DNA of 64,000 nt from Hyphomonas sp. (GTDB lineage Bacteria > Pseudomonadota > Alphaproteobacteria > Caulobacterales > Hyphomonadaceae), in NCBI RefSeq assembly GCF_022844445.1, contig NZ_JALHLS010000005.1, forward strand, positions 1 to 64,000, given 5' to 3'. Below are positions 1 to 64,000 of the stretch, piece after piece. The first letter of the stretch is position 1; every line of letters starts with the position of its first letter. A program made the translations under genes and the position numbers. The notes under the pieces were generated by a model that saw only the letters and a program-made list of their open reading frames with translations, was not told the DNA's origin and made no database searches.

Positions 1-162
1 GCCAGGGTCGACACCCCCGTCATGGAACTGCCCGGCGATGGCGACCGCTGGACCAGCCCCCACGACCAGCCCCTGGCCGACAGCCCGTTTACGGACCTTG
101 GCCCGCACACGTTCGACTTCGCAGAGCGAAGCATCGACAGTCAGGATTGGATCGGCGTCTGA
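1..162 (+). CDS. C-terminal end of an unidentified protein (partial)
   Basis: An open frame runs from the first base to a TGA at 160-162 and gives 53 residues ending in DSQDWIGV. The start lies outside the window. The segment is rich in Asp and Pro and shows no membrane segment or motif I can place, so no function is offered. It converges on the minus-strand nucleotidyltransferase gene, whose stop is only 7 bp away, which supports this being a real gene end. It could equally be a random open frame because it is short. Confidence 0.4.
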   Translation, partial: ARVDTPVMELPGDGDRWTSPHDQPLADSPFTDLGPHTFDFAERSIDSQDWIGV

Positions 163-169
163 GGCGCGC

Positions 170-1090
170 TCAGGTGAACTCCACGCGCTCCTGCGAGAAG
201 TAGAACAGCGAGCGGGTCTCATCGTCGAGTTCGCCGGACTGCCATTCGAGCAGCGTGCGCATCGCGTTCTTGCGGTCCTGCAAGGCGTGGGCAAAGTCCA
301 TCTCGATGAGTTCGTCTACGCCGGTGCGCTTCATCGCGTCGCGCACCGCCATATAGAGCGGCAGCGAGCCGCCGAGGAACATCGACTCGTAGGCAATCTT
401 GCTGGCGATCTTGTCGTGAATGTCGGTGTAGCGGAACTGGCGCTCCATCTTCGCGCGTGACTTCACGATGAAGTCGATCTCGTGCCGGTGGCTCGGATGG
501 CGCAGGTAGAAATTCTTCAGCTCCGTCATGTCGTTCTCGATACCCGACACGACATCGTCGCTGAGGTCCTGGTAGATCACGATGATGTCGATGTCTGAGC
601 CCTTGATCATCTCGCCAAGGCCGGCATGTTCGCGCGGCTCGTTATGGGCCAGGAAATAGGCAAGATCGCCCGCAATGAACGCGCAGAGATTGGCGCGGAT
701 CTCTCGCGGCATCTGGGTCAGCAGGTTGCTCATCACATCCTGCGCGACCGAAATCTTCTCCTTGCTCACCTCGCGGTGATAGTTCGACAGCGTGCCCTGC
801 CGCTCGATCATCAACTCTCGCTGCCCGGGCAGGCCGAACAGCGTGAAGGACAGGAAATCCCGCAGGATCGACGGGCTGAGCCGCACCTGGTCATTGCGCG
901 TGATGTCGAACCGCAGGTAGTAGCTGGCAAAGTGGGAAATGTGCAGCTTCCGGCTCTGGTAGCACGCCTGCCACAGCGCGAGGCTCGCCACATCCGGCAG
1001 GTCGAGCGCCAGCTCCTTGCCGATGCGCGGGCCCTTTTCCTCCAGCGTGCGGATCACCCGCGCCTCGATCTCTGCCAGACCCTCGACCAT
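170..1090 (-). CDS. Uncharacterised polymerase-beta-type nucleotidyltransferase domain protein
   Basis: 306-residue soluble protein. The start used is the ATG at 1090, 4 bp after the rfbD stop; the frame stays open further upstream, but only inside rfbD. A GSDIDIIV segment at about residues 164-171 followed by EID at 204-206 gives the GS-x-D-x-D plus third acidic residue pattern of the nucleotidyltransferase fold. The N-terminal 150 residues and the C-terminal part match nothing I recognise. Position as the last gene of the rfbC-rfbD group suggests a role in surface polysaccharide or in modifying a protein or RNA linked to it, but this is inference. Substrate unknown. Confidence 0.7.
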   Translation of the reverse strand: MVEGLAEIEARVIRTLEEKGPRIGKELALDLPDVASLALWQACYQSRKLHISHFASYYLRFDITRNDQVRLSPSILRDFLSFTLFGLPGQRELMIERQGTLSNYHREVSKEKISVAQDVMSNLLTQMPREIRANLCAFIAGDLAYFLAHNEPREHAGLGEMIKGSDIDIIVIYQDLSDDVVSGIENDMTELKNFYLRHPSHRHEIDFIVKSRAKMERQFRYTDIHDKIASKIAYESMFLGGSLPLYMAVRDAMKRTGVDELIEMDFAHALQDRKNAMRTLLEWQSGELDDETRSLFYFSQERVEFT

Positions 1091-1094
1091 GTCC

Positions 1095-1985
1095 CTACCC
1101 CTTCGCCTGCGCGGCAAGTTCCGGCACCAGCACCGCCACGCTCTTTGCCAGACCCGCTTTCCAGTCCGGGAGCCGGAGACCGAACTTGCGGAAAGCCATC
1201 GTCGAGGCCAGCCTTGAATTGAGCGGGCGCTTTGCCGGCGTCGGGTACTCCGACGTCGGAACACCGATCACCTGCGCCGAGGGTCCGCCGACATGGCGGC
1301 TCGCGGCAAAGATTGCGTCCGCCATGCTCGCCCGGTCGGTCTCTTCGAGCCCGGCAAGGTGATAGGTGCCCCAGTCTTCAAAGCCCGGTTTCACCGCCGC
1401 GTCCGCCATCTTGAGGAGCCCAGCCGCAAGATCCGGGCAATAGGTCGGATAACCGATCTGGTCATCCACCACGGCAACTTCACTGCGCGTCTGGGCCAGC
1501 GTCAGCATCGTGCGCACGAAATTGTGCGCATACTGAGAGAACACCCAGGATACGCGCACATTCAGATGGCGCGGGCAGGCCGCTGCAACGGCCTGCTCGC
1601 CTTCCAGCTTGGATCGCCCGTAGACGCCGAGCGGCCGCGTTGCGTCGTCCGGCTCGTAGGGCGAGGCCTTCTCTCCGTCGAACACGCAATCGGTCGACAC
1701 ATGGATCAGAACCGTGCCGCGCGCTGCGCAAAGCTTTGCCAGCTCTGCCGGCCCGTCGCGGTTTACCGCGAAGCAGGCGCCTGGCTCGCTCTCGGCCTTG
1801 TCGACGAATGTATAGGCCGCCGCATTGATCACCACGGACGGCTTTACCGCGTCCAGCGCCCGCGCCATCGAGGCGGTGTCCGTCAGGTCCACATCGGGGC
1901 GCCCCAGGCGCACCACGTCCTTCCGCTTCGCGGCGGCCAGGCATTGTGCGAGCTGGCCCTGCTTGCCGAGGACGAGAAGGGTCAT
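1095..1985 (-). CDS. rfbD: dTDP-4-dehydrorhamnose reductase
   Basis: 296 residues. Catalyses the NAD(P)H-dependent last step of dTDP-L-rhamnose synthesis in the cytoplasm. The N-terminus LVLGKQGQLAQ is the Rossmann dinucleotide-binding turn typical of RmlD. STDCVFDG at about residue 100 and the active-site YGRSK (Tyr-x-x-x-Lys) at about residues 124-128 fit the extended SDR family. The ATG overlaps the stop of rfbC by 4 bp (1982-1985), so the two genes are translationally coupled. The nucleotidyltransferase gene follows after 4 bp. rfbA and rfbB are not in the window. Length is normal for the family. Confidence 0.95.
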   Translation of the reverse strand: MTLLVLGKQGQLAQCLAAAKRKDVVRLGRPDVDLTDTASMARALDAVKPSVVINAAAYTFVDKAESEPGACFAVNRDGPAELAKLCAARGTVLIHVSTDCVFDGEKASPYEPDDATRPLGVYGRSKLEGEQAVAAACPRHLNVRVSWVFSQYAHNFVRTMLTLAQTRSEVAVVDDQIGYPTYCPDLAAGLLKMADAAVKPGFEDWGTYHLAGLEETDRASMADAIFAASRHVGGPSAQVIGVPTSEYPTPAKRPLNSRLASTMAFRKFGLRLPDWKAGLAKSVAVLVPELAAQAKG

Positions 1986-2563
1986 GTGCGCTCTCCTGCA
2001 AACGCAAAGTGCGGCGGCGCCGCCGCCAGGCGTGGATGTTTCCGGTCACGCGCCGACAAGATCAGCGCCTCCGCCGGGAAGGGCCACCGGATGCCAAGTG
2101 CCGGATCGTCGAACGCAATCCCGAAATCGTGCTCGGGCGCGTAGTAGCGCGTCACCTTGTAGATCACTTCCGTCGCGGGCTCGAGCGTACAGAAGCCATG
2201 CGCAAATCCTTCCGGCACATACACCTGCGCGCCGCCCGCTTCATCAAGCTCGAACGCCGTATGCTGGCCGAAGCGCGGGGAGCCCGCGCGGATGTCCACG
2301 ATCACGTCGAGCAGCCGCCCGCGCACGCATCGCAGCAGCTTGCCCTGGGCATGCGGCGGCGACTGGTAGTGCAGCCCGCGCAGCGTGCCCGCCTCGGCCG
2401 AGCGCGAATGATTGTCCTGCACGTACACCGACGGCACGCCCGCCGCATGGAACGCGGCCTCGTTGAAGGTTTCACTGAACCAGCCGCGCGCATCGCCGTG
2501 GCGCGCGGCGCGCAGGTGGAGGACTTCCGGCAGCGCCGGATCAGGCGTGACACTCAGGCTCAT
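1982..2563 (-). CDS. rfbC: dTDP-4-dehydrorhamnose 3,5-epimerase
   Basis: 193 residues, a cupin-fold epimerase that acts before RfbD in dTDP-L-rhamnose synthesis. The catalytic His lies in LRGLHYQ (about residues 62-68), and VYVPEGFAHGF (about 117-127) is the conserved active-site segment of RmlC. The short C-terminal part ending in FAFAGERT is ordinary. The gene starts 47 bp downstream of the glmS stop, so glmS, rfbC, rfbD and the nucleotidyltransferase may share one transcript supplying sugar precursors for the envelope. Confidence 0.95.
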   Translation of the reverse strand: MSLSVTPDPALPEVLHLRAARHGDARGWFSETFNEAAFHAAGVPSVYVQDNHSRSAEAGTLRGLHYQSPPHAQGKLLRCVRGRLLDVIVDIRAGSPRFGQHTAFELDEAGGAQVYVPEGFAHGFCTLEPATEVIYKVTRYYAPEHDFGIAFDDPALGIRWPFPAEALILSARDRKHPRLAAAPPHFAFAGERT

Positions 2564-2610
2564 GACGGCGCTATAGCACGGCGCGCGCCCCTCGCAACGC
2601 GCCGGGCGAC

Positions 2611-4437
2611 CTACTCCACCGTCACGGACTTCGCGAGGTTGCGCGGCTGGTCGACATCCGTGCCCTTCACGACGGCCACATGATAGGCCAACAGCTGCAG
2701 CGGAATGGCAGCCAGGATCGGCAGCGAGATCTCGTCGCCGTCGGGCAGGCGGATCACATGGTCAGCGCGCTTGCCGGCCATCTTGATGCCCTTGTCGTCC
2801 GAGATGAGGATCACTTCGGCGCCGCGTGCGCGCACTTCCTCGACGTTGGAGATCGTCTTCTCGAACAGCTCGTCATAGGGCGCGACGACCACGACCGGCA
2901 GGCCTTTCTCGATCAGCGCGATCGGCCCGTGCTTCAGCTCGCCGGCGGCGTAGCCCTCGGCATGGATGTAGGACACTTCCTTCAGCTTCAGCGCGCCTTC
3001 CAGCGCCAGCGGGTAATAGCGCCCGCGGCCGAGGAACAGCACGTCGCGCTTGCCGGCGATTGCCTTGGCGATCTCTTTGATCTGCGCCTGAGATTCGATC
3101 GCCTCGGTCACCTTGCGTGGCAGCGCCAGCAGGCTTTTGACGAACTTCTGCTCATCGCCCGGCAACAGGTGGCCGCGCGCCTTGGCTGCCGACAGGGCAA
3201 GTACGGCCAGGACCGACAGCTGCGCGGTGAAGGCCTTGGTCGAGGCCACGCCGATTTCCGGGCCGGCATAGGTCGGCACGATGGTGCCGGCTTCGCGCGC
3301 GATCGAGCTTTCCGGCACGTTCACGACAGCAATCGCGGGCTTCTTGTTCTCGCGGCAATAGCGCAGCGCCGCCAGCGTGTCGGCCGTCTCGCCCGACTGG
3401 CTGACAAACATCGAGAAGCCGGTCTGCGGCAGCACCGGCCGGCGGTAGCGGAACTCAGACGCGATATCCGGCTCGAAGGCCAGGCGCGCGATCTGCTCGA
3501 ACCAGTATTTCGCCGTGAAGGCCGCATAAAACGCAGTGCCGCAGGCAATCGCAACGCCCCGGTCCGCCTCGGCGAAGATGCTGGCGGCGACCTGGTTCAC
3601 TTCGATCGTGCCGCTCGTCTGGTTGATGTAGGGCAGGATCGAGCGCGCCAGCGATTCCGGCTGCTCGTGGATTTCCTTCAGCATGAAGTGGTCATACTCG
3701 CCGCGCTCAATCAGCGCGTCGTTGACCGAGGACGTGACCCGCGCCCGGTTCACCCGGTCGCCGCGCACGTTGCGGATGTCGAAACTGTTCCTGGTCAGGA
3801 TGACCCAGTCGCCCTCTTCCAGATAGGTCACTTCGCGTGTCAGCGGAGCGAGCGCGATGGCGTCGGAGCCAAGATACATCTCGCCCTCGCCATACCCGAG
3901 CACCAGCGGCGAGCCCTTGCGCGCGCCGATCACAAGGTCCGGCTTGTCGGCAAAGATCGCGGCAATCGCAAACGCGCCGGTGAAATGCTTCAGCGCCTCG
4001 CCAAAGGCTGTCACTTCGTCCATGCCGTCGGCCCGGTTCTGAGCCACAAGCTGCGCGATTACCTCGGTATCGGTTTCCGATTCAAACACGCGCCCCTTCG
4101 CCTCGAGGCTGGCGCGCAGTTCGCGGTAATTCTCGATGATGCCGTTATGCACCACGGCCACGCCGTCCGACATGTGCGGGTGGGCGTTGGTCTCGTTCGG
4201 GGCGCCGTGGGTGGCCCAGCGGGTGTGTGCGATGCCAGTGAAGCCTTCAACCGGATCGTCATGCAGACGCGCCTGCAGGTGGTGGATCTTCCCTTTCGCC
4301 CGGCGTCGCTCGATGCCCTCGTCCCAGGCGACCGCGATGCCGGCGCTGTCATACCCCCGGTACTCGAGGCGTTTCAAACCGTCCACCAGCCGGCCGGCCA
4401 CCTGGCCCTTGCCGGCAATCGCAACAATACCGCACAT
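2611..4437 (-). CDS. glmS: Glutamine-fructose-6-phosphate aminotransferase (isomerising)
   Basis: 608 residues, full family length. Makes glucosamine-6-phosphate from fructose-6-phosphate and glutamine, the entry step to peptidoglycan and LPS amino sugars. The N-terminus MCGIVAI places the nucleophilic Cys at position 2 after Met removal. The N-terminal glutaminase domain is followed by two SIS sugar-isomerase domains (SQSGETADT marks the first), and the protein ends with the conserved LAKSVTVE. Transcribed away from cysD across a 230 bp intergenic region. I see no glmS ribozyme, which would not be expected in a proteobacterium. Confidence 0.98.
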   Translation of the reverse strand: MCGIVAIAGKGQVAGRLVDGLKRLEYRGYDSAGIAVAWDEGIERRRAKGKIHHLQARLHDDPVEGFTGIAHTRWATHGAPNETNAHPHMSDGVAVVHNGIIENYRELRASLEAKGRVFESETDTEVIAQLVAQNRADGMDEVTAFGEALKHFTGAFAIAAIFADKPDLVIGARKGSPLVLGYGEGEMYLGSDAIALAPLTREVTYLEEGDWVILTRNSFDIRNVRGDRVNRARVTSSVNDALIERGEYDHFMLKEIHEQPESLARSILPYINQTSGTIEVNQVAASIFAEADRGVAIACGTAFYAAFTAKYWFEQIARLAFEPDIASEFRYRRPVLPQTGFSMFVSQSGETADTLAALRYCRENKKPAIAVVNVPESSIAREAGTIVPTYAGPEIGVASTKAFTAQLSVLAVLALSAAKARGHLLPGDEQKFVKSLLALPRKVTEAIESQAQIKEIAKAIAGKRDVLFLGRGRYYPLALEGALKLKEVSYIHAEGYAAGELKHGPIALIEKGLPVVVVAPYDELFEKTISNVEEVRARGAEVILISDDKGIKMAGKRADHVIRLPDGDEISLPILAAIPLQLLAYHVAVVKGTDVDQPRNLAKSVTVE

Positions 4438-4497
4438 CTGAGGTCACTCCCACGCTTCGCCTGGCTGGCGAATGCTGGTTTCATAAACCCCGGAACT

Positions 4498-4531
4498 TTG
4501 ACTTCACAATGACGATTTATGTTCATTTATG
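4498..4531. promoter_or_regulatory. AT-rich divergent promoter region between glmS and cysD
   Basis: The 230 bp between the divergent glmS and cysD starts holds the only clearly AT-rich stretch nearby. It begins with a plus-strand TTGACT (4498-4503) and carries a direct repeat ATTTATG-TTC-ATTTATG (4515-4531). A -35/-10 pair with ideal spacing cannot be set with confidence on either strand. The repeat could be a regulator site for sulfur or amino-sugar control, but this is speculation. Confidence 0.3.
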
Positions 4532-4667
4532 ACATGTAATCAGGCCGATTGAGGGAGCCGGGAGCGTTTAGTTTTCCTGAATGGACCCCGCGGGGCGGCG
4601 CCAGCGTCTTTCCAACCCCGTAAAGGAGGGCTAACGGACACGGGCCTCATTCCAGTGGACCCCTCCC

Positions 4668-5570
4668 TTGCCCGCCCTCACGCACCTTGACCGCCTCGAA
4701 GCTGAAAGCATCCACATCCTGCGCGAGGTCGCCGCAGAGTGCGAGAAGCCGGTGATGCTGTATTCCATCGGCAAGGATTCGGCGGTGATGCTCCACCTCG
4801 CTGTTAAGGCCTTCTATCCCTCGCGCCCGCCTTTCCCGCTGCTGCATGTCGACACCGGCTGGAAGTTCCGCGAGATGATCGCCTTCCGCGACCGCAAGGC
4901 CAAGGAACTGGGCCTCGACCTCCTCGTCCACACGAACCAGGACGGCGTGAAGGAAGGCGTCGGGCCCTTCACTCACGGCTCGGCCTACCACACGGACGTG
5001 ATGAAGACGGTCGCCCTCAAGCAGGCCCTCGACAAGTATGGCTTTGATGCCGCCTTCGGCGGCGCCCGGCGCGACGAGGAGAAGTCCCGCGCCAAGGAAC
5101 GCATCATCTCGGTGCGCACCGCCGGCCACCGCTGGGACCCGAAACGCCAGCGCCCCGAACTCTGGAACCTCTACAATACCCGCCTCCAGAAGGGCGAATC
5201 CCTGCGCGCCTTCCCGATCTCCAACTGGACCGAACTCGATATCTGGCAGTACATCCGCCGCGAGAAAATCGAACTCGTGCCCCTCTATTTCGCGGCTCCC
5301 CGTCCGGTCGTGGAATGGAACGGCACAATGATCATGGTCGACGATGACCGTGTGCCGCCCGAGATCGCAAAGACCGCCGTTACCAAATCCGTCCGCTTCC
5401 GCACCCTCGGCTGCTACCCGCTGACCGGCGCGGTGGAAAGCAGGGCCGCAACGCTCGACGAAGTGATCCAGGAAATTCTGCTGACCACCACGTCCGAACG
5501 TCAGGGCCGCGCCATCGACAAGGACCAGGCCGCCTCGATGGAGAAGAAGAAGCAGGAGGGCTATTTCTGA
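4668..5570 (+). CDS. cysD: Sulfate adenylyltransferase subunit 2 (small, PP-loop ATPase)
   Basis: 300 residues. With CysN it forms ATP sulfurylase, making adenosine 5'-phosphosulfate from sulfate and ATP in the cytoplasm. The PP-loop SIGKDS is at residues 33-38, and the protein ends with the usual KKKQEGYF tail. The start is read as TTG at 4668, giving the family-like N-terminus [15 protein letters not shown]; an AGGAGG-like sequence lies at 4625-4630, unusually far upstream. The stop overlaps the cysNC ATG (TGATG at 5568-5572), so the subunits are coupled in translation. Confidence 0.95.
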
Positions 5571-7477
5571 TGCGCCTGCACGACGATCTCATCGCTGAAG
5601 ACATCGGCGCCTATCTGGAATCCCACGAGCAGAAATCCCTGCTCCGCTTTATCACCTGCGGCTCGGTGGACGATGGCAAGTCGACCCTGATCGGCCGCCT
5701 TCTCTACGATTCGAAGATGATCTTCGAAGACCAGCTCGCTGCGCTTGAGGCCGATTCCAAGCGCGATGGCACGCAGGGCGACGGTATCGACTTTGCCCTC
5801 CTTGTCGACGGCCTCGCCGCCGAGCGCGAACAGGGCATCACCATCGACGTCGCCTACCGCTTCTTCGCGACGCAGAAACGCAAGTTCATCGTCGCCGATA
5901 CGCCCGGCCACGAACAGTACACCCGCAACATGGCGACCGGCGCCTCGACCGCAGACGCTGCCATCCTGATGATCGACGCGCGCAAGGGCATCCTCACCCA
6001 GACGCGCCGCCATTCCATCATCGCCACCCTGCTCGGCATCCGCCACCTTGTCCTCGCCATCAACAAGATGGACCTCGTCGGCTACAAACAGTCCGTCTAC
6101 GACCAGATCGTTGCTGACTACCTGGAATTTGCCGAGGCCCTGCCTGGCAAGCTTGCGATCACGCCCATCCCGATCTCCGCACTCGCCGGCACCAACATGA
6201 CCGAGCGCTCGCCCGAGACGCCCTGGTACAAGGGTCCGAGCCTGATCGACTATCTCGAAACTGTCGAGATCGCGCGCGAAGCCGAGAACCAGCCGCTGCG
6301 CATGCCGGTCCAGTGGGTCAACCGGCCGAACCTCGATTTCCGCGGCTTCTCCGGCCAGATCGCCTCAGGCCGCGTGCGTCCCGGCGACAAGGTCCGCTCG
6401 CTGCCCACGGGCCGGGAGACGACCGTCACCCGTATCGCCACCCATGGCGGCGACCTTGCCGAAGCCGTCGCCGGCCAGTCCGTCACGCTCACCTTCGCCG
6501 ACGAGATCGACACATCACGCGGCGACGTCATCGCTGCCGGTGACGCGCCACCGGAAGTCTCCGACCAGTTCCAGGTCAAGCTCCTATGGATGAGCGAGAA
6601 CCCGCTCCTCCCCGGCCGCCGCTACTTCCTGAAGTCCGGCACCCGCACCGTCTCGGCCACTGTCAATGCGCCCAAGCACGGCATCGACGTCAATACGATG
6701 GCGGAAACGCCCGCGCGCACACTGGAGCTCAACCAGATCGGCGTCACAACGCTCGCCCTCGACCAGCCGATCCCGTTTGATCCCTATTTGGAAAACCGCC
6801 TCACCGGCAGCTTCATCCTGATCGACCGCCAGACCAACAACACTGTCGCTCTCGGCCTGATCGACTTCTCGCTGCGCCGCGCCGCCAACATCCACTGGCA
6901 GGCGCTCGACCTCACGCGCGAGGCCCTCGCCGAGCAGAAGAACCAGCAGCCCGCAGTGCTCTGGTTCACCGGCCTCTCGGGCTCCGGCAAGTCCACCATC
7001 GCCAACGCGCTGCAGAAACGCCTCTACGGCATGGGCCGGCACACCTTTATCCTCGACGGCGACAATGTCCGCCACGGCCTCAACCGCGATCTCGGGTTCA
7101 CTGACGCCGACCGCGTCGAAAACATCCGCCGCGTCGCCAACGTCGCGCGCCTGATGACCGATGCCGGCCTCATCGTGCTCGTCTCCTTCATCTCGCCCTT
7201 CCGCGCCGAGCGCCAGATGGCGCGCACGCTGATGGCGCCGGGCGAGTTTATCGAGATCCATGTCGACACGCCGCTTGACGTGGCTGAGCAGCGCGACGTC
7301 AAAGGCCTTTACAAGAAGGCGCGCGCCGGCGAGATTCGAAACTTCACCGGCATCGATAGCCCCTACGAGCCCCCCAGCGACCCGGAACTGCGCCTCAACA
7401 CCGTGGGCCGCACGCCGGAAGACGCCGCAGAGGAAATCCTGAAATTCCTCGCCCTGCGCGGTATCTTCGAGATCTGA
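5570..7477 (+). CDS. cysNC: Bifunctional sulfate adenylyltransferase GTPase subunit / APS kinase
   Basis: 635 residues. The N-terminal part is the regulatory GTPase of ATP sulfurylase: P-loop GSVDDGKST (31-39), DTPGH (110-114) and NKMD (165-168), followed by beta-barrel domains. The C-terminal part from about residue 455 is adenylylsulfate kinase with its own P-loop GLSGSGKST (468-476). The fusion links APS formation to PAPS formation, and is common in alphaproteobacteria. Overlaps the cysD stop by 1 bp. No reductase genes (cysH, cysI) are present nearby, so the window shows only activation. PAPS could also serve sulfation. Confidence 0.95.
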
Positions 7478-7854
7478 TCCGGGGGGATTTGCAGGACTAA
7501 GCAGGCAACGGCAGCAGCAAAGCAGGATTGTCTTTGGCCTGATGAAGGTGACCGCTGCCCCGGGCTGACTCGCTGCCGGCGCAGCTCAAAGCGCGCTTTC
7601 GATATCCGTTCGGGAAAATCATCACCAGCATAAGGCTGCGGGCAGGCAGCCTCCTTCGCCGCTTCGCAGGCGAAGCAATCGCCAAAGTCAGGCCCTGCCC
7701 GAAGCGGGAAGAACGGGCGGAAATACCGCGCTTCATCCACCGCCCTCCCAGACGCCGGCCGTGCCACTCCGCGCGGTCGGTGTTCGCCGGACTTCTAGCC
7801 GCTCACGCAAAAGCCGCCGCCCGCAGGCCGCTGTACAGAAAGCACTGATCGACA
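7478..7854. other. Non-coding stretch, 377 bp
   Basis: Between cysNC and the convergent membrane-protein gene I find no coding frame that looks like a protein; the open frames here give Arg/Ser/Pro-rich strings. The only structure noticed is a compact inverted repeat GCTTCGC-AG-GCGAAGC at 7661-7676, without a following T-run. It may be transcript-end structure or decayed sequence. Confidence 0.5.
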
Positions 7855-8553
7855 TCAGACAGTCTGCAATATCGTTCGTTTGCGGAATATTTTAACAATA
7901 GAATACAGACTCATCAGGAGGATGATGCTCTCTGGGAGAATGAGCGGCCAGGTGCCGCGTATACTGTCCGGGAACAAAACTGATCCGGGTCCGGTGAAGA
8001 TAGTGGCCACAGAGAAATACAGCGCAAAGCACATTCGCCAAAGGTGCCTGAAAAGACGCTGTGCCCCCGATATGCCGCCGCGCAGAACAACAGAAATGTC
8101 CGCGCAGGCCGCCAGAAGCGCAAGGCCGGAAAACCCGAAAAAGGCCAACACGGGTATGTCTTCATCCAAGACGAGTTGGCCCGTCTGGGCTTTCCAGCCC
8201 AGGAAGAGCGCGGTCGAGGCTATGGACAGCGCCATGACAGGCGCGATGCGGGCGACCGTGCCAAGAGACGCGGCTGGAGTTGTCACAGTGGCCCAGGACG
8301 TCAGCACAAGATAACAGGTCAGCGCCGTGAAAATCATTCCGAGTGCCGAAATGAGTTGAGATGCGGGCGCGGTCGCAGAAGCGGCAATCACGAGCGCCAT
8401 CAGACCTATCAGCAAGACGAATACCTTTCCGCACTGCCTGTGGAAAGGCGATCCTTTGCGGGAAACCAGCGCCGATATGCCAGACAGGACGATCCCGGCA
8501 CCGACGACCCCATGTGCACCCATCAGGATGGTCTCAACCGGCCCGTAACTCAT
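7855..8553 (-). CDS. DUF2306-like multi-pass membrane protein
   Basis: 232 residues if started at the ATG at 8553 (MSYGPVETILMGAHG); longer frames upstream have a charged, non-family-like N-terminus. Hydrophobicity suggests about seven membrane helices. The segment FRHLWRMCFALYFSVA (about residues 175-190) is shared, with changes, with RHLWRMCFSLFIASG of the protein at 52736-53557, so the two are distant paralogues of the small heme/redox-like membrane family annotated DUF2306. Function unknown. Base composition is somewhat more AT-rich than the neighbouring cysNC, as is that of the next gene, hinting that 7.8-9.8 kb was acquired separately. Confidence 0.65.
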   Translation of the reverse strand: MSYGPVETILMGAHGVVGAGIVLSGISALVSRKGSPFHRQCGKVFVLLIGLMALVIAASATAPASQLISALGMIFTALTCYLVLTSWATVTTPAASLGTVARIAPVMALSIASTALFLGWKAQTGQLVLDEDIPVLAFFGFSGLALLAACADISVVLRGGISGAQRLFRHLWRMCFALYFSVATIFTGPGSVLFPDSIRGTWPLILPESIILLMSLYSIVKIFRKRTILQTV

Positions 8554-8860
8554 GCGCTCTCCCAGATCACTTTTTGAAAGCAGATGTTCGGTCTTGCGAA
8601 ACTCAGACCGACGTCCGCTCAAGCCAACAACTAGCAACATAAGACTTTGAGCGTTCCTGCGACATCAACGATGTGAGACAAGCGATATGCATTGGCGTAT
8701 GGCGCCGATCAGAACTCGGTGCCCCCAGCAGCAGACCGTTCGGCGTTTGAGATCGAACGCCTGTTATGCAGGACACCTCTGCGCAACATGCAACATTCGC
8801 TGATCAAAGATCGCGCCACGTCGCCTAGAAGTCCGTGAACATACATTGATCGGAATCACG
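8554..8860. other. Divergent intergenic region, 307 bp
   Basis: Lies between the divergent DUF2306-like gene and the MipA-like gene and must hold both promoters. A short inverted repeat GGCGTT-(8)-AACGCC lies around 8735-8754. No convincing -35/-10 pair or protein-like frame was found. Confidence 0.4.
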
Positions 8861-9808
8861 ATGAACGCAAAAATTTCCAAACGTCTCCTGCTCAACCAAA
8901 CCCGTTCAGATCCGTCGGATTTGAAACTGTGGCCGGCATTGCTTCTGCTTTCGCTGGGCAGCGCTGTTGTAGCGATCGCAGGCACTGCAGATGCGCAGAT
9001 CGCTGCAAGCACAAACGTAAAGCCGCAGCCAAGCTGTCAACGTGTCGATGACGACGGATCACCATCGGACAGAGGTGAAAAATCCCACGCTTGGCGAGCG
9101 GGGTTTGGATTCTGGGGGGCGTCAAACCCTTATGAAGGCGCCTCGGATGATGGGGAGTCTGGCATCTTCCCCTATCTCGCCTTTGAAAACGACTGGCTCA
9201 GGGTTGATCCAAGCGAGCTGGCCATCAAAGCCGTCAGCACACAGCGCTTTCAAGTCGAAGCATTGCTCGCGCCGCGCTGGGTTTCCGCTGACCCGAAGAA
9301 GACTGTCAGTTATGCCAACCTTGAGCGGGAAACTTCGCTCGATATCGGGCTGAGAATGTCCACGACCCTGGGGGCCGCAAAGGCGTCTCTTGAGTATCGA
9401 GGTGACATTTCAGGCGAGATTGAAGGGAGTGAGCTGACAGCCAGCCTTGAAGCTCAGACCGCTGTTACGCCAAAACTCTCAATCGGCGCCGAAAGCGGCA
9501 TACACTGGAGAGACAAGAAGCTGGCGACCTATATGTATGGCGTGCGTGCCGACGAAGTTCTGATTGCAGGTCAGAACGGCGCGGTGGTTGACAGGCCCCG
9601 CTACGACTTTGATCGGGATATGGTCGGGCATAAGGAAGGTGCGTTTATCCCGTTCGTCGGACTTCAGGCGGGATATGCCTTTACTGACAAGGTGCAACTG
9701 GTTGTCTATTCAGGATTTGAATTCTTTGATGAAGACGTCAGGAACAGCCCGGTCATTTCAGATGACCTGGCGACCTCCTCCTATCTGGGTCTGATGTACA
9801 GTTTCTAA
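8861..9808 (+). CDS. MipA/OmpV-like outer membrane protein
   Basis: 315 residues from the ATG at 8861, preferred over an in-frame TTG at 8846. A long basic N-region is followed by a hydrophobic stretch and an A-D-A cleavage-like site near residue 45. The rest alternates polar and hydrophobic residues, with motifs such as FGFWGASNPYEGA and FPYLAFENDWLRVDP, and the C-terminus LGLMYSF ends in Phe as outer membrane beta-barrels do. This pattern fits the MipA/OmpV family (scaffold or porin-like). It stands alone between non-coding stretches. Family assignment is by motif memory only; the barrel nature is more certain than the name. Confidence 0.65.
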   Translation: MNAKISKRLLLNQTRSDPSDLKLWPALLLLSLGSAVVAIAGTADAQIAASTNVKPQPSCQRVDDDGSPSDRGEKSHAWRAGFGFWGASNPYEGASDDGESGIFPYLAFENDWLRVDPSELAIKAVSTQRFQVEALLAPRWVSADPKKTVSYANLERETSLDIGLRMSTTLGAAKASLEYRGDISGEIEGSELTASLEAQTAVTPKLSIGAESGIHWRDKKLATYMYGVRADEVLIAGQNGAVVDRPRYDFDRDMVGHKEGAFIPFVGLQAGYAFTDKVQLVVYSGFEFFDEDVRNSPVISDDLATSSYLGLMYSF

Positions 9809-9916
9809 CGCATCGTTTGCCAGATCGACGTCGCAGGAACGACTGAAATGTGTTTCCAAACGTGCCAGTGTTCCCCGCCTGCGACCTTGAGACAGATCGG
9901 CCAAATTGCTTAGGAA

Positions 9917-9969
9917 GGATTTCTGTTTCATCGTAACTGATACGATGCGTGAAGATGAGACAGAAATCC
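9917..9969. repeat. Nested inverted repeats in a 344 bp non-coding region upstream of manC
   Basis: The stretch 9809-10152 has no protein-like frame. It carries a long inverted repeat with 16-base arms (9917-9932 and 9954-9969, one mismatch). Inside it is a second, perfect one, CATCGTA-ACTGA-TACGATG (9929-9947), which overlaps the first arm, so the two hairpins exclude each other in RNA. As DNA the inner repeat is also a plausible dimeric repressor operator. It is 184 bp before manC. Confidence 0.6.
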
Positions 9970-10152
9970 GGGCCGCAGGAGACGTCCTGCGAGGCGACGG
10001 GCCTGACGCGTGAGATGCGGGATTCGGCGTCGCCCGCCCTCGACAATTGCCGCTTGCCGCACGGCGCGGATGTTGCAGACTTGCGTTCGAAACGGGCCGC
10101 CGAATTGTGCGTTAACCCGGCAGAAAAGCAGAAAACAGGGTAAACAACAGGC

Positions 10153-11217
10153 ATGGCAATCCATCCGGTCATCATGTGCGGCGGCGCGGGCACCCGCCTC
10201 TGGCCCGTTTCGAACCAGGCCCGGCCGAAACAGTTCCACAGCCTTGTCTCGGACAAGTCCGTCTTCCAGGAAACGGTCCTGCGCTTTGCCGGCGCCGAAG
10301 GCTTCCACCAACAGCCGGTCATCATCTCAAACGCCGCCTATGCCGACCTGATCGCGCGCCAGCTCGCCGAAATCGGCGTCACCCCCGCCGCGATCCTGCT
10401 GGAGCCGGAAGGCCGCAACACCGCCGCCGTCGCCGCCGTCGCCGCGCGCTACCTCGCGGATGCGTTCCCGGAAGGTCTCGGCCTGCTCGTTGCCTCTGAC
10501 CATTTCATCGGCCGCCCGGACGTCTTCCTCGCCGCCGTGCGCGCCGCCGCCCCCACCACCGGAAAGGACTACATCACCACGTTCGGCATCGCGCCCAGCC
10601 GCCCGGACACGGGCTTCGGCTATATCCAGGCCGGCGCGCCCATTGATGGCCAGGTCCACAAGGTCGCCGCCTTCAAGGAAAAACCGGACGCCGCCACCGC
10701 TGCCTCGTATCTCGCCAGCGGCGCCTATAGCTGGAATGCCGGCATCTTCCTGTTCAGCCCCGCCACGATGCTCGCCGAACTCGCCGCTCACGCGCCGAGC
10801 ATCCTCGCCCACGCCAGCGAAGCGCTGGAGCGCGCCCATCGCGACGGCGCAAACCGCTTCCTCGACGCCGCCGCCTTCGCGGCCACGCCGTCGACCTCCA
10901 TCGACTATGCGGTGATGGAACATACCGGCCGCGCCGCCGTCTACGCCCCGCTCGACTGCGCCTGGAGCGACATCGGCAGCTGGGCCATGGTCGGCGAAGT
11001 CTCTTCCCGCCAGAACACGCCCGGCCCCATCCTCGTCGATGCCCCCGGCTGCCAGGTCTATGCCGAGAACGGCCAGCTGATCGCTCTCGTCGGCGTCGAG
11101 GACCTGATCGTCGTCGCCGACGGAAACCGCATCCTGGTAACCAAACCCGGCCGCTCGCAGGATGTTGGCGGCGTCGTCAAAGCCCTGAAGGAACGCGGCC
11201 TGAAGGACTATCTCTGA
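10153..11217 (+). CDS. manC: Mannose-1-phosphate guanylyltransferase
   Basis: 354 residues. Makes GDP-mannose from mannose-1-phosphate and GTP, a precursor for O-antigen and exopolysaccharide. The N-terminal CGGAGTRLWPVSNQ (residues 7-20) with the downstream RPKQF is the nucleotidyltransferase signature; FKEKPD (about 174-179) and SYSW-type SGAYSWNAGIF (about 189-199) are the conserved sugar-site segments. The length shows the short form, without the C-terminal cupin phosphomannose isomerase domain of AlgA-type enzymes. It precedes type I secretion genes, an arrangement reminiscent of the Caulobacter S-layer export/O-polysaccharide region. Confidence 0.92.
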   Translation: MAIHPVIMCGGAGTRLWPVSNQARPKQFHSLVSDKSVFQETVLRFAGAEGFHQQPVIISNAAYADLIARQLAEIGVTPAAILLEPEGRNTAAVAAVAARYLADAFPEGLGLLVASDHFIGRPDVFLAAVRAAAPTTGKDYITTFGIAPSRPDTGFGYIQAGAPIDGQVHKVAAFKEKPDAATAASYLASGAYSWNAGIFLFSPATMLAELAAHAPSILAHASEALERAHRDGANRFLDAAAFAATPSTSIDYAVMEHTGRAAVYAPLDCAWSDIGSWAMVGEVSSRQNTPGPILVDAPGCQVYAENGQLIALVGVEDLIVVADGNRILVTKPGRSQDVGGVVKALKERGLKDYL

Positions 11218-11311
11218 CCCCGCCGCCCACGGCTGCGCCGGCTATCGCGGTTAAGACTGCGCCTGAGATTGCGCCTGAACAGCGCTCCGGAAACCTGCTA
11301 GACCAAGCCCC

Positions 11312-13048
11312 ATGAAACCGGACGCGGCCCTTCAGGATAAGGAACTCGGGGAAGCCCTGCGCGCCTCGCGCAGCGTGTTCTGGCATGCCGGCGGCTTCAG
11401 CCTGTTCGTGAACCTTCTGATGCTGACCGGCCCGCTCTATATGCTGCAGGTCTATGACCGGGTACTCGCGTCCCAGTCGATCCCCACGCTGGTCGCGCTG
11501 ACACTTCTGGTCCTTGTCCTCTACGGCACGCTCGGCGTGCTGGAGTGGGCGCGCTCGGGCCTCTTCAGTGTGGCCGCCTCCCGCTTCGAAGGCGCCCTCG
11601 GCGCGCGCGCTGCTTCTGCCGCGATGGCGCTCAGCCTCGCCGACCCGGGGCGCGCCTCGGACCGCCCGGTCCGCGACCTGCGCCAGCTGCGCCGCTTCAT
11701 AGCCAGCCCCGTTTCCGGCGCGCTGTTCGATGCGCCGTTCAGTCCGCTATTCCTCCTTGTACTGTTCATGCTCCACCCGCTCTTCGGCCTCTGGGCCGTG
11801 TTTGGAGCGGTCGTCCTGATCGGCGCTGCACTGGTGAACGAACGCGCATCCGCACACCTCACGAAAGAGAGCGAAGATCTCGAACGCGCCAGCACGCTGC
11901 GCTCGGCGGAGATGATGCGAAACGCCGAAATCCTGAAAGCCCTCGGTATGGGCGAAGCGGTCCGCCAGCGCTGGCAACGCACCTTCGATGGCGGCGATGC
12001 CGCCTTCTCGAAATCCGCCCGCATCCTCACCGGCTTCACGTCCGGCACCAAGGCGTTCCGGCTCTTCCTGCAATCGGCCATCCTCGGCATCGGCGCCTGG
12101 CTGGCCATCAAGGGCGAAGCAACCCCCGGCGCGATGATCGCTGCCTCTATCCTCATGGGCCGCGCCATCGCCCCCCTCGAGCAGCTTGTCGGCCAGTGGC
12201 GCACGGTCGCCGCCGCCCGCGAAAGCTGGTCTGCGCTGAAACAGGCGCTCAGCCGCGCGCCCGCGCCGCTGCCCCAGATGCCCCTGCCGCCGATCCGCGG
12301 CGAGGTGCGCGCCGAGAACGTCTTCGCCGGCCCGCCCGGCAGCAAGACCGCTGTTCTCAAGGGCCTTACCTTCCAGCTTTCCCCCGGCGACGTCCTCGGC
12401 GTTCTCGGCCCCAGCGCCGCCGGAAAATCCTCGCTCGCCCGCGTGCTCACTGGCACCTGGCCTGTTGCTTCAGGCCATGTTCGCCTCGACGGCGCCGACA
12501 TCACGACGCTGCCGTCGGAAACGCTCGGCCCCCAGATCGGCTATCTTCCTCAGCAGGCGGATCTTCTCTCCGGCACCGTGCGCGACAATATCGGCAGGTT
12601 CCGCGATGACGCCTCGCCCGAAGCCATCATCACCGCAGCCCAGGCCGCCGGTTGCCACGAGATGATCCTGCGCCTGCCGTCCGGCTATGACACCGACATC
12701 GGCCTCGGCGGCGCCTATCTCTCCGCCGGTCAGCGCCAGCGCATCGGCCTCGCCCGCGCTCTGTTCGGCAATCCGAACCTGATCATCCTCGACGAGCCGA
12801 ACTCGAACCTCGACGGCCCCGGCGAGCAGGCCCTGCAATCGGCGATCGCCGCTGCCAAGGCGCGCGGAGCGACCGTGATCATCATCGCTCACCGCCCCAA
12901 CGCCATTGTCCACTGCACCAAGCTGATGGTGATCGACGACGGCAAGATCCGGGAGTTCGGCCCGGCCGACGAGGTCCTTGCCAAGGTCCTGCCGAAGTCC
13001 GCCGGGAATGTCCGCACCATCCGTCCGGGAGAAGGTGGCCATGGCTGA
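11312..13048 (+). CDS. Type I secretion system permease/ATPase (PrtD/RsaD family)
   Basis: 578 residues. An inner membrane ABC transporter that drives export of a C-terminally signalled protein. The N-terminal segment LMLTGPLYMLQVYDRVL, the first membrane helices and the lack of a C39 peptidase-like domain are typical of the PrtD/RsaD branch. The ATPase domain has Walker A GPSAAGKSS (about 366-374), signature LSAGQRQ (about 470-476) and Walker B LIILDEP (about 490-496). Its stop lies inside the start of the adaptor gene (overlap 13041-13048). The outer membrane TolC-like partner and the cargo gene are not in the window. Confidence 0.92.
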   Translation: MKPDAALQDKELGEALRASRSVFWHAGGFSLFVNLLMLTGPLYMLQVYDRVLASQSIPTLVALTLLVLVLYGTLGVLEWARSGLFSVAASRFEGALGARAASAAMALSLADPGRASDRPVRDLRQLRRFIASPVSGALFDAPFSPLFLLVLFMLHPLFGLWAVFGAVVLIGAALVNERASAHLTKESEDLERASTLRSAEMMRNAEILKALGMGEAVRQRWQRTFDGGDAAFSKSARILTGFTSGTKAFRLFLQSAILGIGAWLAIKGEATPGAMIAASILMGRAIAPLEQLVGQWRTVAAARESWSALKQALSRAPAPLPQMPLPPIRGEVRAENVFAGPPGSKTAVLKGLTFQLSPGDVLGVLGPSAAGKSSLARVLTGTWPVASGHVRLDGADITTLPSETLGPQIGYLPQQADLLSGTVRDNIGRFRDDASPEAIITAAQAAGCHEMILRLPSGYDTDIGLGGAYLSAGQRQRIGLARALFGNPNLIILDEPNSNLDGPGEQALQSAIAAAKARGATVIIIAHRPNAIVHCTKLMVIDDGKIREFGPADEVLAKVLPKSAGNVRTIRPGEGGHG

Positions 13049-14354
13049 TCTTGCCGCATCCCCTGTCTCGACGCGCAGCGATTTCCTCGGCCAGTATCTC
13101 GCGGTCGGCTGGGGTATCGTCGCCCTCGTCTTTGGCGGCCTCGTCGCCTGGTCGGTTTTCGCCCCGTTCGAAGGCGCCGTGCTGACCGCCGGCCAGATCT
13201 CGGTGGAGTCCAACCAGCAGGCCATTCAGCACCTCGAAGGTGGCATCGTGCGCGAGATCTATGTCCGCGAAGCCGACGCCGTCACCGAAGGGCAGAAGCT
13301 CCTGTCGCTGGACGCCACTTCCACCGGCGCCGCCCTGCAAGGGCTTGAGGCGCGCCTCTACGGCCTCCTCGGCACCGAAGCCCGCCTCGTTGCCGAGCGC
13401 GACGGCGCCAGCACCCTGACCCTGCGCCCCGGCTTCGAAGCCTTTGCCGACCGGGCTGACATGCAGGCCGTCCTTGCCTCGCAGGACGGCCTCCTCAAGG
13501 CCCGCAGCGACAATCTCGGCACCCAGGGTACTATCCTGCGTCAACGGATCGACCAGCTGAACACCCGCATCAGCGGCATGCAGAACGAGATCACCGCCAA
13601 GGATGACCAGATCGCCCTCGTCGATGACGAAATCGCCCGGTTCGAAACCCTGATGGAACGCGGCCAGGCTGTTATCACGCGCATCCTTGCTCTGAAGCGT
13701 GACCGCTCGCGCCTGCAGGGCGAGAAGGACGGCCTCCTCTCCGACATCGCCGCGACCCGCGTGCAGATCGGCGAGGCCCGCAGCGAGATCGCTCGCCTCA
13801 GCCAGGACAATACCGAAGACTTGCTGACCCAGCTGCGCGACGTGCAGACCCAGATCAGTGAACTGACGGAAGAGCGCACCGCCCTGCTCGACCGCTCCGG
13901 CCGGCTCGATATCACCGCCCCGCGCGCCGGCCGCGTCATCGGCATCCGCGCCCACACGGTCGGCGGCGTCATCCGCCCGTCCGAGCCCATCATGTACATC
14001 GTCCCCGAGAATGACCGCCTGATCGCCAAGGTCCGCATCAGCCCGGTCGACATCGACAAGATCAGCGTCGGCCAGCCCGCGACCCTGCGCTTTTCCGCCT
14101 TTAACCAGGATGAAACGCCCCAGTTCGACGGAACCGTCATCGCGATTTCGGCCGACGCACTGTTGGACGAGGCCTCCGGCGCCACCTTCTACGAAGCGAT
14201 GGTAGAAATCCCCGACGCGGCGCTTGCCAATTCGAAGTTCCAGCTCCTCCCCGGAATGCCGGTCGAAGCGATGCTGCGCACCGAAAGCCGCAACGTCCTC
14301 AGCTATCTCGTGAAGCCGCTGACGGATTCGATCTCGCGCACGTTCCGGGAATAG
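13041..14354 (+). CDS. Type I secretion periplasmic adaptor (HlyD/PrtE/RsaE family)
   Basis: 437 residues from the ATG at 13041, preceded by GAGAAGG and overlapping the ABC gene by 8 bp. One N-terminal membrane helix (about 20-42) is followed by the lipoyl-like half IQHLEGGIVREIYV. Then comes a long helical hairpin with coiled-coil-like heptads (about 120-270), the second lipoyl half with ITAPRAGRVIG, and a beta-barrel ending in PVEAMLRTESRN. This order defines membrane-fusion proteins that bridge the ABC transporter and TolC. Partner of the preceding gene; cargo unknown, possibly an RTX or S-layer protein encoded elsewhere. Confidence 0.92.
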   Translation: MADLAASPVSTRSDFLGQYLAVGWGIVALVFGGLVAWSVFAPFEGAVLTAGQISVESNQQAIQHLEGGIVREIYVREADAVTEGQKLLSLDATSTGAALQGLEARLYGLLGTEARLVAERDGASTLTLRPGFEAFADRADMQAVLASQDGLLKARSDNLGTQGTILRQRIDQLNTRISGMQNEITAKDDQIALVDDEIARFETLMERGQAVITRILALKRDRSRLQGEKDGLLSDIAATRVQIGEARSEIARLSQDNTEDLLTQLRDVQTQISELTEERTALLDRSGRLDITAPRAGRVIGIRAHTVGGVIRPSEPIMYIVPENDRLIAKVRISPVDIDKISVGQPATLRFSAFNQDETPQFDGTVIAISADALLDEASGATFYEAMVEIPDAALANSKFQLLPGMPVEAMLRTESRNVLSYLVKPLTDSISRTFRE

Positions 14355-14369
14355 CCTGCGGTCAAAGCT

Positions 14370-14567
14370 TCAGACAGGCTGCCCGATCAATACCCTGGCG
14401 CCTTTCATCGAGCGTGTTTCCGCCCGTGGCACGCCGTTCTGTCGGTACATCTTCTTGAGCTCTGCCTTGCGCTCGGCAAGTATCTCGCCGCAAGGCGCAT
14501 CGTCCTGGGGGCCGATATGGTGGGAACATCTTGAACGCAGCCTCGAGCGGGCCCCGGAAGCGCGCAA
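14370..14567 (-). pseudogene. Possible remnant or tiny gene of unknown family
   Basis: Within the 255 bp between the adaptor gene and der, a minus-strand frame ends with ILAERKAELKKMYRQNGVP and a tail finishing in ARVLIGQPV. This reads like protein, whereas its upstream part reads as Arg/Ser noise. The segment could be the C-terminal end of a frameshifted gene whose earlier part lies in another frame at about 14530-14610. No family recognised, and it may be chance. Confidence 0.25.
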
Positions 14568-14609
14568 AAGGCTTGAGCGATCCGTAGCAGGCGATTGAAA
14601 CCGTCTGGG

Positions 14610-16136
14610 CTACTCCCGCGGCCGCTTGTACCTCGGCGGGCCGTCCGGGCCGATCTTGCCCGCATACGGGTTCTTGCCCTGCCGCACGAACAGCCGGATC
14701 GGCACGCCGTGCATGTCGAATGCTTCGCGTACGCCGTTGATCAGGTAGCGCTTGTAACCTTCCGGCATCTGGTCACCGCGCGAGGCGATGAGCACGAACG
14801 TCGGCGGGCGCGCTTTCATCTGCGCCATGTAGCGCGGCTTGATACGCTTGCCCTGCACGCTCGGCGGCGGATGGTGCTCGACGGTGTGGCGCAGCCAGCG
14901 GTTGAGATCGCCTGTCTTCACCTTCGCGGTCCAGTCCTTGTAGACCTTCACGACCGCCGGCATCAGCTTTTCGACATGCCGGCCCGTCAGGCCTGAGAGG
15001 AACACAACCGGCGCCCCGCCCCCATTCGGCACGAGCCGGTTGGCAAGGTCGCGGATGTGCCGCGCTGCGCCGTCCTGGTCCTCGACCGAGTCCCATTTCG
15101 AGATCACCAGCACGAGCCCCCGGCCTTCGCGCAGCGCCAGGTCAGCAATCTGCAGGTCCTGCTTTTCCAGCGCCTCATGCGCGTCCATGACCAGCGCAAC
15201 GATGTCGGCATATTTCAGTGAACGGATGGTTTCGGCGGTCGACATCCGCTCCAGCTTTTCCTGCACGCGCGCCTTACGCCGCAGGCCGGCCGTATCCACG
15301 AGCCGGATCTGGCGGCCTTCCCACTCCCAGTCGATGGTAATGGAGTCGCGCGTGATGCCCGCCTCCGGCCCGGTCAGCAGGCGTTCCGATTGCAGCAGCT
15401 GGTTGATCAGCGTGGACTTGCCGGCGTTCGGCCGGCCAACAATCGCGAGGCGGATCGGCCGCGGCGTCTCCGGCTCTGCGTCCGGCGTATCCACATCCGC
15501 CGCCTCGATCGCTGCCACCAGTTCGTCGTCGGACAATGTCTCGTCATCGATGTCGATATGCGCGAGCTTTTCCAGGATGTCGTCGCCGCCGCTGCCGGCA
15601 TAGTTCGGCTCGGCCTCTTCAAGCGCGCGCTCGAACGCCTCCGGGCCCAGGACGTTGCGGATCGCCTCATAGAGTTCGGCAAAGCCCTCGCCATGTTCCG
15701 CCGAGAGGCCAACCGGTTCGCCAAGGCCAAGGCTGAACGCATCCATCACGCCCGCCTCGCCTTGCCGGCCCTCGGCCTTGTTGGCCGCCAGCACCACCGG
15801 CATGTTCGCCCGGCGCAGCAGCATCGCAAACGTCTCATCTTCGGGCGTCACGCCCACGCGCGCATCAATCAGGAACAGCGCAATATCCGCCTCGGCAATC
15901 GCCGCCTCGGTCTGGGCGCGCATCCGCGCCTCCAGGCTGTCATCGCGCACATTGTCGAAACCGGCAGTATCGATCACCAGCAGCGGCAGGGTCGCAAGGC
16001 GCCCCTCGGCCATCTTCCGGTCACGGGTCACTCCCGGCTGATCATCGACCAGCGCAAGCTTCTTGCCCACCAGACGGTTGAACAAGGTGGACTTGCCGAC
16101 ATTCGGCCGTCCGACAATGGCGAGCTTCAAAGGCAA
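14610..16136 (-). CDS. der: Ribosome biogenesis GTPase Der (EngA)
   Basis: 508 residues. An essential double GTPase acting in 50S subunit assembly. The first G domain has P-loop GRPNVGKST (9-17) and the second GRPNAGKST (234-242); DTAGF and DTAGL are the matching G3 motifs. The C-terminal KH-like domain contains RPPTFVLI and ends with a basic tail. The linker between the G domains (about 170-228) is long and strongly acidic, a usual feature in alphaproteobacteria. It is transcribed after bamB, separated by 53 bp. Confidence 0.97.
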   Translation of the reverse strand: MPLKLAIVGRPNVGKSTLFNRLVGKKLALVDDQPGVTRDRKMAEGRLATLPLLVIDTAGFDNVRDDSLEARMRAQTEAAIAEADIALFLIDARVGVTPEDETFAMLLRRANMPVVLAANKAEGRQGEAGVMDAFSLGLGEPVGLSAEHGEGFAELYEAIRNVLGPEAFERALEEAEPNYAGSGGDDILEKLAHIDIDDETLSDDELVAAIEAADVDTPDAEPETPRPIRLAIVGRPNAGKSTLINQLLQSERLLTGPEAGITRDSITIDWEWEGRQIRLVDTAGLRRKARVQEKLERMSTAETIRSLKYADIVALVMDAHEALEKQDLQIADLALREGRGLVLVISKWDSVEDQDGAARHIRDLANRLVPNGGGAPVVFLSGLTGRHVEKLMPAVVKVYKDWTAKVKTGDLNRWLRHTVEHHPPPSVQGKRIKPRYMAQMKARPPTFVLIASRGDQMPEGYKRYLINGVREAFDMHGVPIRLFVRQGKNPYAGKIGPDGPPRYKRPRE

Positions 16137-16189
16137 GGCCGTGGCCCCTCTGGTTAATGGGGGCCAAACCGGGAAAAGTCCCGCAGGCC

Positions 16190-17539
16190 CTAATCGATGG
16201 CGATCAGCTTGGCGTCATCCGTGAGGACAAACAGCCGACCCTGCGCCGCAATCGGCTCGATATACACGGTATCCCCCAGCTTCAAAGAGCCGGTCTGCTT
16301 GCCATCCTGGACGCCGAATGCCTTCAGCTCGCCCTTAGAGGACACCACGATCACCCGGTCCGACGCGACAATCGGGGCCGACCAGGTCAGCTTTTTCTTC
16401 TTATTCTTCTCGTTCTCGAACTGCGCCAGCTGGGTCACCCAATAGGCTTCGCCCGTCGCGGCATCGAGACAGGTCAGCTCGTTCTCAGTGCCCACCACGA
16501 AAATGAACCGGCCGGCGAGCGCGGGTGCGCGGGTCGATCCGACCGGCGCAGTCCACACGCGGGCGCCGCTGCGGCCATCGATGGCTACGGTGGTGCCGGA
16601 CTGGCTGGATGCGAACACGAGACCGGCGCCGAGCACCGGGCGCGAGCCGATATCATTGATCTCGGAGATCGGCGTGAAGCGGCCGGCCTGGGTCAGTGCG
16701 TCCGTCCAGAGGCGGCGGCCGTTGGCGGCGAGATAGGCAATCACTTCGCCCGAGGAGAAGGGCGCAATCACGAATTCCTCGACCGCGGCGACGCTGGACG
16801 TGCCGAGCACGCGGGCCGATTCCGAAATCGCCTGGTCGCTCCACACGGTCTGGCCGTCCGCGAGAGAGAGACTGAACACCTCGTTATTGTTGGAGGCCAC
16901 AAAGATGCGGCCATCATCAATCGTCGGTGAGCCGGTCATCGGCGCGCCAAGCTCGCGGCGCCATTTCTCGTCGCCGGTCGCAGCGTCGAGCGTCACAACA
17001 TAGCCATAGCCGCTGGCCACGACGAGCGTGTCGCCCGTGATCGCCAGGCCGCCGCCGATCGCGGACTTGTCACGCTTCGAAGTGCCTTTCAGACGCTTCG
17101 ACCAGACTTCCGAGCCATTGCTCAGCTTCGAGGCGCGCACGGTCTGGTTGGCGTCCAGCGTGTAGATCGTCGTCGCGTTCGTCACCGGCGGCGTGGTCAG
17201 CGCGCTCCTGGTCGACGAGCCCTTGCCGATTGATTTGCGCCAGGCGATGTCCAGCTCCGGCGCCGCGATCACGTGGCCCGGCGACTTCGTGGGATTGCCG
17301 CCCGCTTCCGTCCAGGCCTCGACCGCGGTTGCCACCGGCAGCTCGATCGCGACGCCGGTCAGCGTTGGGCTCGGCGCGATGCGCTCGTTATCGAGCACCA
17401 TCGTGATGCGGCCAGCGCGGTCTTCCGCGCGCGCAGCTTCCTTCTTTTCATTGCCGAAGCCCGGCAAGCTGTTGCACGCCGACAACGCAAACAGGGAGAC
17501 CAGCGCCGTGGTGAGGGCGGCGGAACGGAAAATTGTCAT
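16190..17539 (-). CDS. bamB: Outer membrane assembly lipoprotein BamB-like (PQQ-repeat propeller)
   Basis: 449 residues. An N-terminal signal ends in the lipobox LSAC (Cys at about residue 22), so the mature protein is lipid-anchored. The rest is a repeated beta-propeller pattern of the PQQ type, with units such as LDAATGDEKWRREL and IDGRSGARVWTA. In the Bam complex this propeller binds the BamA POTRA domains and helps beta-barrel insertion. The ATG overlaps the stop of the upstream TPR gene by 4 bp, and der follows. This gene order supports the BamB call over other PQQ-propeller proteins. Confidence 0.9.
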   Translation of the reverse strand: MTIFRSAALTTALVSLFALSACNSLPGFGNEKKEAARAEDRAGRITMVLDNERIAPSPTLTGVAIELPVATAVEAWTEAGGNPTKSPGHVIAAPELDIAWRKSIGKGSSTRSALTTPPVTNATTIYTLDANQTVRASKLSNGSEVWSKRLKGTSKRDKSAIGGGLAITGDTLVVASGYGYVVTLDAATGDEKWRRELGAPMTGSPTIDDGRIFVASNNNEVFSLSLADGQTVWSDQAISESARVLGTSSVAAVEEFVIAPFSSGEVIAYLAANGRRLWTDALTQAGRFTPISEINDIGSRPVLGAGLVFASSQSGTTVAIDGRSGARVWTAPVGSTRAPALAGRFIFVVGTENELTCLDAATGEAYWVTQLAQFENEKNKKKKLTWSAPIVASDRVIVVSSKGELKAFGVQDGKQTGSLKLGDTVYIEPIAAQGRLFVLTDDAKLIAID

Positions 17540-18261
17540 TGGCCGGTCTCCTGCGGCTGCTCGGCAGTCGCATCTGTTGGCGCCTCGGTCGGCGCGGGGG
17601 TTTCAGGGGCGGCGTCCGGCAGCACAGGAATGGCGTCGAGCGCCAGCTCCGCCCGCTGAATCACGCCTTCCGGCGCGGCCGCGTCAAATTTCAGCCGGTT
17701 GTATTCGGTCCGCGCGCGGGCAATGTCGCCCACCGCAAAGGCCTTCGCCGCGATCAGTTCGCGCGACAGCGCCCCCAGCGCTGTCTCCTCTGTTGCCAGC
17801 GTGCCCAGCGTCGTCTCCAGCTCCGGCAGCGTGAGCGTGTCGGCGCGGAAATAAGCCGCCTTCAAGAGCGCCAGACGCTCATACGGGCCGGCCTCGGTGC
17901 CGCCGACAGCGGCAAGGGTATCGGCAGCCGCCGCCGCGTCACCGCCGCCTTCCAGCTGCGTCTGCGCCAGGTAGTGCGCCGCCAGCGGTGCCAGCTTCGA
18001 GCCGCTGTCCACAATCGCCTTCAACGCCGCCTGCGCTTCTTCATACCGGCCGTCCTCGAGCGCCGTGACAGCATTCTCCAGTTCCAGCGCCCGGGCCGCA
18101 CGGGCCGAGGCCGCCTGCGGTTTCAAGATGAACTCGTTCACGGCCACAGACCCGATCAGCACCACAACGGCCCCGTACACAAACGGGCGCCAACGCTGCC
18201 AGAGGCTGGCAATCCGTTCCTCGCGAACGTTCTGGTCAACTTCAGAGAAAATATCGGTCAA
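17536..18261 (-). CDS. Membrane-anchored tetratricopeptide protein (YfgM-like)
   Basis: 241 residues. A short cytoplasmic N-terminus with the basic segment ERIASLWQRWR is followed by one membrane helix (about 30-48) and a periplasmic Ala/Leu-rich helical region with TPR-like spacing. It ends with a Pro/Ala/Thr/Glu-rich tail. This fits the YfgM/UPF0070 family, an ancillary subunit of the SecYEG translocon that works with periplasmic chaperones. Coupled to bamB by a 4 bp overlap, so it likely serves envelope protein biogenesis too. Confidence 0.8.
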   Translation of the reverse strand: MTDIFSEVDQNVREERIASLWQRWRPFVYGAVVVLIGSVAVNEFILKPQAASARAARALELENAVTALEDGRYEEAQAALKAIVDSGSKLAPLAAHYLAQTQLEGGGDAAAAADTLAAVGGTEAGPYERLALLKAAYFRADTLTLPELETTLGTLATEETALGALSRELIAAKAFAVGDIARARTEYNRLKFDAAAPEGVIQRAELALDAIPVLPDAAPETPAPTEAPTDATAEQPQETGQ

Positions 18262-18339
18262 CGGGCGCTCCGGCGGGGCTTTTGAGGATTCGGCGCGAAC
18301 CTAGACGCCGCGCGGGACGGCTGCAACGGAACAACGCTG

Positions 18340-19167
18340 TCAGGCTTCAGGTTTTCGCAGGCTGTAGGTCTCTGCCTTGCCGGGAAAGGCGCGGGCCCGG
18401 ACGTCGGCGGCATAGGCCGCCGCCGCCTCGGAAATCGCGGTATTGAGGTTGGCATACCGGCGCACGAATTTCGGGGTCCAGTCGAACAGGCCCAGCATGT
18501 CGGGCGTTACCAGGATCTGCCCGTCACAGGCGCCCGAGGCCCCGATCCCGATGGTCGGGCAGCTCACCTGCGCGGTAATCTCGGCCGCAAGGTCCTCGGC
18601 CACACCCTCGATTACGATGGCGAACGCGCCGGCTTCCTCGGCAGCCCTGGCCTCCGCCATTACCCGGCTGCGCTCGTCCTGCGTGCGCCCCTTGGCCCGG
18701 AAACCGCCATCCACGTTGATCGCCTGCGGGCGCAGGCCCACATGCCCCATGACCGGAACGCCCCGTTCCACAAGATGCGAAATCTGCTGCGCGGCATACG
18801 CCCCGCTCTCGATCTTCACCGCCTGGCAGCCGGTCTCCTTCATGATCCGCGCGGCGTTCAGGAACGCCTGGTCGGCATTCGTTTCGTAGGAGCCGAACGG
18901 CATGTCGACCACGACGAACGCCTTCTGCGAGCCGCGCATCACCGCCTGCCCGTGCAGGATCATCATCTCCATTGTCACGCCAACGGTCGAGGGCAGCCCG
19001 TGCACCACCATCCCGACACTGTCGCCGACCAGCAGAAGGTCGGCATGCTCGTCCAGCAGTGCGGCGGTCGGCGCATCATAGGCCGTCAGGCATACCAGCG
19101 GCACCCCGCCCTTGGCGGCGGCAATATCCTTGACCGTCTTGCGGCTTGTCTGCGTTTGTTTTGACAT
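18340..19167 (-). CDS. panB: 3-methyl-2-oxobutanoate hydroxymethyltransferase
   Basis: 275 residues from the ATG at 19167 (MSKQTQTSRKTVKDI). Transfers a hydroxymethyl group from 5,10-methylene-THF to alpha-ketoisovalerate, the first committed step to pantothenate and CoA. LLVGDSVGMVVHG (about residues 44-56) holds the Mg-binding residues, and TIGIGASGACDGQILV is the conserved C-terminal active-site segment, split here as TIGIGA and CDGQILV. No panC is adjacent. Transcribed toward the TPR-bamB-der group with a 78 bp gap. Confidence 0.95.
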   Translation of the reverse strand: MSKQTQTSRKTVKDIAAAKGGVPLVCLTAYDAPTAALLDEHADLLLVGDSVGMVVHGLPSTVGVTMEMMILHGQAVMRGSQKAFVVVDMPFGSYETNADQAFLNAARIMKETGCQAVKIESGAYAAQQISHLVERGVPVMGHVGLRPQAINVDGGFRAKGRTQDERSRVMAEARAAEEAGAFAIVIEGVAEDLAAEITAQVSCPTIGIGASGACDGQILVTPDMLGLFDWTPKFVRRYANLNTAISEAAAAYAADVRARAFPGKAETYSLRKPEA

Positions 19168-19225
19168 GGCCCGAGCGATTAGCCCGCCAGAGGCCAGCCC
19201 GCAAGGAAACAGGAGGGTTAACGCC

Positions 19226-19621
19226 ATGTCCGCCCCGGTCCGGCATCTTCTTCTCTGGGCCCTCGCCTATGGCGCGATGGCCTTCGCTGCCGGCTTCGTC
19301 TTCGGCGCTCTGCGCGAACTGGTCCTGATCCCCGCCTTCGGGGAGCGCCTCGGCCGCCTCATCGAATTCCCTGTCATAACCCTCACCGCCTGCGCCATCG
19401 GGGTGTGGATCGGCCGGCGCACCCATGCCCCCGCAATGGCGCTCGGCCTGCTCGGTGTCTGCGTCCTCGTCGTCCTCGAAAGCAGCATGGCCCTTGGCCT
19501 GATGCGCATCACCGCCGCGGACTATCTCGCCGGTTACGATCTCACGCGCGGCGCGCTCTTCCCCATCGGTCTCGCCCTGATGGCGGCCGCGCCCGGCCTC
19601 GGGCGCCGCCTGAAACGCTAG
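19226..19621 (+). CDS. Small four-helix membrane protein
   Basis: 131 residues from the ATG at 19226, well supported by AGGAGGG at 19211-19217. Four hydrophobic segments are visible (about 8-30, 42-62, 68-88 and 104-122), separated by short charged loops such as ALRELVLIP and GRRTH. No family motif recognised. Transcribed divergently from panB, and its stop lies 3 bp from the end of the convergent NnrU-like gene. Confidence 0.75.
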   Translation: MSAPVRHLLLWALAYGAMAFAAGFVFGALRELVLIPAFGERLGRLIEFPVITLTACAIGVWIGRRTHAPAMALGLLGVCVLVVLESSMALGLMRITAADYLAGYDLTRGALFPIGLALMAAAPGLGRRLKR

Positions 19622-19624
19622 GCC

Positions 19625-20206
19625 TCAAGCCGGCAGCGCCACCACGCCGAACAGGATCGGATGCAGCCAGAGGAAGATCGCAAGGTAGGCGCCGACGCCA
19701 ATCACCACCGCGCCGACATCGCCCATCACGTTCACCGCCGCGTCCGGGCCCGGCCCATTGTCGCCGCGCTTTTTCAGCGCGATCCGGTCCAGCACCCCGT
19801 AGGCGAGGAAGCTTCCGAACAGGATCACCGAGTTCAGCTCCCCGTTCGCCAGCAGGTGCCCGAAAGCCCAGATCTTCACTGCCAGAAGCATCGGATGCTT
19901 CACCGCCTTCTTGATCCGCCCGGTCGGCAAGTAGGCCGCCGCAAGGAAGATCATCGCGAACAGCATCAGCGCCAGGTTGATGTGCGCCATCGCAGGTGGC
20001 GGCCAATAAAGGATCGGCGCCGGCCGCGCCGCGCCGTAGCCCCAGACGATCAAGACGAAACCCGCAATCGACACGAGGCTGTAGAGACCCATGTAGGGCC
20101 CGGCCCCCATCTTCGCCTTGATGTCCTTGCCGGCTTCCCGGCTCCGATACGTCGTGAACAGGTGCGTCCCGAAAAAGATCACGAGACCCAGAATAAGATA
20201 CGTCAT
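19625..20206 (-). CDS. NnrU-like membrane protein
   Basis: 193 residues from the ATG at 20206, with GGGAGG 9-14 bp upstream. About five to six membrane helices. The N-terminal LGLVIFFGTHLFTTYR and the central LPTGRIKKAVKHPMLLAVK followed by WAFGHLLANG are characteristic of the NnrU family. Family members were first linked to denitrification, and others (15-cis-zeta-carotene isomerase relatives) bind heme. No denitrification genes are in the window, so the role here is open; a heme-linked membrane redox function is plausible given the neighbouring Rieske operon. Confidence 0.85.
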   Translation of the reverse strand: MTYLILGLVIFFGTHLFTTYRSREAGKDIKAKMGAGPYMGLYSLVSIAGFVLIVWGYGAARPAPILYWPPPAMAHINLALMLFAMIFLAAAYLPTGRIKKAVKHPMLLAVKIWAFGHLLANGELNSVILFGSFLAYGVLDRIALKKRGDNGPGPDAAVNVMGDVGAVVIGVGAYLAIFLWLHPILFGVVALPA

Positions 20207-20413
20207 GGCATAGCCTCCCCGGCTTTTGCCGTAGGCTACCCTGATTGCCCCGCGCGGGGAAGCACTCCGGAAAGCCCCACCTTCTGTAGCCTGCCCCTCC
20301 ACCAACACGGCCGAACGCCCGGGGCCGCCCCAGCGCCGCCCCCGGCGGGGCCTGCTGTGGGCGCCGCCGCGCCGGAGCCCGCACCCGCCGCCTTACCTGC
20401 GCAAACCGGCGCC

Positions 20414-21151
20414 CTAGAGCCGCACCACATCCTCAAGAGCCACGCGCACCTGCCGCAGGCCCGCCACCTCGAAAATCCGCCCCCGGATCATTACGGCGTC
20501 CGCCACAAACGGAATGATCTGCGGCCCGAAGGCCCGTCCGCGTTCGTCAAGCAGCAATAGCGCCGCCTTCCCGTTCGCGCAGCGCCCGGTCTCGGCAAAG
20601 GCCAGCGGCAAGCCGCCGCGCGCGCACAGAGCCGCGCAGGCCTTGTGCGTCTTTCCGTGCCCGGGCCGCATCGCGCCGAACCAGCATTTCGCGTCGAGTA
20701 TCTCGCCTGTCAGCACGGCGTCGCCGAGGTCCTTTTCCGGCCCCGCCCGCACGCGCCCCGGCGCCGGATCGGGATAGACGCCTTCCACTGCCATCATCGC
20801 GTGCTCGCCGCGCTCGATCAGCGTGCCGGTGACCGCCGCGCCCGTGAAGGTCAGCGCGGGGCGCACATGGATACGGTCCTTGCCCGGCCCGACGAGGAAT
20901 ACCGGCCGCAGGCCATAGCCAAGATCTTCCGTAAGCAGATGAAGGTAGGGCTCAGGATAGATCGTGCCGGTCACGGCGACCTTCTTGCCCTGATCCCAGA
21001 CGCCTGGCCCCGGTGCGGGCGAGACAGCGCCCAGCCCGGCGCCGAGCGCGCCAGAACCCGCAACCAGTCCTGCGCCTGCCGCCAGCAGCTGCCGGCGGCT
21101 GATTTGCGGCGGGCCTTCCTGCCAGCCGACGAAGAACGGCTCTTGCGCCAT
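20414..21151 (-). CDS. Tat-exported Cys-containing protein of the Rieske/ferric-reductase operon
   Basis: 245 residues. An N-terminal twin-arginine signal SRRQLLAAGAG (about 19-29) implies folded export to the periplasm, often a sign of a cofactor. The middle holds the conserved Cys/His-rich segment AKCWFGAMRPGHGKTHKAC followed by AALC and later TGRC, a pattern I associate with an uncharacterised family found beside Rieske or molybdenum redox genes. The start ATG overlaps the stop of the Rieske fusion gene by 1 bp. It is the last gene of the four-gene module at 20414-22558. Function unknown; metal or cofactor binding is inferred. Confidence 0.75.
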   Translation of the reverse strand: MAQEPFFVGWQEGPPQISRRQLLAAGAGLVAGSGALGAGLGAVSPAPGPGVWDQGKKVAVTGTIYPEPYLHLLTEDLGYGLRPVFLVGPGKDRIHVRPALTFTGAAVTGTLIERGEHAMMAVEGVYPDPAPGRVRAGPEKDLGDAVLTGEILDAKCWFGAMRPGHGKTHKACAALCARGGLPLAFAETGRCANGKAALLLLDERGRAFGPQIIPFVADAVMIRGRIFEVAGLRQVRVALEDVVRL

Positions 21152-22206
21152 CAGGACACGACTTCCGGGATCAGCGTGGGCGCAAGCTCAGTCCCCGGCG
21201 GCTGCGCCAGCCGGTGCACGAGCACGCGCCCCTCCCTGATCCGTGTCCGGAAGGTCGCCACCTTCTCGGTAAACGGCGGCGGCGAGCAGCCATCCTCCGG
21301 CCGGTACTGGTAACCATGCCACGGGCACACGATGCACCCGTCCAGGATGCGCCCCTCGCCCAGCGGTCCGCCCTGATGGCGGCAGGCATTCGCCACCGCA
21401 TAAATCTTCGCGCCCTCGCGGAACACCGCGATCCGTTCGCCTTCCGGCGGCGTCAGGATCACCGCGCGCCCGTCCGGAATCTCCTGCGCCGGGCCGGCGT
21501 CCAGCCAGCCCTCGGCCTCAGCGGCCGCCGCCCGGTCCCGCGCCGCCTCGCGCTGCCCGGCGGCGATATGCAGCCCGGATACCAGCAGCGCCGAGACGCC
21601 CGCCAGCGCTGCCGCCGCAAACCCCGCCTCACCCTGCGCCGCGCCCAGCATCACATGCGCTACCAACAATCCGTAGGCAGCATACACGCCCATGTGCAGA
21701 CCCTTCCAGAAGCGCGGGCCGAGCACCGTGTTCCAGAAATCATGGCTCGTTGCCGCCATCAGGAACAGGATCAGCAGCGCGGCAACCCCTAGGCTCTCAA
21801 ATGGAAAGCCGCCGAAAGAATCGTAGCGCGGGTTGGAGACAAGCAGCGAGACAAACGCGTTCATCTCCGAGAAGCCATGATACCACAGCACCACCAGCCC
21901 GCCATGCAGCAGCGCCACGAGGAAACACGCCACCCCCAGGTGCCGCCGGTTATAGACCAGCGGCAGCGCGCGCGGGGTCAGCCGCGCCAGCGGCCCGAGG
22001 CACAGGATGATCGTCAGCAGGCTGAAGGCCGCCGCCCCGCTCGCGCGGATCAGCATCTGGATTTCGCTCGGTTGCTGCCCTGCCGGCGCCGACATCCAGC
22101 CCGCGCCAAGATGCGCCGCAAAGAACACGGCGAGCCCCGCGAGCATGACACCGTCATAGGCGCGCTTGAAGCCGTTCCAGCCGACCAGGGAATAGCCCGC
22201 TGCCAC
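21151..22206 (-). CDS. Ferric-reductase-like membrane domain fused to a Rieske [2Fe-2S] domain
   Basis: 351 residues from a GTG at 22206 that overlaps the TAG of the upstream small gene by one base. The first about 220 residues form six or more membrane helices with the ferric-reductase-like signature LARLTPRALPLVYNRRHLG and nearby His residues suited to bind two hemes. The C-terminal domain carries a complete Rieske motif: C275-x-H277 and C294-P-W-H297. This implies electron transfer between membrane hemes and an iron-sulfur centre, but donor and acceptor are unknown. Unlike NADPH oxidase relatives, no FAD/NAD domain follows. Confidence 0.85.
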   Translation of the reverse strand: MAAGYSLVGWNGFKRAYDGVMLAGLAVFFAAHLGAGWMSAPAGQQPSEIQMLIRASGAAAFSLLTIILCLGPLARLTPRALPLVYNRRHLGVACFLVALLHGGLVVLWYHGFSEMNAFVSLLVSNPRYDSFGGFPFESLGVAALLILFLMAATSHDFWNTVLGPRFWKGLHMGVYAAYGLLVAHVMLGAAQGEAGFAAAALAGVSALLVSGLHIAAGQREAARDRAAAAEAEGWLDAGPAQEIPDGRAVILTPPEGERIAVFREGAKIYAVANACRHQGGPLGEGRILDGCIVCPWHGYQYRPEDGCSPPPFTEKVATFRTRIREGRVLVHRLAQPPGTELAPTLIPEVVS

Positions 22207-22340
22207 TAGCCGGCCTCCACGGCCGTGGCGGCCTCGGCGACCCGCGCTCGCTCGGCCAGCGCGGCAAAAATCACAGCCGAAAGTCCCAGGGCCAGCATGG
22301 GCCACAGCCACACATGCACCCGCCTCTGACCGCGCGTCAC
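22206..22340 (-). CDS. 44-residue single-helix membrane protein
   Basis: Starts at a GTG (22338-22340) that overlaps the TGA of the upstream gene, and stops at a TAG sharing one base with the GTG of the Rieske fusion gene. The peptide has a basic N-terminus (TRGQRRVH), one membrane helix (WLWPMLALGLSAVIFAALA) and a short acidic tail. The exact coupling on both sides is the main evidence that it is translated. Probably a small subunit of the redox complex, by analogy with other one-helix subunits; unproven. Confidence 0.6.
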   Translation of the reverse strand: MTRGQRRVHVWLWPMLALGLSAVIFAALAERARVAEAATAVEAG

Positions 22341-22558
22341 GCCCGGTCCTCCGGCGCGCCAAGGCCCGCCAGCCGCGCCAGCACGAAGGGCCACAGCGCC
22401 GCAAGGCCCGGCAGGATCAGCAACCTTACCCGCACCGGCACATCCGCCGCCGTCAGCCGTCCCAGCCCGAACATGACCGTGCCCAACCCGGCCACCAGCC
22501 CGATCCCGACATACAACGCCAGCCCCAGCCAGATCGCCTCCGCAACGCTTGCGCTCAT
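22337..22558 (-). CDS. 73-residue two-helix membrane protein
   Basis: Start ATG at 22558 is preceded by GGGAGG about 8 bp upstream. Two hydrophobic segments (about 8-32 and 44-64) flank a loop with DVPVRVR. No known family. First gene of the four-gene operon leading into the 44-residue protein, the Rieske fusion and the Tat protein; every junction overlaps. It likely forms part of the same membrane complex. Confidence 0.65.
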   Translation of the reverse strand: MSASVAEAIWLGLALYVGIGLVAGLGTVMFGLGRLTAADVPVRVRLLILPGLAALWPFVLARLAGLGAPEDRA

Positions 22559-22694
22559 GCAACACGCCTCCCGGCGACCACGGTTACCCCTCACGCTGAC
22601 GGGCGCAAGTCACGTTATTGTGGCGAGTTGGTAATCTCTGGCGCCGGATTTTCATCCCGCCCCACCCCATGACATCCCCCCCAAATCCCCCTAA

Positions 22695-24362
22695 ATGCTC
22701 CGCATGAGCAAAAATCTGAGAATCCTGGCGGCGCAGCTCAATCCGGTGGTCGGCGATATTGCCGGCAACATGGTGCTGGCGCGCGGGGCGGTCGCCGAGG
22801 GACGCGCGCGCGGCGCCGATCTCGTGGTGCTGTCTGAACACTTCATCCTCGGCTATCCGGCGGAAGACCTGGTTCTGAAACCCTCGGCGGTGGACCTGTC
22901 GATGGCAGCGGTCCATGCCCTCGCGCGCGAGACGCAGACCGGCCCGGCCGTGCTGGTCGGCGCGCCCTGGCGCGAGGACGGCGTGCTGCGCAATTCGGCG
23001 CTGTTCCTGGAAGGCGGCGAGATCCGCGCGCGCCATGACAAGCGGGAGCTGCCGAACTACGGCGTATTCGACGAGAAGCGCCACTACACGCCCGGCGAAG
23101 GCCCGGCCGTGGTGGTCGATTTCAAGAGCGTGCGCCTCGGCCTCGCCATCTGCGAGGACATCTGGTTCGAGCGCGTGCCCCGGGCCGCGAAGGCGGCGGG
23201 AGCAGACGTGCTGCTGGTGCCGAACGCCTCGCCCTGGCGCCGCGCCATCCAGGATGAGCGGGCCGCCGCATTCGACCGCTGGGCGGATCTGAAGATGCCC
23301 TACCTGTTCCTCAACCAGATGGGCGGGCAGGACGAGCTCGTCTTCGACGGCGCCTCCTATGCGACGAATTCCACCCACGGGGCACGCTGCGGCCTCGTCG
23401 GCCAGTTCGAGACAGGCTATGCCCTTGTCGAATTTGATCCGTCCACGAAGCAGTTCGTGGGCCTGAGCCAAGGCTGCGCAGCAGACCTGCATGGCTGGGC
23501 GGCGGAATACCGCGCGGCGATGCAGGGACTCGGCGACTATGTGCGCAAGAACAGGTTCCCCGGCGTCGTGCTCGGCATGTCCGGCGGCATTGACAGCGCT
23601 ATCACCGCCGCCATCGCCGCCGACGCGCTAGGGCCGGACAAGGTCTGGTGCGTGATGATGCCGTCGAAATACACCTCGAAGGACAGCCTCGAGGACGCAA
23701 AGGCCTGCGCCGAGGCCCTCGGCTGCCGGTATGACACGATCAGCATCCACCCCGGCGTGGAAGCGCTCGGAGGCATGCTCGCCCCGGCCTTTGCGGGCAA
23801 GAAGGCGGACATCACGGAAGAGAACATCCAGTCCCGCCTGCGCGCGGTGACCTTGATGGCGCTCTCCAACAAGTTCGGCCACATGGTCGTCACCACCGGC
23901 AACAAGAGCGAGATGGCGGTCGGCTACGCAACGCTCTATGGCGACATGTGCGGCGGCTACAATGCGCTGAAGGACTTCTACAAGACGGAAGTCTTTGAAC
24001 TGACGAAATGGCGCAATGCCAATGTGCCGCCGGGCGCGCTGGTCCGGCATGGCAACGTGATCCCGGAACGGATCATCACCAAGCCGCCCTCCGCCGAGCT
24101 GCGAGAGGACCAGAAGGACGAGGACAGCCTGCCGCCTTATCCGGTTCTGGACGATATCCTGCGCGGTCTCGTGGACCTGGAAGAAGACGTCGACGACATT
24201 CTCGCCCGCGGCCATGACGCGGCCACGGTGCGGCGTATCGAACACCTCGTCTACATTGCCGAATACAAGCGCCGTCAGGCCCCGCCGGGCGTCAAGGTTG
24301 GCGGCAAGAATTTCGGCCGGGACCGGCGCTATCCGATCACGAACCGGTTCCGGGACGATTAG
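22695..24362 (+). CDS. nadE: Glutamine-hydrolysing NAD+ synthetase
   Basis: 555 residues. Converts nicotinic acid adenine dinucleotide to NAD+ using glutamine. The N-terminal nitrilase-type glutaminase domain (about 1-270) has the catalytic Glu in LSEHFILGYP and the Cys in LAICEDIWF. The C-terminal PP-ATPase domain starts at about 290 with GMSGGIDS, and the protein ends with YPITNRFRDD as usual. Two nearby ATG codons (22695 and 22704) could both serve as start. A monocistronic gene between the redox operon and a convergent lipoprotein gene. Confidence 0.97.
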   Translation: MLRMSKNLRILAAQLNPVVGDIAGNMVLARGAVAEGRARGADLVVLSEHFILGYPAEDLVLKPSAVDLSMAAVHALARETQTGPAVLVGAPWREDGVLRNSALFLEGGEIRARHDKRELPNYGVFDEKRHYTPGEGPAVVVDFKSVRLGLAICEDIWFERVPRAAKAAGADVLLVPNASPWRRAIQDERAAAFDRWADLKMPYLFLNQMGGQDELVFDGASYATNSTHGARCGLVGQFETGYALVEFDPSTKQFVGLSQGCAADLHGWAAEYRAAMQGLGDYVRKNRFPGVVLGMSGGIDSAITAAIAADALGPDKVWCVMMPSKYTSKDSLEDAKACAEALGCRYDTISIHPGVEALGGMLAPAFAGKKADITEENIQSRLRAVTLMALSNKFGHMVVTTGNKSEMAVGYATLYGDMCGGYNALKDFYKTEVFELTKWRNANVPPGALVRHGNVIPERIITKPPSAELREDQKDEDSLPPYPVLDDILRGLVDLEEDVDDILARGHDAATVRRIEHLVYIAEYKRRQAPPGVKVGGKNFGRDRRYPITNRFRDD

Positions 24363-24371
24363 GGCCTCGCC

Positions 24372-25190
24372 CTATTCCTCCGAAGGCGGAATGATTTCCT
24401 GGTCCTGGGCGTTGACGCCGAACGTGTCGGTAGCAATTGCCTCGCGCACGGCTTCCACGTCGCTCTCGGCGATGTCTGCCGCGTCGCCAAAGCCAGTGAT
24501 CGGCGAGGGATAGATGCCCGGCTCTTCGATGACTTCATCGAACATCAGCCAGGCCTGTTTCCCGCCGAGACAGGTGACGCGGACCCAGAGGTCTTCGTCC
24601 AGCGAGGTATTGGCAATGTCAGTGACGTTGGTGAGCTCACCTTCGTTGATCTCGTATTCCTTGCCGTTGAACAGGAGCACGGTCACCCCCTCGCCGATAT
24701 AGCGCAGGTAGGTCATCTGCTCGCCGGCCTTCAGGCTCAGCGTCTCCATGCCGGCTGCGCCGGCAAACTCGACCACCGCATCCTCAAGCACCGTGACAGG
24801 CACCTTCTTGGTGGCCACGAAATACTCGAGACTGTCGGCTTCGTTGCGGGCGTTGTTCCAGATCTGGTAGTTCGCATATTGCGGCAGGATGCAGGTGATG
24901 TCCTGCGGGTCGGTCGGGTTCGGCCGCGCACGGGCCGGCACCTTCACATCGGCGTCCAGCACGGCGAAACCGGGAGGGTACTCGCCCGGCCAGCCGGCGC
25001 TCAGGAACCAAGTTTCATCATAGCCGGAAATCGCTGCGTAATCGAGCGCGGGCCGGACAGGCCCTTCTGCCTTTACGGCCTCTGCCCCAGGCAGCGCTGC
25101 GCCCGGTGCCACAGCTCCCGGCGCCGCCCCGTCCTTTTGTCCGCAGGCCGCCAGAAGCAGCGCCCCAGCCAGCACCCAGCCGAATCTCAT
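24372..25190 (-). CDS. Hypothetical lipoprotein
   Basis: 272 residues. The signal MRFGWVLAGALLLAAC gives a lipobox LLAAC with Cys at residue 16, followed by a flexible Ala/Gly/Pro-rich linker to about residue 45. The mature domain is acidic and contains two Cys (in DITCILPQYANY and RVTCLGGKQAW) that may pair. No family recognised. Divergent from gltX and convergent with nadE; no functional context. Confidence 0.75.
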   Translation of the reverse strand: MRFGWVLAGALLLAACGQKDGAAPGAVAPGAALPGAEAVKAEGPVRPALDYAAISGYDETWFLSAGWPGEYPPGFAVLDADVKVPARARPNPTDPQDITCILPQYANYQIWNNARNEADSLEYFVATKKVPVTVLEDAVVEFAGAAGMETLSLKAGEQMTYLRYIGEGVTVLLFNGKEYEINEGELTNVTDIANTSLDEDLWVRVTCLGGKQAWLMFDEVIEEPGIYPSPITGFGDAADIAESDVEAVREAIATDTFGVNAQDQEIIPPSEE

Positions 25191-25324
25191 GACCGTCTCC
25201 CGGAATTTGGTAATCGTAGATGGTCGTTAAACAAAACAATAGCAAGAATGTGGCCGAAGCGCTTGGCTTTTGTCCCGATTTGATGTCGAAAGCGCCTTTC
25301 CCAACCCCGGAAGGCCCTGCCGCC

Positions 25325-26662
25325 ATGACCGCCCCGATTGTCCGATTCGCCCCCTCGCCCACAGGCCGCATCCATGTCGGCAACGTGCGCACGGCCCTGG
25401 TGAACTGGCTGTTCTCGCAGGGCCAGGGCGGCAAGTTCATCCTCCGGATCGACGACACGGACCTCGAGCGCTCCACCAAGGAGAACGAGGAAATCCTGAA
25501 GGCCGACCTCACTTGGCTGGGCCTCGTCTGGGCGGACACGTTCAACCAGTCCGAACGTTTCGCCATCTATGACAAGGCCGCAGACAAGCTGCGTGCCATG
25601 GGCCTGCTGTATCCGGCCTACGAGACGGCCGAGGAGCTGGACGTCAAACGCAAGATCGCCCAGTCGCGCGGACGCCCCCCCGTCTATGACCGGGCGGCGC
25701 TCAGCCTGACGGACGCAGACCGGGCGAAACTGGAAGCCTCGGGCGTGAAGCCGCACTGGCGCTTCAAGCTGTCGGGAGGGCGGGTCGAGTGGAACGACCT
25801 CGTCCGCGGGCCGCAGAGCATCGACACGTCCTCGGTCTCAGACCCCGTGCTGATCCGCGAGGACGGCAGCTATCTCTACACCCTCCCCTCGGTGGTCGAC
25901 GATATCGAAGCAGACATCACGCATGTCGTGCGCGGCGAAGATCATGTGACAAACTCCGGCGCCCAGATCGAGATCTTCATGGCGCTCGGCGGCAAGGCGC
26001 CCGAGATGGCGCACATGCCGCTCCTGATCGGCGCAGACGGCTCGGCCCTGTCGAAGCGGATAGGCTCGCTCTCGGTCGGCCAGCTTCGCGAGCACGGCAT
26101 CGAGGCGATGGCGATCCTCAGCTACCTCGCAAAGCTTGGCACCTCGGACAATATCGAGCCGCGCAGCAGCGTGACGGAACTCGCCGCCGAGTTCTCCTTC
26201 ACCAAGATCGGCCGCGCCCCGGCGCGCTTCGACGAGACCGACCTTGAAAACCTCAACGCTGCGTTCGTCCATGCGATGCCGTTTGCCGAAGCGCAAGCGC
26301 GCCTGAAGGCGATTGATCCGCGCGCGGACAATGAGGCCTTCTGGCTGGCCGTGCGGGAGAACTGCGCGCGGGTAAGCGATGCGGCGAACTGGGTGGAAAT
26401 AGTGTTCGGCAAAGCCTCGCCTGACGTTGCGGCTGAGGACAGGGATTTCATCGCCGCTGCCGGCGCCCACCTGCCGGCCGGCGAGCTGACCCCTGCCAGC
26501 TGGGGCGAGTGGACGGGCGCGCTGAAAACCGCCACGGGGCGCAAGGGCAAAGGCCTGTTCATGCCGCTTCGCAAGGCCTTGACCGGGATGGAGCATGGGC
26601 CCGAGATGAGCGCCGTGCTGCCGCTGATCGGGCGGGCAAAGGTGCTGGAGCGGCTGGGTTAG
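25325..26662 (+). CDS. gltX: Glutamate-tRNA ligase
   Basis: 445 residues from the ATG at 25325, which gives the standard N-terminus MTAPIVRFAPSPTG; longer starts at 25283 or 25220 are less family-like. The class I HIGH motif appears as PTGRIHVGN, and the KMSKS motif as ALSKRIG. Charges tRNA-Glu (or both Glu and Gln tRNAs where an amidotransferase exists, common in alphaproteobacteria, which often carry two gltX copies). The C-terminal helical anticodon domain is shorter than in E. coli. The last 4 bp overlap the end of the convergent esterase gene. Confidence 0.95.
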   Translation: MTAPIVRFAPSPTGRIHVGNVRTALVNWLFSQGQGGKFILRIDDTDLERSTKENEEILKADLTWLGLVWADTFNQSERFAIYDKAADKLRAMGLLYPAYETAEELDVKRKIAQSRGRPPVYDRAALSLTDADRAKLEASGVKPHWRFKLSGGRVEWNDLVRGPQSIDTSSVSDPVLIREDGSYLYTLPSVVDDIEADITHVVRGEDHVTNSGAQIEIFMALGGKAPEMAHMPLLIGADGSALSKRIGSLSVGQLREHGIEAMAILSYLAKLGTSDNIEPRSSVTELAAEFSFTKIGRAPARFDETDLENLNAAFVHAMPFAEAQARLKAIDPRADNEAFWLAVRENCARVSDAANWVEIVFGKASPDVAAEDRDFIAAAGAHLPAGELTPASWGEWTGALKTATGRKGKGLFMPLRKALTGMEHGPEMSAVLPLIGRAKVLERLG

Positions 26663-27750
26663 TCACACCCTTCCGCGGTACAGCTCACACTCGCGACATC
26701 CCGTCCTTCGGCGATATCCTTCACCCACGCCGCCGCACGCACGCCGCCGGTGGTGGTGGAATAGAGCCGGTCATAGCGCAGCAGCGTGTGGTCCTTGCCG
26801 GGGGCCGAAAAGGACCGGAAATTCGGGATCTCCGCCGCCAGTTCGTCGAGGTTTGCCTGCATCAGGCCGCGCACCGGATCTGCGGCGCCCATCAGCCCGA
26901 GGAACATCTGCTGCACCTCGTCATCGACATTGTTGAACTGGCTCATCCGCATGTCCGGGTGGCGCGCGGCGGTCACGCGGTAGAAGTCTTCGGTGGTGAA
27001 GGTTGCGCGGTCATAAGCGGCCAGTTCCGGCCAGTCCGGCAAGCCGTTGAAAGCGCCCCAGGTTTCCAGAAGGCCTGAAACAGCGCCCGCGCGATAGCCG
27101 CCGGCTCCGCCGCCATACTGGATAACCTCCGCCTGCGGATAATGATCGGCCACGACGCCCGCATAGAAGGGAGAGGCAATCGCGCCTGCGCTGCCACCGC
27201 CGACGAAGATGCGGCCGGGGGCGGGATAGTTCGCATACACCCAGTCAAGCGCCGACTGGACGTTGGCCTTGCCCCGGTGGCGGATGGTCAGCTGCTTGCC
27301 GGCGCTGGTCGTGTAGGCTGCATCGCGCGCGCCGAGATGCGCATCGCCGGTGCAGTACGAGACGAAAACCTGCGTCCAGCCAGCGAAGGGATTCTCGGGG
27401 TTTGCCGCATCGAACGCGCCGCCCTTGGTGGCGGCATTGTTGGCGTCCATGTCGGCAAGCGGCGTGTAGGCATTGAGGCCCAGCGACACATCGCAAAGGT
27501 CGCCCGACCAGCACGCGCCGCCGCCATTCAGGAAGATCATCACGCGGTCTGGATCGGCGGGCTTCACCTGGAACTGGTAGGGCGTGCCATTGGCGCAGAG
27601 CGTATCGCCGCCGGGGGTGATCGTGGCCCACGCAGCGGCGGGCGCCGGGCTTGCAGGCTCGGCCGGTGCAGCGGATGCGCTTACTGGTTCGGCGGCCTTG
27701 CAGCCGGCCAGCAGGGTCAGGGCGAGAACCGCCGGGAACACGAGACGCAT
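26659..27750 (-). CDS. Pectinacetylesterase-family lipoprotein
   Basis: 363 residues. Signal peptide with lipobox LLAGC (Cys at residue 17), then an Ala/Pro/Ser linker. The esterase domain shows the oxyanion-side segment FLNGGGACWSGDLC (about 73-86) and the nucleophile-elbow-like FVGGGSAGAIASPFYAG (about 182-198), typical of the plant-type pectinacetylesterase/NOTUM-like alpha/beta hydrolases. Paired Cys fit a periplasmic or surface enzyme. Substrate is probably an acetyl ester on a polysaccharide or another acyl ester. Upstream faces the antiporter gene with a 71 bp gap in the same orientation. Confidence 0.85.
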   Translation of the reverse strand: MRLVFPAVLALTLLAGCKAAEPVSASAAPAEPASPAPAAAWATITPGGDTLCANGTPYQFQVKPADPDRVMIFLNGGGACWSGDLCDVSLGLNAYTPLADMDANNAATKGGAFDAANPENPFAGWTQVFVSYCTGDAHLGARDAAYTTSAGKQLTIRHRGKANVQSALDWVYANYPAPGRIFVGGGSAGAIASPFYAGVVADHYPQAEVIQYGGGAGGYRAGAVSGLLETWGAFNGLPDWPELAAYDRATFTTEDFYRVTAARHPDMRMSQFNNVDDEVQQMFLGLMGAADPVRGLMQANLDELAAEIPNFRSFSAPGKDHTLLRYDRLYSTTTGGVRAAAWVKDIAEGRDVASVSCTAEGCD

Positions 27751-27821
27751 GGTGATTCCTCCACCGGCCTCTTTCGGGCCGTCACGCCTGCAAGCCTAGG
27801 CGCGTGCGCGCGGGCTGGCAA

Positions 27822-29054
27822 TCAGGCCGGCGTCGGCGCCGCTTTGGGCTTGTCCACCTCGGGCTCGGCCTCGCCCACTTTGAGCACGCGGCCGACGAGG
27901 CTGATCGTCGTGCTCTGCAAGAGGAGGCTGACCAGCACCACAAGGAATGCGATGTTGAAAAAGTTGCCGGGCACGCCGAGCAGGACCGGGATGATCGCCA
28001 GGTAGATCGGGACCGCGCCGCGCAGGCCGACCCAGGAGATGAACAGCTTTTCGCGCCAGGTGAACTTCTCGAAGGCAAGGCTGATGAACACCGCCGCCGG
28101 GCGCGCGGCAAAAATGAGGATGGCCGAGATCAGCAGCGCGTCCGGGATGTCCTCAACAAGATGGGAGGGCGTGACGAGCAGGCCGAGGATCAGCAGCATC
28201 GCGAGCTGGGCGAGCCAGGCAATGCCGTCCATGAACTGCTTGACGACCTGTTTGGCGCGGTAGGCGTGGTTACCAAGGATGAGGCCGGCGAGATAGACCG
28301 CGAGGAAGCCGGACCCGCCGAGGATGTTAGCCGCGCCGAAGATCAGCAGGCCGCTCGCGAGCGCGAAGATCGGGTTGAGGCCGAGCTCCAGCGACACGCG
28401 GTCATAGAAGAAGGTGAGCAGGCGCCCGCCGCCGATGCCGAGAAGGGCGCCGATGCCGAACTGCTGGATGAAGCCCACAGGCACGGACAGGAGGCCGCCC
28501 TCCATGCCGGACATCCCGCCGGCGAGGATGATGGCGGTGAACGTCAGTGCAAGGAAGATGGCCATCGGGTCGTTGACGCCGGATTCCACTTCAAGCGTAT
28601 TGGCCACTTCCGGCTTCAGCTTAATCCCTTGCTGGCGCAGCAGCAGGAACACGGCGGCCGCGTCGGTCGACGCAACCAGCGAGCCGAACAGCAACGCGTA
28701 GAGCGGATCGGTGCCGAGGAAATACCACATGCCGAGGGCGACAATCGAAGCCGTCACCATGACGCCCACACTGGCAAGTATCAGCGCCGGGCGCAGGGCC
28801 TGGCGGAAATTCTTCATCGGGGTGTGGATGCCGCCATCATAGAGGATGATGGCGAGGGCGAAGGAACAGGCAAGATAGCTGAGCGGCACATCATTGAAGA
28901 CGATGCCGCCGGGGCCATCCTCACCGAACAGGATGCCCACGCCAAGAAACGTCAACAGCAGCGGCGCGCCAATACGGCGCGACAGAAAACTCGCGAAAAT
29001 CGCCGCACACAGCAGCAGCCCGCAAAAGAATATCAGCTGGTTGGTCGAATCCAT
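27822..29054 (-). CDS. Potassium/sodium-proton antiporter (CPA1, NhaP2-like)
   Basis: 410 residues from the ATG at 29054 (MDSTNQLIFFCGLLL). About 12 membrane helices. LLTFLGVGILFGEDGPGG, VASTDAAAVF and VESGVNDPMAIFLALTF carry the acidic residues (ND and TD sites) of CPA antiporters, and ISWVGLRGAVPIYLAI is the conserved late helix. It lacks the C-terminal TrkA-C domain of full-length NhaP2/CvrA, so it is a short form. Works in cation and pH homeostasis in the inner membrane. Confidence 0.9.
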   Translation of the reverse strand: MDSTNQLIFFCGLLLCAAIFASFLSRRIGAPLLLTFLGVGILFGEDGPGGIVFNDVPLSYLACSFALAIILYDGGIHTPMKNFRQALRPALILASVGVMVTASIVALGMWYFLGTDPLYALLFGSLVASTDAAAVFLLLRQQGIKLKPEVANTLEVESGVNDPMAIFLALTFTAIILAGGMSGMEGGLLSVPVGFIQQFGIGALLGIGGGRLLTFFYDRVSLELGLNPIFALASGLLIFGAANILGGSGFLAVYLAGLILGNHAYRAKQVVKQFMDGIAWLAQLAMLLILGLLVTPSHLVEDIPDALLISAILIFAARPAAVFISLAFEKFTWREKLFISWVGLRGAVPIYLAIIPVLLGVPGNFFNIAFLVVLVSLLLQSTTISLVGRVLKVGEAEPEVDKPKAAPTPA

Positions 29055-29141
29055 TCGGCCCCGGGCATTCTGGATAGGTTGTGAAGGTAACCTGCATTTG
29101 GAGCGTCTGCAGGGCCAGCACAACCGGGACACCGCGATTGC

Positions 29142-29366
29142 CCGCCAAAAAGTGCCCTGACGCCGGCGGAAGGCCCGTCAGACCAGCTGATGATCAGGTC
29201 CACCATCGATCTTGCCCACGCAATGGGCATGCCCGTCGTCGCCGAAGGCGCCGACGGGCTTGCGGCGGCACTGCTCAAGGAGACGGGCTCAGAAACCGCG
29301 CCGGGCGACTTCATCTCGAAGTCGCCGCTACCCGTGATGCCCGACTTCCTCAGCGAGGCCGACGGG
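29142..29366 (+). pseudogene. Remnant of an EAL-domain (cyclic-di-GMP phosphodiesterase) gene
   Basis: An open stretch encodes DQLMIRSTIDLAHAMGMPVV followed by AEG, then ALLKETGSETAPGDFISKSP and LPVMPDFL. These match the last two conserved blocks of EAL domains (the usual form is close to IVRSTIDLAHALG, VVAEGVE and LLxxMGCDxxQGYFISxP). The catalytic EAL and earlier metal-binding blocks are absent, and no plausible start or full domain precedes them, so this is a 3'-terminal relic. It sits in the 333 bp between the antiporter start and the CAP gene end. Confidence 0.7.
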
Positions 29367-29387
29367 CACCACGGAAGCGCCAGAAGG

Positions 29388-30164
29388 TCAGTTGACCTCG
29401 ACGAAGGGCCCGCGAAGCGTATAGACGTCCGCGCCGACTGCCACATCCAGGTTGAGATAACCTGCGACCGGCCCCCGGTTGGCCGAGAGGATGCGCCGGC
29501 CATTGCCCCGCGCGAGCAGCTCGCCCTGCGCATCGCTGACCGACCAGCCGACCGGCGTCATGCTGGCACTGGCGAGGGTGGGCGTGATCAGTTCCGAATA
29601 GGCGAGATTGACCGGCAGGGGCTGCTCCAGCGCGCCGTCGATCCGGGCGAAGAGCTGAACGACGTAAACCCGTCCGCCGAATTCATAAGTGCCGGTGCCG
29701 GCATGGCTGAAGCCGCGGCGCAGGTTTTCCGCGTTTGAAGCATCTGACTGGATGGCGGCGTGGATGTCTTCGGCCGATGCCCCGGCGCCCAGCACCGCGA
29801 TGCTGCTGGCGAAGGAGCCGATGAGTGCAGTGCGGTCCGACAGGCGAACCTGGTCGAGAAGCGACCGGCCTGAGGGATCGGCGTAGCTGACCAAGCCGGA
29901 GAGGGCCATGTCACGGGCATGGGCGCGCGCTGTCGCGGCGAGGCTATCGGACGATTGCAGCGCGGGAAGCGCGAGGCCGGCCCGGTCCTTGTTGGCTATG
30001 GCCAGAAGCTCGCTGTCGATCGGGCTGGCAGACAGCGGCTGCTCCAGCAGGGCTTTCGCCTGCGGATTGAGAGCCGTGTGCCAGTCAGCTTGAGCAGTCG
30101 CCACTCCAGGGCCCGCAAGCGCCAGAACGAGGAGTGACATGGAAATGGAAGTACGCTGTAACAT
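29388..30164 (-). CDS. Exported CAP-domain (SCP-like) protein
   Basis: 258 residues from the ATG at 30164; the signal peptide (basic residue then MSLLVLALAGPGVA, cleavage near A-Q-A) fits this start. The CAP core is visible: LLAIANKDRAGLALPALQ, then ATARAHARDMALSG and YVVQLFARID. The family's His in the HADPxG-like segment is replaced (SYADPSG), so the classic metal-site is incomplete. The C-terminal about 90 residues form a beta-rich extra domain. CAP proteins are secreted and of varied role. Divergent from the prolyl hydroxylase gene. Confidence 0.75.
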   Translation of the reverse strand: MLQRTSISMSLLVLALAGPGVATAQADWHTALNPQAKALLEQPLSASPIDSELLAIANKDRAGLALPALQSSDSLAATARAHARDMALSGLVSYADPSGRSLLDQVRLSDRTALIGSFASSIAVLGAGASAEDIHAAIQSDASNAENLRRGFSHAGTGTYEFGGRVYVVQLFARIDGALEQPLPVNLAYSELITPTLASASMTPVGWSVSDAQGELLARGNGRRILSANRGPVAGYLNLDVAVGADVYTLRGPFVEVN

Positions 30165-30205
30165 AATTGTCACAATGCGCGCATGACGGATTTGTGTCAA
30201 GGATA

Positions 30206-30230
30206 TACAGTATACGGTATTTTTACTGTA
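30206..30230. promoter_or_regulatory. AT-rich inverted repeat in the CAP/oxygenase divergent promoter region
   Basis: TACAGTA (30206-30212) and TACTGTA (30224-30230) are perfect inverted 7-base arms 11 bp apart, in the most AT-rich stretch of this divergent intergenic region. This is the layout of a dimeric regulator operator. It lies between the two start codons and could act on either gene. Confidence 0.45.
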
Positions 30231-30262
30231 CCTTTCCGGGCGTAGCGCCAGCCTACGCTTCT

Positions 30263-30280
30263 TTGTCATTCACCTGTCAC
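30263..30280 (+). promoter_or_regulatory. Candidate PhoB box upstream of the oxygenase gene
   Basis: TTGTCAT-TCAC-CTGTCAC has the 7-4-7 layout of a Pho box (two CTGTCAT-like heptamers 4 bp apart), with one mismatch in each half relative to CTGTCAT. It ends 36 bp before the oxygenase start at 30317, a normal distance for an activator site replacing the -35. A second such sequence precedes the elpS-like gene. A weaker minus-strand relative lies at 30183-30200. Confidence 0.55.
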
Positions 30281-30316
30281 GTCCCCGTCGTACCCGTTGC
30301 GGCAATGGAGGCGCGG

Positions 30317-31162
30317 ATGACGGCGGCCATGGACGAAGACCTGATGACCTACGCCTGGGTGCGCCTGCGCGCCGGGGTGGAGCCGCATGAAGTGCGCCGG
30401 CAACTGAAGCTGAAAGGCCTCGGTGAGGCGCAGGTCCGCGCGCTGATGCAGGAAGCGCATGATGGCCGGAGGCCTTCAGCGGATGTTTCCTACCCTGCCC
30501 TCGCGAACGCGGCCATTGTCCAACGCGCCCTGATCCATCCCGATATCCAGCGCGTGCCGGCCGCGAAGGCGCAGCTCTATACCTGGAAGAATTTCCTGGT
30601 GCCCGACGTGTGCGACGCCGTGGTCGAGCTGATCGACCAGCGCCTGCGCGATTCGACCACCGCTGTTCCGTTCACAGACCCGAAGGTGCGCACCTCTCGT
30701 ACCTCCGACCTCGGCCAGCTCGGCCACGATCTGATCATGCAGCTGGACGAGCTGATGGCCGAAGCCATCGGCATCCACTGGTCGTATTCAGACGTCACGC
30801 AAGGCCAGCGCTATGATCTCGATCAGGAATACAAAGCACACTACGATTACTTCCTGCCGGGCACGCGGGAGCATCAGGTATTCTGCCAGTTTCTCGGCCA
30901 GCGCACCTGGACCTTCATGATCTATCTCAATGATGTCGAGGAAGGCGGCGGCACGCGCTTCCGCCGACTGGAGAAGACGATCATGCCTGAAAAAGGCAAG
31001 GCCGTTATCTGGAACAATCTTAACCCAGACGGCAGCGTTAATCCGTATACGATCCATCATGGCATGAAGGTGCGCAAGGGATCGAAGCACATCATCACCA
31101 AATGGTTCCGCGAGCGCGGATGGGGCGAGATGTTTCCACAGGAATACTACAGAAGCCTGTAA
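30317..31162 (+). CDS. Prolyl-4-hydroxylase-like Fe(II)/2-oxoglutarate oxygenase
   Basis: 281 residues from the ATG at 30317, chosen because GGAGG lies 5 bp upstream (an ATG at 30305 is in frame but has no such site). The N-terminal about 50 residues form a small helical domain. The C-terminal double-stranded beta-helix has the iron ligands H175-x-D177 in AHYDYF and a distal His in TIHHGMKV, followed by the 2-oxoglutarate-binding Lys in GSKHIITKWF. Hydroxylates a protein or small substrate, unknown here. Such enzymes often sit beside TonB-dependent receptors, as here. Confidence 0.88.
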   Translation: MTAAMDEDLMTYAWVRLRAGVEPHEVRRQLKLKGLGEAQVRALMQEAHDGRRPSADVSYPALANAAIVQRALIHPDIQRVPAAKAQLYTWKNFLVPDVCDAVVELIDQRLRDSTTAVPFTDPKVRTSRTSDLGQLGHDLIMQLDELMAEAIGIHWSYSDVTQGQRYDLDQEYKAHYDYFLPGTREHQVFCQFLGQRTWTFMIYLNDVEEGGGTRFRRLEKTIMPEKGKAVIWNNLNPDGSVNPYTIHHGMKVRKGSKHIITKWFRERGWGEMFPQEYYRSL

Positions 31163-31210
31163 TTGTTGCAGTTCCGACACGACCTCGTCCGAAATCTTTT
31201 GGAAAGGTCG

Positions 31211-31228
31211 TTGTCACGTAACCGTCAT
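31211..31228 (+). promoter_or_regulatory. Candidate PhoB box upstream of the elpS-like gene
   Basis: TTGTCAC-GTAA-CCGTCAT again shows the 7-4-7 spacing: two mismatches in the first half and one in the second against CTGTCAT. It lies in the 196 bp gap after the oxygenase gene and 130 bp before the lipoprotein ATG, leaving room for a leader. Phosphate control would match what is known of the Caulobacter elpS region. Confidence 0.55.
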
Positions 31229-31358
31229 CTAAACTTCCGGCAATTGTTGCAAAGCCTTCTTAAGGGTCACGCCTGCGGGTAGGCGGATCTCATCGTCTAG
31301 TGAGCGCGGCGGATGCCTCCGCCGGTGCACCCGCACAGGGATCACGACGGAGACACTC

Positions 31359-32915
31359 ATGCTGAAAATCAATTCACTTCGCACGGCGCTGCTTGGTTGC
31401 GCCGCTGTTGCGATCCTCGGCGCCTGCAGCGGCTCGGATGGCGTTGCCTCGCCTGGCGTAGGCGCGTTCGTGCCTGCACCTTCGACCCCGGCGCCCACCA
31501 CGCCCCCGCCGCCGACCGGCCCTGCCCCCGGCACGCCTGCCGCTGATTGCCCGGCCGGCTTCTCGAACGTCGGCACCGTCGCCAACCGCCGCATCTGCCA
31601 GCTGCCGTCGACCATCACCGGCAACCTCGTTGTTCCCAACCGCGCCGGCACCATCTATTCCGTCAGCGGCCGCACGCAGGTCGGAACCGACACCGGCTCG
31701 AACCCGGCCTCTCCCCTGCCCGGCCGCGCCGACGGCATTCTGACCATCGAACCTGGTGTCACGATCTTCGGAAACTCCGGTAACGACTATCTGCTCGTCA
31801 ACCGCGGCTCGCAGATCTTCGCCGAAGGCACCGCCTCTGCCCCGATTATCCTGACCTCCCGCCAGAGCGTTGAAGGCACCACTAACGAAAACTCGATCGG
31901 CCAATGGGGCGGTCTCGTCATCAACGGGCGCGCGCCGACGACAGACGGCTGCCCAGGCGTTATTACCCCGCCAAACATCGCCTGCGAAGCCCAGGTCGAA
32001 GGCTCAAACGCCTTCTACGGCGGCCTTTCGCCCGCCGACAACAGCGGCCGGCTCCGCTATGTCCGGGTTATGCATTCCGGCTTCACGATCTCGCTGAACA
32101 ACGAGCTGAACGGCATCACTCTCGCCGGCGTCGGTTCGGGCACAACGGTTGAGTTTGTCCAGGTCCACAACAGCTCGGACGACGGCATCGAGATCTTTGG
32201 CGGCAACGTCAACCTCCGCCGCATTGTCCTCTCTGGTAACGACGATGACTCGTTCGATACTGACTCCGGCTGGCGCGGCGCTGCCCAATTCGGCATTGTG
32301 TACCAGCGTACCGGTGGCGGCGATTTCGGCTTTGAAACGAGCTCGCGCGGCGTCAACACCGCCACGTTCTTCACCCGTCCGACTTATGCCAACTGGACGA
32401 TTGTTATGCGCGCGACCGCCGGCCGCGATGCGATCATCCACAATACTGGCCACGTTGGTCGCGTCTACAACTCGGTGCTCCGTTCCGAGATCAACCAGCA
32501 GTGCCTCAACCTCACCACGGCGGTCACCCTGACCAACCCGAATGGCGCCGGTGTCGGCACGGCCCCGAACGGCCCGCTGTACAACTCGGTCTTCTTCTCG
32601 TGCAATGGCGGCAATACCGAAGGCGCGAGCGGCATCACCACCCCGCAGGTGGACGCGCAGGTTGCCCTGGGCGCGAACAACGTGCTGAGCGGCACCTCGA
32701 CCCTGACCGGCGGCTTCATCAACGGCGCGAACGAAAACGCCGTCGTCCCGACCGCCTTCCCCGCGGCGCTGAACGGCACGGATCCGGCGCTGCCGGCCAA
32801 CACTGCAGTCACCGGCTTCCTGACCGCGGTGCCCTATATCGGCGCCGTGCAGAACGCCTCGGACACCTGGTATGCCGGCTGGACCTGCGGCATCCCCGGC
32901 CAGCCTGCCTGCTGA
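31359..32915 (+). CDS. elpS: ElpS-like surface lipoprotein
   Basis: 518 residues. Signal peptide with lipobox LGAC (Cys about residue 22), then a Pro/Thr/Ala-rich linker to about residue 65. The mature part is Asn/Gly/Ser/Thr-rich with repeated beta-helix-like rungs (ITLAGVGSGTTVEFVQVHN, DDGIEIFGGNVNLRRIVLSG), suggesting a right-handed parallel beta-helix. Four late Cys include TCGIPGQPAC at the end. Known from Caulobacter crescentus: ElpS is a phosphate-starvation lipoprotein encoded beside a 12-gene type II secretion cluster and released from the surface in a T2SS-dependent way. The same neighbourhood and a Pho-like box here support the assignment, but it rests on context and not alignment. 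Confidence 0.65.
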   Translation: MLKINSLRTALLGCAAVAILGACSGSDGVASPGVGAFVPAPSTPAPTTPPPPTGPAPGTPAADCPAGFSNVGTVANRRICQLPSTITGNLVVPNRAGTIYSVSGRTQVGTDTGSNPASPLPGRADGILTIEPGVTIFGNSGNDYLLVNRGSQIFAEGTASAPIILTSRQSVEGTTNENSIGQWGGLVINGRAPTTDGCPGVITPPNIACEAQVEGSNAFYGGLSPADNSGRLRYVRVMHSGFTISLNNELNGITLAGVGSGTTVEFVQVHNSSDDGIEIFGGNVNLRRIVLSGNDDDSFDTDSGWRGAAQFGIVYQRTGGGDFGFETSSRGVNTATFFTRPTYANWTIVMRATAGRDAIIHNTGHVGRVYNSVLRSEINQQCLNLTTAVTLTNPNGAGVGTAPNGPLYNSVFFSCNGGNTEGASGITTPQVDAQVALGANNVLSGTSTLTGGFINGANENAVVPTAFPAALNGTDPALPANTAVTGFLTAVPYIGAVQNASDTWYAGWTCGIPGQPAC

Positions 32916-32928
32916 GGCCATTGACAGA

Positions 32929-32964
32929 GCGGAGGCCCGGACGGGCCTCCGCTTCCTCCTTTTC
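32929..32964 (+). terminator. Hairpin terminator or attenuator between elpS-like gene and receptor gene
   Basis: GCGGAGGCCC (32929-32938), loop GGAC and GGGCCTCCGC (32943-32952) form a perfect 10 bp stem followed by TTCCTCCTTTTC. This is a rho-independent terminator shape placed between two genes that are otherwise 78 bp apart in the same orientation, so it may reduce read-through into the receptor gene. Confidence 0.7.
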
Positions 32965-32993
32965 ACGATGACTCCCTTCAGGAACTCAGTCCC

Positions 32994-35672
32994 ATGAAAT
33001 TCAACGCGCTGTCCCTCCGGGCCCTGTTGATCGCTTCGACAGCGATCCTCGTGCCCGCCTTCGCCTTCGCTCAGACCGAAACCGAGGCCGAAACAGAAAC
33101 CGAAACAGAGGCAGCGCCCGCTGCGGCAGAACCTGAGGCCGAAGAGGCTGAAGACTACCGGCTGAACGAAGTCGTGGTCCTCGGCCGCTACATCCCGGAA
33201 GTCCTGCGCAGCACATCGGAAGTTGCCGCATTCCTCGCCCCGGAAGACCTCATTCGCCAGGGTGATTCCGATGCTGCCAATGCGCTCGCCCGCGTGACCG
33301 GCCTCAGCATCGCCGAGGGCCGCTTCGTCTATGTGCGCGGCCTCGGCGAGCGCTACTCCGCTGCCCGGCTCAACGGCTCGCCGCTTCCGAGCCCCGAGCC
33401 GCTCCAGCGCGTGGTGCCGCTCGACCTCTTCCCCACGAAAATTCTCGAAAACGTGCTGGTCCAGAAAACCTACTCCGTTGAATATCCCGGCGAGTTCGGC
33501 GGCGGCATCATCGACCTGCGCACGCTGAACATTCCGGACGAACCCTTCTTCGAGCTCAGCGTCAGCGGCAGCTACAATTCCGAAACCACCGGCAAGGATG
33601 GTTTCACCTACTATGGGTCCGACACGGACGTTCTCGGTTTCGATGACGGCACGCGTAAGATTCCCGGCGCGGTCCGACAGGCCATGTCGACCGGCCGCCG
33701 CATCCAGAACGGCAGCTTTACGGCCGCAGAGCTGCAGGCGATCGGCCAGTCTTTCACCAACGCCGAGGTGAACCTTGTCCAGACCAATGACGGCCTTCCG
33801 ATGAACGGCAGTTACGAAGCGTCAGGCGGCACCTCCTTCGATATCGGCGGCATGGAACTCGGTGTGATCGGCGTGCTGGGCTACAGCAATGGCTGGCGCA
33901 CCAAGGATGGCCGCCAGGAAGTCGGCGAGATCAATGGCGGCAACCTGCAGGCGACCTCAACCTACGACTATCTTTCGACGGATCAGAACATCGGCTGGGA
34001 CGCGCTGTTCGGCATCGGTCTCGACGCAGGTGACGACAAGATCGACTGGACCAACCTCTACATTCGCAAGACTACCAAGCAGACGTTCGTGCGGGAAGGC
34101 TTTGACGACCTCGCGCTGCGCGATGTCCGGGATGATCGCACGGCCTGGTATGAACGAGAGCTCTACAGCACCCAGCTCAATGGCCGCCACTTCCGCGGCG
34201 ACTGGACGTTCGACTGGCGCACCGCCCTCTCGCAGACGAAACGTGACGCGCCCTACGAGCGCGAAGTGCGTTACATATTCGACCCGCTGGTCAACAATTT
34301 CATCTACAATCCAGCCGGATCCGGCTCGAGCAACAACATTGCCTTCTCCTTCATTGACGACCAGGTGGTCAGTGCCGGGGCGGACGTGCAGTACACGCAG
34401 GCGCTTTCTTCCGCACGCAGCATCGACTACTCGGTCGGCCTTGAAGGCTATGAGAACGACCGCAGCGCCCAGACGCGCAATTTCGGCTTCATTCCCACCA
34501 ATCCGCCGCTCAACTTCCTTTTGACACAGCAGCGCGTGGACTTCCTGTTCTCCAACTTCAATATTGGCCCTAACGGCTTCGAAATCCGCGAAACGACCGG
34601 CGCCTCCGGTGCTGCGGCTTTCGATGCAGACCTCAAGGTTTTCGCTGCCTATGCGAAAGTCGATGCGGAACTTATTCCGCTTGTGCGGACTGCATTCGGC
34701 CTGCGTTACGAGAACGCCGTCCAGTCGGTCACGCCGCTGTCGCTGATCTCTTCAGAAGCCGATCTGGCGCCGGTTCCGGGTGTGAAGAACAACTATATCC
34801 TGCCCGCGGGCACGTTGACCTGGAACTTCGCGGAAGACCAGCAGCTGCGTCTCGGTGCCTCGCAGAGTATAGGCCGCCCGCAGTTTCGCGAGCTTGCTCC
34901 GCAGCAGTATTTCGACCCGGATTCGAGCCGCATCTTCATCGGCAACCCCTACCTGACCGATACAGAGATCCTGAACCTCGACGCCCGGTACGAATACTAC
35001 TTCGACCGCGGCCAGACCCTGTCATTCGGCGTGTTCTACAAGGACCTCGACCGCCCGGTGGAATCGGTCGTCGTGACGCAGAGCGCCTCGGTCTTCCAGA
35101 CTTATCTCAACGCGCCGCGCGCAATCCTTTATGGGGCCGAAGCAGAGTTCAAACGCGTATTCGACAGCCCGTTCGAGGCTGCATTCCTGCGCGACAAGGA
35201 ATTCCTCGTGCAGGCGAACTACACCTACTCGAGCTCAGAAGTTAAGGCCGGAAGCGGCGATGTCGTCTTCCCGCTCCAGTCGGGCGGCCTGGCAAGGCCG
35301 GCGACCGACTTCGTCACGGATGGCTCGCGCCTGCAGGGTCAGTCTGAACACCTCGCCAACCTCCAGCTCGGCTATCAGGATGATGTGGCCCGCTCGCAGG
35401 CCACGCTGCTGGCAACCTATGCCAGCGAGCGCACCTCGGCCCGCGCCCCGGCCGGACAGCCTGACTTCGTGCAGGAGCCGGGTATCAATCTCGACTTCGT
35501 GTTCAAGAAAGGCTTCGACCTCCGCGGCCGCGAATTCACCCTGGACTTCAAAGTCCAGAACATTCTCGGCGAGGACTTCGACGAGTTCCAGTCAGGCTCG
35601 AACGGCTTTGTCCAGGTCAACCAGTACGAGCTCGGCACGACCCTCTCGCTTGGTCTTAGCACCGAGTTCTGA
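32994..35672 (+). CDS. TonB-dependent outer membrane receptor
   Basis: 892 residues. Signal peptide cleaved near AFAQ (about residue 27), then an unusual acidic Thr/Glu repeat tract (about 28-55), a TonB-box-like LNEVVVLG segment (about 60-67), a plug domain with VYVRGLGERYSAARLNGSPLP split over residues 108-130, and a 22-strand-type barrel ending in LSLGLSTEF with terminal Phe. Imports a large substrate with energy from TonB-ExbBD. Pairing with a surface lipoprotein recalls SusCD-like or substrate-capture partners. Phosphate-ester or peptide uptake is possible in this context, but not shown. Followed by the gsp operon. Confidence 0.92.
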   Translation: MKFNALSLRALLIASTAILVPAFAFAQTETEAETETETEAAPAAAEPEAEEAEDYRLNEVVVLGRYIPEVLRSTSEVAAFLAPEDLIRQGDSDAANALARVTGLSIAEGRFVYVRGLGERYSAARLNGSPLPSPEPLQRVVPLDLFPTKILENVLVQKTYSVEYPGEFGGGIIDLRTLNIPDEPFFELSVSGSYNSETTGKDGFTYYGSDTDVLGFDDGTRKIPGAVRQAMSTGRRIQNGSFTAAELQAIGQSFTNAEVNLVQTNDGLPMNGSYEASGGTSFDIGGMELGVIGVLGYSNGWRTKDGRQEVGEINGGNLQATSTYDYLSTDQNIGWDALFGIGLDAGDDKIDWTNLYIRKTTKQTFVREGFDDLALRDVRDDRTAWYERELYSTQLNGRHFRGDWTFDWRTALSQTKRDAPYEREVRYIFDPLVNNFIYNPAGSGSSNNIAFSFIDDQVVSAGADVQYTQALSSARSIDYSVGLEGYENDRSAQTRNFGFIPTNPPLNFLLTQQRVDFLFSNFNIGPNGFEIRETTGASGAAAFDADLKVFAAYAKVDAELIPLVRTAFGLRYENAVQSVTPLSLISSEADLAPVPGVKNNYILPAGTLTWNFAEDQQLRLGASQSIGRPQFRELAPQQYFDPDSSRIFIGNPYLTDTEILNLDARYEYYFDRGQTLSFGVFYKDLDRPVESVVVTQSASVFQTYLNAPRAILYGAEAEFKRVFDSPFEAAFLRDKEFLVQANYTYSSSEVKAGSGDVVFPLQSGGLARPATDFVTDGSRLQGQSEHLANLQLGYQDDVARSQATLLATYASERTSARAPAGQPDFVQEPGINLDFVFKKGFDLRGREFTLDFKVQNILGEDFDEFQSGSNGFVQVNQYELGTTLSLGLSTEF

Positions 35673-35683
35673 TCCTCGGGTCG

Positions 35684-35715
35684 GGCAGGTCGTTGCGAAA
35701 TTGCAACGGCCTGCC
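35684..35715 (+). terminator. Strong hairpin after the receptor gene
   Basis: GGCAGGTCGTTGC (35684-35696), loop GAAATT and GCAACGGCCTGCC (35703-35715) form a 13 bp stem with one T-G wobble, 11 bp after the receptor stop. No T-run follows on the plus strand, so it could be a terminator of weak type or an mRNA-stabilising structure separating the receptor from gspC. Confidence 0.55.
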
Positions 35716-35801
35716 GCCTGAAGAAAAATTGGACGCGAACCGTCGCGGAAGTGTCGCACAAGTGTGATTAGCCTGCAGGGGCTGAACCTAGGGGTCTTCG
35801 G

Positions 35802-36671
35802 ATGGCGGCGCTTTTCAGAATGGAAAGAGGCATCACTGGCACGGGCGTTGAAACGGCCGGACGCGTCGCGGTAGAGTCGCTTCTTGTGGTGACCCTCGGC
35901 GTCCTGTTCGGGCGCCTTGCCTGGACTGCCCTGGCGCCTTCGGATTCGTCTCTTTCCTCCACGTCCGCATCTTCCATAGCCTCGGGCATGAGCCTTTCGG
36001 ATACGCGCGAAGAGACCGCCATGATCCTTACCCGGATCAACCCGTTTGCGTCGCAGGAAGCGGCCGCCGGCGCTGCTTCTGGCTCTGAAACCACGCTCGA
36101 CCTCAAACTCTCCGGCGTGCGCGCCGTCGAGGGCAACACGACCGCAAGCAGCGCCGTGATCTCCTTCCCGGACGGCGCGCAGAAGCGCTTTGTGCCCGGC
36201 GATGAAGTGATGCCCGGCGTCGTGCTTGTGAACGTCACCGGCGCGGCAGCACATCTCAGCCGGGACGGCCGGCTCGAAATCCTCAGCCTCAATCCCGGAC
36301 GAACCGCGCCGTTCGCGGTGCCCGCCGAGCCGCCTGTAGCGGGCACGCTCGTGATGGCTGCAGCCAGCACACCCGAGGCTGGCCCCATTACGCCGACTGC
36401 GCTCGCCGACGATACCGTGATGATGCCGGAAATGCGCAGTGGACGGGTGTCCGGTTACCGTCTCGAGCCGCGCGGCGCCGGCGCCTTCGAGGCCGCCGGT
36501 CTGGAATCGGGCGATCTCATCCTGCGCGTCAACGGCCAGGCCATCGAAGGCCTGCAGCCCGAGCAGATCCACCAGTCCGTCGCCAGCGGCTCCGATGTCG
36601 CGCTCGACGTGGTTCGCCAGGGTGCAATCGTGCGCCTGCGCGTCTCGCCCAACGCGGGCCTTTCCCAATGA
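35802..36671 (+). CDS. gspC: Type II secretion system protein GspC
   Basis: 289 residues. One N-terminal membrane helix (about 28-45), a periplasmic homology region (about 95-170) that contacts the secretin, and a C-terminal PDZ domain (about 215-289) with GYRLEPRG, GLESGDLILRVNGQAIEGL and VRLRVSP. Connects the inner membrane platform to GspD and helps select cargo. First gene of the gsp operon; its stop overlaps the gspD ATG by 4 bp. Confidence 0.9.
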   Translation: MAALFRMERGITGTGVETAGRVAVESLLVVTLGVLFGRLAWTALAPSDSSLSSTSASSIASGMSLSDTREETAMILTRINPFASQEAAAGAASGSETTLDLKLSGVRAVEGNTTASSAVISFPDGAQKRFVPGDEVMPGVVLVNVTGAAAHLSRDGRLEILSLNPGRTAPFAVPAEPPVAGTLVMAAASTPEAGPITPTALADDTVMMPEMRSGRVSGYRLEPRGAGAFEAAGLESGDLILRVNGQAIEGLQPEQIHQSVASGSDVALDVVRQGAIVRLRVSPNAGLSQ

Positions 36672-38638
36672 CAAAACGCCTTTTCCTGGCCGCCGCTGCG
36701 GCCTTGTCCGCCGCGCAATGGGCGGCCGCCCAGGCGCCCGCCGAGAGCGGCGACAAGCATGTGATGAAGCTCGACGATGTCGAGCTGAATACGCTGATCG
36801 CCGACGTCTCGATGCTGACGGGCTACACCTTCATCACCCACCCGGATGTGCGCAAGGTCCGCGTGTCGGTTGTCTCGCAGACGCCGATGAGCACGGCAGA
36901 TGTCTTCCAGGTTTTCCTGACAACCCTCCGCGTACAGGGCTTTGCCGCGATCCCGGCCGGTCGCGACACCTACCGTATCGTTCCCGAATCGGTGGCTGCC
37001 ACTGAAGCGCCGATCTCCGGACAGGGCGGTAACGCCTTTGTCACCGAGATCATCCGCCTCGACCATGCCAATGCCATGGATGTTGCCCAGCAGATCAAGC
37101 CGGTGCTCGACAGCCAGGGACAGATCGCGGCCAACGCGAATACCAATACGCTCGTCGTGGTAGACTATGCCTCGAACCTCCAGCGCGTGCGCCGGATGAT
37201 CGAGACAATCGACCGCGACCCGTCGGTCACCGAGACCGTCGCGCTGCGCAATGTGCCGGCACTGGAAATGGAAGCGGTGCTGAACCGTCTTCAGGGCAGC
37301 ACGGGGCCGGATGGCGGGAGTGCAACCGGTGGACGCAACTTCCTTGCGGTCGCCTCGGAGACAAGCAACGCCGTGCTGCTGCGCGGCGATCCGGGCACGG
37401 TCGCCAAGGCACGCGAAGTGGCCCTGCAACTCGATTCCACCGAGCCGCAACGCGACAACATCCGCATCATTCCGCTCAACTATACCGATGCCGGCGAGAT
37501 CGTGCCGATCCTCGAACGCGTCGGCCTCAGCATAGCGGCGCAGCGTTCCCCGTCGGATACGGCGCCGCCTGCACAAACAATCTCACACCACCCCGCGACC
37601 AACTCCCTGATCCTCAGCGGCAATGCTGAAACGCTGGTCGCGATGGAAAAGGTCATCTCGGCGCTTGACGTGCGCCGGCCGCAGGTCATGGTCGAGGCGA
37701 TCATCGTCGAGATGTCGGATGACGCGGCCAAGGAACTTGGCCTGCAATTCCTGCTCTCGGGCAGCGGCAGGAGCGACGTGCCGTTTGCGTCCACGAATTT
37801 CTCCCGCTCGGCCCCGAACCTGCTTGCCCTGACCGGCGCTCTGCTGACGGACGGCTTTACCGACCTCGACAAGACAAACCCCTTCCGCGACGCGGCCATC
37901 AGTTCGCTGACGGGCAGCTCGGGCCTGACGCTCGGCTTCGGCGGCCAGTCCGGGGACAACCTGTTCGGCGTGATCCTCAACGCCGTCCAGAATGACACCA
38001 ACTCCCGCATCCTCTCCACGCCCTTCGGCATGACGCTGAACAACGCGACCTCCGCGCTGATCGTCGGCCAGGAAGTGCCGGTCACAACCGGGCAGGTTCT
38101 GGGCGATGCCAATTCCAATCCGTTCCGCACGGTCGAGCGCCAGGATGTCGGCATCCAGCTCGAAGTGACGCCCCGCATCGGCGAGAACGACACAGTACGC
38201 CTCGACATCCGCCAGGAAGTCTCCAGCGTCTTCGGCAGCGTCGGCACGGTGACGCCGGACCTGATCCTCGACAAACGCAAGATCACCGCCAGCGTGCTGG
38301 CTGACGATGGCGAAATCATCGTGCTCGGCGGCCTGATCGAGCAGACCGATACGGTGCGCGATTCGAAAGTGCCTGTGCTGGGCGATATTCCGTTCGCCGG
38401 GCGGCTGTTCCGCTCCGAAGGCAAGTCGACCACGCGCACCAATCTTATGGTCTTCATCCGGCCGACCATCGTGCGCGACAAGGCAGACGCCAAGGCCGCC
38501 ACCGAGCAGAAATACCTTTACGTGCGCGGCGAGGAACTGATGCGCGGCATCACGCCGGGCAATTCCATCGACCATTATGTCAACCAGGTGCTCGGCGCCC
38601 AGCCGCCCGCGGGTCCGGCGGCCAGCCCGGCAGGGTAG
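36668..38638 (+). CDS. gspD: Type II secretion system secretin GspD
   Basis: 656 residues. Signal peptide ending near AQA (about 20-22), N0 domain with MKLDDVELNTLIADVSMLTGYTF (in part residues 35-57), then N1-N3 repeats marked by RLDHANAMDVAQQIKPVL and NYTDAGEIVPIL. The C-terminal secretin core has GQEVPV (about 470) and ends its conserved part with LGGLIEQTD...VPVLGDIP-type motifs. Forms the outer membrane gate. No C-terminal S domain for a pilotin is obvious; the tail is Ala/Pro-rich. gspE starts 4 bp later. Confidence 0.96.
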   Translation: MTKRLFLAAAAALSAAQWAAAQAPAESGDKHVMKLDDVELNTLIADVSMLTGYTFITHPDVRKVRVSVVSQTPMSTADVFQVFLTTLRVQGFAAIPAGRDTYRIVPESVAATEAPISGQGGNAFVTEIIRLDHANAMDVAQQIKPVLDSQGQIAANANTNTLVVVDYASNLQRVRRMIETIDRDPSVTETVALRNVPALEMEAVLNRLQGSTGPDGGSATGGRNFLAVASETSNAVLLRGDPGTVAKAREVALQLDSTEPQRDNIRIIPLNYTDAGEIVPILERVGLSIAAQRSPSDTAPPAQTISHHPATNSLILSGNAETLVAMEKVISALDVRRPQVMVEAIIVEMSDDAAKELGLQFLLSGSGRSDVPFASTNFSRSAPNLLALTGALLTDGFTDLDKTNPFRDAAISSLTGSSGLTLGFGGQSGDNLFGVILNAVQNDTNSRILSTPFGMTLNNATSALIVGQEVPVTTGQVLGDANSNPFRTVERQDVGIQLEVTPRIGENDTVRLDIRQEVSSVFGSVGTVTPDLILDKRKITASVLADDGEIIVLGGLIEQTDTVRDSKVPVLGDIPFAGRLFRSEGKSTTRTNLMVFIRPTIVRDKADAKAATEQKYLYVRGEELMRGITPGNSIDHYVNQVLGAQPPAGPAASPAG

Positions 38639-38642
38639 CAGC

Positions 38643-40124
38643 ATGCGCACGCAGGTGAATTACGCCTTCGCCCGGGACAAAGGCCTTGCCGTGATCCCCG
38701 GACGCACGCCATTGACGGTCGCCATGCGTGACGGCGCCGATGTACTGGCGCTTGCCGAAGTGCGCCGGGTGCTGGGATCCTCATTCGATATCGAGGCACA
38801 TTCGGCCATTGCGTTTGAACGTCTCCTCTCCGAAGGCTTCGGCGGCGGCGCACTGGACGGCACGGCCGCAGCGGCCGCCGAAAAGCAGGAGAACCTGGAG
38901 ACGCTGTTCGACGGCCTGCCGCAGACGGAAGACCTGCTCGCGGGCGATGGAGATGCTCCAATCGTGCGGCTGATCAACGGCCTTCTTCAGGACGCCATCA
39001 AGCGCCGGGCCTCGGATATTCACATCGATCCGTTCGAAGAGAAGCTTTCCATCCGTTACCGGATTGATGGCGAGCTGCAGGAAGTGCTCGCCGCCTCGCG
39101 CCGAATTGCGGCGCCGCTGGTCTCACGCATCAAGGTGATGAGCCGGCTCGACATCTCGGAAAAGCGCATGCCGCAGGATGGCCGGGTCTCACTGTCGCTC
39201 GGCGGGCGCGCGCTGGACGTGCGCGTTGCCACCCTGCCAACGCGTTACGGCGAGCGCGTGGCGCTGCGCATCCTCGACACACGCCAGGCCCTGGTCGGCC
39301 TCGACGGGCTCGGCATGGACGACGCGACGCTGGACCGGTTCCGTTCGGTCATCGCCGAGCCGAACGGCGTAATCCTCGTCACCGGCCCGACAGGCTCAGG
39401 CAAGACGACGACCCTGTATTCTGCCCTCGCCATGCTGAACACGGGCCGCGTCAACATCATGACGCTGGAAGACCCGGTCGAGTACGGTCTCGACGGGATC
39501 AGCCAGACGCCGATGGACCACAAGGTCGGCCTGACCTTCGCGGCCACATTGCGCTCCATCCTGCGCAATGATCCGAACATCGTGATGGTCGGCGAGATCC
39601 GCGATGCGGAAACGGCGGAAGTCGCGCTAGAGTTTGCTCTGACTGGCCGCCTCGCCCTCTCCACGGTTCACACCAACAGCTCCGCCGGTGCGATCACGCG
39701 CCTGCGCGACATGGGCATCGAAAGCTTCCTGCTCGCCTCGACGCTGCGCGCAGTCCTGGCGCAGCGCCTGGTGCGGCGCCTCTGCCCGAAATGCAAGACA
39801 TCCTACCGGCCAGAGGCCGCGCTGATCGAGAAACTTGGGCTGCCTGCGGATCATTCCGGTCTGTTCTGCGGACCGGCCGGCTGTGATGCCTGCCGGGGCA
39901 CCGGCTATGCCGGCCGCCTTGGCGTGTATGAGCTGCTTCTGATCACGCCCGAGATCAAGCGCCTGATCCACGACGCAGCGAGCGAAGAAGCGATCGAGCG
40001 CGTCGCTTTCGCCTCAGCCGACATGCTGTTCCGGAATGGCCTGCGCCATGTGCTGAGCGGCGAGACGAGCGCGGAAGAGCTGCTGCATGTCTGCCGCAGG
40101 GAGGCATGGAATGGCAGCGTATGA
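38643..40124 (+). CDS. gspE: Type II secretion system ATPase GspE
   Basis: 493 residues from the ATG at 38643, 4 bp after gspD. Cytoplasmic motor for pseudopilus assembly. RASDIHIDPFE marks the N2 domain, Walker A GPTGSGKTTT lies at about 248-257, the Asp box follows in LEDPVEY, Walker B is MVGEIRDAETA, and a zinc site is given by CPKC and CDAC about 40 residues apart near residue 385-425. All catalytic parts are present. Overlaps the gspF start by 14 bp. Confidence 0.96.
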   Translation: MRTQVNYAFARDKGLAVIPGRTPLTVAMRDGADVLALAEVRRVLGSSFDIEAHSAIAFERLLSEGFGGGALDGTAAAAAEKQENLETLFDGLPQTEDLLAGDGDAPIVRLINGLLQDAIKRRASDIHIDPFEEKLSIRYRIDGELQEVLAASRRIAAPLVSRIKVMSRLDISEKRMPQDGRVSLSLGGRALDVRVATLPTRYGERVALRILDTRQALVGLDGLGMDDATLDRFRSVIAEPNGVILVTGPTGSGKTTTLYSALAMLNTGRVNIMTLEDPVEYGLDGISQTPMDHKVGLTFAATLRSILRNDPNIVMVGEIRDAETAEVALEFALTGRLALSTVHTNSSAGAITRLRDMGIESFLLASTLRAVLAQRLVRRLCPKCKTSYRPEAALIEKLGLPADHSGLFCGPAGCDACRGTGYAGRLGVYELLLITPEIKRLIHDAASEEAIERVAFASADMLFRNGLRHVLSGETSAEELLHVCRREAWNGSV

Positions 40125-41322
40125 TTATAAGGCGCTGACGGCGGATGGCGAGCGCACCTCCGGTGTGATTTCGGCCGACAATCCCCGCGCGGCCCGCCGC
40201 GAGCTGCGCGCCCGCCAGCTGATGCCGGTCGAGGTGGCCGAAGCGGGCACGGCAAAGGCAGGCAGCAAGCGCCTGCGCGGGCGCCTGTCGCACAAGCAGC
40301 GCACGCTGTTCACGCGCCAGATGGCCGTGTTGCTGCAATCGGGCATGACGGTCGAGCAGGCGCTGACCGCTGCCGCCGCGGATGGAAGCGCCGCGTCCGT
40401 GCGGGCACTGATCCTCGGCGTGCGATCGCAGGTCATGGAAGGGGTTCCGCTGGCAGATTCCCTGCGCGCCGCGCCGCTCGCCTTCCCGCCGCTTTATCGC
40501 TCGGTCGTCGCGGCCGGGGAATCTGCAGGCCGCCTGCCCGCAGTCCTCGATCAGCTCGCAACCAACCTCGAGCGCACCTACAAGATGGCCTCTCAGGCCC
40601 GCGCCGCGCTGGTCTATCCGGCCGTTCTCGGCGCCATGGCGCTGCTGATGGTTGCTGCGCTCATGGTCTTCGTCGTGCCGAAACTGGTCGACCAGTTCGC
40701 GATGCTCGGCACGTCCGAACTCCCCTTGCTCACCCGCCTCGTCATCGGCGCCTCGGACCTTGCCCGCAGCTGGGGCTGGCTGCTTGCCGGCGCCCTGGTC
40801 GCGGCCAGCGCGCTGTTCGCCCGGCTGCTCGCCGCGCCCGCTTTCCGCAAGCGCTGGGACGCCTTGATCCTCGGCCTACCCTTCGTCGGCCCGATGATCC
40901 GCACCCTCTGCGCGGCGCAGTTTGCCCGCGTTCACGCCACGCTCGCCGGCTCCGGCGCGACCGTGATCGAAGCGCTGGCCGCCGCACGCGGCGCGATGGG
41001 CAACACGGTATTCCGCGACGCCGCCACGTCGATCATCGAGCAGGTCCAGCAGGGCGCCCCGCTGTCGGCCTCGATGCGCAAGACCGGCGTCTTTCCGCCC
41101 ATCCTGACCCATATGGTCCAAAGCGGAGAGGCCGCGCGCGACGTGCCGGCCATGATGAACCGCGGCGCTGATTTCCTCGAAAGCGAGTTCGAGGCAACCA
41201 CGCGCACCCTGCTGAGCCTGCTTGAGCCAGCCATCATCATCATCCTCGGCGGTATTGTCGGCACGATCGTGCTGTCGATCATGCTGCCCATCATGCAACT
41301 TAACACCCTTGCCCTCGGCTGA
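40111..41322 (+). CDS. gspF: Type II secretion system inner membrane protein GspF
   Basis: 403 residues from the ATG at 40111, preceded by GGGAGG. Two repeated GspF domains (about 70-195 and 270-400), each with the KQRTLFTRQMAVLLQSGM-type or ILTHMVQSGEA-type helices, and three membrane segments (about 170-195, 215-240, 375-400). It anchors GspE and the pseudopilus base. The gspE stop falls inside the gspF start region. Confidence 0.95.
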   Translation: MAAYDYKALTADGERTSGVISADNPRAARRELRARQLMPVEVAEAGTAKAGSKRLRGRLSHKQRTLFTRQMAVLLQSGMTVEQALTAAAADGSAASVRALILGVRSQVMEGVPLADSLRAAPLAFPPLYRSVVAAGESAGRLPAVLDQLATNLERTYKMASQARAALVYPAVLGAMALLMVAALMVFVVPKLVDQFAMLGTSELPLLTRLVIGASDLARSWGWLLAGALVAASALFARLLAAPAFRKRWDALILGLPFVGPMIRTLCAAQFARVHATLAGSGATVIEALAAARGAMGNTVFRDAATSIIEQVQQGAPLSASMRKTGVFPPILTHMVQSGEAARDVPAMMNRGADFLESEFEATTRTLLSLLEPAIIIILGGIVGTIVLSIMLPIMQLNTLALG

Positions 41323-41333
41323 CGGAGGAAACC

Positions 41334-41792
41334 ATGCCCCATCCCAACCCGTTCAAAGGACGCAGATCGCGCGCTCAACAGGCCGGCTTCTCGCTTGTGG
41401 AACTGATGGTCGTCGTCTTCATCATGGGCCTGCTGGCGACGCTGATCATCGTCAACGTGGCTCCGGTGGGCGACCGCTCGCGCATCTCGAAGGCCCGCTC
41501 CGACATAGCAAGCCTCGAAAGCGCGCTCGAGCAGTACAGCCTTGACCTCTACAACTACCCCAGCAGCGACCAGGGCCTGGCCGCGCTCTCTGCACCGCCG
41601 CAAGGCGTCGACCTCGCACTCTACCGGCAAGGCGGCTACATCCGCCGGGTACAGATGGACCCGTGGGGCAAGCCCTACCAGTACCAGATCCCGGGCACGC
41701 GTTCCGGCGGCCGGTATGACATCTTCTCCCTCGGCGCTGACGGCCAGCCGGGCGGCGAAGGCCCGGACGCCGATATCGGCAACTGGGACTGA
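41334..41792 (+). CDS. gspG: Type II secretion major pseudopilin GspG
   Basis: 152 residues. The prepilin peptidase site is QQAG/FSLVELMVV, with Glu at mature +5, followed by a hydrophobic helix. The C-terminal part has the calcium-loop segments YPSSDQGLAAL, WGKPYQYQIPG and YDIFSLGADGQPGGEG, all typical of GspG. Builds the pseudopilus that pushes cargo through the secretin. The maturing peptidase GspO/PilD is not encoded in the window. Confidence 0.96.
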   Translation: MPHPNPFKGRRSRAQQAGFSLVELMVVVFIMGLLATLIIVNVAPVGDRSRISKARSDIASLESALEQYSLDLYNYPSSDQGLAALSAPPQGVDLALYRQGGYIRRVQMDPWGKPYQYQIPGTRSGGRYDIFSLGADGQPGGEGPDADIGNWD

Positions 41793-41799
41793 TCCCGCC

Positions 41800-42300
41800 A
41801 TGCGCGCCGCCGCGACAGCCGTGCTCACCTGCCGGACGCCAACAGGCGCGCCGGCGCAGGCCGGGTTTTCGCTGACGGAAGTTCTCGTGACCCTGTCGAT
41901 CATCGCGTTCACTTCCGCGATGATCATCGGCACAAGCCGGCCTGCCGATCCGCTGAAGCAGGAAGGCGAGCGGCTTGCGCAGACACTGGCGCAGCTGGAA
42001 AACCGCGCCCGCATATCGGGCGAACCGATGGGCATGGTGCTTGAGCCCGGCGCCTATTCGGCTGCAGCCTGGGTGGACAGTGAATGGATCGTCCTTCCGC
42101 GCTCAGCGCGCACGCTGCCCGCCGGAATTGTGGTCCAGTCGCCCGCCCCGATGCCGCGCGACCCGTCGCCAGCGGCAGACCAGTCACTGCGTCCGCAGAT
42201 CATGTTCGATCCGCTTGGCCATTCCGGGCCGGTTGAGATCGAATTGCGCGCCGGGACCCGTACGCTGATGGTGCCCCCGCCGGAGGCAGGCCGCCGGTGA
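41800..42300 (+). CDS. gspH: Type II secretion minor pseudopilin GspH
   Basis: 166 residues from the ATG at 41800, 7 bp after gspG. A long leader of about 21 residues ends at PAQAG/FSLTEVLVTLS with Glu +5. The C-terminal part is beta-rich with GEPMGMVLEPG and IMFDPLGHSGPVEIEL, as in GspH. Helps start pseudopilus assembly. Its final GTGA overlaps the gspI start. Confidence 0.88.
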   Translation: MRAAATAVLTCRTPTGAPAQAGFSLTEVLVTLSIIAFTSAMIIGTSRPADPLKQEGERLAQTLAQLENRARISGEPMGMVLEPGAYSAAAWVDSEWIVLPRSARTLPAGIVVQSPAPMPRDPSPAADQSLRPQIMFDPLGHSGPVEIELRAGTRTLMVPPPEAGRR

Positions 42301-42665
42301 AAGCGCAGGGCTTCTCCCTCCTCGAGACCATGGTTGCGCTTGCGGTGTTCTCCGTCGCGGCGATGGGGCTTGTCTCGCTCAACACGCAGTCCGCGCGCAT
42401 CAGCGGCGAACTCGATACACGGCTTCTGGCCCGCACGGTCGCGGAGAATCTTGCCGTCGACACCGTGACCGCCGAAACGCTGGACCTGAGCCCGGTCACT
42501 GAGGGCGAAGCCATCCAGCGCGGGCGCGCCTATGCCTGGACGCGCACGCTGGAGCCAACGCCGCAGCCGGGTCTCTACAGTGTACGGATTGACGTGCGCG
42601 AGGCCGGGGAGACGCCGGTCCTCGCCCGCCTTTCTCTGCTGGCTTCTGAGAGCGCCGCGCCATGA
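42297..42665 (+). CDS. gspI: Type II secretion minor pseudopilin GspI
   Basis: 122 residues. Starts at GTG inside GTGA shared with the gspH stop. A very short leader MKAQG precedes FSLLETMVALAVFS with Glu +5. The mid part WTRTLEPTPQPGLYSVRIDV is of the GspI type. Forms the GspI-J-K tip complex of the pseudopilus. Overlaps gspJ by 4 bp. Confidence 0.9.
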   Translation: MKAQGFSLLETMVALAVFSVAAMGLVSLNTQSARISGELDTRLLARTVAENLAVDTVTAETLDLSPVTEGEAIQRGRAYAWTRTLEPTPQPGLYSVRIDVREAGETPVLARLSLLASESAAP

Positions 42666-43279
42666 CCGCGCCCCACGCCTCCGAAAGCGGCATGACGCTG
42701 ATCGAAACGCTGATCGCGCTCTTTACGATCGCGCTGATGGCCTCTGCCGGCGCGGTGATGACGGGCCAGACACTGCGCGGCGCGCGCATGGTGGAGACAC
42801 GCGGCGCCGAGTCCGGGGCGCTCGCCGTCGCCCTCAACACGCTTTCAGCCGACCTCGCCGCCTATACCGGCCGGCTCAGCCAGGATGCCGTCTTGTCCGA
42901 ACCCGCGACCGCCTTCGCCGGCCATGCGCCGCGCGCAGATGGCCGTTTGATGGTTTTCGTGCGCAATGGCTGGGCCAACCCGTCCGGCGCCGTGCGAAGC
43001 GATTTGCAGCGCGTCGAGTACCGCGTCGAGAACGGTGCCCTGATCCGCCGGTCATGGCTCGCCCCTGATCCCGGCCCGGCAACGCCGGTTGTCGATGAAA
43101 CACTCCTCTCCGGCCTCGCCGGTCTCGAGGCCCGCTTCGGTCAGGCAGACACCTGGCGCAGTGAATGGCTGGCCGATGGCGGGGAGGTGGCCCCCGCGCC
43201 GCAGAAGGTCGAGCTGACGCTGGCCTTCGCCGAGGGCGACGTGCTGACGGTCCGTTACCTTATCGGAGCGGGCTCATGA
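42662..43279 (+). CDS. gspJ: Type II secretion minor pseudopilin GspJ
   Basis: 205 residues. Leader MTAPHASESG, then MTLIETLIALFTIALMAS: mature residue +1 would be Met in place of the more common Phe, with Glu +5 kept. The C-terminal part has FVRNGWANPSG and LQRVEYRVENGALIRRSW, which are characteristic of GspJ. Start and stop each overlap the neighbouring genes by 4 bp. Confidence 0.92.
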   Translation: MTAPHASESGMTLIETLIALFTIALMASAGAVMTGQTLRGARMVETRGAESGALAVALNTLSADLAAYTGRLSQDAVLSEPATAFAGHAPRADGRLMVFVRNGWANPSGAVRSDLQRVEYRVENGALIRRSWLAPDPGPATPVVDETLLSGLAGLEARFGQADTWRSEWLADGGEVAPAPQKVELTLAFAEGDVLTVRYLIGAGS

Positions 43280-44250
43280 TAACACCAGGCAAAGAGGCCG
43301 GCGCTGCACTTCTGTCGATCCTTCTGATAGTCGCCACACTGTCCGTCGCGGCGGTGATGGCGACGGGTGTCATCGCGCGCCAGACGGAGCTGCAGAAGCT
43401 CAGTGTACGGCGCACGCATGCCCTCTGGGCAGCGCGCTCCGCCGAGTCGGTCGCGCTCGCCTCCGCCGCAGACCTCTTTGCGGCGAGCCGCCTGCCCGCA
43501 TCGGACACCGGCGAAGACCCGTCGCGCACGCTCGCCCTGCCGCTCGACGGCGGACAGATTGTGCTGACACTCTCGGCTCAGGCGCCCTGCTTCAATCTCA
43601 ACTCCCTAGGCAACCCGGACCCCGCGCTCCGCGCGCAGCATATGCAGAATTTCGAAATCCTCCTGGCGGATATCGGCTTGCCGGGCGGCGACGCGGCCCG
43701 CGTCTCGGCTACCCTTGCCGACTGGATCGATGCTGATCCCGCGCCGCTGCCGCTCGGCGGCGAGGACGCTGCCTATCTCGGACAGGACAGCGGCTTCCGC
43801 GCCGCCAGCCAGCCGCTCCTCAGCCCGGCCGAACTCGCCGTCCTGCCCGGCTTCACGCCGGACCTGCGCCGCGCGCTCTCGGCTTTCACCTGTACTCTCG
43901 ACAGCCCGGACGCCGCGCGGCTCAACATGAACGCGCTGACCGCCGACTCCGCGCCGGTCCTGCGCGCCGCCACCGGCGGCCGCCTCTCCCTTGCCGAGGC
44001 GCGCCGCCTCATCGAGGCCCGACCCGTCTCCGGCTGGCCGGATGTCCAGGCCGTGCGCACCGCGGCGGATCGCCTGCCAGGCGCCGGCGAAGCGCTTGCC
44101 GGCCTGCCGCTTGAGGTCCGCAGCGAACATTTCACCGGTACCGGCACCGTGAACCTTGATACAGGCAGCTGGCCGTTCCGCTTCATCCTGCGTGCCGGCG
44201 ACGGGGCCGCGCCCGAGATCATCTGGCGCCGTTTCGGAGGCGCCGCATGA
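43276..44250 (+). CDS. gspK: Type II secretion minor pseudopilin GspK
   Basis: 324 residues from the ATG at 43276. Leader MITPGKEAG, then AALLSILLIVATLSVAAV without Glu at +5, as expected for GspK, the pseudopilus tip. The large periplasmic domain has CFNLNSLGNPD and LADWIDADP plus helix-hairpin-like LSLAEARRLIEARP and GWPDVQAV, all family features. Overlaps gspJ and gspL by 4 bp each. Confidence 0.93.
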   Translation: MITPGKEAGAALLSILLIVATLSVAAVMATGVIARQTELQKLSVRRTHALWAARSAESVALASAADLFAASRLPASDTGEDPSRTLALPLDGGQIVLTLSAQAPCFNLNSLGNPDPALRAQHMQNFEILLADIGLPGGDAARVSATLADWIDADPAPLPLGGEDAAYLGQDSGFRAASQPLLSPAELAVLPGFTPDLRRALSAFTCTLDSPDAARLNMNALTADSAPVLRAATGGRLSLAEARRLIEARPVSGWPDVQAVRTAADRLPGAGEALAGLPLEVRSEHFTGTGTVNLDTGSWPFRFILRAGDGAAPEIIWRRFGGAA

Positions 44251-45362
44251 ACGCCGACATCTATATCGAATTGCCTGCCAGCACTGGCGCGCCCTTTCGC
44301 CTCGCCGTTCGCCGGGGAAATACTCTGCATCCGGAGGATTTTTCAACCTTCAAGGCATCCGGTCGCCCGAAAGCCGTCGCCTTCGCGCCGGCCCTCAGCG
44401 TTGCGAAGTTCCGGATCCCGGTGGCCGCGAAGTCGGAATCAGAGGCGCGCAGGGCGGCGCTGTATGCCATCGAAGACGACCTCGCCCAATCGGTCGATGA
44501 CGTGCACCTGCTGCTCGCACCAAAACAGGCCGGCACCCGCACGCGCGACGTCTACGTTGCCGACAAGGCCCTGCTGCAACACTGGACTACGCGGCTGCAG
44601 TCTGCTGGCCTTGGCTATGCGGAGATCGTTCCGGAAGCCAGCCTTGCCCTGGCCCCAGGTGCGCTGTTCGACTTTGGCGACCGGCTTCTGATGCATGGGC
44701 GGGACGGCATCCTCGGCGCAGACCGGACCTGGCCAGAAGACGTGCTGCTGGAAATCCTGCGCAAGGCGGGGCTCAGCGACGCCAATGTCACATCCGCCAA
44801 TGCGCTCGAAACGCTTGCTGCACTCGAGGCCCGCGCGCCCGGCGTCCGGTTGACGGAGACACGCGGCGCAGGCGCTGCGCGGGAAGGCAGTGCCTTTCGC
44901 CGTTGGCGCCTCGCCGGGATGCTGGTCCTCGCGGCCACCGCCATCTGGATCGCCGGCATCCAGTTCGAAATCAACAGCCTGCTGACGACCGCACGCAAGC
45001 AGGAAGCCGACGCCCGCGCCGCCTATCGCCAGCAATTCGCCGGTGCGCCGGAGCCGGTCGACATAGACGCTGAAGTCCGTCGCCTCTCCGCGGCCACCTC
45101 CGCCGAGCCCGCAGGCAATTTCCTCGGCCTCTCGGCGGCTGTCTATGAGGCTCTCGCCTTGCAGCCGGGCGCGCAGCTGCGCCAACTTCAGTATACGCAG
45201 TCAGACGCCTCCCTGCGCGCGGTTCTCCGCTTTGCCGCCGCGCCCGAAGCTGAAGCCTACCGCGCCGCTCTGGAAGCCTCCGGCTGGAGCGCGCAGACCG
45301 AGAGCCTGACGGACCTTGCTCCGGGCACTGAGGCGGCCTTCATCCTGAGGGCTGCACCATGA
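44247..45362 (+). CDS. gspL: Type II secretion system protein GspL
   Basis: 371 residues. The cytoplasmic N-terminal part (to about 220) has the actin-like fold segments of GspL that bind GspE (KFRIPVAAKSESEARRAALY region). One membrane helix lies at about 228-246 (MLVLAATAIWIAGIQFEI), followed by a periplasmic ferredoxin-like domain that pairs with GspM. Overlaps gspK and gspM starts by 4 bp. Confidence 0.88.
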   Translation: MNADIYIELPASTGAPFRLAVRRGNTLHPEDFSTFKASGRPKAVAFAPALSVAKFRIPVAAKSESEARRAALYAIEDDLAQSVDDVHLLLAPKQAGTRTRDVYVADKALLQHWTTRLQSAGLGYAEIVPEASLALAPGALFDFGDRLLMHGRDGILGADRTWPEDVLLEILRKAGLSDANVTSANALETLAALEARAPGVRLTETRGAGAAREGSAFRRWRLAGMLVLAATAIWIAGIQFEINSLLTTARKQEADARAAYRQQFAGAPEPVDIDAEVRRLSAATSAEPAGNFLGLSAAVYEALALQPGAQLRQLQYTQSDASLRAVLRFAAAPEAEAYRAALEASGWSAQTESLTDLAPGTEAAFILRAAP

Positions 45363-45817
45363 TGTCCTGGTGGTCCGCCCGCGCCCCGCGCGAACGACTG
45401 TTGCTCGGCGCGGCTGTCGTTGTCGCCCTGCTCGCCGCGCTGGTGCAGCTTGTCCTCGTCCCGGCCATTCAGCGCCGCGCCGAAGCGGAAACCCGTGTCG
45501 CCGAAGCGGCCAGCACGCTGCTGCGCCTCGAACGTCTGCGCGCCGCCGGCATCACCGAGGCCGCGGTCACGCCCCCGGCAGACCCCGCCGCGGCCGCCTC
45601 CGCCCTTGCCGCCGAAGCGGGCCTCATGATTTCTCCATCGGCGTCCGGCGCAGCGCTCAGCTTCGTTTTCGCCTCCGCGGATCCTCAACAGGTTTTCGGC
45701 TGGATCGCGCAGGTGGAGGCGCGCCTCGGCCTGAAGGTCCAGTCCGCCGAACTCTCCGCCGCAGAGCCGGGCCGTGTGAACGCCGCCATCACGTTCTCAA
45801 GGGCGGGCACACCATGA
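45359..45817 (+). CDS. gspM: Type II secretion system protein GspM
   Basis: 152 residues. A short basic N-terminus (WWSARAPRERLLLG), one membrane helix (about 15-36), then an Ala/Glu-rich helix and a small ferredoxin-like domain. This shape and place directly after gspL identify it as GspM, the GspL partner in the inner membrane platform. Sequence alone would be weak evidence, since GspM is poorly conserved. Confidence 0.85.
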   Translation: MMSWWSARAPRERLLLGAAVVVALLAALVQLVLVPAIQRRAEAETRVAEAASTLLRLERLRAAGITEAAVTPPADPAAAASALAAEAGLMISPSASGAALSFVFASADPQQVFGWIAQVEARLGLKVQSAELSAAEPGRVNAAITFSRAGTP

Positions 45818-46572
45818 AACGGCTGATTTTCTTTGCCTTGCTCGCCGCAGGCTTCGTCGGCGGCCTGATCGTCTTCGCCCCGCTGAGCGCCGCGCTTACG
45901 GCATCCGGCGCCGGCGCGCGCGGCCTCGGCTGGTCCAGCGCCGAAGGCACCGTCCTGTCCGGTACGGTGCGCGGCCTGACACTGGACGCAAAGCCCTATG
46001 GCAATGCGGAGCTGGACTTCTCGCCCGGCGGCCTCCTGTCTGCGAACCTTCAGTATACGGTCGATTGGGCCGGGCCGCAGGGCAGCGGCCAGGGCAAGGT
46101 CGCGCTCGGCCCCGGCGGCCACATCTCGCTGCGCGACTACACGCTCAGTCTCGATCTCGGCCAGCTCGACCAGGCTGCCCTCTGGATCCGCCAGTCCGGC
46201 GGCCGGGTAGACCTTACCGGCGCCGCGCTCCGCTTCGGCCCCGCTGGCTGCGTCACCGCCGAAGGCATGGCCCGCAGCGATGTCCTGGAGCGCAACCGCG
46301 AGATACTCGGGCCAGGCTGGGCGCCGATGCAGGGCGCACTGCGCTGCGAAGATGGCACGCTGGTCATCCCGCTGTCCTCAGAAAACCAGACCGGCACGCG
46401 CTTTGAGGCTGACCTTCGCCTCTCCCCGGACGAGCCCGGCCGGTTTGAAGCGCGCGTCTCCGGCATCGTCCCGCGCGAGCTGGCCTTCGCCCTGCCCATT
46501 GCCGGCTTTGCGCTGCAGGGGCAGGACTATGTTTATCTCTTCCAGACCTCCGACACGAGCGCCCCCCAATGA
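45814..46572 (+). CDS. gspN: Type II secretion system protein GspN
   Basis: 252 residues from the ATG at 45814, overlapping the gspM stop. One N-terminal membrane helix (about 5-25) precedes a periplasmic beta-rich region with repeated LTLDAKPYGNAELDFSPGG-like strands and two Cys (GPAGCV and ALRCEDG) that may form a disulfide. GspN is an accessory part found in some T2SS, including that of Caulobacter. The stop overlaps the next lipoprotein start. Confidence 0.85.
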   Translation: MKRLIFFALLAAGFVGGLIVFAPLSAALTASGAGARGLGWSSAEGTVLSGTVRGLTLDAKPYGNAELDFSPGGLLSANLQYTVDWAGPQGSGQGKVALGPGGHISLRDYTLSLDLGQLDQAALWIRQSGGRVDLTGAALRFGPAGCVTAEGMARSDVLERNREILGPGWAPMQGALRCEDGTLVIPLSSENQTGTRFEADLRLSPDEPGRFEARVSGIVPRELAFALPIAGFALQGQDYVYLFQTSDTSAPQ

Positions 46573-47054
46573 TGAGACCTGCCCTCCTCGCCGTCCTGAT
46601 CGCCGTCCTCCCGGCCTGCAGCCATGACCCCAAGCCAGAGGCCTCTCAGGCGCCCCGCAGCACGTCGCAGGCGATCGCGGCCGTCCCGGAAGCCGGCCTG
46701 CCGCCCCAACGCCTCGCGCCCGGAAAGTGCGGTCTGTTCCTGTGGGGCATGTCGGCCCCCCGCCAGTTCGTCCTGTTCGCAGAAAGCCCTGCCGCAAGCG
46801 CGCTGGTCCTGCTGGACGGCAAGCCGGTCTCCCTGCCGATGACCGGCGCTGGCGGCGAGGTCTTCGGCCAGTTCGTCACGGACATGAAATTCGAGGACGC
46901 CGCCTCCCGCACGCAGGTTCAGGTCACCCTCAAACCCGGCGACGCTCTCGAGGGCGGCCAGCGTGTCGACACCGGCAACATCCTGTTCCGGGACGCGGAA
47001 GGCTGGGAAACGATCCTGCCGGTTACCGGCGTGCGCGCCTGCATGCCCGGTTAG
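46569..47054 (+). CDS. Small lipoprotein closing the gsp operon
   Basis: 161 residues. Signal MMRPALLAVLIAVLPAC gives a lipobox LPAC (Cys at residue 17), followed by a Pro/Ala/Ser linker. The mature domain (about 55-161) is beta-rich, with PGKCGLFLWGM near its start and a last Cys in VRACMPG, so one disulfide is likely. The ATG overlaps the gspN stop by 4 bp. I recognise no family. It is not built like the helical pilotins GspS/AspS, but its place suggests a T2SS accessory lipoprotein. Confidence 0.75.
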   Translation: MMRPALLAVLIAVLPACSHDPKPEASQAPRSTSQAIAAVPEAGLPPQRLAPGKCGLFLWGMSAPRQFVLFAESPAASALVLLDGKPVSLPMTGAGGEVFGQFVTDMKFEDAASRTQVQVTLKPGDALEGGQRVDTGNILFRDAEGWETILPVTGVRACMPG

Positions 47055-47098
47055 GGCGGCGTCTGTCAGGCGTCGGGTAAAGAGCCCGAAAAAGAGAA

Positions 47099-47183
47099 TG
47101 GTGCGGTCAAGAGGACTCGAACCTCCACGGGTTGCCCCACAGCGACCTCAACGCTGCGCGTCTACCAATTCCGCCATGACCGC
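47099..47183 (-). tRNA. tRNA-Leu (anticodon GAG)
   Basis: Read on the minus strand, the acceptor arms GCGGTCA and TGACCGC pair over 7 bp. The anticodon arm CAGCG-TTGAGGT-CGCTG shows GAG (reads CUC/CUU codons). A long variable arm with GGG-CAA-CCC marks a class II tRNA such as Leu, and the T arm is GGAGG-TTCGAGT-CCTCT. A discriminator A is followed by an encoded CCA (47101-47099). Confidence 0.95.
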
Positions 47184-47270
47184 ACGACTGGTCTCTTAGA
47201 GGCAGACGGGCCGTATAAGGCGGCGTTCCGGCTTTGTGAAGCCCTGAAAAACGCCTATATCCCCGGGGCC

Positions 47271-47972
47271 ATGACAAATTTCCCGGATGTCGACTGGGCG
47301 GTCTCTGACGCCCCTGTTCCCTACGCGGCCGCGCTCTGCCTGATGGAAGCGCGGGCCCGCGCGATTCGCGATGACGGCGCCCGCGAACTGGTCTGGTTCC
47401 TGGAGCATCCGCCCCTCTACACCGCGGGCACCTCGGCCAAACCCGCCGACCTGAAAGATCCCGCCCGCTTCCCCGTCTACGACGCCGGGCGCGGCGGCCA
47501 GTACACCTATCACGGCCCCGGGCAGCGAGTGGCCTACCTGATGCTCGACGTCGGCGCCCGCGGCCGCGATGTGCGCGCCTTCGTGGCCAACCTCGAAGAC
47601 TGGCTCATCCGCGCGCTCGCCGCCTTCAATGTGGACGCCGGCGTGCGGGAAGGCCGGGTCGGAGTCTGGGTCGACCGCACCGCGCCTGGCGGCCCCCTGC
47701 GCGAGGACAAGATCGCCGCCATCGGCGTGCGCCTCAAGCGCTGGGTCAGTCTGCACGGCATCTCCCTCAACGTGGAGCCGGACCTCGCCCACTTCACCGG
47801 CATCACGCCCTGCGGCATCGAAGACGCCCGCTACGGCGTTACCAGCCTCGCCGGACTTGGCCGTGTCGTGACACTGGAAGAAACCGACATGGCGCTGAAA
47901 GCCGCCTTCGAGGAGGTGTTCGACAGCCGGCTGGTACGCGTGGCCGCGCCGGAGCTGAGCCCGGCGGTGTAG
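47271..47972 (+). CDS. lipB: Lipoyl(octanoyl) transferase
   Basis: 233 residues. Moves octanoyl from acyl carrier protein to lipoate-dependent enzymes such as pyruvate dehydrogenase. [19 protein letters not shown] (about 74-92) is the family signature. The catalytic Lys is in [13 protein letters not shown] (about 146-158) and the catalytic Cys in GITPCGIED (about 178-186). Monocistronic, next to tRNA-Leu. Length normal. Confidence 0.96.
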
Positions 47973-47975
47973 GCG

Positions 47976-48755
47976 CTAGTAGCTCGCCGCGATTTCTTGA
48001 GGCGTCAGATCACTGCCCGTGCGCATCGGCCCCTGCCCGCCATTCGGCAGGCGCGCCACCCAGAGCAGCGACCAGATCATCACGAGGCTCGAGCCAAGCC
48101 ACCAGACCGCCAGCCCCATGCCCATGCCGGCGGCCATGGCCGCCTGCCGTTCGCTCTGCGGCGGGCCGGGCGGGCCGCGCCGCTGGGGCGGCTTCTTCTC
48201 GCCGTCCTTCTTGGCGGCTTCGGATTTTTCCGCGCCTGCCTCTGCGTCGGTCTCGCCTTCTTTTTCCTTCTCCACTTTCGCCGCCGGCGGCGCATTCAAC
48301 TGCCGGTGCTGCGCCGCGCCCATGCTGGTGCCGGCGGTATAGGCCGCCAGGCCCAGGATCATCGGTACAAGGACGATCACGGCCAACCATGCGGGCTTCT
48401 GTGCATCCGCGAGGCGGCGCATGTGGGCGACAAAGGTGGTGTACTCCGTCATCAACGTGAACACCGCAAACGGCACCAGCAAGGCCGGCACCGTCAACAA
48501 CAGCAGGTTCACCGGCGCATTCAGTCCATCGGTCTTCATGCCGGCAATCGCCAGTATGCCCGCAGTAAACGACGGCACGATGTAGAGCAGGAAGCGGCCC
48601 AGAAAGCTGAACGTCCAGGCCCGGGTGAAATGCAGCTTCGAGCTTTCCCCCATCGGGTTCAGCAAGGTCTGCGCCCAGTTCATCGCGCCCGGGTCATCCC
48701 GGAAATCGCGGATCCACGGGCGGTGCTTGTCAATTTCACCGGTCGTCGGGTTCAT
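47976..48755 (-). CDS. DUF805-like membrane protein with charged linker
   Basis: 259 residues. Membrane segments at about 48-68, 80-105 and 122-142, then a charged Lys/Glu/Ala and Pro/Arg-rich stretch (about 155-205), then a last helix (about 212-235). The loop AHMRRLADAQKPAW resembles the VRRLHDINQTGW loop of the DUF805 proteins that follow, so it is read as a divergent member of the same group. Ends with QGPMRTGSDLTPQEI. Function unknown. First of four related genes on this strand by position, last in transcription. Confidence 0.65.
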   Translation of the reverse strand: MNPTTGEIDKHRPWIRDFRDDPGAMNWAQTLLNPMGESSKLHFTRAWTFSFLGRFLLYIVPSFTAGILAIAGMKTDGLNAPVNLLLLTVPALLVPFAVFTLMTEYTTFVAHMRRLADAQKPAWLAVIVLVPMILGLAAYTAGTSMGAAQHRQLNAPPAAKVEKEKEGETDAEAGAEKSEAAKKDGEKKPPQRRGPPGPPQSERQAAMAAGMGMGLAVWWLGSSLVMIWSLLWVARLPNGGQGPMRTGSDLTPQEIAASY

Positions 48756-48778
48756 GGGCTGGCCCTCTTCTGCCTGGG

Positions 48779-49312
48779 TCAGGAAAGTTCGTCCGCGCGC
48801 GCTTGAAGCGTGGGCGGGCCGTGACGGTTGGGTTTGGGGTCGGAGCGCATCCGGAAGGCCGCAAAGCCGGTGAAGGCACTGCTGATCAGCAGCGTGGCGA
48901 CCGAGGTCACCGCCGACAGGCGCGCATATTCGGGTCCGCGCGCCGCCAATTCCTCGAACGCCGCATTGAAGCCATCGGCCTGCATGATCTTCTGGATCTC
49001 GACCTGCACTTCATAGGCCAGCGGCGAGAGCAGCGGCAGCAGGATCGCCGACAGCATCATGTTCAGGAAGCCAGCCCCCGCGAGGAAGACCAGCCACAAC
49101 CAGGCGCTCAGCCCTGCATCGTGCAGGCGCTTGCCGAACAGGCAGATGTACGGAAACACGACCGCGTATTGCAGGATGCCGAGGCCGGGCGAGACGACGG
49201 CCGCCAGCACGGTGATCACCATGAACACGCCGGTCAGCAGGATCAGGCCTTGCGCGAAGGGCTTGGGCGGCAGGCGGCCTTGCGGCTCGAGGAACAGGAA
49301 TCGGAAGTCCAT
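48779..49312 (-). CDS. DUF805 membrane protein
   Basis: 177 residues from the ATG at 49312 (MDFRFLFLEPQGRL), which matches the start of the relatives; an ATG at 49354 with AAGG upstream is the alternative. The N-terminal EPQGRLPPKPF and the FGKRLHDAGLSAWLWL loop (about 76-91) fit DUF805. About four membrane helices. It has a longer region before the last helix than typical members. Confidence 0.75.
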   Translation of the reverse strand: MDFRFLFLEPQGRLPPKPFAQGLILLTGVFMVITVLAAVVSPGLGILQYAVVFPYICLFGKRLHDAGLSAWLWLVFLAGAGFLNMMLSAILLPLLSPLAYEVQVEIQKIMQADGFNAAFEELAARGPEYARLSAVTSVATLLISSAFTGFAAFRMRSDPKPNRHGPPTLQARADELS

Positions 49313-49388
49313 GGGAGGAGGGTTGTTTCCTTGCAGGGGGCGCGCCGGGATCATTCCCGCCCTTATCAATAAACGATAAGTTCGCGCA

Positions 49389-49421
49389 ACAAAAAAGAGC
49401 CGGGCAGATCGCCCGGCTCTT
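49389..49421 (-). terminator. Rho-independent terminator after the DUF805 gene
   Basis: Read on the minus strand, AAGAGCCGGGC, a 5-base loop and GCCCGGCTCTT form a perfect 11 bp stem ending in a run of six T. It lies 26 bp past the stop of the 49447-49893 gene, so the preceding DUF805 genes end there and the 48779-49312 gene needs its own promoter. Confidence 0.9.
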
Positions 49422-49446
49422 CTTGTTACACGGGTTAGCGCCCCGG

Positions 49447-49893
49447 TTAAACGAAGACGTCGGCCGAACCGGCCGGGTTTTTCGGGTCCGGGCCATACTT
49501 GTTGGGGCCGACCGTGCCGGGAATACAGGCGATCACGATCTGGGCAATCGAGGCCAGAAGGCCGATCAGTGGCACGAAGCCGAGAACCACAAGACCAAGA
49601 TAAATCCAGCCAGTCTGGTTGATGTCATGCAGACGGCGCACGAACAACGCGATCGACGGAATGATGATGCCAAGGGCGTAGAGACCGAGGAGGCCGATGA
49701 ACACGTAGCCGATCGGGCCCATCTCGCCGGTTTCGAAATTCACACCGCCGAGGACCATGGCGAGCACCGTGCCCACACCGAACACGATGATGTTGAACAA
49801 GGCGACCCACCAGTATTCAGACCGGCGCGAGCGGCCCTGGAAGTCGACGTATCGCGAGAAGAAAAGCTGGATGGCTTCCGGAAAAGTGACCAT
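49447..49893 (-). CDS. DUF805 membrane protein (canonical)
   Basis: 148 residues. The N-terminal segment YVDFQGRSRRSEYWWVALFN (residues about 15-34) and the loop FVRRLHDINQTGWIYL are the two hallmarks of DUF805, and the end has the GTVGPNKYGPDPKNP motif of this family. Four membrane helices. Function unknown; members are often linked to envelope stress or phage genes. Followed by a strong terminator. Confidence 0.92.
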   Translation of the reverse strand: MVTFPEAIQLFFSRYVDFQGRSRRSEYWWVALFNIIVFGVGTVLAMVLGGVNFETGEMGPIGYVFIGLLGLYALGIIIPSIALFVRRLHDINQTGWIYLGLVVLGFVPLIGLLASIAQIVIACIPGTVGPNKYGPDPKNPAGSADVFV

Positions 49894-49929
49894 GGTTCGT
49901 ATCCCCTTTGGCTATGATCAGTTTACTGA

Positions 49930-50463
49930 TTAATTGAACGCGGCGCCCGCACCGGCCGGACCGGGTCCGTACTGGTTGTCGTTCGGGTCGGTCTTGAACA
50001 GGCCCATCACCGCGCCGACCACGCCGGTAACGACCGCCGTAGACAGGATGCTCGGCAAAAGGTTTGCCTGCGCGATGGCTTTCGAAGCGTCCATTGCCGC
50101 GGAGAAGGCCTGCGCCGGGTCGCCGCGCGAGGCGCGTTCGATCTCTTCCTGCATCTCGACCTGCTGGGCGATCTGGTCGATGCCGAACAGAGGCGGCAGG
50201 ATCATGCTGGCCACAAGCGACACAACGATCGCCAGCACCACCATGGCAATCGTCAGCCATCCGGACTTATCCGCATCATGGAAGCGCTTCACGTGCACCG
50301 CGATCCACGGCCAGACGAAGACAATGCCGAGGAAGCCGAGGAAAGGTGACACAAATGCGCTGATCACGCTCAGCGCAGCGCTGATCCCCAGAAGGATCAG
50401 CACGCCGCGCCAATACGTCGGCTGGTCGATCCGCCCGTTGGGGGAAAAGAGAAGGTTCATCAT
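49930..50463 (-). CDS. DUF805 membrane protein
   Basis: 177 residues from the ATG at 50463 (a second ATG at 50460 follows directly), with GGGAG 9 bp upstream. SPNGRIDQPTYWRGVLIL at the start, HVKRFHDADKSGWLTI in the loop and TDPNDNQYGPGPAG at the end show DUF805. An insertion of about 50 residues with EMQEEIERASRGDPAQ separates the last helices. Lies 36 bp upstream of the canonical member, probably the same transcript. Confidence 0.85.
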   Translation of the reverse strand: MMNLLFSPNGRIDQPTYWRGVLILLGISAALSVISAFVSPFLGFLGIVFVWPWIAVHVKRFHDADKSGWLTIAMVVLAIVVSLVASMILPPLFGIDQIAQQVEMQEEIERASRGDPAQAFSAAMDASKAIAQANLLPSILSTAVVTGVVGAVMGLFKTDPNDNQYGPGPAGAGAAFN

Positions 50464-50634
50464 GGCTCGAGGCTCCCGGTCATGGGGCGCGCCCGCCCCG
50501 CTCGTTGCTGTCCCAGTCATAGCGGCGCGCCGGGACGGAAGGGTCCGCCATGGCGCAGTATGACTAGGATAGCAGACCTAACCGGTTTCCGAAAAGTTAA
50601 GTCTTGCCCGCGCAGGCCGTCAGCAGACGGTATT

Positions 50635-52638
<2,004 letters not shown>

Positions 52639-52735
52639 GCGCCCGGACGCCCCTCAATCTGCAAAAACATGCCGAGTTAAGCCGCGCGCCGCGCCTTGTC
52701 CATGCTTACCGGTACGGCAAGACACCGCGCCCCGC

Positions 52736-53557
52736 TCAGGCCGCAGCCGCCGGCCCCCGCGCCCGGCTGACGCGCACCCGCACCAGCCAGAAAATCATCA
52801 CCCCCAGCGGCAGGAACGCCGCCACGAAAGGAAAGGCCGAATCCCGCAACACCTCCGGCAGAACCTGCATTTGCCCAAGGAAAAACGAGCCCGACGCGAT
52901 GAACAGCGAGAAGCACATCCGCCACAGGTGCCGCGCCGTACGGGCCACCCCTGAAATCCCCCGCCGGACCAGCACATTTGCCTCCCCCACTGCCGCCAGC
53001 GCGCCGGCCACAGTAAACAGGATGAAAGCCTGAGGCGGCGAGCCGTCGATCGTCCCGGTCGGGCTTGCCGCGCCCATCTGCATGAACATCGCCCCGGTGC
53101 CCGTAATCGCCAGCGCAATCACCAACCCCGCCGCCTCCGCCGCCCCTGCCGTCGCTTTCCGGTGCCGCGCCGCCGACCAGCCGGTTACCAGCAGGTACAG
53201 CGCCATGATTCCCGCCACGAAATTCGGCCGCTGCCCCGTCTCCAGGAACGGCGCCACGCCCGCCCCGATGAGGTAAGTCACGAACATCGAGACGAAGAAC
53301 ACCGCCCCTGCCGCCCGGTGCAGGCGACCGCCCTTCCGGAAGGTCAGCGCCGCCGCGCCCGACAGCATGCCCAGCGTTCCGCCCCCGATATGCAGCCAGA
53401 GCAGCGCCGCCGCCCCGAAATGGGCCCACCACGGCGCGTCCGGTGCCACCTGCAGGTTGCCTGCCTGCGCCGCCCCGGCAAACATCAGCCAGGCCGCCGC
53501 CAGCATTGTCCATCCGGCTAGGATGCGCCCGAAGGCAGGGGTCGTCGGACGTATCAT
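52736..53557 (-). CDS. DUF2306-like multi-pass membrane protein
   Basis: 273 residues from the ATG at 53557, with GGAAGGAG upstream; the frame is open far beyond this but reads as noise. About seven to eight membrane helices. LLWLHIGGGTLGMLSGAAAL (about 56-75), then RKGGRLHRAAGAVFF and ARHLWRMCFSLFIAS are the His-containing family signatures. Shares these with the shorter protein at 7855-8553. Divergent from an AraC regulator gene 120 bp away, which may control it. Molecular function unknown; the conserved His residues suggest heme. Confidence 0.82.
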   Translation of the reverse strand: MIRPTTPAFGRILAGWTMLAAAWLMFAGAAQAGNLQVAPDAPWWAHFGAAALLWLHIGGGTLGMLSGAAALTFRKGGRLHRAAGAVFFVSMFVTYLIGAGVAPFLETGQRPNFVAGIMALYLLVTGWSAARHRKATAGAAEAAGLVIALAITGTGAMFMQMGAASPTGTIDGSPPQAFILFTVAGALAAVGEANVLVRRGISGVARTARHLWRMCFSLFIASGSFFLGQMQVLPEVLRDSAFPFVAAFLPLGVMIFWLVRVRVSRARGPAAAA

Positions 53558-53677
53558 GGCGGCACTCCTTCCCGCAGGGTTGCGGTTCACAAAGCCGGTT
53601 CTTGCCGTTTTTCGATAAGGGCGCCATGATGCCCCGTTGCAGCCGCATGCTCGTTTGTAACAGGGGGCGCCCGAGGC

Positions 53678-54688
53678 ATGACCGAATCGACCGTCTCCGC
53701 AGGCATCGTGCGCGGCCTTGCCGCCTTCGCCGCCACGCGCGGCGCGGACCCGGCCGCCCTCCTCGCCGCGGCAGGCCTCGCCCCCGCCGATCTCGAAGAC
53801 AGTGACACCCGCATCTCGCTCGCCGGCTACCAGGCCCTCACCCGCGCCGCCGAAGCCGCCTGCCACGAGCCCGCCCTCGCCCTCCTCTATGGCGAGGCAG
53901 TCGACATGCCGGAGGTCTCCCTTGTCGGCCTTATCATGACCGCGTCGGCAACCATGGGCGACGCCTTCGCCCAGATGCAGCGTTTCGGCGCCCTCGCGGT
54001 CGAACTCGCGATGCCGCCCGGCGTGCCCCGCTTCGCCATCGTCCCGCGCGGCGCGGACCTCTGGATGGTCGACAACCGGCCGGACCCGAACGCCTTTCCG
54101 CAGCTCTCCGAAGCCGCCTTCGCCCGCCTCGTCTGCGGCCCCCGCCGCTTCCTCGCCGCGCCGCACGTCCTCGAAGTACACTTCACCCACCCTGCGCCCG
54201 CCAGCGCCGCTGAGCACGCACGCGTCTTCCAGTGCCCGGTCACCTTCTCCAGCCCCTGGAACGCCATGCGCCTCCACCCGGAGATCGCCGGCTGGCGCGT
54301 CGCACAGCAGCCCTCTTACGTCTTCGGCATCCTGACCCAGCGCGCGGGCACCCTGCTCGCGAGCCTCGAAGCCGGCCGCACCCTGCGCAGCGCCGTCGAG
54401 GCCCGCCTCCTGCCCACCCTGCATACCGGCGCGGCGAACGCCGACGCGATCGCCGCCGCCCTCGGCATCAGCCGCCAGACATTGTTCCGTAGGCTGAAGG
54501 CGGAAGGCACGAGCTTCAAGCTTGTCCTCGATGATCTGCGGCGCCGCATGGCCATCGATTATCTCACCGCGCGCAACACCTCGGTCAACGAAACCGCCTA
54601 TCTCGTCGGCTTCTCGGACGCCCCCGCCTTCTCCCGCGCTTTCAAGCGCTGGACCGGAAAATCCCCACGCGACCTGCGCAGTGCCTGA
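53678..54688 (+). CDS. AraC-family transcriptional regulator
   Basis: 336 residues. The N-terminal about 200 residues match the arabinose-binding-like domain of AraC regulators (SLAGYQALTRAAE and ALALLYGEAV segments). The C-terminal DNA-binding domain has two helix-turn-helix units: ADAIAAALGISRQTLFRRLKAEG in part (about 250-270), and VNETAYLVGFSDAPAFSRAF with WTGKSPRDLR at the end. Ligand unknown. Divergent from the DUF2306-like gene, a common regulator-target layout. Confidence 0.92.
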   Translation: MTESTVSAGIVRGLAAFAATRGADPAALLAAAGLAPADLEDSDTRISLAGYQALTRAAEAACHEPALALLYGEAVDMPEVSLVGLIMTASATMGDAFAQMQRFGALAVELAMPPGVPRFAIVPRGADLWMVDNRPDPNAFPQLSEAAFARLVCGPRRFLAAPHVLEVHFTHPAPASAAEHARVFQCPVTFSSPWNAMRLHPEIAGWRVAQQPSYVFGILTQRAGTLLASLEAGRTLRSAVEARLLPTLHTGAANADAIAAALGISRQTLFRRLKAEGTSFKLVLDDLRRRMAIDYLTARNTSVNETAYLVGFSDAPAFSRAFKRWTGKSPRDLRSA

Positions 54689-54886
54689 CCCCGCCGCTGT
54701 TGCATTGGTGAGCCCTTGCGGCGGCACTTGCCTGTCGCCGCGCGCCGCGCATTTCGATCGGGGCGAGCGGCCGTCCGCCCGAAGCAGGTCGCCTGGGCCG
54801 GCCTGCACCCAGACACCGGCCAGGCTGCATTTCAGCAAAGGCAAGCCCCCCCCGAATGCCACTTGCCGGACAATACCCGTTTATGT

Positions 54887-54902
54887 TAGTGAACGCTCAC
54901 TA
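54887..54902. promoter_or_regulatory. Palindromic TetR-type operator before the DUF2157-like gene
   Basis: TAGTGA-ACGC-TCACTA is a perfect inverted repeat with 6-base arms. Sequences of the type TTAGTGAACG-TCACTAA are well-known operators of TetR-family repressors. It is 19 bp before the GTG start at 54922 and close to a TATGTT (-10-like) at 54882, well placed to block transcription. No TetR gene is in the window. Confidence 0.75.
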
Positions 54903-54921
54903 TATTTCAGGAGCTGCTACC

Positions 54922-55947
54922 GTGCCCGTCATCCGCCTTGACCTTGCCGCCCTCCTCAAGGCCGGCAGCCTCTCCGAAGCCGAGGCCGCCCGGCTCGAAT
55001 CCCTCGCCCTGCCGGACAGGCGCGGCAACCTCCTCGTCAATGTCCTCCTCATCTTCGGCGCGCTCGCTGTCTCCGCCGCGGCCATCGCACTTGTCCCGAA
55101 CGCCGCGACTGGCCTCACGCTCGCCCTCGGCGCGCTTGTGGGCGCCGAAGCCCTGCGCCGCCTGGCGCCGGGCGAAGCCTTCAGCGTCCTCTCCTCTGGC
55201 CTCGCCCTGATGGGCACGCTCGGCCTCGCCGGCTGGATCGGCTGGCAGTTCGGCGACGCGCCGTCCGCCACCGCAACCGCGCTGCTGATCACCGGCGTAC
55301 TCACCGCCGGCGCCGCCTGGTTCCGCTCGGCCTTCCTCGCCGCGCTTGCCGTCCTTGCCCTCGGCGCCGTCTTCGGTTCCGGCACCGGCTACTGGCACGC
55401 CTCCTACGCCCTCTTTGTCGAGGAGCCGGTCATCACGATTTCAGTCTTCGGCGCGCTGGCTGCCGGATTCTACCGCGTACGGACCATAGTGGACGCAGCC
55501 TGGTCGCTGCTGCTCACGGTCGCGGCCCGCACGTCAATAATTCTCGTCCATTTCGCTTTCTGGGTCGGATCGCTCTGGGGCGACCTGCTCGGCGATTCTG
55601 GCTGGAGACAGACCCGCTATGACGACTATGCCGCCTATGAAGCATGGGAGAAGACCGCGATCGCCCTGCCCGAATGGCCTTTTTCAATCGGCTGGGCGGC
55701 GCTGGCCATTGCCTTGGCGATGCTCACGCGGCGGGGCGGCTTCCTGTCGGTCAGCGCGATGGTCTTCCTCGCTATCCACGCCTACACGCAGTATTTCGAG
55801 GTCTTTGGCGCGGAGCCCGGGACGCTGCTGCTGGCCGGCCTTACGCTTGTGGGTCTTGCTGTGGGCCTGACGGCGTACCTGCGGAAGGAACACCTGGCGC
55901 AGATCCATCCGCCTGGCCCGGGTCCGGATAGTCCGCCTGCTGAATGA
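54922..55947 (+). CDS. Multi-pass membrane protein, DUF2157-like
   Basis: 341 residues from a GTG at 54922, supported by CAGGAG about 9 bp upstream and by the family-like N-terminus with a short cytoplasmic helix region (LAALLKAGSLSEAEAARLE). About ten membrane helices follow. This plan, a soluble helical start then many helices, is that of DUF2157/GDYXXLXY-type membrane proteins, but the match is by outline only. A palindromic operator overlaps its promoter. The last 107 bp overlap the convergent BLUF gene. Confidence 0.7.
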   Translation: MPVIRLDLAALLKAGSLSEAEAARLESLALPDRRGNLLVNVLLIFGALAVSAAAIALVPNAATGLTLALGALVGAEALRRLAPGEAFSVLSSGLALMGTLGLAGWIGWQFGDAPSATATALLITGVLTAGAAWFRSAFLAALAVLALGAVFGSGTGYWHASYALFVEEPVITISVFGALAAGFYRVRTIVDAAWSLLLTVAARTSIILVHFAFWVGSLWGDLLGDSGWRQTRYDDYAAYEAWEKTAIALPEWPFSIGWAALAIALAMLTRRGGFLSVSAMVFLAIHAYTQYFEVFGAEPGTLLLAGLTLVGLAVGLTAYLRKEHLAQIHPPGPGPDSPPAE

Positions 55948-56350
55948 ATTTTGAGAACAGGTGCAACACGTCCCGCGGCACGCCGGCTTCCATCAGGCTG
56001 TCCACACTGTCGCCGGCGCGCGCGACCATCGCGCCAATCCCGTCATGCCGGTCAACGCGGAAATAGTTCATCGACCAGTTCGGAAACACCCGTGCAGACG
56101 CCCATTCCGCCTGGATGCGCACGATGCCCGTATGGCGCCGGTCGCGCAGGATGCGCGCATAGATCTCGTCCACTTCGTCGAATGGCCCTTCGATCAGCTG
56201 CATGAAGCTTGCGCCGTTATGCACGAGATAGCCTGTGATGAAGCGCTCGTCATTGTTGGATTGCGAGATGTTCAGAAGGCTGTCGATGTCCCGGTCGCCC
56301 AGCCCGGGCACGGCCGTACTGACATAGACAATGCGGAACAGGTGATCCAA
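55841..56350 (-). CDS. BLUF-domain blue-light photoreceptor
   Basis: 169 residues if begun at the TTG at 56350; no ATG exists before the domain except one at 56500, so the start is uncertain. With this numbering the flavin-site residues are all present at the spacing of AppA: Tyr9, Asn33, Gln51 (Y to N 24 and Y to Q 42 residues), Trp92 and Met94 in FPNWSMNYF. Binds FAD and senses blue light. The C-terminal about 70 residues hold two short helices and a Pro/Gly-rich tail, with no enzymatic output domain, so it must signal through a partner. Divergent from the SDR gene. Confidence 0.88.
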   Translation of the reverse strand: MDHLFRIVYVSTAVPGLGDRDIDSLLNISQSNNDERFITGYLVHNGASFMQLIEGPFDEVDEIYARILRDRRHTGIVRIQAEWASARVFPNWSMNYFRVDRHDGIGAMVARAGDSVDSLMEAGVPRDVLHLFSKFIQQADYPDPGQADGSAPGVPSAGTPSGPQQDPQA

Positions 56351-56514
56351 GGCCGGGCAAATCCAGAGCGGTTTCGTTGCCCCTTGTCGCGGCCGGTCCG
56401 GTTGCTTGCAAGCCGGGGTGAAATACCCGTCCCGCGAGCGCCCCAATGGACAGGCCCGGCCTGGGCGCGATACGAGGGAAACAGACAGATCAAACAACAC
56501 CCGGGAGGAACATC

Positions 56515-57330
56515 ATGACGCAGCCCAAGGACCTCGAAGGCCGCAGCGCCCTCGTCACCGGATCAGCCACCGGCCTCGGCCGCTCGATCGCGCTGCGCCT
56601 CGCCGAGCGCGGCGCCAGCGTCATCATCAACTGCACCAAGTCCGTCGCGGACGGCGAAGCCACCGTCGCCGATTGCCAGAAGGCCGGCGCGCAGGCGCGC
56701 CTCATCCAGGCCGACGTCTCGACCGATGAAGGCTGCGCCAAACTCGCCGAAGCAGCCGCCCAGGCCGGCCGGCTGGATATCCTCGTCAACAATGCCGGCA
56801 TCACCAAGCACGCACGCGACCATTCGGACCTGGACGCCCTCTCGCGCGAAGACTTCCTGCACACCTATGCGGTAAATGTCGCCGGCCCCTTCCTGATGAT
56901 GCAGAAGGTGAAGCCCCTTCTCGTCGAAGCCCACCGCCAGACAGGCCGTGCCTCGGCCGTCCTCAACGTCTCCTCGATCGCCGGCGTCACCGGTATCGGC
57001 TCCTCGGTCGCCTACGCCGCCACCAAGGGCGCCCTTAACACAATGACGCTCAGCCTCGCGCGCGCCCTCGCGCCCGCCATTCGCGTCAACGCCGTCTGCC
57101 CCGGCTTCATCGGCACGCGCTGGTTCAAGGACGAGATGAGCGCTGAGCAGTACGCCAAGATGGAAGCCGGCGTCGCCGCCTCCGTCCCGCTCCAGGTCGC
57201 CAGCGGGCCGGACGACATCGCCGATTCGGCGGTCTTCTTCCTCACCGATGCCTCCCGGCACGTGACGGGCGAAACCCTCATGGTCGATGCGGGCATGCAC
57301 CTTGGCTATGCGCCCATGGTAGCACGTTAG
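56515..57330 (+). CDS. Short-chain dehydrogenase/reductase
   Basis: 271 residues from the ATG at 56515, with GGGAGG 9 bp upstream. Classical SDR: GSATGLGRS cofactor loop (about 17-25), NNAGIT (about 93-98), the catalytic Ser in NVSSIAG, and YAATK (Tyr-x-x-x-Lys, about 164-168). The C-terminal HVTGETLMVDAGMHLG is usual. NAD(P)-dependent oxidation or reduction of an unknown alcohol or ketone. Divergent from the BLUF gene with 164 bp between. Confidence 0.92.
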   Translation: MTQPKDLEGRSALVTGSATGLGRSIALRLAERGASVIINCTKSVADGEATVADCQKAGAQARLIQADVSTDEGCAKLAEAAAQAGRLDILVNNAGITKHARDHSDLDALSREDFLHTYAVNVAGPFLMMQKVKPLLVEAHRQTGRASAVLNVSSIAGVTGIGSSVAYAATKGALNTMTLSLARALAPAIRVNAVCPGFIGTRWFKDEMSAEQYAKMEAGVAASVPLQVASGPDDIADSAVFFLTDASRHVTGETLMVDAGMHLGYAPMVAR

Positions 57331-57340
57331 AGCCGAAATC

Positions 57341-57377
57341 TGTGGCGAATCCGCCACAGGGGTGTGGATTCGCCGCA
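57341..57377. repeat. Overlapping inverted repeats after the SDR gene
   Basis: The segment 57341-57352 pairs with 57366-57377 over 12 bp (one wobble), and alternatively TGTGGCG (57341-57347) pairs with CGCCACA (57352-57358). The structure starts 11 bp after the SDR stop. No T-run follows. It may end the SDR transcript or act as a switch ahead of the next gene. Confidence 0.5.
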
Positions 57378-57545
57378 ACGCCCAAAGGTGAGGCAAGGGG
57401 TGCATTGCCTGCCCAAAACCCCGGCGAACGCCCACCCCGGCAAGACTTTACGCTACGTTTCCCATCGAATTTTCCGTCACCCCCCGGCACCTTCCAGCGT
57501 GGCGCTCGATCAGGAGCGTACTGACAGAAGCGAGGTTTCCTCCAA

Positions 57546-58205
57546 ATGACCAAGAAATTCACACGGGCGAGTCTGCTCGCAATCGCGCTGGCCTCGGCCG
57601 CAGGCGCAGCCTCTGCACAAGGCGACTTTTCCGCCAACGTCGCGGCGACCAATGACTATGTCTGGCGCGGCGTTTCCCAGAGCGACAACAACTTCGCCGT
57701 CCAGGGCGGCCTCGATTACACCAATGGCGGCTTCTATGTCGGCACCTGGGCCTCGAACGTCGATTTCGGCTCGGACGCAGATATCGAAGTCGATCTCTAT
57801 GGCGGCTTCCGCGGCGCGCTGACCGAATCGCTCAGCTTCGATGTCGGCGTGATCGGCTACATCTACCCGGGTGAAGACGACCTCGACTTCCTCGAAGTCA
57901 AAGCCGGCCTCGGCTATACTGTCGATGCCCTCTCGGCCGGCGTTACCGCCTATTACGACCCGGACAACGAAAACACCTACGTCGAGGGCACCGGTACCTA
58001 CGCCTTCACCGAGAAGTTCAAGGGTCTCGCCAGCGTCGGTAGCTACAGCTTCGATGCAGGCGGCGACTACACCAACTGGTCGCTGGGCGCGACCTACAGC
58101 TTCGACCTGTTCGATCTGACCGGCAAATACACCGATACGGATATCGACGGCGCAACCGACATCGCTGACGAGAACTTTGTCATCATGGTTTCGAAGGTCT
58201 TCTGA
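57546..58205 (+). CDS. TorF-family outer membrane protein
   Basis: 219 residues. Signal peptide with cleavage at ASAQG (about residue 25). The start of the mature protein, NVAATNDYVWRGVSQSDNN, and the next AVQGGLDYTNGGFYVGTWAS are the hallmark of the TorF/Gcw_chp family of small beta-barrels. Strand-like repeats run to the C-terminal VIMVSKVF with terminal Phe. Strongly Asp-rich loops. Function of the family is unknown. A paralogue follows at 58519. Confidence 0.9.
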   Translation: MTKKFTRASLLAIALASAAGAASAQGDFSANVAATNDYVWRGVSQSDNNFAVQGGLDYTNGGFYVGTWASNVDFGSDADIEVDLYGGFRGALTESLSFDVGVIGYIYPGEDDLDFLEVKAGLGYTVDALSAGVTAYYDPDNENTYVEGTGTYAFTEKFKGLASVGSYSFDAGGDYTNWSLGATYSFDLFDLTGKYTDTDIDGATDIADENFVIMVSKVF

Positions 58206-58518
58206 TCTCCGCTTAGCCAGGCGTATGGCAGGGCTTGCGCCCCGCCTGTTGTCCCTCTTCCGGCCTGCCGGGAGAGGGACATTTTATTGCAGCACAGCCA
58301 AAGCCAAGCTTTTCGGCCGCCCCGGTGATACCGTCGGGAAACAGGCCCTGGTCGCTGTCACGACCTGTCGGCGACTGGCGCAGCCAGCAGATCGCTGAGA
58401 AGGCGGCGCGCTGCGCCGCGCGCCGAACAGGTGTTTGAACCCGCCCAGCCCCGCATCTCCTGAACTGACTGGACTTCAATTCCTTGCCCTCCGATACTGA
58501 AACCGGAGGCTGACGATC
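58206..58518. other. Non-coding gap between the two TorF-like genes
   Basis: 313 bp without a protein-like frame. It begins with the terminator described separately at 58252-58290 and then must hold the promoter of the second TorF-like gene. A GC-rich palindromic patch GGCGCGCTGCGCCGCGCGCC lies near 58403-58422. Confidence 0.5.
58252..58290 (+). terminator. Rho-independent terminator after the first TorF-like gene
   Basis: TCCCTCTTCCGGC (58252-58264) pairs with GCCGGGAGAGGGA (58267-58279) over about 12 bp with one wobble, followed by CATTTTATT. It ends the first TorF-like transcript, so the paralogue is expressed separately. Confidence 0.8.
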
Positions 58519-59199
58519 ATGAAACCAGCGTCGTTGATGAAAGCATCGGTGTGCCTGATCGCCGCCGAGCTTCCCGTGTTTGAGAAAATGGCTGCGGCGC
58601 AAGGCAGCTGGACTGCCAATGCCTCCCTGGCCACCGACTATGTTGATCGGGGCATCTCTTCATCAAACGGGAACCCAGCGGTTCAGGGCGGGTTCGACTA
58701 CGCAAACGGCGCGCTCTATGCCGGTGTTTGGGCGTCGACAGTCGATTTTGGTGATACATCCGCCGCAGACTTGGAAGTCAGCGCCTATGCGGGATTGGCT
58801 GACGTGCTGGAAAACGGCATCAGCTGGGATCTGATGGCAACTTTCTTTGACTATCCGGGCGCCGACGCGGAGGACCTGAGTGGTCTGGAACTCAGCGGCG
58901 GACTTGGATACAGCTTCGATACCGGTTTCTGGGTGGCAACCAACGGCGCCTTCAGTCCCGGTGAAGACTATGTCTATACGAGCCTCAAAGCCGGCTACGC
59001 GCTAAGCCCGTCTTTCAGCCTGGACGCAGCCATCGGATCTTACGCCAGCGAAACGGACGGCGACTATACCAATTGGTCAGTCGGCTCGACAGTTTCGCGG
59101 GGCAGCGCCGCAATCGGCCTTCGCTACTGGGACACCGATATCAAGAACTTTGCTCCGGCTTCCAGGCGCATTGTCCTGACGCTGTCGATCAGCAGCTAG
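58519..59199 (+). CDS. TorF-family outer membrane protein, paralogue
   Basis: 226 residues. The signal region is atypical (MKPASLMKASVCLIAAELP, then VFEKMAAAQG), with charged residues before the expected cleavage, so the start or export may be impaired. The mature part repeats the family plan: ASLATDYVDRGISSSNGNP and AVQGGFDYANGALYAGVWAS, then DGDYTNWSVG. It ends in LTLSISS, without the terminal Phe of the first copy. Less Asp-rich and more diverged; the pair looks like an old tandem duplication. Confidence 0.8.
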   Translation: MKPASLMKASVCLIAAELPVFEKMAAAQGSWTANASLATDYVDRGISSSNGNPAVQGGFDYANGALYAGVWASTVDFGDTSAADLEVSAYAGLADVLENGISWDLMATFFDYPGADAEDLSGLELSGGLGYSFDTGFWVATNGAFSPGEDYVYTSLKAGYALSPSFSLDAAIGSYASETDGDYTNWSVGSTVSRGSAAIGLRYWDTDIKNFAPASRRIVLTLSISS

Positions 59200-59299
59200 T
59201 CAGGCGAAGTCTTGACCCCTGTACCGGCGTCTCGGCAGGGGGCTGGAAGTTGCCGGAAAGGGACGCTATACGGTTAGACTTTCCCCAATGAGAGGCCTC

Positions 59300-60424
59300 A
59301 TGCGCATCGGCGTTCCAACCGAAATCAAGAAACAGGAATCCCGTGTCGGCCTGACACCTGAAAGTGTCGGCGAACTCGTCCGCGGCGGCCATGAAGTCCT
59401 CGTTCAGTCCGGCGCCGGCGTGAATTCGGGCTTTGCCAACGAAGCTTACGTCTCGGTCGGCGCTCAGATCGCGCCGGATGCAGATGCAGTATTTGCTGGC
59501 AGCGAACTGATCGTGAAGGTCAAGGAACCCCAGCCGGAAGAAACCGCCCGGCTCACGCCAAACCATACGCTCTTCACCTACCTCCATCTCGCGCCCGATC
59601 CGGTCCAGGCGAAGGGCCTGATGAAATCCGGCTGCCTCGCCATCGCCTACGAAACCGTCACCGATTCCGAAGGCGGCCTTCCACTGCTTCGCCCGATGAG
59701 CCAGGTCGCCGGCCGGATGTCGATGCAGGTCGCCGCCTGGGCGCTGATGCGCACCAAACGCGGACGCGGCATCCTGCTCGGCGGCGTACCAGGCGTTGCG
59801 CCTTCAAAAGTCATCATCATTGGCGGCGGCGTCTCTGGAACGCATGCGGCCGAAATCGCGGTCGGCATGCGCGCGGACGTGACCGTGTTCGACCGGAACA
59901 ACATCCGCCTCAGCCAGCTCGACGAGCAGTTCCGCGGCAGCCTCAAGACGATGTATTCGACCGCGCATTCGCTCGCCGAAGCAATCAAGGACGCCGATCT
60001 CGTGATCGGCGCCGTTCTGATTCCGGGCGCCTCTGCGCCGAAACTGATCAGCCGCGCGCAGCTCAAAACGATGAAGCCCGGCGCCGTACTCGTAGACATT
60101 GCCATCGACCAGGGCGGCTGCTTCGAGACGAGCCACGCGACGACCCACGAAGATCCGATCTATGACGTGGACGGCATCCTTCACTATTGCGTGGCCAATA
60201 TGCCGGGCGCGGTTCCGCGCACCTCCACCTATGCGCTGAACAACGCGACCCTCCCCTTCGTCATGCAGATCGCCAACAAGGGCGCCCGCGCGGCCATCAA
60301 TTCGGATCGCCATCTCGCCAATGGCCTGACCGTTGACCGGGGCACGATCGCGCACAAGCTGGTTGCGCGCGACCTAGGCGAACCTTACGTGCGCCCGGAC
60401 TGGCTGAACGTCGCGTTTACCTGA
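59300..60424 (+). CDS. ald: Alanine dehydrogenase
   Basis: 374 residues from the ATG at 59300, preceded by GAGAGG (an ATG at 59288 is in frame too). NAD-dependent conversion of L-alanine to pyruvate and ammonia. MRIGVPTEIKKQESRVGLTP with the substrate-binding Arg and Lys at the start, VKVKEPQPEE, the Rossmann loop IIGGGVSGTHAA (about 173-184) and YAVNN-like TYALNNATLPF near the end are all family signatures. Followed by a short hairpin at 60432-60447. Confidence 0.97.
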   Translation: MRIGVPTEIKKQESRVGLTPESVGELVRGGHEVLVQSGAGVNSGFANEAYVSVGAQIAPDADAVFAGSELIVKVKEPQPEETARLTPNHTLFTYLHLAPDPVQAKGLMKSGCLAIAYETVTDSEGGLPLLRPMSQVAGRMSMQVAAWALMRTKRGRGILLGGVPGVAPSKVIIIGGGVSGTHAAEIAVGMRADVTVFDRNNIRLSQLDEQFRGSLKTMYSTAHSLAEAIKDADLVIGAVLIPGASAPKLISRAQLKTMKPGAVLVDIAIDQGGCFETSHATTHEDPIYDVDGILHYCVANMPGAVPRTSTYALNNATLPFVMQIANKGARAAINSDRHLANGLTVDRGTIAHKLVARDLGEPYVRPDWLNVAFT

Positions 60425-60447
60425 GATTTTCTCCGTCTACAGACGGA

Positions 60448-60987
60448 TTAGGAATCCAAGGCCGCAATCGCGTCATCGATCGTCGCGCGCGGTTTATCGA
60501 GAATAGCCGCGATCTGTGCCCGCTGCTCGATGGCAAGCCAGAGGCCGAGCATTTCGACGTCAACGACGCGCCATTCTCCGTCCCGCTCCATCACGCGCCA
60601 GCGCACGATCATTTCGTCCTTTCCCGGAGGCGTAACCCGGGTCTCGACAATGGAATCCGTTGCACTCCGGTCGACTGAACCGATGACTTTCACTTCAGCA
60701 TTGGTGAAGTCGTCCCGGTGTTTCTCAAATGTGCTGTCGATGAAGCTGTCGAAGGCTGCGGTGAAACGCTGGCTTTCGTCTACGCTGATCCGGCGGACAT
60801 GCCTGCCGAGCGCGAAGCGAGCAACAGCCGGTACGTCAATCGACTCGGAAAACGCAGCTTCGCCGCGCGCCGGATCAGAAATCAGGGTCGCCGTGCTGGC
60901 GATCAGGGCTTCCGCTTCCTGTCCGGCAAAAGCCGGAAAGGCGGTCATCGCGAGGCTGGCACTGGCGAGAAGGGCGCGAATGCTCAT
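60448..60987 (-). CDS. MlaC-like periplasmic phospholipid-binding protein
   Basis: 179 residues. Signal peptide cleaved at AFAGQ (about 22). The mature part shows the MlaC/Ttg2D pattern: FALGRHVRRISVDESQRFTA at about 57-76, FIDSTFEKH and WRVMERDGEWRVVDVEMLG towards the C-terminus. MlaC shuttles phospholipid between the outer and inner membranes. No mlaEFD genes are adjacent. Convergent with ald across 23 bp. Confidence 0.88.
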   Translation of the reverse strand: MSIRALLASASLAMTAFPAFAGQEAEALIASTATLISDPARGEAAFSESIDVPAVARFALGRHVRRISVDESQRFTAAFDSFIDSTFEKHRDDFTNAEVKVIGSVDRSATDSIVETRVTPPGKDEMIVRWRVMERDGEWRVVDVEMLGLWLAIEQRAQIAAILDKPRATIDDAIAALDS

Positions 60988-61129
60988 GGGCCTGATCCTT
61001 CATGCTTTGCGGAGACGCTATCTGAACAAAGCGCTCGGCGCGGATTTGTTCCCGGCCCGGACCAAATCTCTTGTGACACGAACGTGGCATCGCCCGCATG
61101 AAACTTCCAGCAAGGAAGGATGAAGCACG

Positions 61130-61159
61130 ACCGGGTGTTGCGGGCCAGCAACACCCGGT
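61130..61159 (-). terminator. Perfect 12 bp hairpin after the amidohydrolase gene
   Basis: ACCGGGTGTTGC (61130-61141), loop GGGCCA and GCAACACCCGGT (61148-61159) pair without a mismatch. It lies 11 bp past the amidohydrolase stop. No T-run follows on the minus strand, so termination strength is uncertain. Confidence 0.6.
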
Positions 61160-61170
61160 TAACTGCCGGT

Positions 61171-62481
61171 CTATTCTTTCGCGACTTTGCCGCGGACCAT
61201 GACGAAATCGACAGCTTTGAGAACTTTTACATCCTTAAGCGGATCGCCTTTCACGCCGATCAGGTCAGCGCTCTTGCCCGGCTCCAGCGTGCCGATTTCG
61301 GAGGAGAGGCCAAGCAGGTCGGCGGCGTTGATCGTGGCGGCCTTGATGGCTTCGGATGCCGGCATGCCGAACTTCACCATAAGCTCGAATTCGTCTGCGT
61401 TGCGCCCATGCTTGGAGACGCCGGCATCCGTTCCGAAGGCGATCTTCACGCCCTTTGCGTAGAGGATTTCCAGGCTCTTTCCGGTGATGCCGATGCGCCA
61501 TTCGATCTTGGCACGGACATCCGGCTCATAGGAGTCCGGATTGGCCTTCATGCGCTCGATATATCCGTTCACGGTCGAAAGCGTGGGCACGTAGTAGGCG
61601 CCGGAGTCGACGAAGGCGTCGATGGTTTCGGGGTCAAGGATCGTGCCGTGCTCGATGGAGTCGACACCAGCTTCGAGCGCAAGGCGGATGCCGTCCGCGC
61701 CGTGGGCGTGGGCGGAGACTTTCTTGCCGAACAGCTTCGCCGTTTCCACAATGGCGACGGCTTCATCCTTGAACATCTGCGCGCCGAGGCCCGCGCCGAT
61801 TCGGCTGTTGACGCCGCCGGTGGCGCCAAACTTGATCACATCGGCTCCGCGCGCGATCTGCAGGCGAACGGCGCGGCGGCAATCTTCGGCGCCGTTGCAG
61901 GTATTGCCAGCGGAATTGAAATACTCGCGCAGCTCATCCCGGTAACCGAGCGAGCCATCCATATGGCCCGAGGTGCCTGAAATCGACGCGCCGGCATCCA
62001 GGATGCGCGGGCCGGTGACCTGGCCATCATTCACAGCGTCGCGCAGCGCCAGCACAGCGCCGTCTCCATCGCCAAGATTTCGCACGGTGGTGAAGCCGGC
62101 ATTGAGCGTCTTCATGCCATTTTCCCAGGCATTGAACGCCTGCGCAGCGGGCGAGAGCGTTACGTCTTCCAGCTGAGAAGCTATACCGCCGGTATCCGAG
62201 GTCAGGTGGACATGGGCATCGATCAGGCCCGGCAGGACATAGCTGTCCTTCAGGTCGATCACGCGGGCCGACTTGTCCTTCGGCGCCTTGAGGCCGGGTT
62301 CGAGCGAGACGATCTTGCCATCCGTGATGACGATCGTGGTCTGGCCGAGCGGCGCCTCGCCCGGAACAGCGAGAACCTTGCCGGCCTGCACGTAGACGGT
62401 TTCGGCAAGCGCGGGCAGCGTCATCGCAGACGCAATGGCGACGGCGGCGGCAGCACGCAGGAAGCGGGCGGAAATCGGCAT
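61171..62481 (-). CDS. Exported metal-dependent amidohydrolase (imidazolonepropionase/prolidase-like)
   Basis: 436 residues. Signal peptide ending ALAET (about 26). The TIM-barrel metallohydrolase motifs are complete: DAHVHL (about 88-93) for the first metal, GADVIKFGATGG with the bridging Lys, SAHAHG and SIEHGT His ligands, and FGTDAGV with the catalytic Asp. This fits the Xaa-Pro dipeptidase/imidazolonepropionase-related group of secreted amidohydrolases. Likely cleaves a dipeptide, N-acyl amino acid or cyclic amide in the periplasm. Two Cys (NTCNGAEDC) may form a disulfide, supporting export. Confidence 0.92.
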   Translation of the reverse strand: MPISARFLRAAAAVAIASAMTLPALAETVYVQAGKVLAVPGEAPLGQTTIVITDGKIVSLEPGLKAPKDKSARVIDLKDSYVLPGLIDAHVHLTSDTGGIASQLEDVTLSPAAQAFNAWENGMKTLNAGFTTVRNLGDGDGAVLALRDAVNDGQVTGPRILDAGASISGTSGHMDGSLGYRDELREYFNSAGNTCNGAEDCRRAVRLQIARGADVIKFGATGGVNSRIGAGLGAQMFKDEAVAIVETAKLFGKKVSAHAHGADGIRLALEAGVDSIEHGTILDPETIDAFVDSGAYYVPTLSTVNGYIERMKANPDSYEPDVRAKIEWRIGITGKSLEILYAKGVKIAFGTDAGVSKHGRNADEFELMVKFGMPASEAIKAATINAADLLGLSSEIGTLEPGKSADLIGVKGDPLKDVKVLKAVDFVMVRGKVAKE

Positions 62482-62617
62482 GTGGTTCAGGCTCCGGACT
62501 CGATTGGATAGAAGGACTGCATAGGTGTTATCAGGCGCGCGCTGATATAAAAAGCCTCGCCGCGAGGTTCATTGCCCATCGTGTGCGCCCCATATACCGG
62601 CGAGAAAGGAGCCAGTC

Positions 62618-63484
62618 ATGATTGAACTCATCATCGACAAACGCTCGCGCGATCTGGGCGGCGGATTTGAAGTTGGCCGGGTGCTGCCGTTTGCCAGGCG
62701 GCGAATGGTCGGGCCATTCATCTTTTTCGACCAGATGGGGCCGGTGGATTTTGAGCCGGGTATCGCGCGCGAACTGGATGTGCGGCCGCATCCGCATATC
62801 GGTCTGTCGACCGTGACCTATCTGTATTCCGGCGCGATGACCCACCGCGACAGCCTTGGCTTCAAGCAGGAGATCAAGCCAGGCGCGGTGAACTGGATGA
62901 CAGCCGGAAAGGGCATCACGCATTCGGAGCGGCTGGAGCATGCGCGGATGCACGGTGCGCATATGCATGGCATCCAGGCCTGGGTGGCCCTGCCAAACGA
63001 AGACGAAGAGACCGATCCCGCTTTCTGGCACCATCCGGCCAGCAGCCTGCCCGTGTGGAGCGAGAAGGGCCTCCGTGGGCGGATGATCGCAGGTGCGGCA
63101 GAAGGTATGGACGCAGGCGTCAGAGTGAACTCGCCGCTGTTTTACATGCATTGGGATATGGACGCAGGTTCGAGCCGCGCAGTGCCATCCGACCACCCGG
63201 AGCGGGCGGTGTACCTGACCGAAGGCGCCATTGAAGTGGACGGCGTGGCGCTTAAGCCCGGACAGATGGCCGTACTCGGCAAGGGTGACGTGCGCGTCAG
63301 CGCTCAGACGCCGTCAACCGTGATGGTGCTGGGCGGCGTGCCGGTAGGCGAGCGGTTCATCTTCTGGAATTTCGTGTCCTCCTCGAAGGATCGCCTGGAG
63401 CAGGCAAAGGAAGACTGGATACAGGGCCGGATGAAAATGCCGGACGGGGACGACTTCGAAAAGTCACCGATGCCCGCGGTTTGA
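62618..63484 (+). CDS. Pirin-family protein
   Basis: 288 residues, with AAAGGAG before the ATG. Bicupin protein. The N-terminal cupin has the metal ligands in RPHPHIGLSTVTYL (two His) and in GKGITHSER (His and Glu), as in pirin, which can show quercetin dioxygenase activity or act as a redox-sensing cofactor. The MVGPFIFFDQMGP segment before them is the pirin signature. The second cupin (about 170-240) has no metal set. Monocistronic. Confidence 0.93.
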   Translation: MIELIIDKRSRDLGGGFEVGRVLPFARRRMVGPFIFFDQMGPVDFEPGIARELDVRPHPHIGLSTVTYLYSGAMTHRDSLGFKQEIKPGAVNWMTAGKGITHSERLEHARMHGAHMHGIQAWVALPNEDEETDPAFWHHPASSLPVWSEKGLRGRMIAGAAEGMDAGVRVNSPLFYMHWDMDAGSSRAVPSDHPERAVYLTEGAIEVDGVALKPGQMAVLGKGDVRVSAQTPSTVMVLGGVPVGERFIFWNFVSSSKDRLEQAKEDWIQGRMKMPDGDDFEKSPMPAV

Positions 63485-63537
63485 TAGACGCGGCGGAAGG
63501 GTTTGACGACCTGGACCGCGAGGGGCATGAATCCGGC

Positions 63538-64000
63538 ATGATACACGCCGAATTGCTCTCATCCCTTTTTGCTCCCCGTGAAGCTGGCGACAGCCGGGAC
63601 CTTCGGACTTTTTTGAGGACCTGGGGACCTGGCACAGTCTCCTCCTCCGCCTTCGAGCGGCTGGTTCGCGTCGCTCTGAAGGCCGACGGACGTCTCGCCG
63701 CCGGCGCAGCGGGCCATCAAGCCGCCATCCGGAGACTTTTCCCGGACACGCCAGACGATGCGATCGTCGCCTTCTGCGTCAGCGAGGACAAGGGCCCTCG
63801 ACCTGCACATATCCTGACGACGTTGACCTCGAACGGCGCGGGCTTCAGCCTTAAAGGCACCAAGCGCTGGGGTTCGATGTCTCCCTTGTCGGATGTGCTC
63901 TACGTGGCCGCCTCAATTGGCGAATCGAACGGGCGAAACCAGTTGCGCATGGTACGTCTTCCAGCTGGCTGCAAAGGTCTTACGCTCGATACATCTGCCT
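63538..64000 (+). CDS. Acyl-CoA dehydrogenase-like protein (start only, cut by window end)
   Basis: 154 residues are visible from the ATG at 63538, which follows the pirin gene by 53 bp; AGGGG lies about 11 bp upstream. After about 75 residues without clear match, the segment AFCVSEDKGP, then GFSLKGTKRWGSMSPLSDVL and YVAAS, has the form of the beta domain of acyl-CoA dehydrogenases (FAD-proximal TE-GSD and G-x-K-x-W/F-I-S blocks). The helical domain before it is shorter than usual and the Gly-Ser-Asp is replaced by Lys-Gly-Pro, so it is an unusual member. No stop before the window end. Confidence 0.6.
   Translation, partial: MIHAELLSSLFAPREAGDSRDLRTFLRTWGPGTVSSSAFERLVRVALKADGRLAAGAAGHQAAIRRLFPDTPDDAIVAFCVSEDKGPRPAHILTTLTSNGAGFSLKGTKRWGSMSPLSDVLYVAASIGESNGRNQLRMVRLPAGCKGLTLDTSA

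What the first reader, a model, noticed from the sequence alone, without database searches (positions are those of the whole stretch)
31211..47054. Probable phosphate-starvation island: ElpS-like lipoprotein, TonB receptor and a 12-gene T2SS
The order lipoprotein, receptor, gspCDEFGHIJKLMN matches what is known of the Caulobacter elpS region, where a phosphate-starvation lipoprotein is released with help of the adjacent T2SS. Here Pho-like boxes stand before the lipoprotein gene and before the neighbouring oxygenase. The set could secrete phosphatases, trap products at the surface and import them.
Basis: partly seen in the sequence, partly recalled or inferred. Interest (0 to 1): 0.7.

Follow-up and report, generated by a model that had tools for sequence, protein, structure and literature searches.

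The report
ElpS phosphate-starvation locus with T2SS
This stretch carries a known kind of bacterial gene set for coping with phosphate shortage (a surface lipoprotein, a partner outer-membrane receptor and a protein secretion machine), in which the lipoprotein-receptor pair appears to have been swapped between lineages in front of the resident machine and often sits beside an enzyme related to prolyl hydroxylases.

Summary
The finding is real and its reading is largely right. Window 31359-32915 encodes a lipoprotein 37% identical (residues 11-510) to a Caulobacter-group protein that carries both published sequence marks of ElpS (LAGC lipobox at 17-20, Asn38). A TonB receptor and gspC-gspN follow, plus a 13th, lipoprotein gene. 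PhoB-type boxes stand before elpS, before the oxygenase and, weaker, before gspC. The same pattern in this genome also precedes pstC-, pstS- and phoX-like genes. The arrangement is published for Caulobacter, and the 2010 paper lists Hyphomonas neptunium, so it is a new member of a known kind. What I add: (1) ElpS and receptor trees conflict with GspD/GspE trees, so the pair was probably exchanged in front of a resident T2SS, in this genus and again in a Caulobacter lineage; (2) the oxygenase is prolyl-4-hydroxylase-like with its active-site residues kept, and it recurs beside this locus in Sphingomonads and Xanthomonads; (3) ElpS is predicted to be a beta-helix, and relatives are single or tandem-double. 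That the hydroxylase acts on the Pro-rich ElpS linker, where Caulobacter ElpS is cut, is my boldest reading; a phylogenetic test gives it no support. Expression, cargo and transport were not tested.

The parts
29388..30164 (-). Secreted CAP-domain protein gene, divergent from the oxygenase; start inferred at 30164 from the signal-like N-terminus
   Evidence: PF00188 1.2e-06; start; homologue beside the locus in the 8 same-genus single-type loci looked at (L069; L139-L145)
30263..30280 (+). PhoB-type box TTGTCATTCACCTGTCAC before the oxygenase gene
   Evidence: 0 mismatches to YTGTCAYN4YTGTCAY, one of 4 perfect hits in the genome; GTCAT and GTCA cores kept in the nine same-genus loci aligned
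30317..31162 (+). 2OG-Fe(II) oxygenase of the prolyl-4-hydroxylase type (281 aa)
   Evidence: PF13640; 8 of 9 PDB matches are named prolyl 4-hydroxylase or procollagen-proline dioxygenase, the ninth (3gze) 'Predicted protein'; best 5.3e-24; H175, D177, H247, K257 kept in homologues
31211..31228 (+). PhoB-type box TTGTCACGTAACCGTCAT before elpS, followed by CTAAACTT
   Evidence: 1 mismatch; GTCAT core of the second half-site and CTAAACTT kept in 9 of 9 same-genus loci, first half-site degenerate in 5 of 9
31359..32915 (+). elpS: lipoprotein with Pro-rich linker and predicted beta-helix domain
32927..32954 (+). Terminator-like hairpin between elpS and the receptor gene
   Evidence: 12-pair stem, z -4.2; stem of 7 or more in this gap in 106 of 108 loci; controls
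32994..35672 (+). TonB-dependent receptor
   Evidence: PF07715, PF00593; TIGR01782 below cut-off; next to elpS in 78 of 80 named loci
35688..35711 (+). Inverted repeat after the receptor gene
   Evidence: sequence; stem of 9 or more after the receptor gene in 87 of 105 loci
35741..35769 (+). Weak 11-bp-phased Pho-like block before gspC
   Evidence: conserved in the nine same-genus loci aligned; coordinates; not a hit of the strict pattern
35802..36671 (+). gspC
   Evidence: PF11356
36668..38638 (+). gspD secretin
   Evidence: PF00263, PF03958, PF21305
38643..40124 (+). gspE ATPase (start inferred)
   Evidence: PF00437; alternative start
40111..41322 (+). gspF (start inferred)
   Evidence: PF00482
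41334..41792 (+). gspG
   Evidence: PF08334
41800..42300 (+). gspH (start inferred)
   Evidence: TIGR01708 9.7e-13, under its curated cut-off; PF07963
42297..42665 (+). gspI
   Evidence: PF02501
42662..43279 (+). gspJ
   Evidence: PF11612
43276..44250 (+). gspK (start inferred)
   Evidence: PF21687, PF03934
44247..45362 (+). gspL
   Evidence: PF05134, PF12693
45359..45817 (+). gspM
   Evidence: PF04612
45814..46572 (+). gspN (start inferred)
   Evidence: PF01203 on the longer frame
46569..47054 (+). 13th gene: small lipoprotein (LPAC lipobox) overlapping gspN by 4 bases
   Evidence: homologue found in 7 of 10 downstream regions of relatives searched

Best explanation
This is an ElpS-type phosphate-scavenging locus. 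Under phosphate shortage PhoB binds the boxes and strongly transcribes elpS, and probably the oxygenase gene and the T2SS operon. A hairpin after elpS limits read-through, so more lipoprotein than receptor would be made. ElpS is exported, lipidated at Cys23 and displayed on the outer membrane. Its predicted beta-helix, with an invariant acidic patch (D274, D275, E278, D296, D300, D302), binds or processes an organic phosphorus ligand and hands it to the neighbouring TonB receptor, a lipoprotein-receptor division of labour like SusD-SusC but with unrelated lipoproteins. The T2SS, which looks like the only one in this genome, secretes phosphatases and a protease that frees ElpS by cutting in the linker. 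The elpS-receptor pair is an exchangeable cassette: it has been replaced in front of a vertically inherited T2SS. Shown here: gene content, ElpS homology, boxes shared with Pi genes, tree conflict, predicted fold. Shown elsewhere for Caulobacter: low-phosphate induction, surface display, T2SS-dependent release, probable cleavage before Asn38. Inferred: ligand, hand-over to the receptor, cargo of this T2SS, expression in this organism, direction of the swap.
For: Homology and published ElpS marks. Order and neighbours: receptor next to elpS in 78 of 80 named loci, T2SS genes within reach in 50 of 80. Boxes before pstC-, pstS-, phoX-like genes. Boxes before elpS across loci: score 11 or more in 45 of 94, against 1.6% of random segments. 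Controls on the same 94 regions: 13 for the motif read backwards, 11 on the opposite strand, 3-10 for wrong spacings, 47 for spacing 22, two periods. PhoB regulon of Caulobacter includes the T2SS (PMC11208175 passages). Flavobacterium ElpS relatives, some next to Pi-induced receptors, with polygalacturonase-like models (PMC8115612 passages). Model pLDDT 84, pTM 0.85; most of the 50 PDB matches shown are proteins that I know as beta-helices, none at E 0.001 or better. Tree conflict. Only T2SS: of the other two secretins, that on C4 lies with CpaB- and TadA-type genes; that on C13 lies near a second prepilin peptidase gene, taken as Tad by inference.
Against: No expression data for this organism. 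49 of 94 elpS upstream regions lack a box of score 11 or more, and in 5 of 9 same-genus loci the first half-site is degenerate. One of the four perfect boxes of the genome lies inside a carboxyl-transferase gene, so the pattern also hits by chance. The phoX box lies only a few bases before a possible start codon. In Caulobacter cc0171 was constitutive and the T2SS was first reported constitutive, against the 2024 placing of the T2SS in the PhoB regulon. 16 of 58 named loci with 9 kb or more downstream show no T2SS gene in reach, so the T2SS is not an obligate part. The acidic patch is sequence conservation only; no match implies catalysis.
Confidence: 0.85

Rival explanations
1. ElpS is itself a T2SS cargo: a beta-helix enzyme (polygalacturonase- or lyase-like, or a phosphoesterase) that the T2SS moves to the surface, and the receptor takes up the oligomers it makes.
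For: Many of the structure matches shown are beta-helix carbohydrate enzymes and tailspikes; T2SS genes in reach in 50 of 80 named loci; invariant acid cluster.
Against: Best PDB match E 5e-3, TM-scores up to 0.35 in the 50 rows shown. In Caulobacter ElpS reaches the surface without the T2SS (PMC2996285). ElpS-receptor pairs occur with no T2SS gene in reach, e.g. Idiomarina L121, L127.
Confidence: 0.2
2. The set is iron- or glycan-related and the boxes are incidental: a TonB receptor with lipoprotein and a 2OG oxygenase, as in iron-uptake loci.
For: 2OG oxygenases are often neighbours of TonB receptors (recalled); TIGR01782, a broad receptor subfamily, matches below its cut-off.
Against: Box enrichment in phase and orientation, shared with pst and phoX genes; Caulobacter elpS did not respond to iron (PMC2996285 passage).
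Confidence: 0.06
3. The tree conflict reflects ancient paralogous elpS-receptor pairs with differential loss, not cassette exchange.
For: Single and tandem forms coexist in one genus; deep branches.
Against: Among the matches in the 24 same-genus genomes sampled, no genome shows both a single and a tandem form; the ElpS and receptor trees agree in their three main groups; a second case in the Caulobacter-group loci L227 and L232.
Confidence: 0.2

Closest known systems
Caulobacter crescentus elpS (cc0170) - cc0171 - gspC-N region (PMC2996285)
   Same: Gene order, lipoprotein family, receptor, 12 gsp genes; one good half-site (CTGTCAC or GTGTCAC) before elpS in the six Caulobacter-group loci looked at
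   Different: Oxygenase and CAP genes upstream here, no homologue found in the 20 kb of L227 and 19 kb of L232; gspO not in the cluster here; different elpS-receptor clade. The 13th gene was not found in 3 Caulobacter-group regions, but gspN was not found there by the same search either, so that absence says little.
Xanthomonas xcs T2SS cluster (PMC2585010 passages)
   Same: 12-gene xcsC-N with a receptor and hypothetical genes upstream; more like Caulobacter T2SS than xps; lipoprotein and oxygenase homologues present (L065, L105)
   Different: Oxygenase divergent and only about 35% identical; the paper's passages give no role for xcs
Flavobacterium johnsoniae PUSIII/PUSIV lipoproteins FI, FII with TonB transporters (PMC8115612 passages)
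   Same: Low-Pi-induced ElpS relatives in clusters with TonB transporters; polygalacturonase-like models
   Different: No T2SS mentioned in the passages read; 31-36% identity over 50-54% coverage to Caulobacter ElpS
Bacterial prolyl 4-hydroxylases (PDB 3itq, 5hv0, 5iax; Bacillus anthracis by recall)
   Same: Domain and active-site residues
   Different: About 90 N-terminal residues outside the match; substrate unknown

Membership tests
ElpS lipoprotein family | Sequence homology to Caulobacter ElpS over the mature protein | tested here: met
   37% identity, residues 11-510, E 2e-92 to L174.
ElpS lipoprotein family | Lipobox and no inner-membrane retention Asp at +2 | tested here: met
   LGAC then Ser
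ElpS lipoprotein family | Adjacent TonB receptor and T2SS | tested here: met
ElpS lipoprotein family | Induction by phosphate starvation | not testable with these tools
   Only boxes were found
ElpS lipoprotein family | Surface display and T2SS-dependent release | not testable with these tools
   Known for Caulobacter (PMC2996285)
PhoB regulon | Tandem 7-mers in 11-bp phase upstream, shared with pst genes of the same genome | tested here: met
PhoB regulon | PhoB binding or PhoB-dependent expression | not testable with these tools
   none here
Type II secretion system | Core genes C-N and a prepilin peptidase in the genome | tested here: met
   (gspH under its cut-off); peptidase candidates C2:463-783 and C13:77275
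Type II secretion system | Secretion activity and cargo | not testable with these tools
   none
Prolyl 4-hydroxylase | HxD...H iron triad and 2-oxoglutarate lysine in the P4H domain (roles recalled) | tested here: met
   32 homologues aligned (window included): first His and Asp in 31 of the 31 with letters there, second His and Lys in 32 of 32; alignment to solved enzymes
Prolyl 4-hydroxylase | Hydroxylates prolyl residues | not testable with these tools
   none
SusCD-type pair | SusD-family lipoprotein | tested here: not met
   ElpS has no Pfam match up to E 10; predicted beta-helix. It may work like SusCD; it is not a member.

The most novel reading that the evidence does not exclude
The linked prolyl-4-hydroxylase-like enzyme is phosphate-starvation-controlled and hydroxylates the Pro-rich linker between the lipid anchor and the beta-helix of ElpS before export. 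That would set the stiffness, glycosylation or protease cleavage of the very stretch in which Caulobacter ElpS is cut, so an oxygen- and 2-oxoglutarate-dependent enzyme would decide whether the lipoprotein stays on the cell or is released.
Probability: 0.1. Interest if true: 0.75.

Novelty: new member of a known kind. Interest (0 to 1): 0.42.

Why it matters
It confirms by sequence that the Caulobacter ElpS arrangement extends to this lineage with its PhoB boxes. The tree conflict marks the lipoprotein-receptor pair as the functional unit and the T2SS as a separable partner, which tells experimenters which genes to delete together. The recurrent prolyl-hydroxylase-type neighbour gives a testable lead for a substrate of a bacterial prolyl hydroxylase.

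Tried and rejected
Hydroxylase-linker link: all 29 single-form loci with a linked oxygenase have a Pro-rich linker (fraction 0.2 or more), against 23 of 33 without (Fisher 0.001; L092 and rows without a readable linker left out; one of the 29, L095, has only a short piece of the oxygenase). The independent-pairs test gives no support (p 1; 62 rows, 28 with oxygenase, 7 changes of linkage but only 3 of linker type). Pro-rich tandem ElpS of G040 and G046, and Pro-rich single ElpS of G042 and G010, have no oxygenase match anywhere in the genome. Oxygenase homologues of 46-60% identity also exist in genomes G002, G008, G012, G019, G023, G025, G029 and G033; in the stretches fetched around those of G002, G008 and G012 no ElpS was found. 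So it stays a lead.

Hairpin after elpS as a special device: hairpins are nearly as common after the receptor gene (z of -3 or lower in 74 of 108 after elpS, 63 of 105 after the receptor gene, 3 of 108 inside it), so they are probably ordinary terminators or attenuators. None of 200 dinucleotide shuffles folded as well as the window's stretch; my own shuffles move blocks of two bases only. The terminator scan as a whole found no excess (5 found, 4.8 expected). I did not run a pair-by-pair covariation count on alignment A3, because its gaps put the loops out of register.

Box controls: one permuted-motif control reached 39 of 94 (mean of 60 permutations 2.8); permutations were random, so near-copies of the motif may be included. 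Random background segments include coding DNA.

Structure without an alignment was useless (pLDDT 35): a wasted job. For ElpS, PDB by sequence (E up to 1), Pfam (up to 10) and PHROGs (up to 1) found nothing; a profile found one chain at E 3.9, taken as chance. The BFVD search gave only weak matches. AU tests were run on groups that I named after seeing identities; trees are 'quick' ones. Paper searches. One search (prolyl 4-hydroxylase, type II secretion, TonB-dependent, lipoprotein) found no paper with all four terms; that is the whole basis for not having found the oxygenase link in print.


Full report
WHAT IS THERE. The finding's stretch holds a 518-aa lipoprotein gene (31359-32915), a TonB receptor gene (32994-35672) and gspC to gspN (35802-46572), followed by a 161-aa lipoprotein gene that overlaps gspN by 4 bases (46569-47054). 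Families; translations. gspH is the weakest call (NCBIfam 9.7e-13, under its curated cut-off). Starts of gspE, F, H, K and N were set by me from the reading frames and family matches. Upstream lie a 2OG-Fe(II) oxygenase gene (30317-31162) and, divergent from it, a secreted CAP-domain protein gene (29388-30164). A tRNA-Leu lies at 47099-47183. A prepilin peptidase is not in the cluster; the genome's two matches are at C2:463-783 and C13:77275. Of the genome's three secretins, the one on C4 lies with CpaB- and TadA-type genes and the one on C13 lies about 2 kb from a prepilin peptidase gene, which I take to be Tad too. So this looks like the only T2SS of the genome.

IS IT ELPS. Of the 2010 paper I saw the outline and abstract, the discussion and passages. 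It gives checkable facts: LAGC at 17-20, probable cleavage before Asn38, and a secreted protein of about 50 kDa. The window protein is 37% identical to it over residues 11-510. The same paper states that the arrangement also occurs in Xanthomonas campestris, Sphingomonas alaskensis and Hyphomonas neptunium. I take the window's organism to be Hyphomonadaceae-like from its relatives; no name is given. One same-genus contig (G032:C7, 138263 bases) matches in length a record titled Candidatus Sulfopaludibacter (L069); that title looks wrong.

PHO BOXES. The pattern YTGTCAYN4YTGTCAY with at most one mismatch has 15 hits in 3.73 Mb and 7 for the pattern read backwards. Three lie in 1073 bp of this locus (simulated chance 1.2e-4). 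Four others stand at genes of phosphate or outer-membrane uptake: a pstC-like gene (C18), a PstS-like binding protein gene (C13:41138), a PhoX gene (C2; the box is a few bases before a possible start) and an OMP_b-brl_4/CarboxypepD_reg outer-membrane protein gene (C13:53636). Of the other 8, 6 lie inside reading frames, among them one perfect hit inside a carboxyl-transferase gene, and 2 in gaps beside genes without an evident phosphate role. Across 94 of 101 loci with usable upstream DNA, a box of score 11 or more precedes elpS in 45; random segments reach that in 1.6%. In the same 94 regions the motif read backwards gives 13, the opposite strand 11, wrong spacings (7-10, 12-16) 3 to 10, while spacing 22, two periods, gives 47: phase and orientation are as expected for PhoB. 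In nine same-genus loci the GTCAT core of the second half-site and CTAAACTT are invariant, while the first half-site is degenerate in five. Before gspC a block of three 11-bp-phased near-repeats is the best conserved part of an otherwise diverged spacer in the same nine. That fits the report that the T2SS belongs to the Caulobacter PhoB regulon (PMC11208175, passages), although the 2010 paper called T2SS expression constitutive.

RELATIVES. The receptor gene is next to elpS in 78; the two exceptions are a contig end (L124) and a locus where my reading frame stopped early but the receptor still follows (L065). T2SS genes are in reach in 50 of 80, and in 42 of the 58 that have 9 kb or more downstream. 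Idiomarina loci L121 and L127 have the pair without T2SS genes in reach. In the window's family 72 of 81 genomes have an elpS match.

TWO ARCHITECTURES AND A SWAP. ElpS is either single (about 500 aa) or a tandem double (about 940 aa). Of the 24 same-genus genomes sampled nine have the single form; 14 of the other 15 show two matches in one frame and one (G005) is a fragment at a contig end. Both forms stand next to receptor and T2SS genes. In the trees the window genus's GspD and GspE group with same-genus double-type loci and a few others (97*, 100*). Its ElpS and receptor instead group with Caulobacteraceae, Xanthomonad and other single forms. Forcing the Hyphomonas-like rows together is rejected for ElpS (AU p 1e-96) and the receptor (1.7e-4) (quick trees; groups chosen after seeing identities). 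The same genus carries at least two further elpS-receptor types, L152/L155 and L156-L158. In the Caulobacter-group loci L227 and L232, ElpS and receptor group with Sphingomonads (98*, 100*) but GspE with the Caulobacteraceae locus L230 (99*); the GspD tree was not drawn. So the pair seems to have moved as a unit, with a breakpoint between the receptor gene and gspC, at least twice. Terminator-like hairpins after elpS and after the receptor gene divide the locus at just these joints.

THE PROTEIN. No Pfam, NCBIfam, PHROGs or PDB sequence match worth the name. With 42 sequences the model reaches pLDDT 84 and pTM 0.85. Most of the 50 Foldseek matches shown are proteins that I know as beta-helices (tailspikes, pectate lyases, polygalacturonases, chondroitinase B), none significant (best E 5e-3). 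The Flavobacterium paper reports polygalacturonase-like models for its ElpS relatives and lists IPR011050, recalled as the pectin-lyase fold, for FII (passages). Invariant residues cluster in DDGxE and DDSxDxD.

THE OXYGENASE. Of 9 PDB sequence matches 8 are named prolyl 4-hydroxylase or procollagen-proline dioxygenase; the ninth is called 'Predicted protein'. His, Asp, His and Lys of the active site (roles recalled) are kept: the first two in 31 of the 31 rows with letters there, the other two in 32 of 32. Linked copies occur in 21 of 80 named loci (one, L095, a short piece), mainly in three layouts: upstream on the same strand, upstream divergent (Xanthomonads), and between receptor and gspC on the other strand (Sphingomonads). 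In the window's genus it is present in 9 of 9 genomes with the single ElpS and in 0 of 15 others. That may simply mean that it travels with the cassette. The link to the Pro-rich linker is described under Tried and rejected: suggestive, not supported once relatedness is counted.

VERDICT. An ordinary and well-explained locus in its main lines, a new member of the ElpS-receptor-T2SS kind, with a modular history supported by trees and one unusual enzyme neighbour.

Noticed in passing
46569-47054: Small lipoprotein gene overlapping gspN by 4 bases; homologues in 7 of 10 downstream regions of relatives. In the three others, all of the Caulobacter group, gspN was not found by the same search either. 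Position and lipobox make it a pilotin-like candidate.
   Followed up: partly
29388-30164: Secreted CAP-domain protein gene divergent from the oxygenase gene, found in all 9 same-genus single-type loci looked at (window included); its first codons overlap a Pho-like box at 30156-30173.
   Followed up: partly
L214 (G000:C13:53636): A perfect Pho-type box stands before a gene for a CarboxypepD_reg/OMP_b-brl_4 outer-membrane protein, so this genome may have a second phosphate-controlled receptor.
   Followed up: no
47099-47183: tRNA-Leu (gag) on the minus strand between the T2SS operon and a LplA/B-type (lipB-like) gene.
   Followed up: no
   Followed up: partly
L087, L093, L094, L118, L154, L155, L231: T2SS genes (at least gspD and gspE) are inverted and upstream of elpS, so the T2SS block and the elpS-receptor block also rearrange relative to each other; in L231 gspK lies on the other side.
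   Followed up: no
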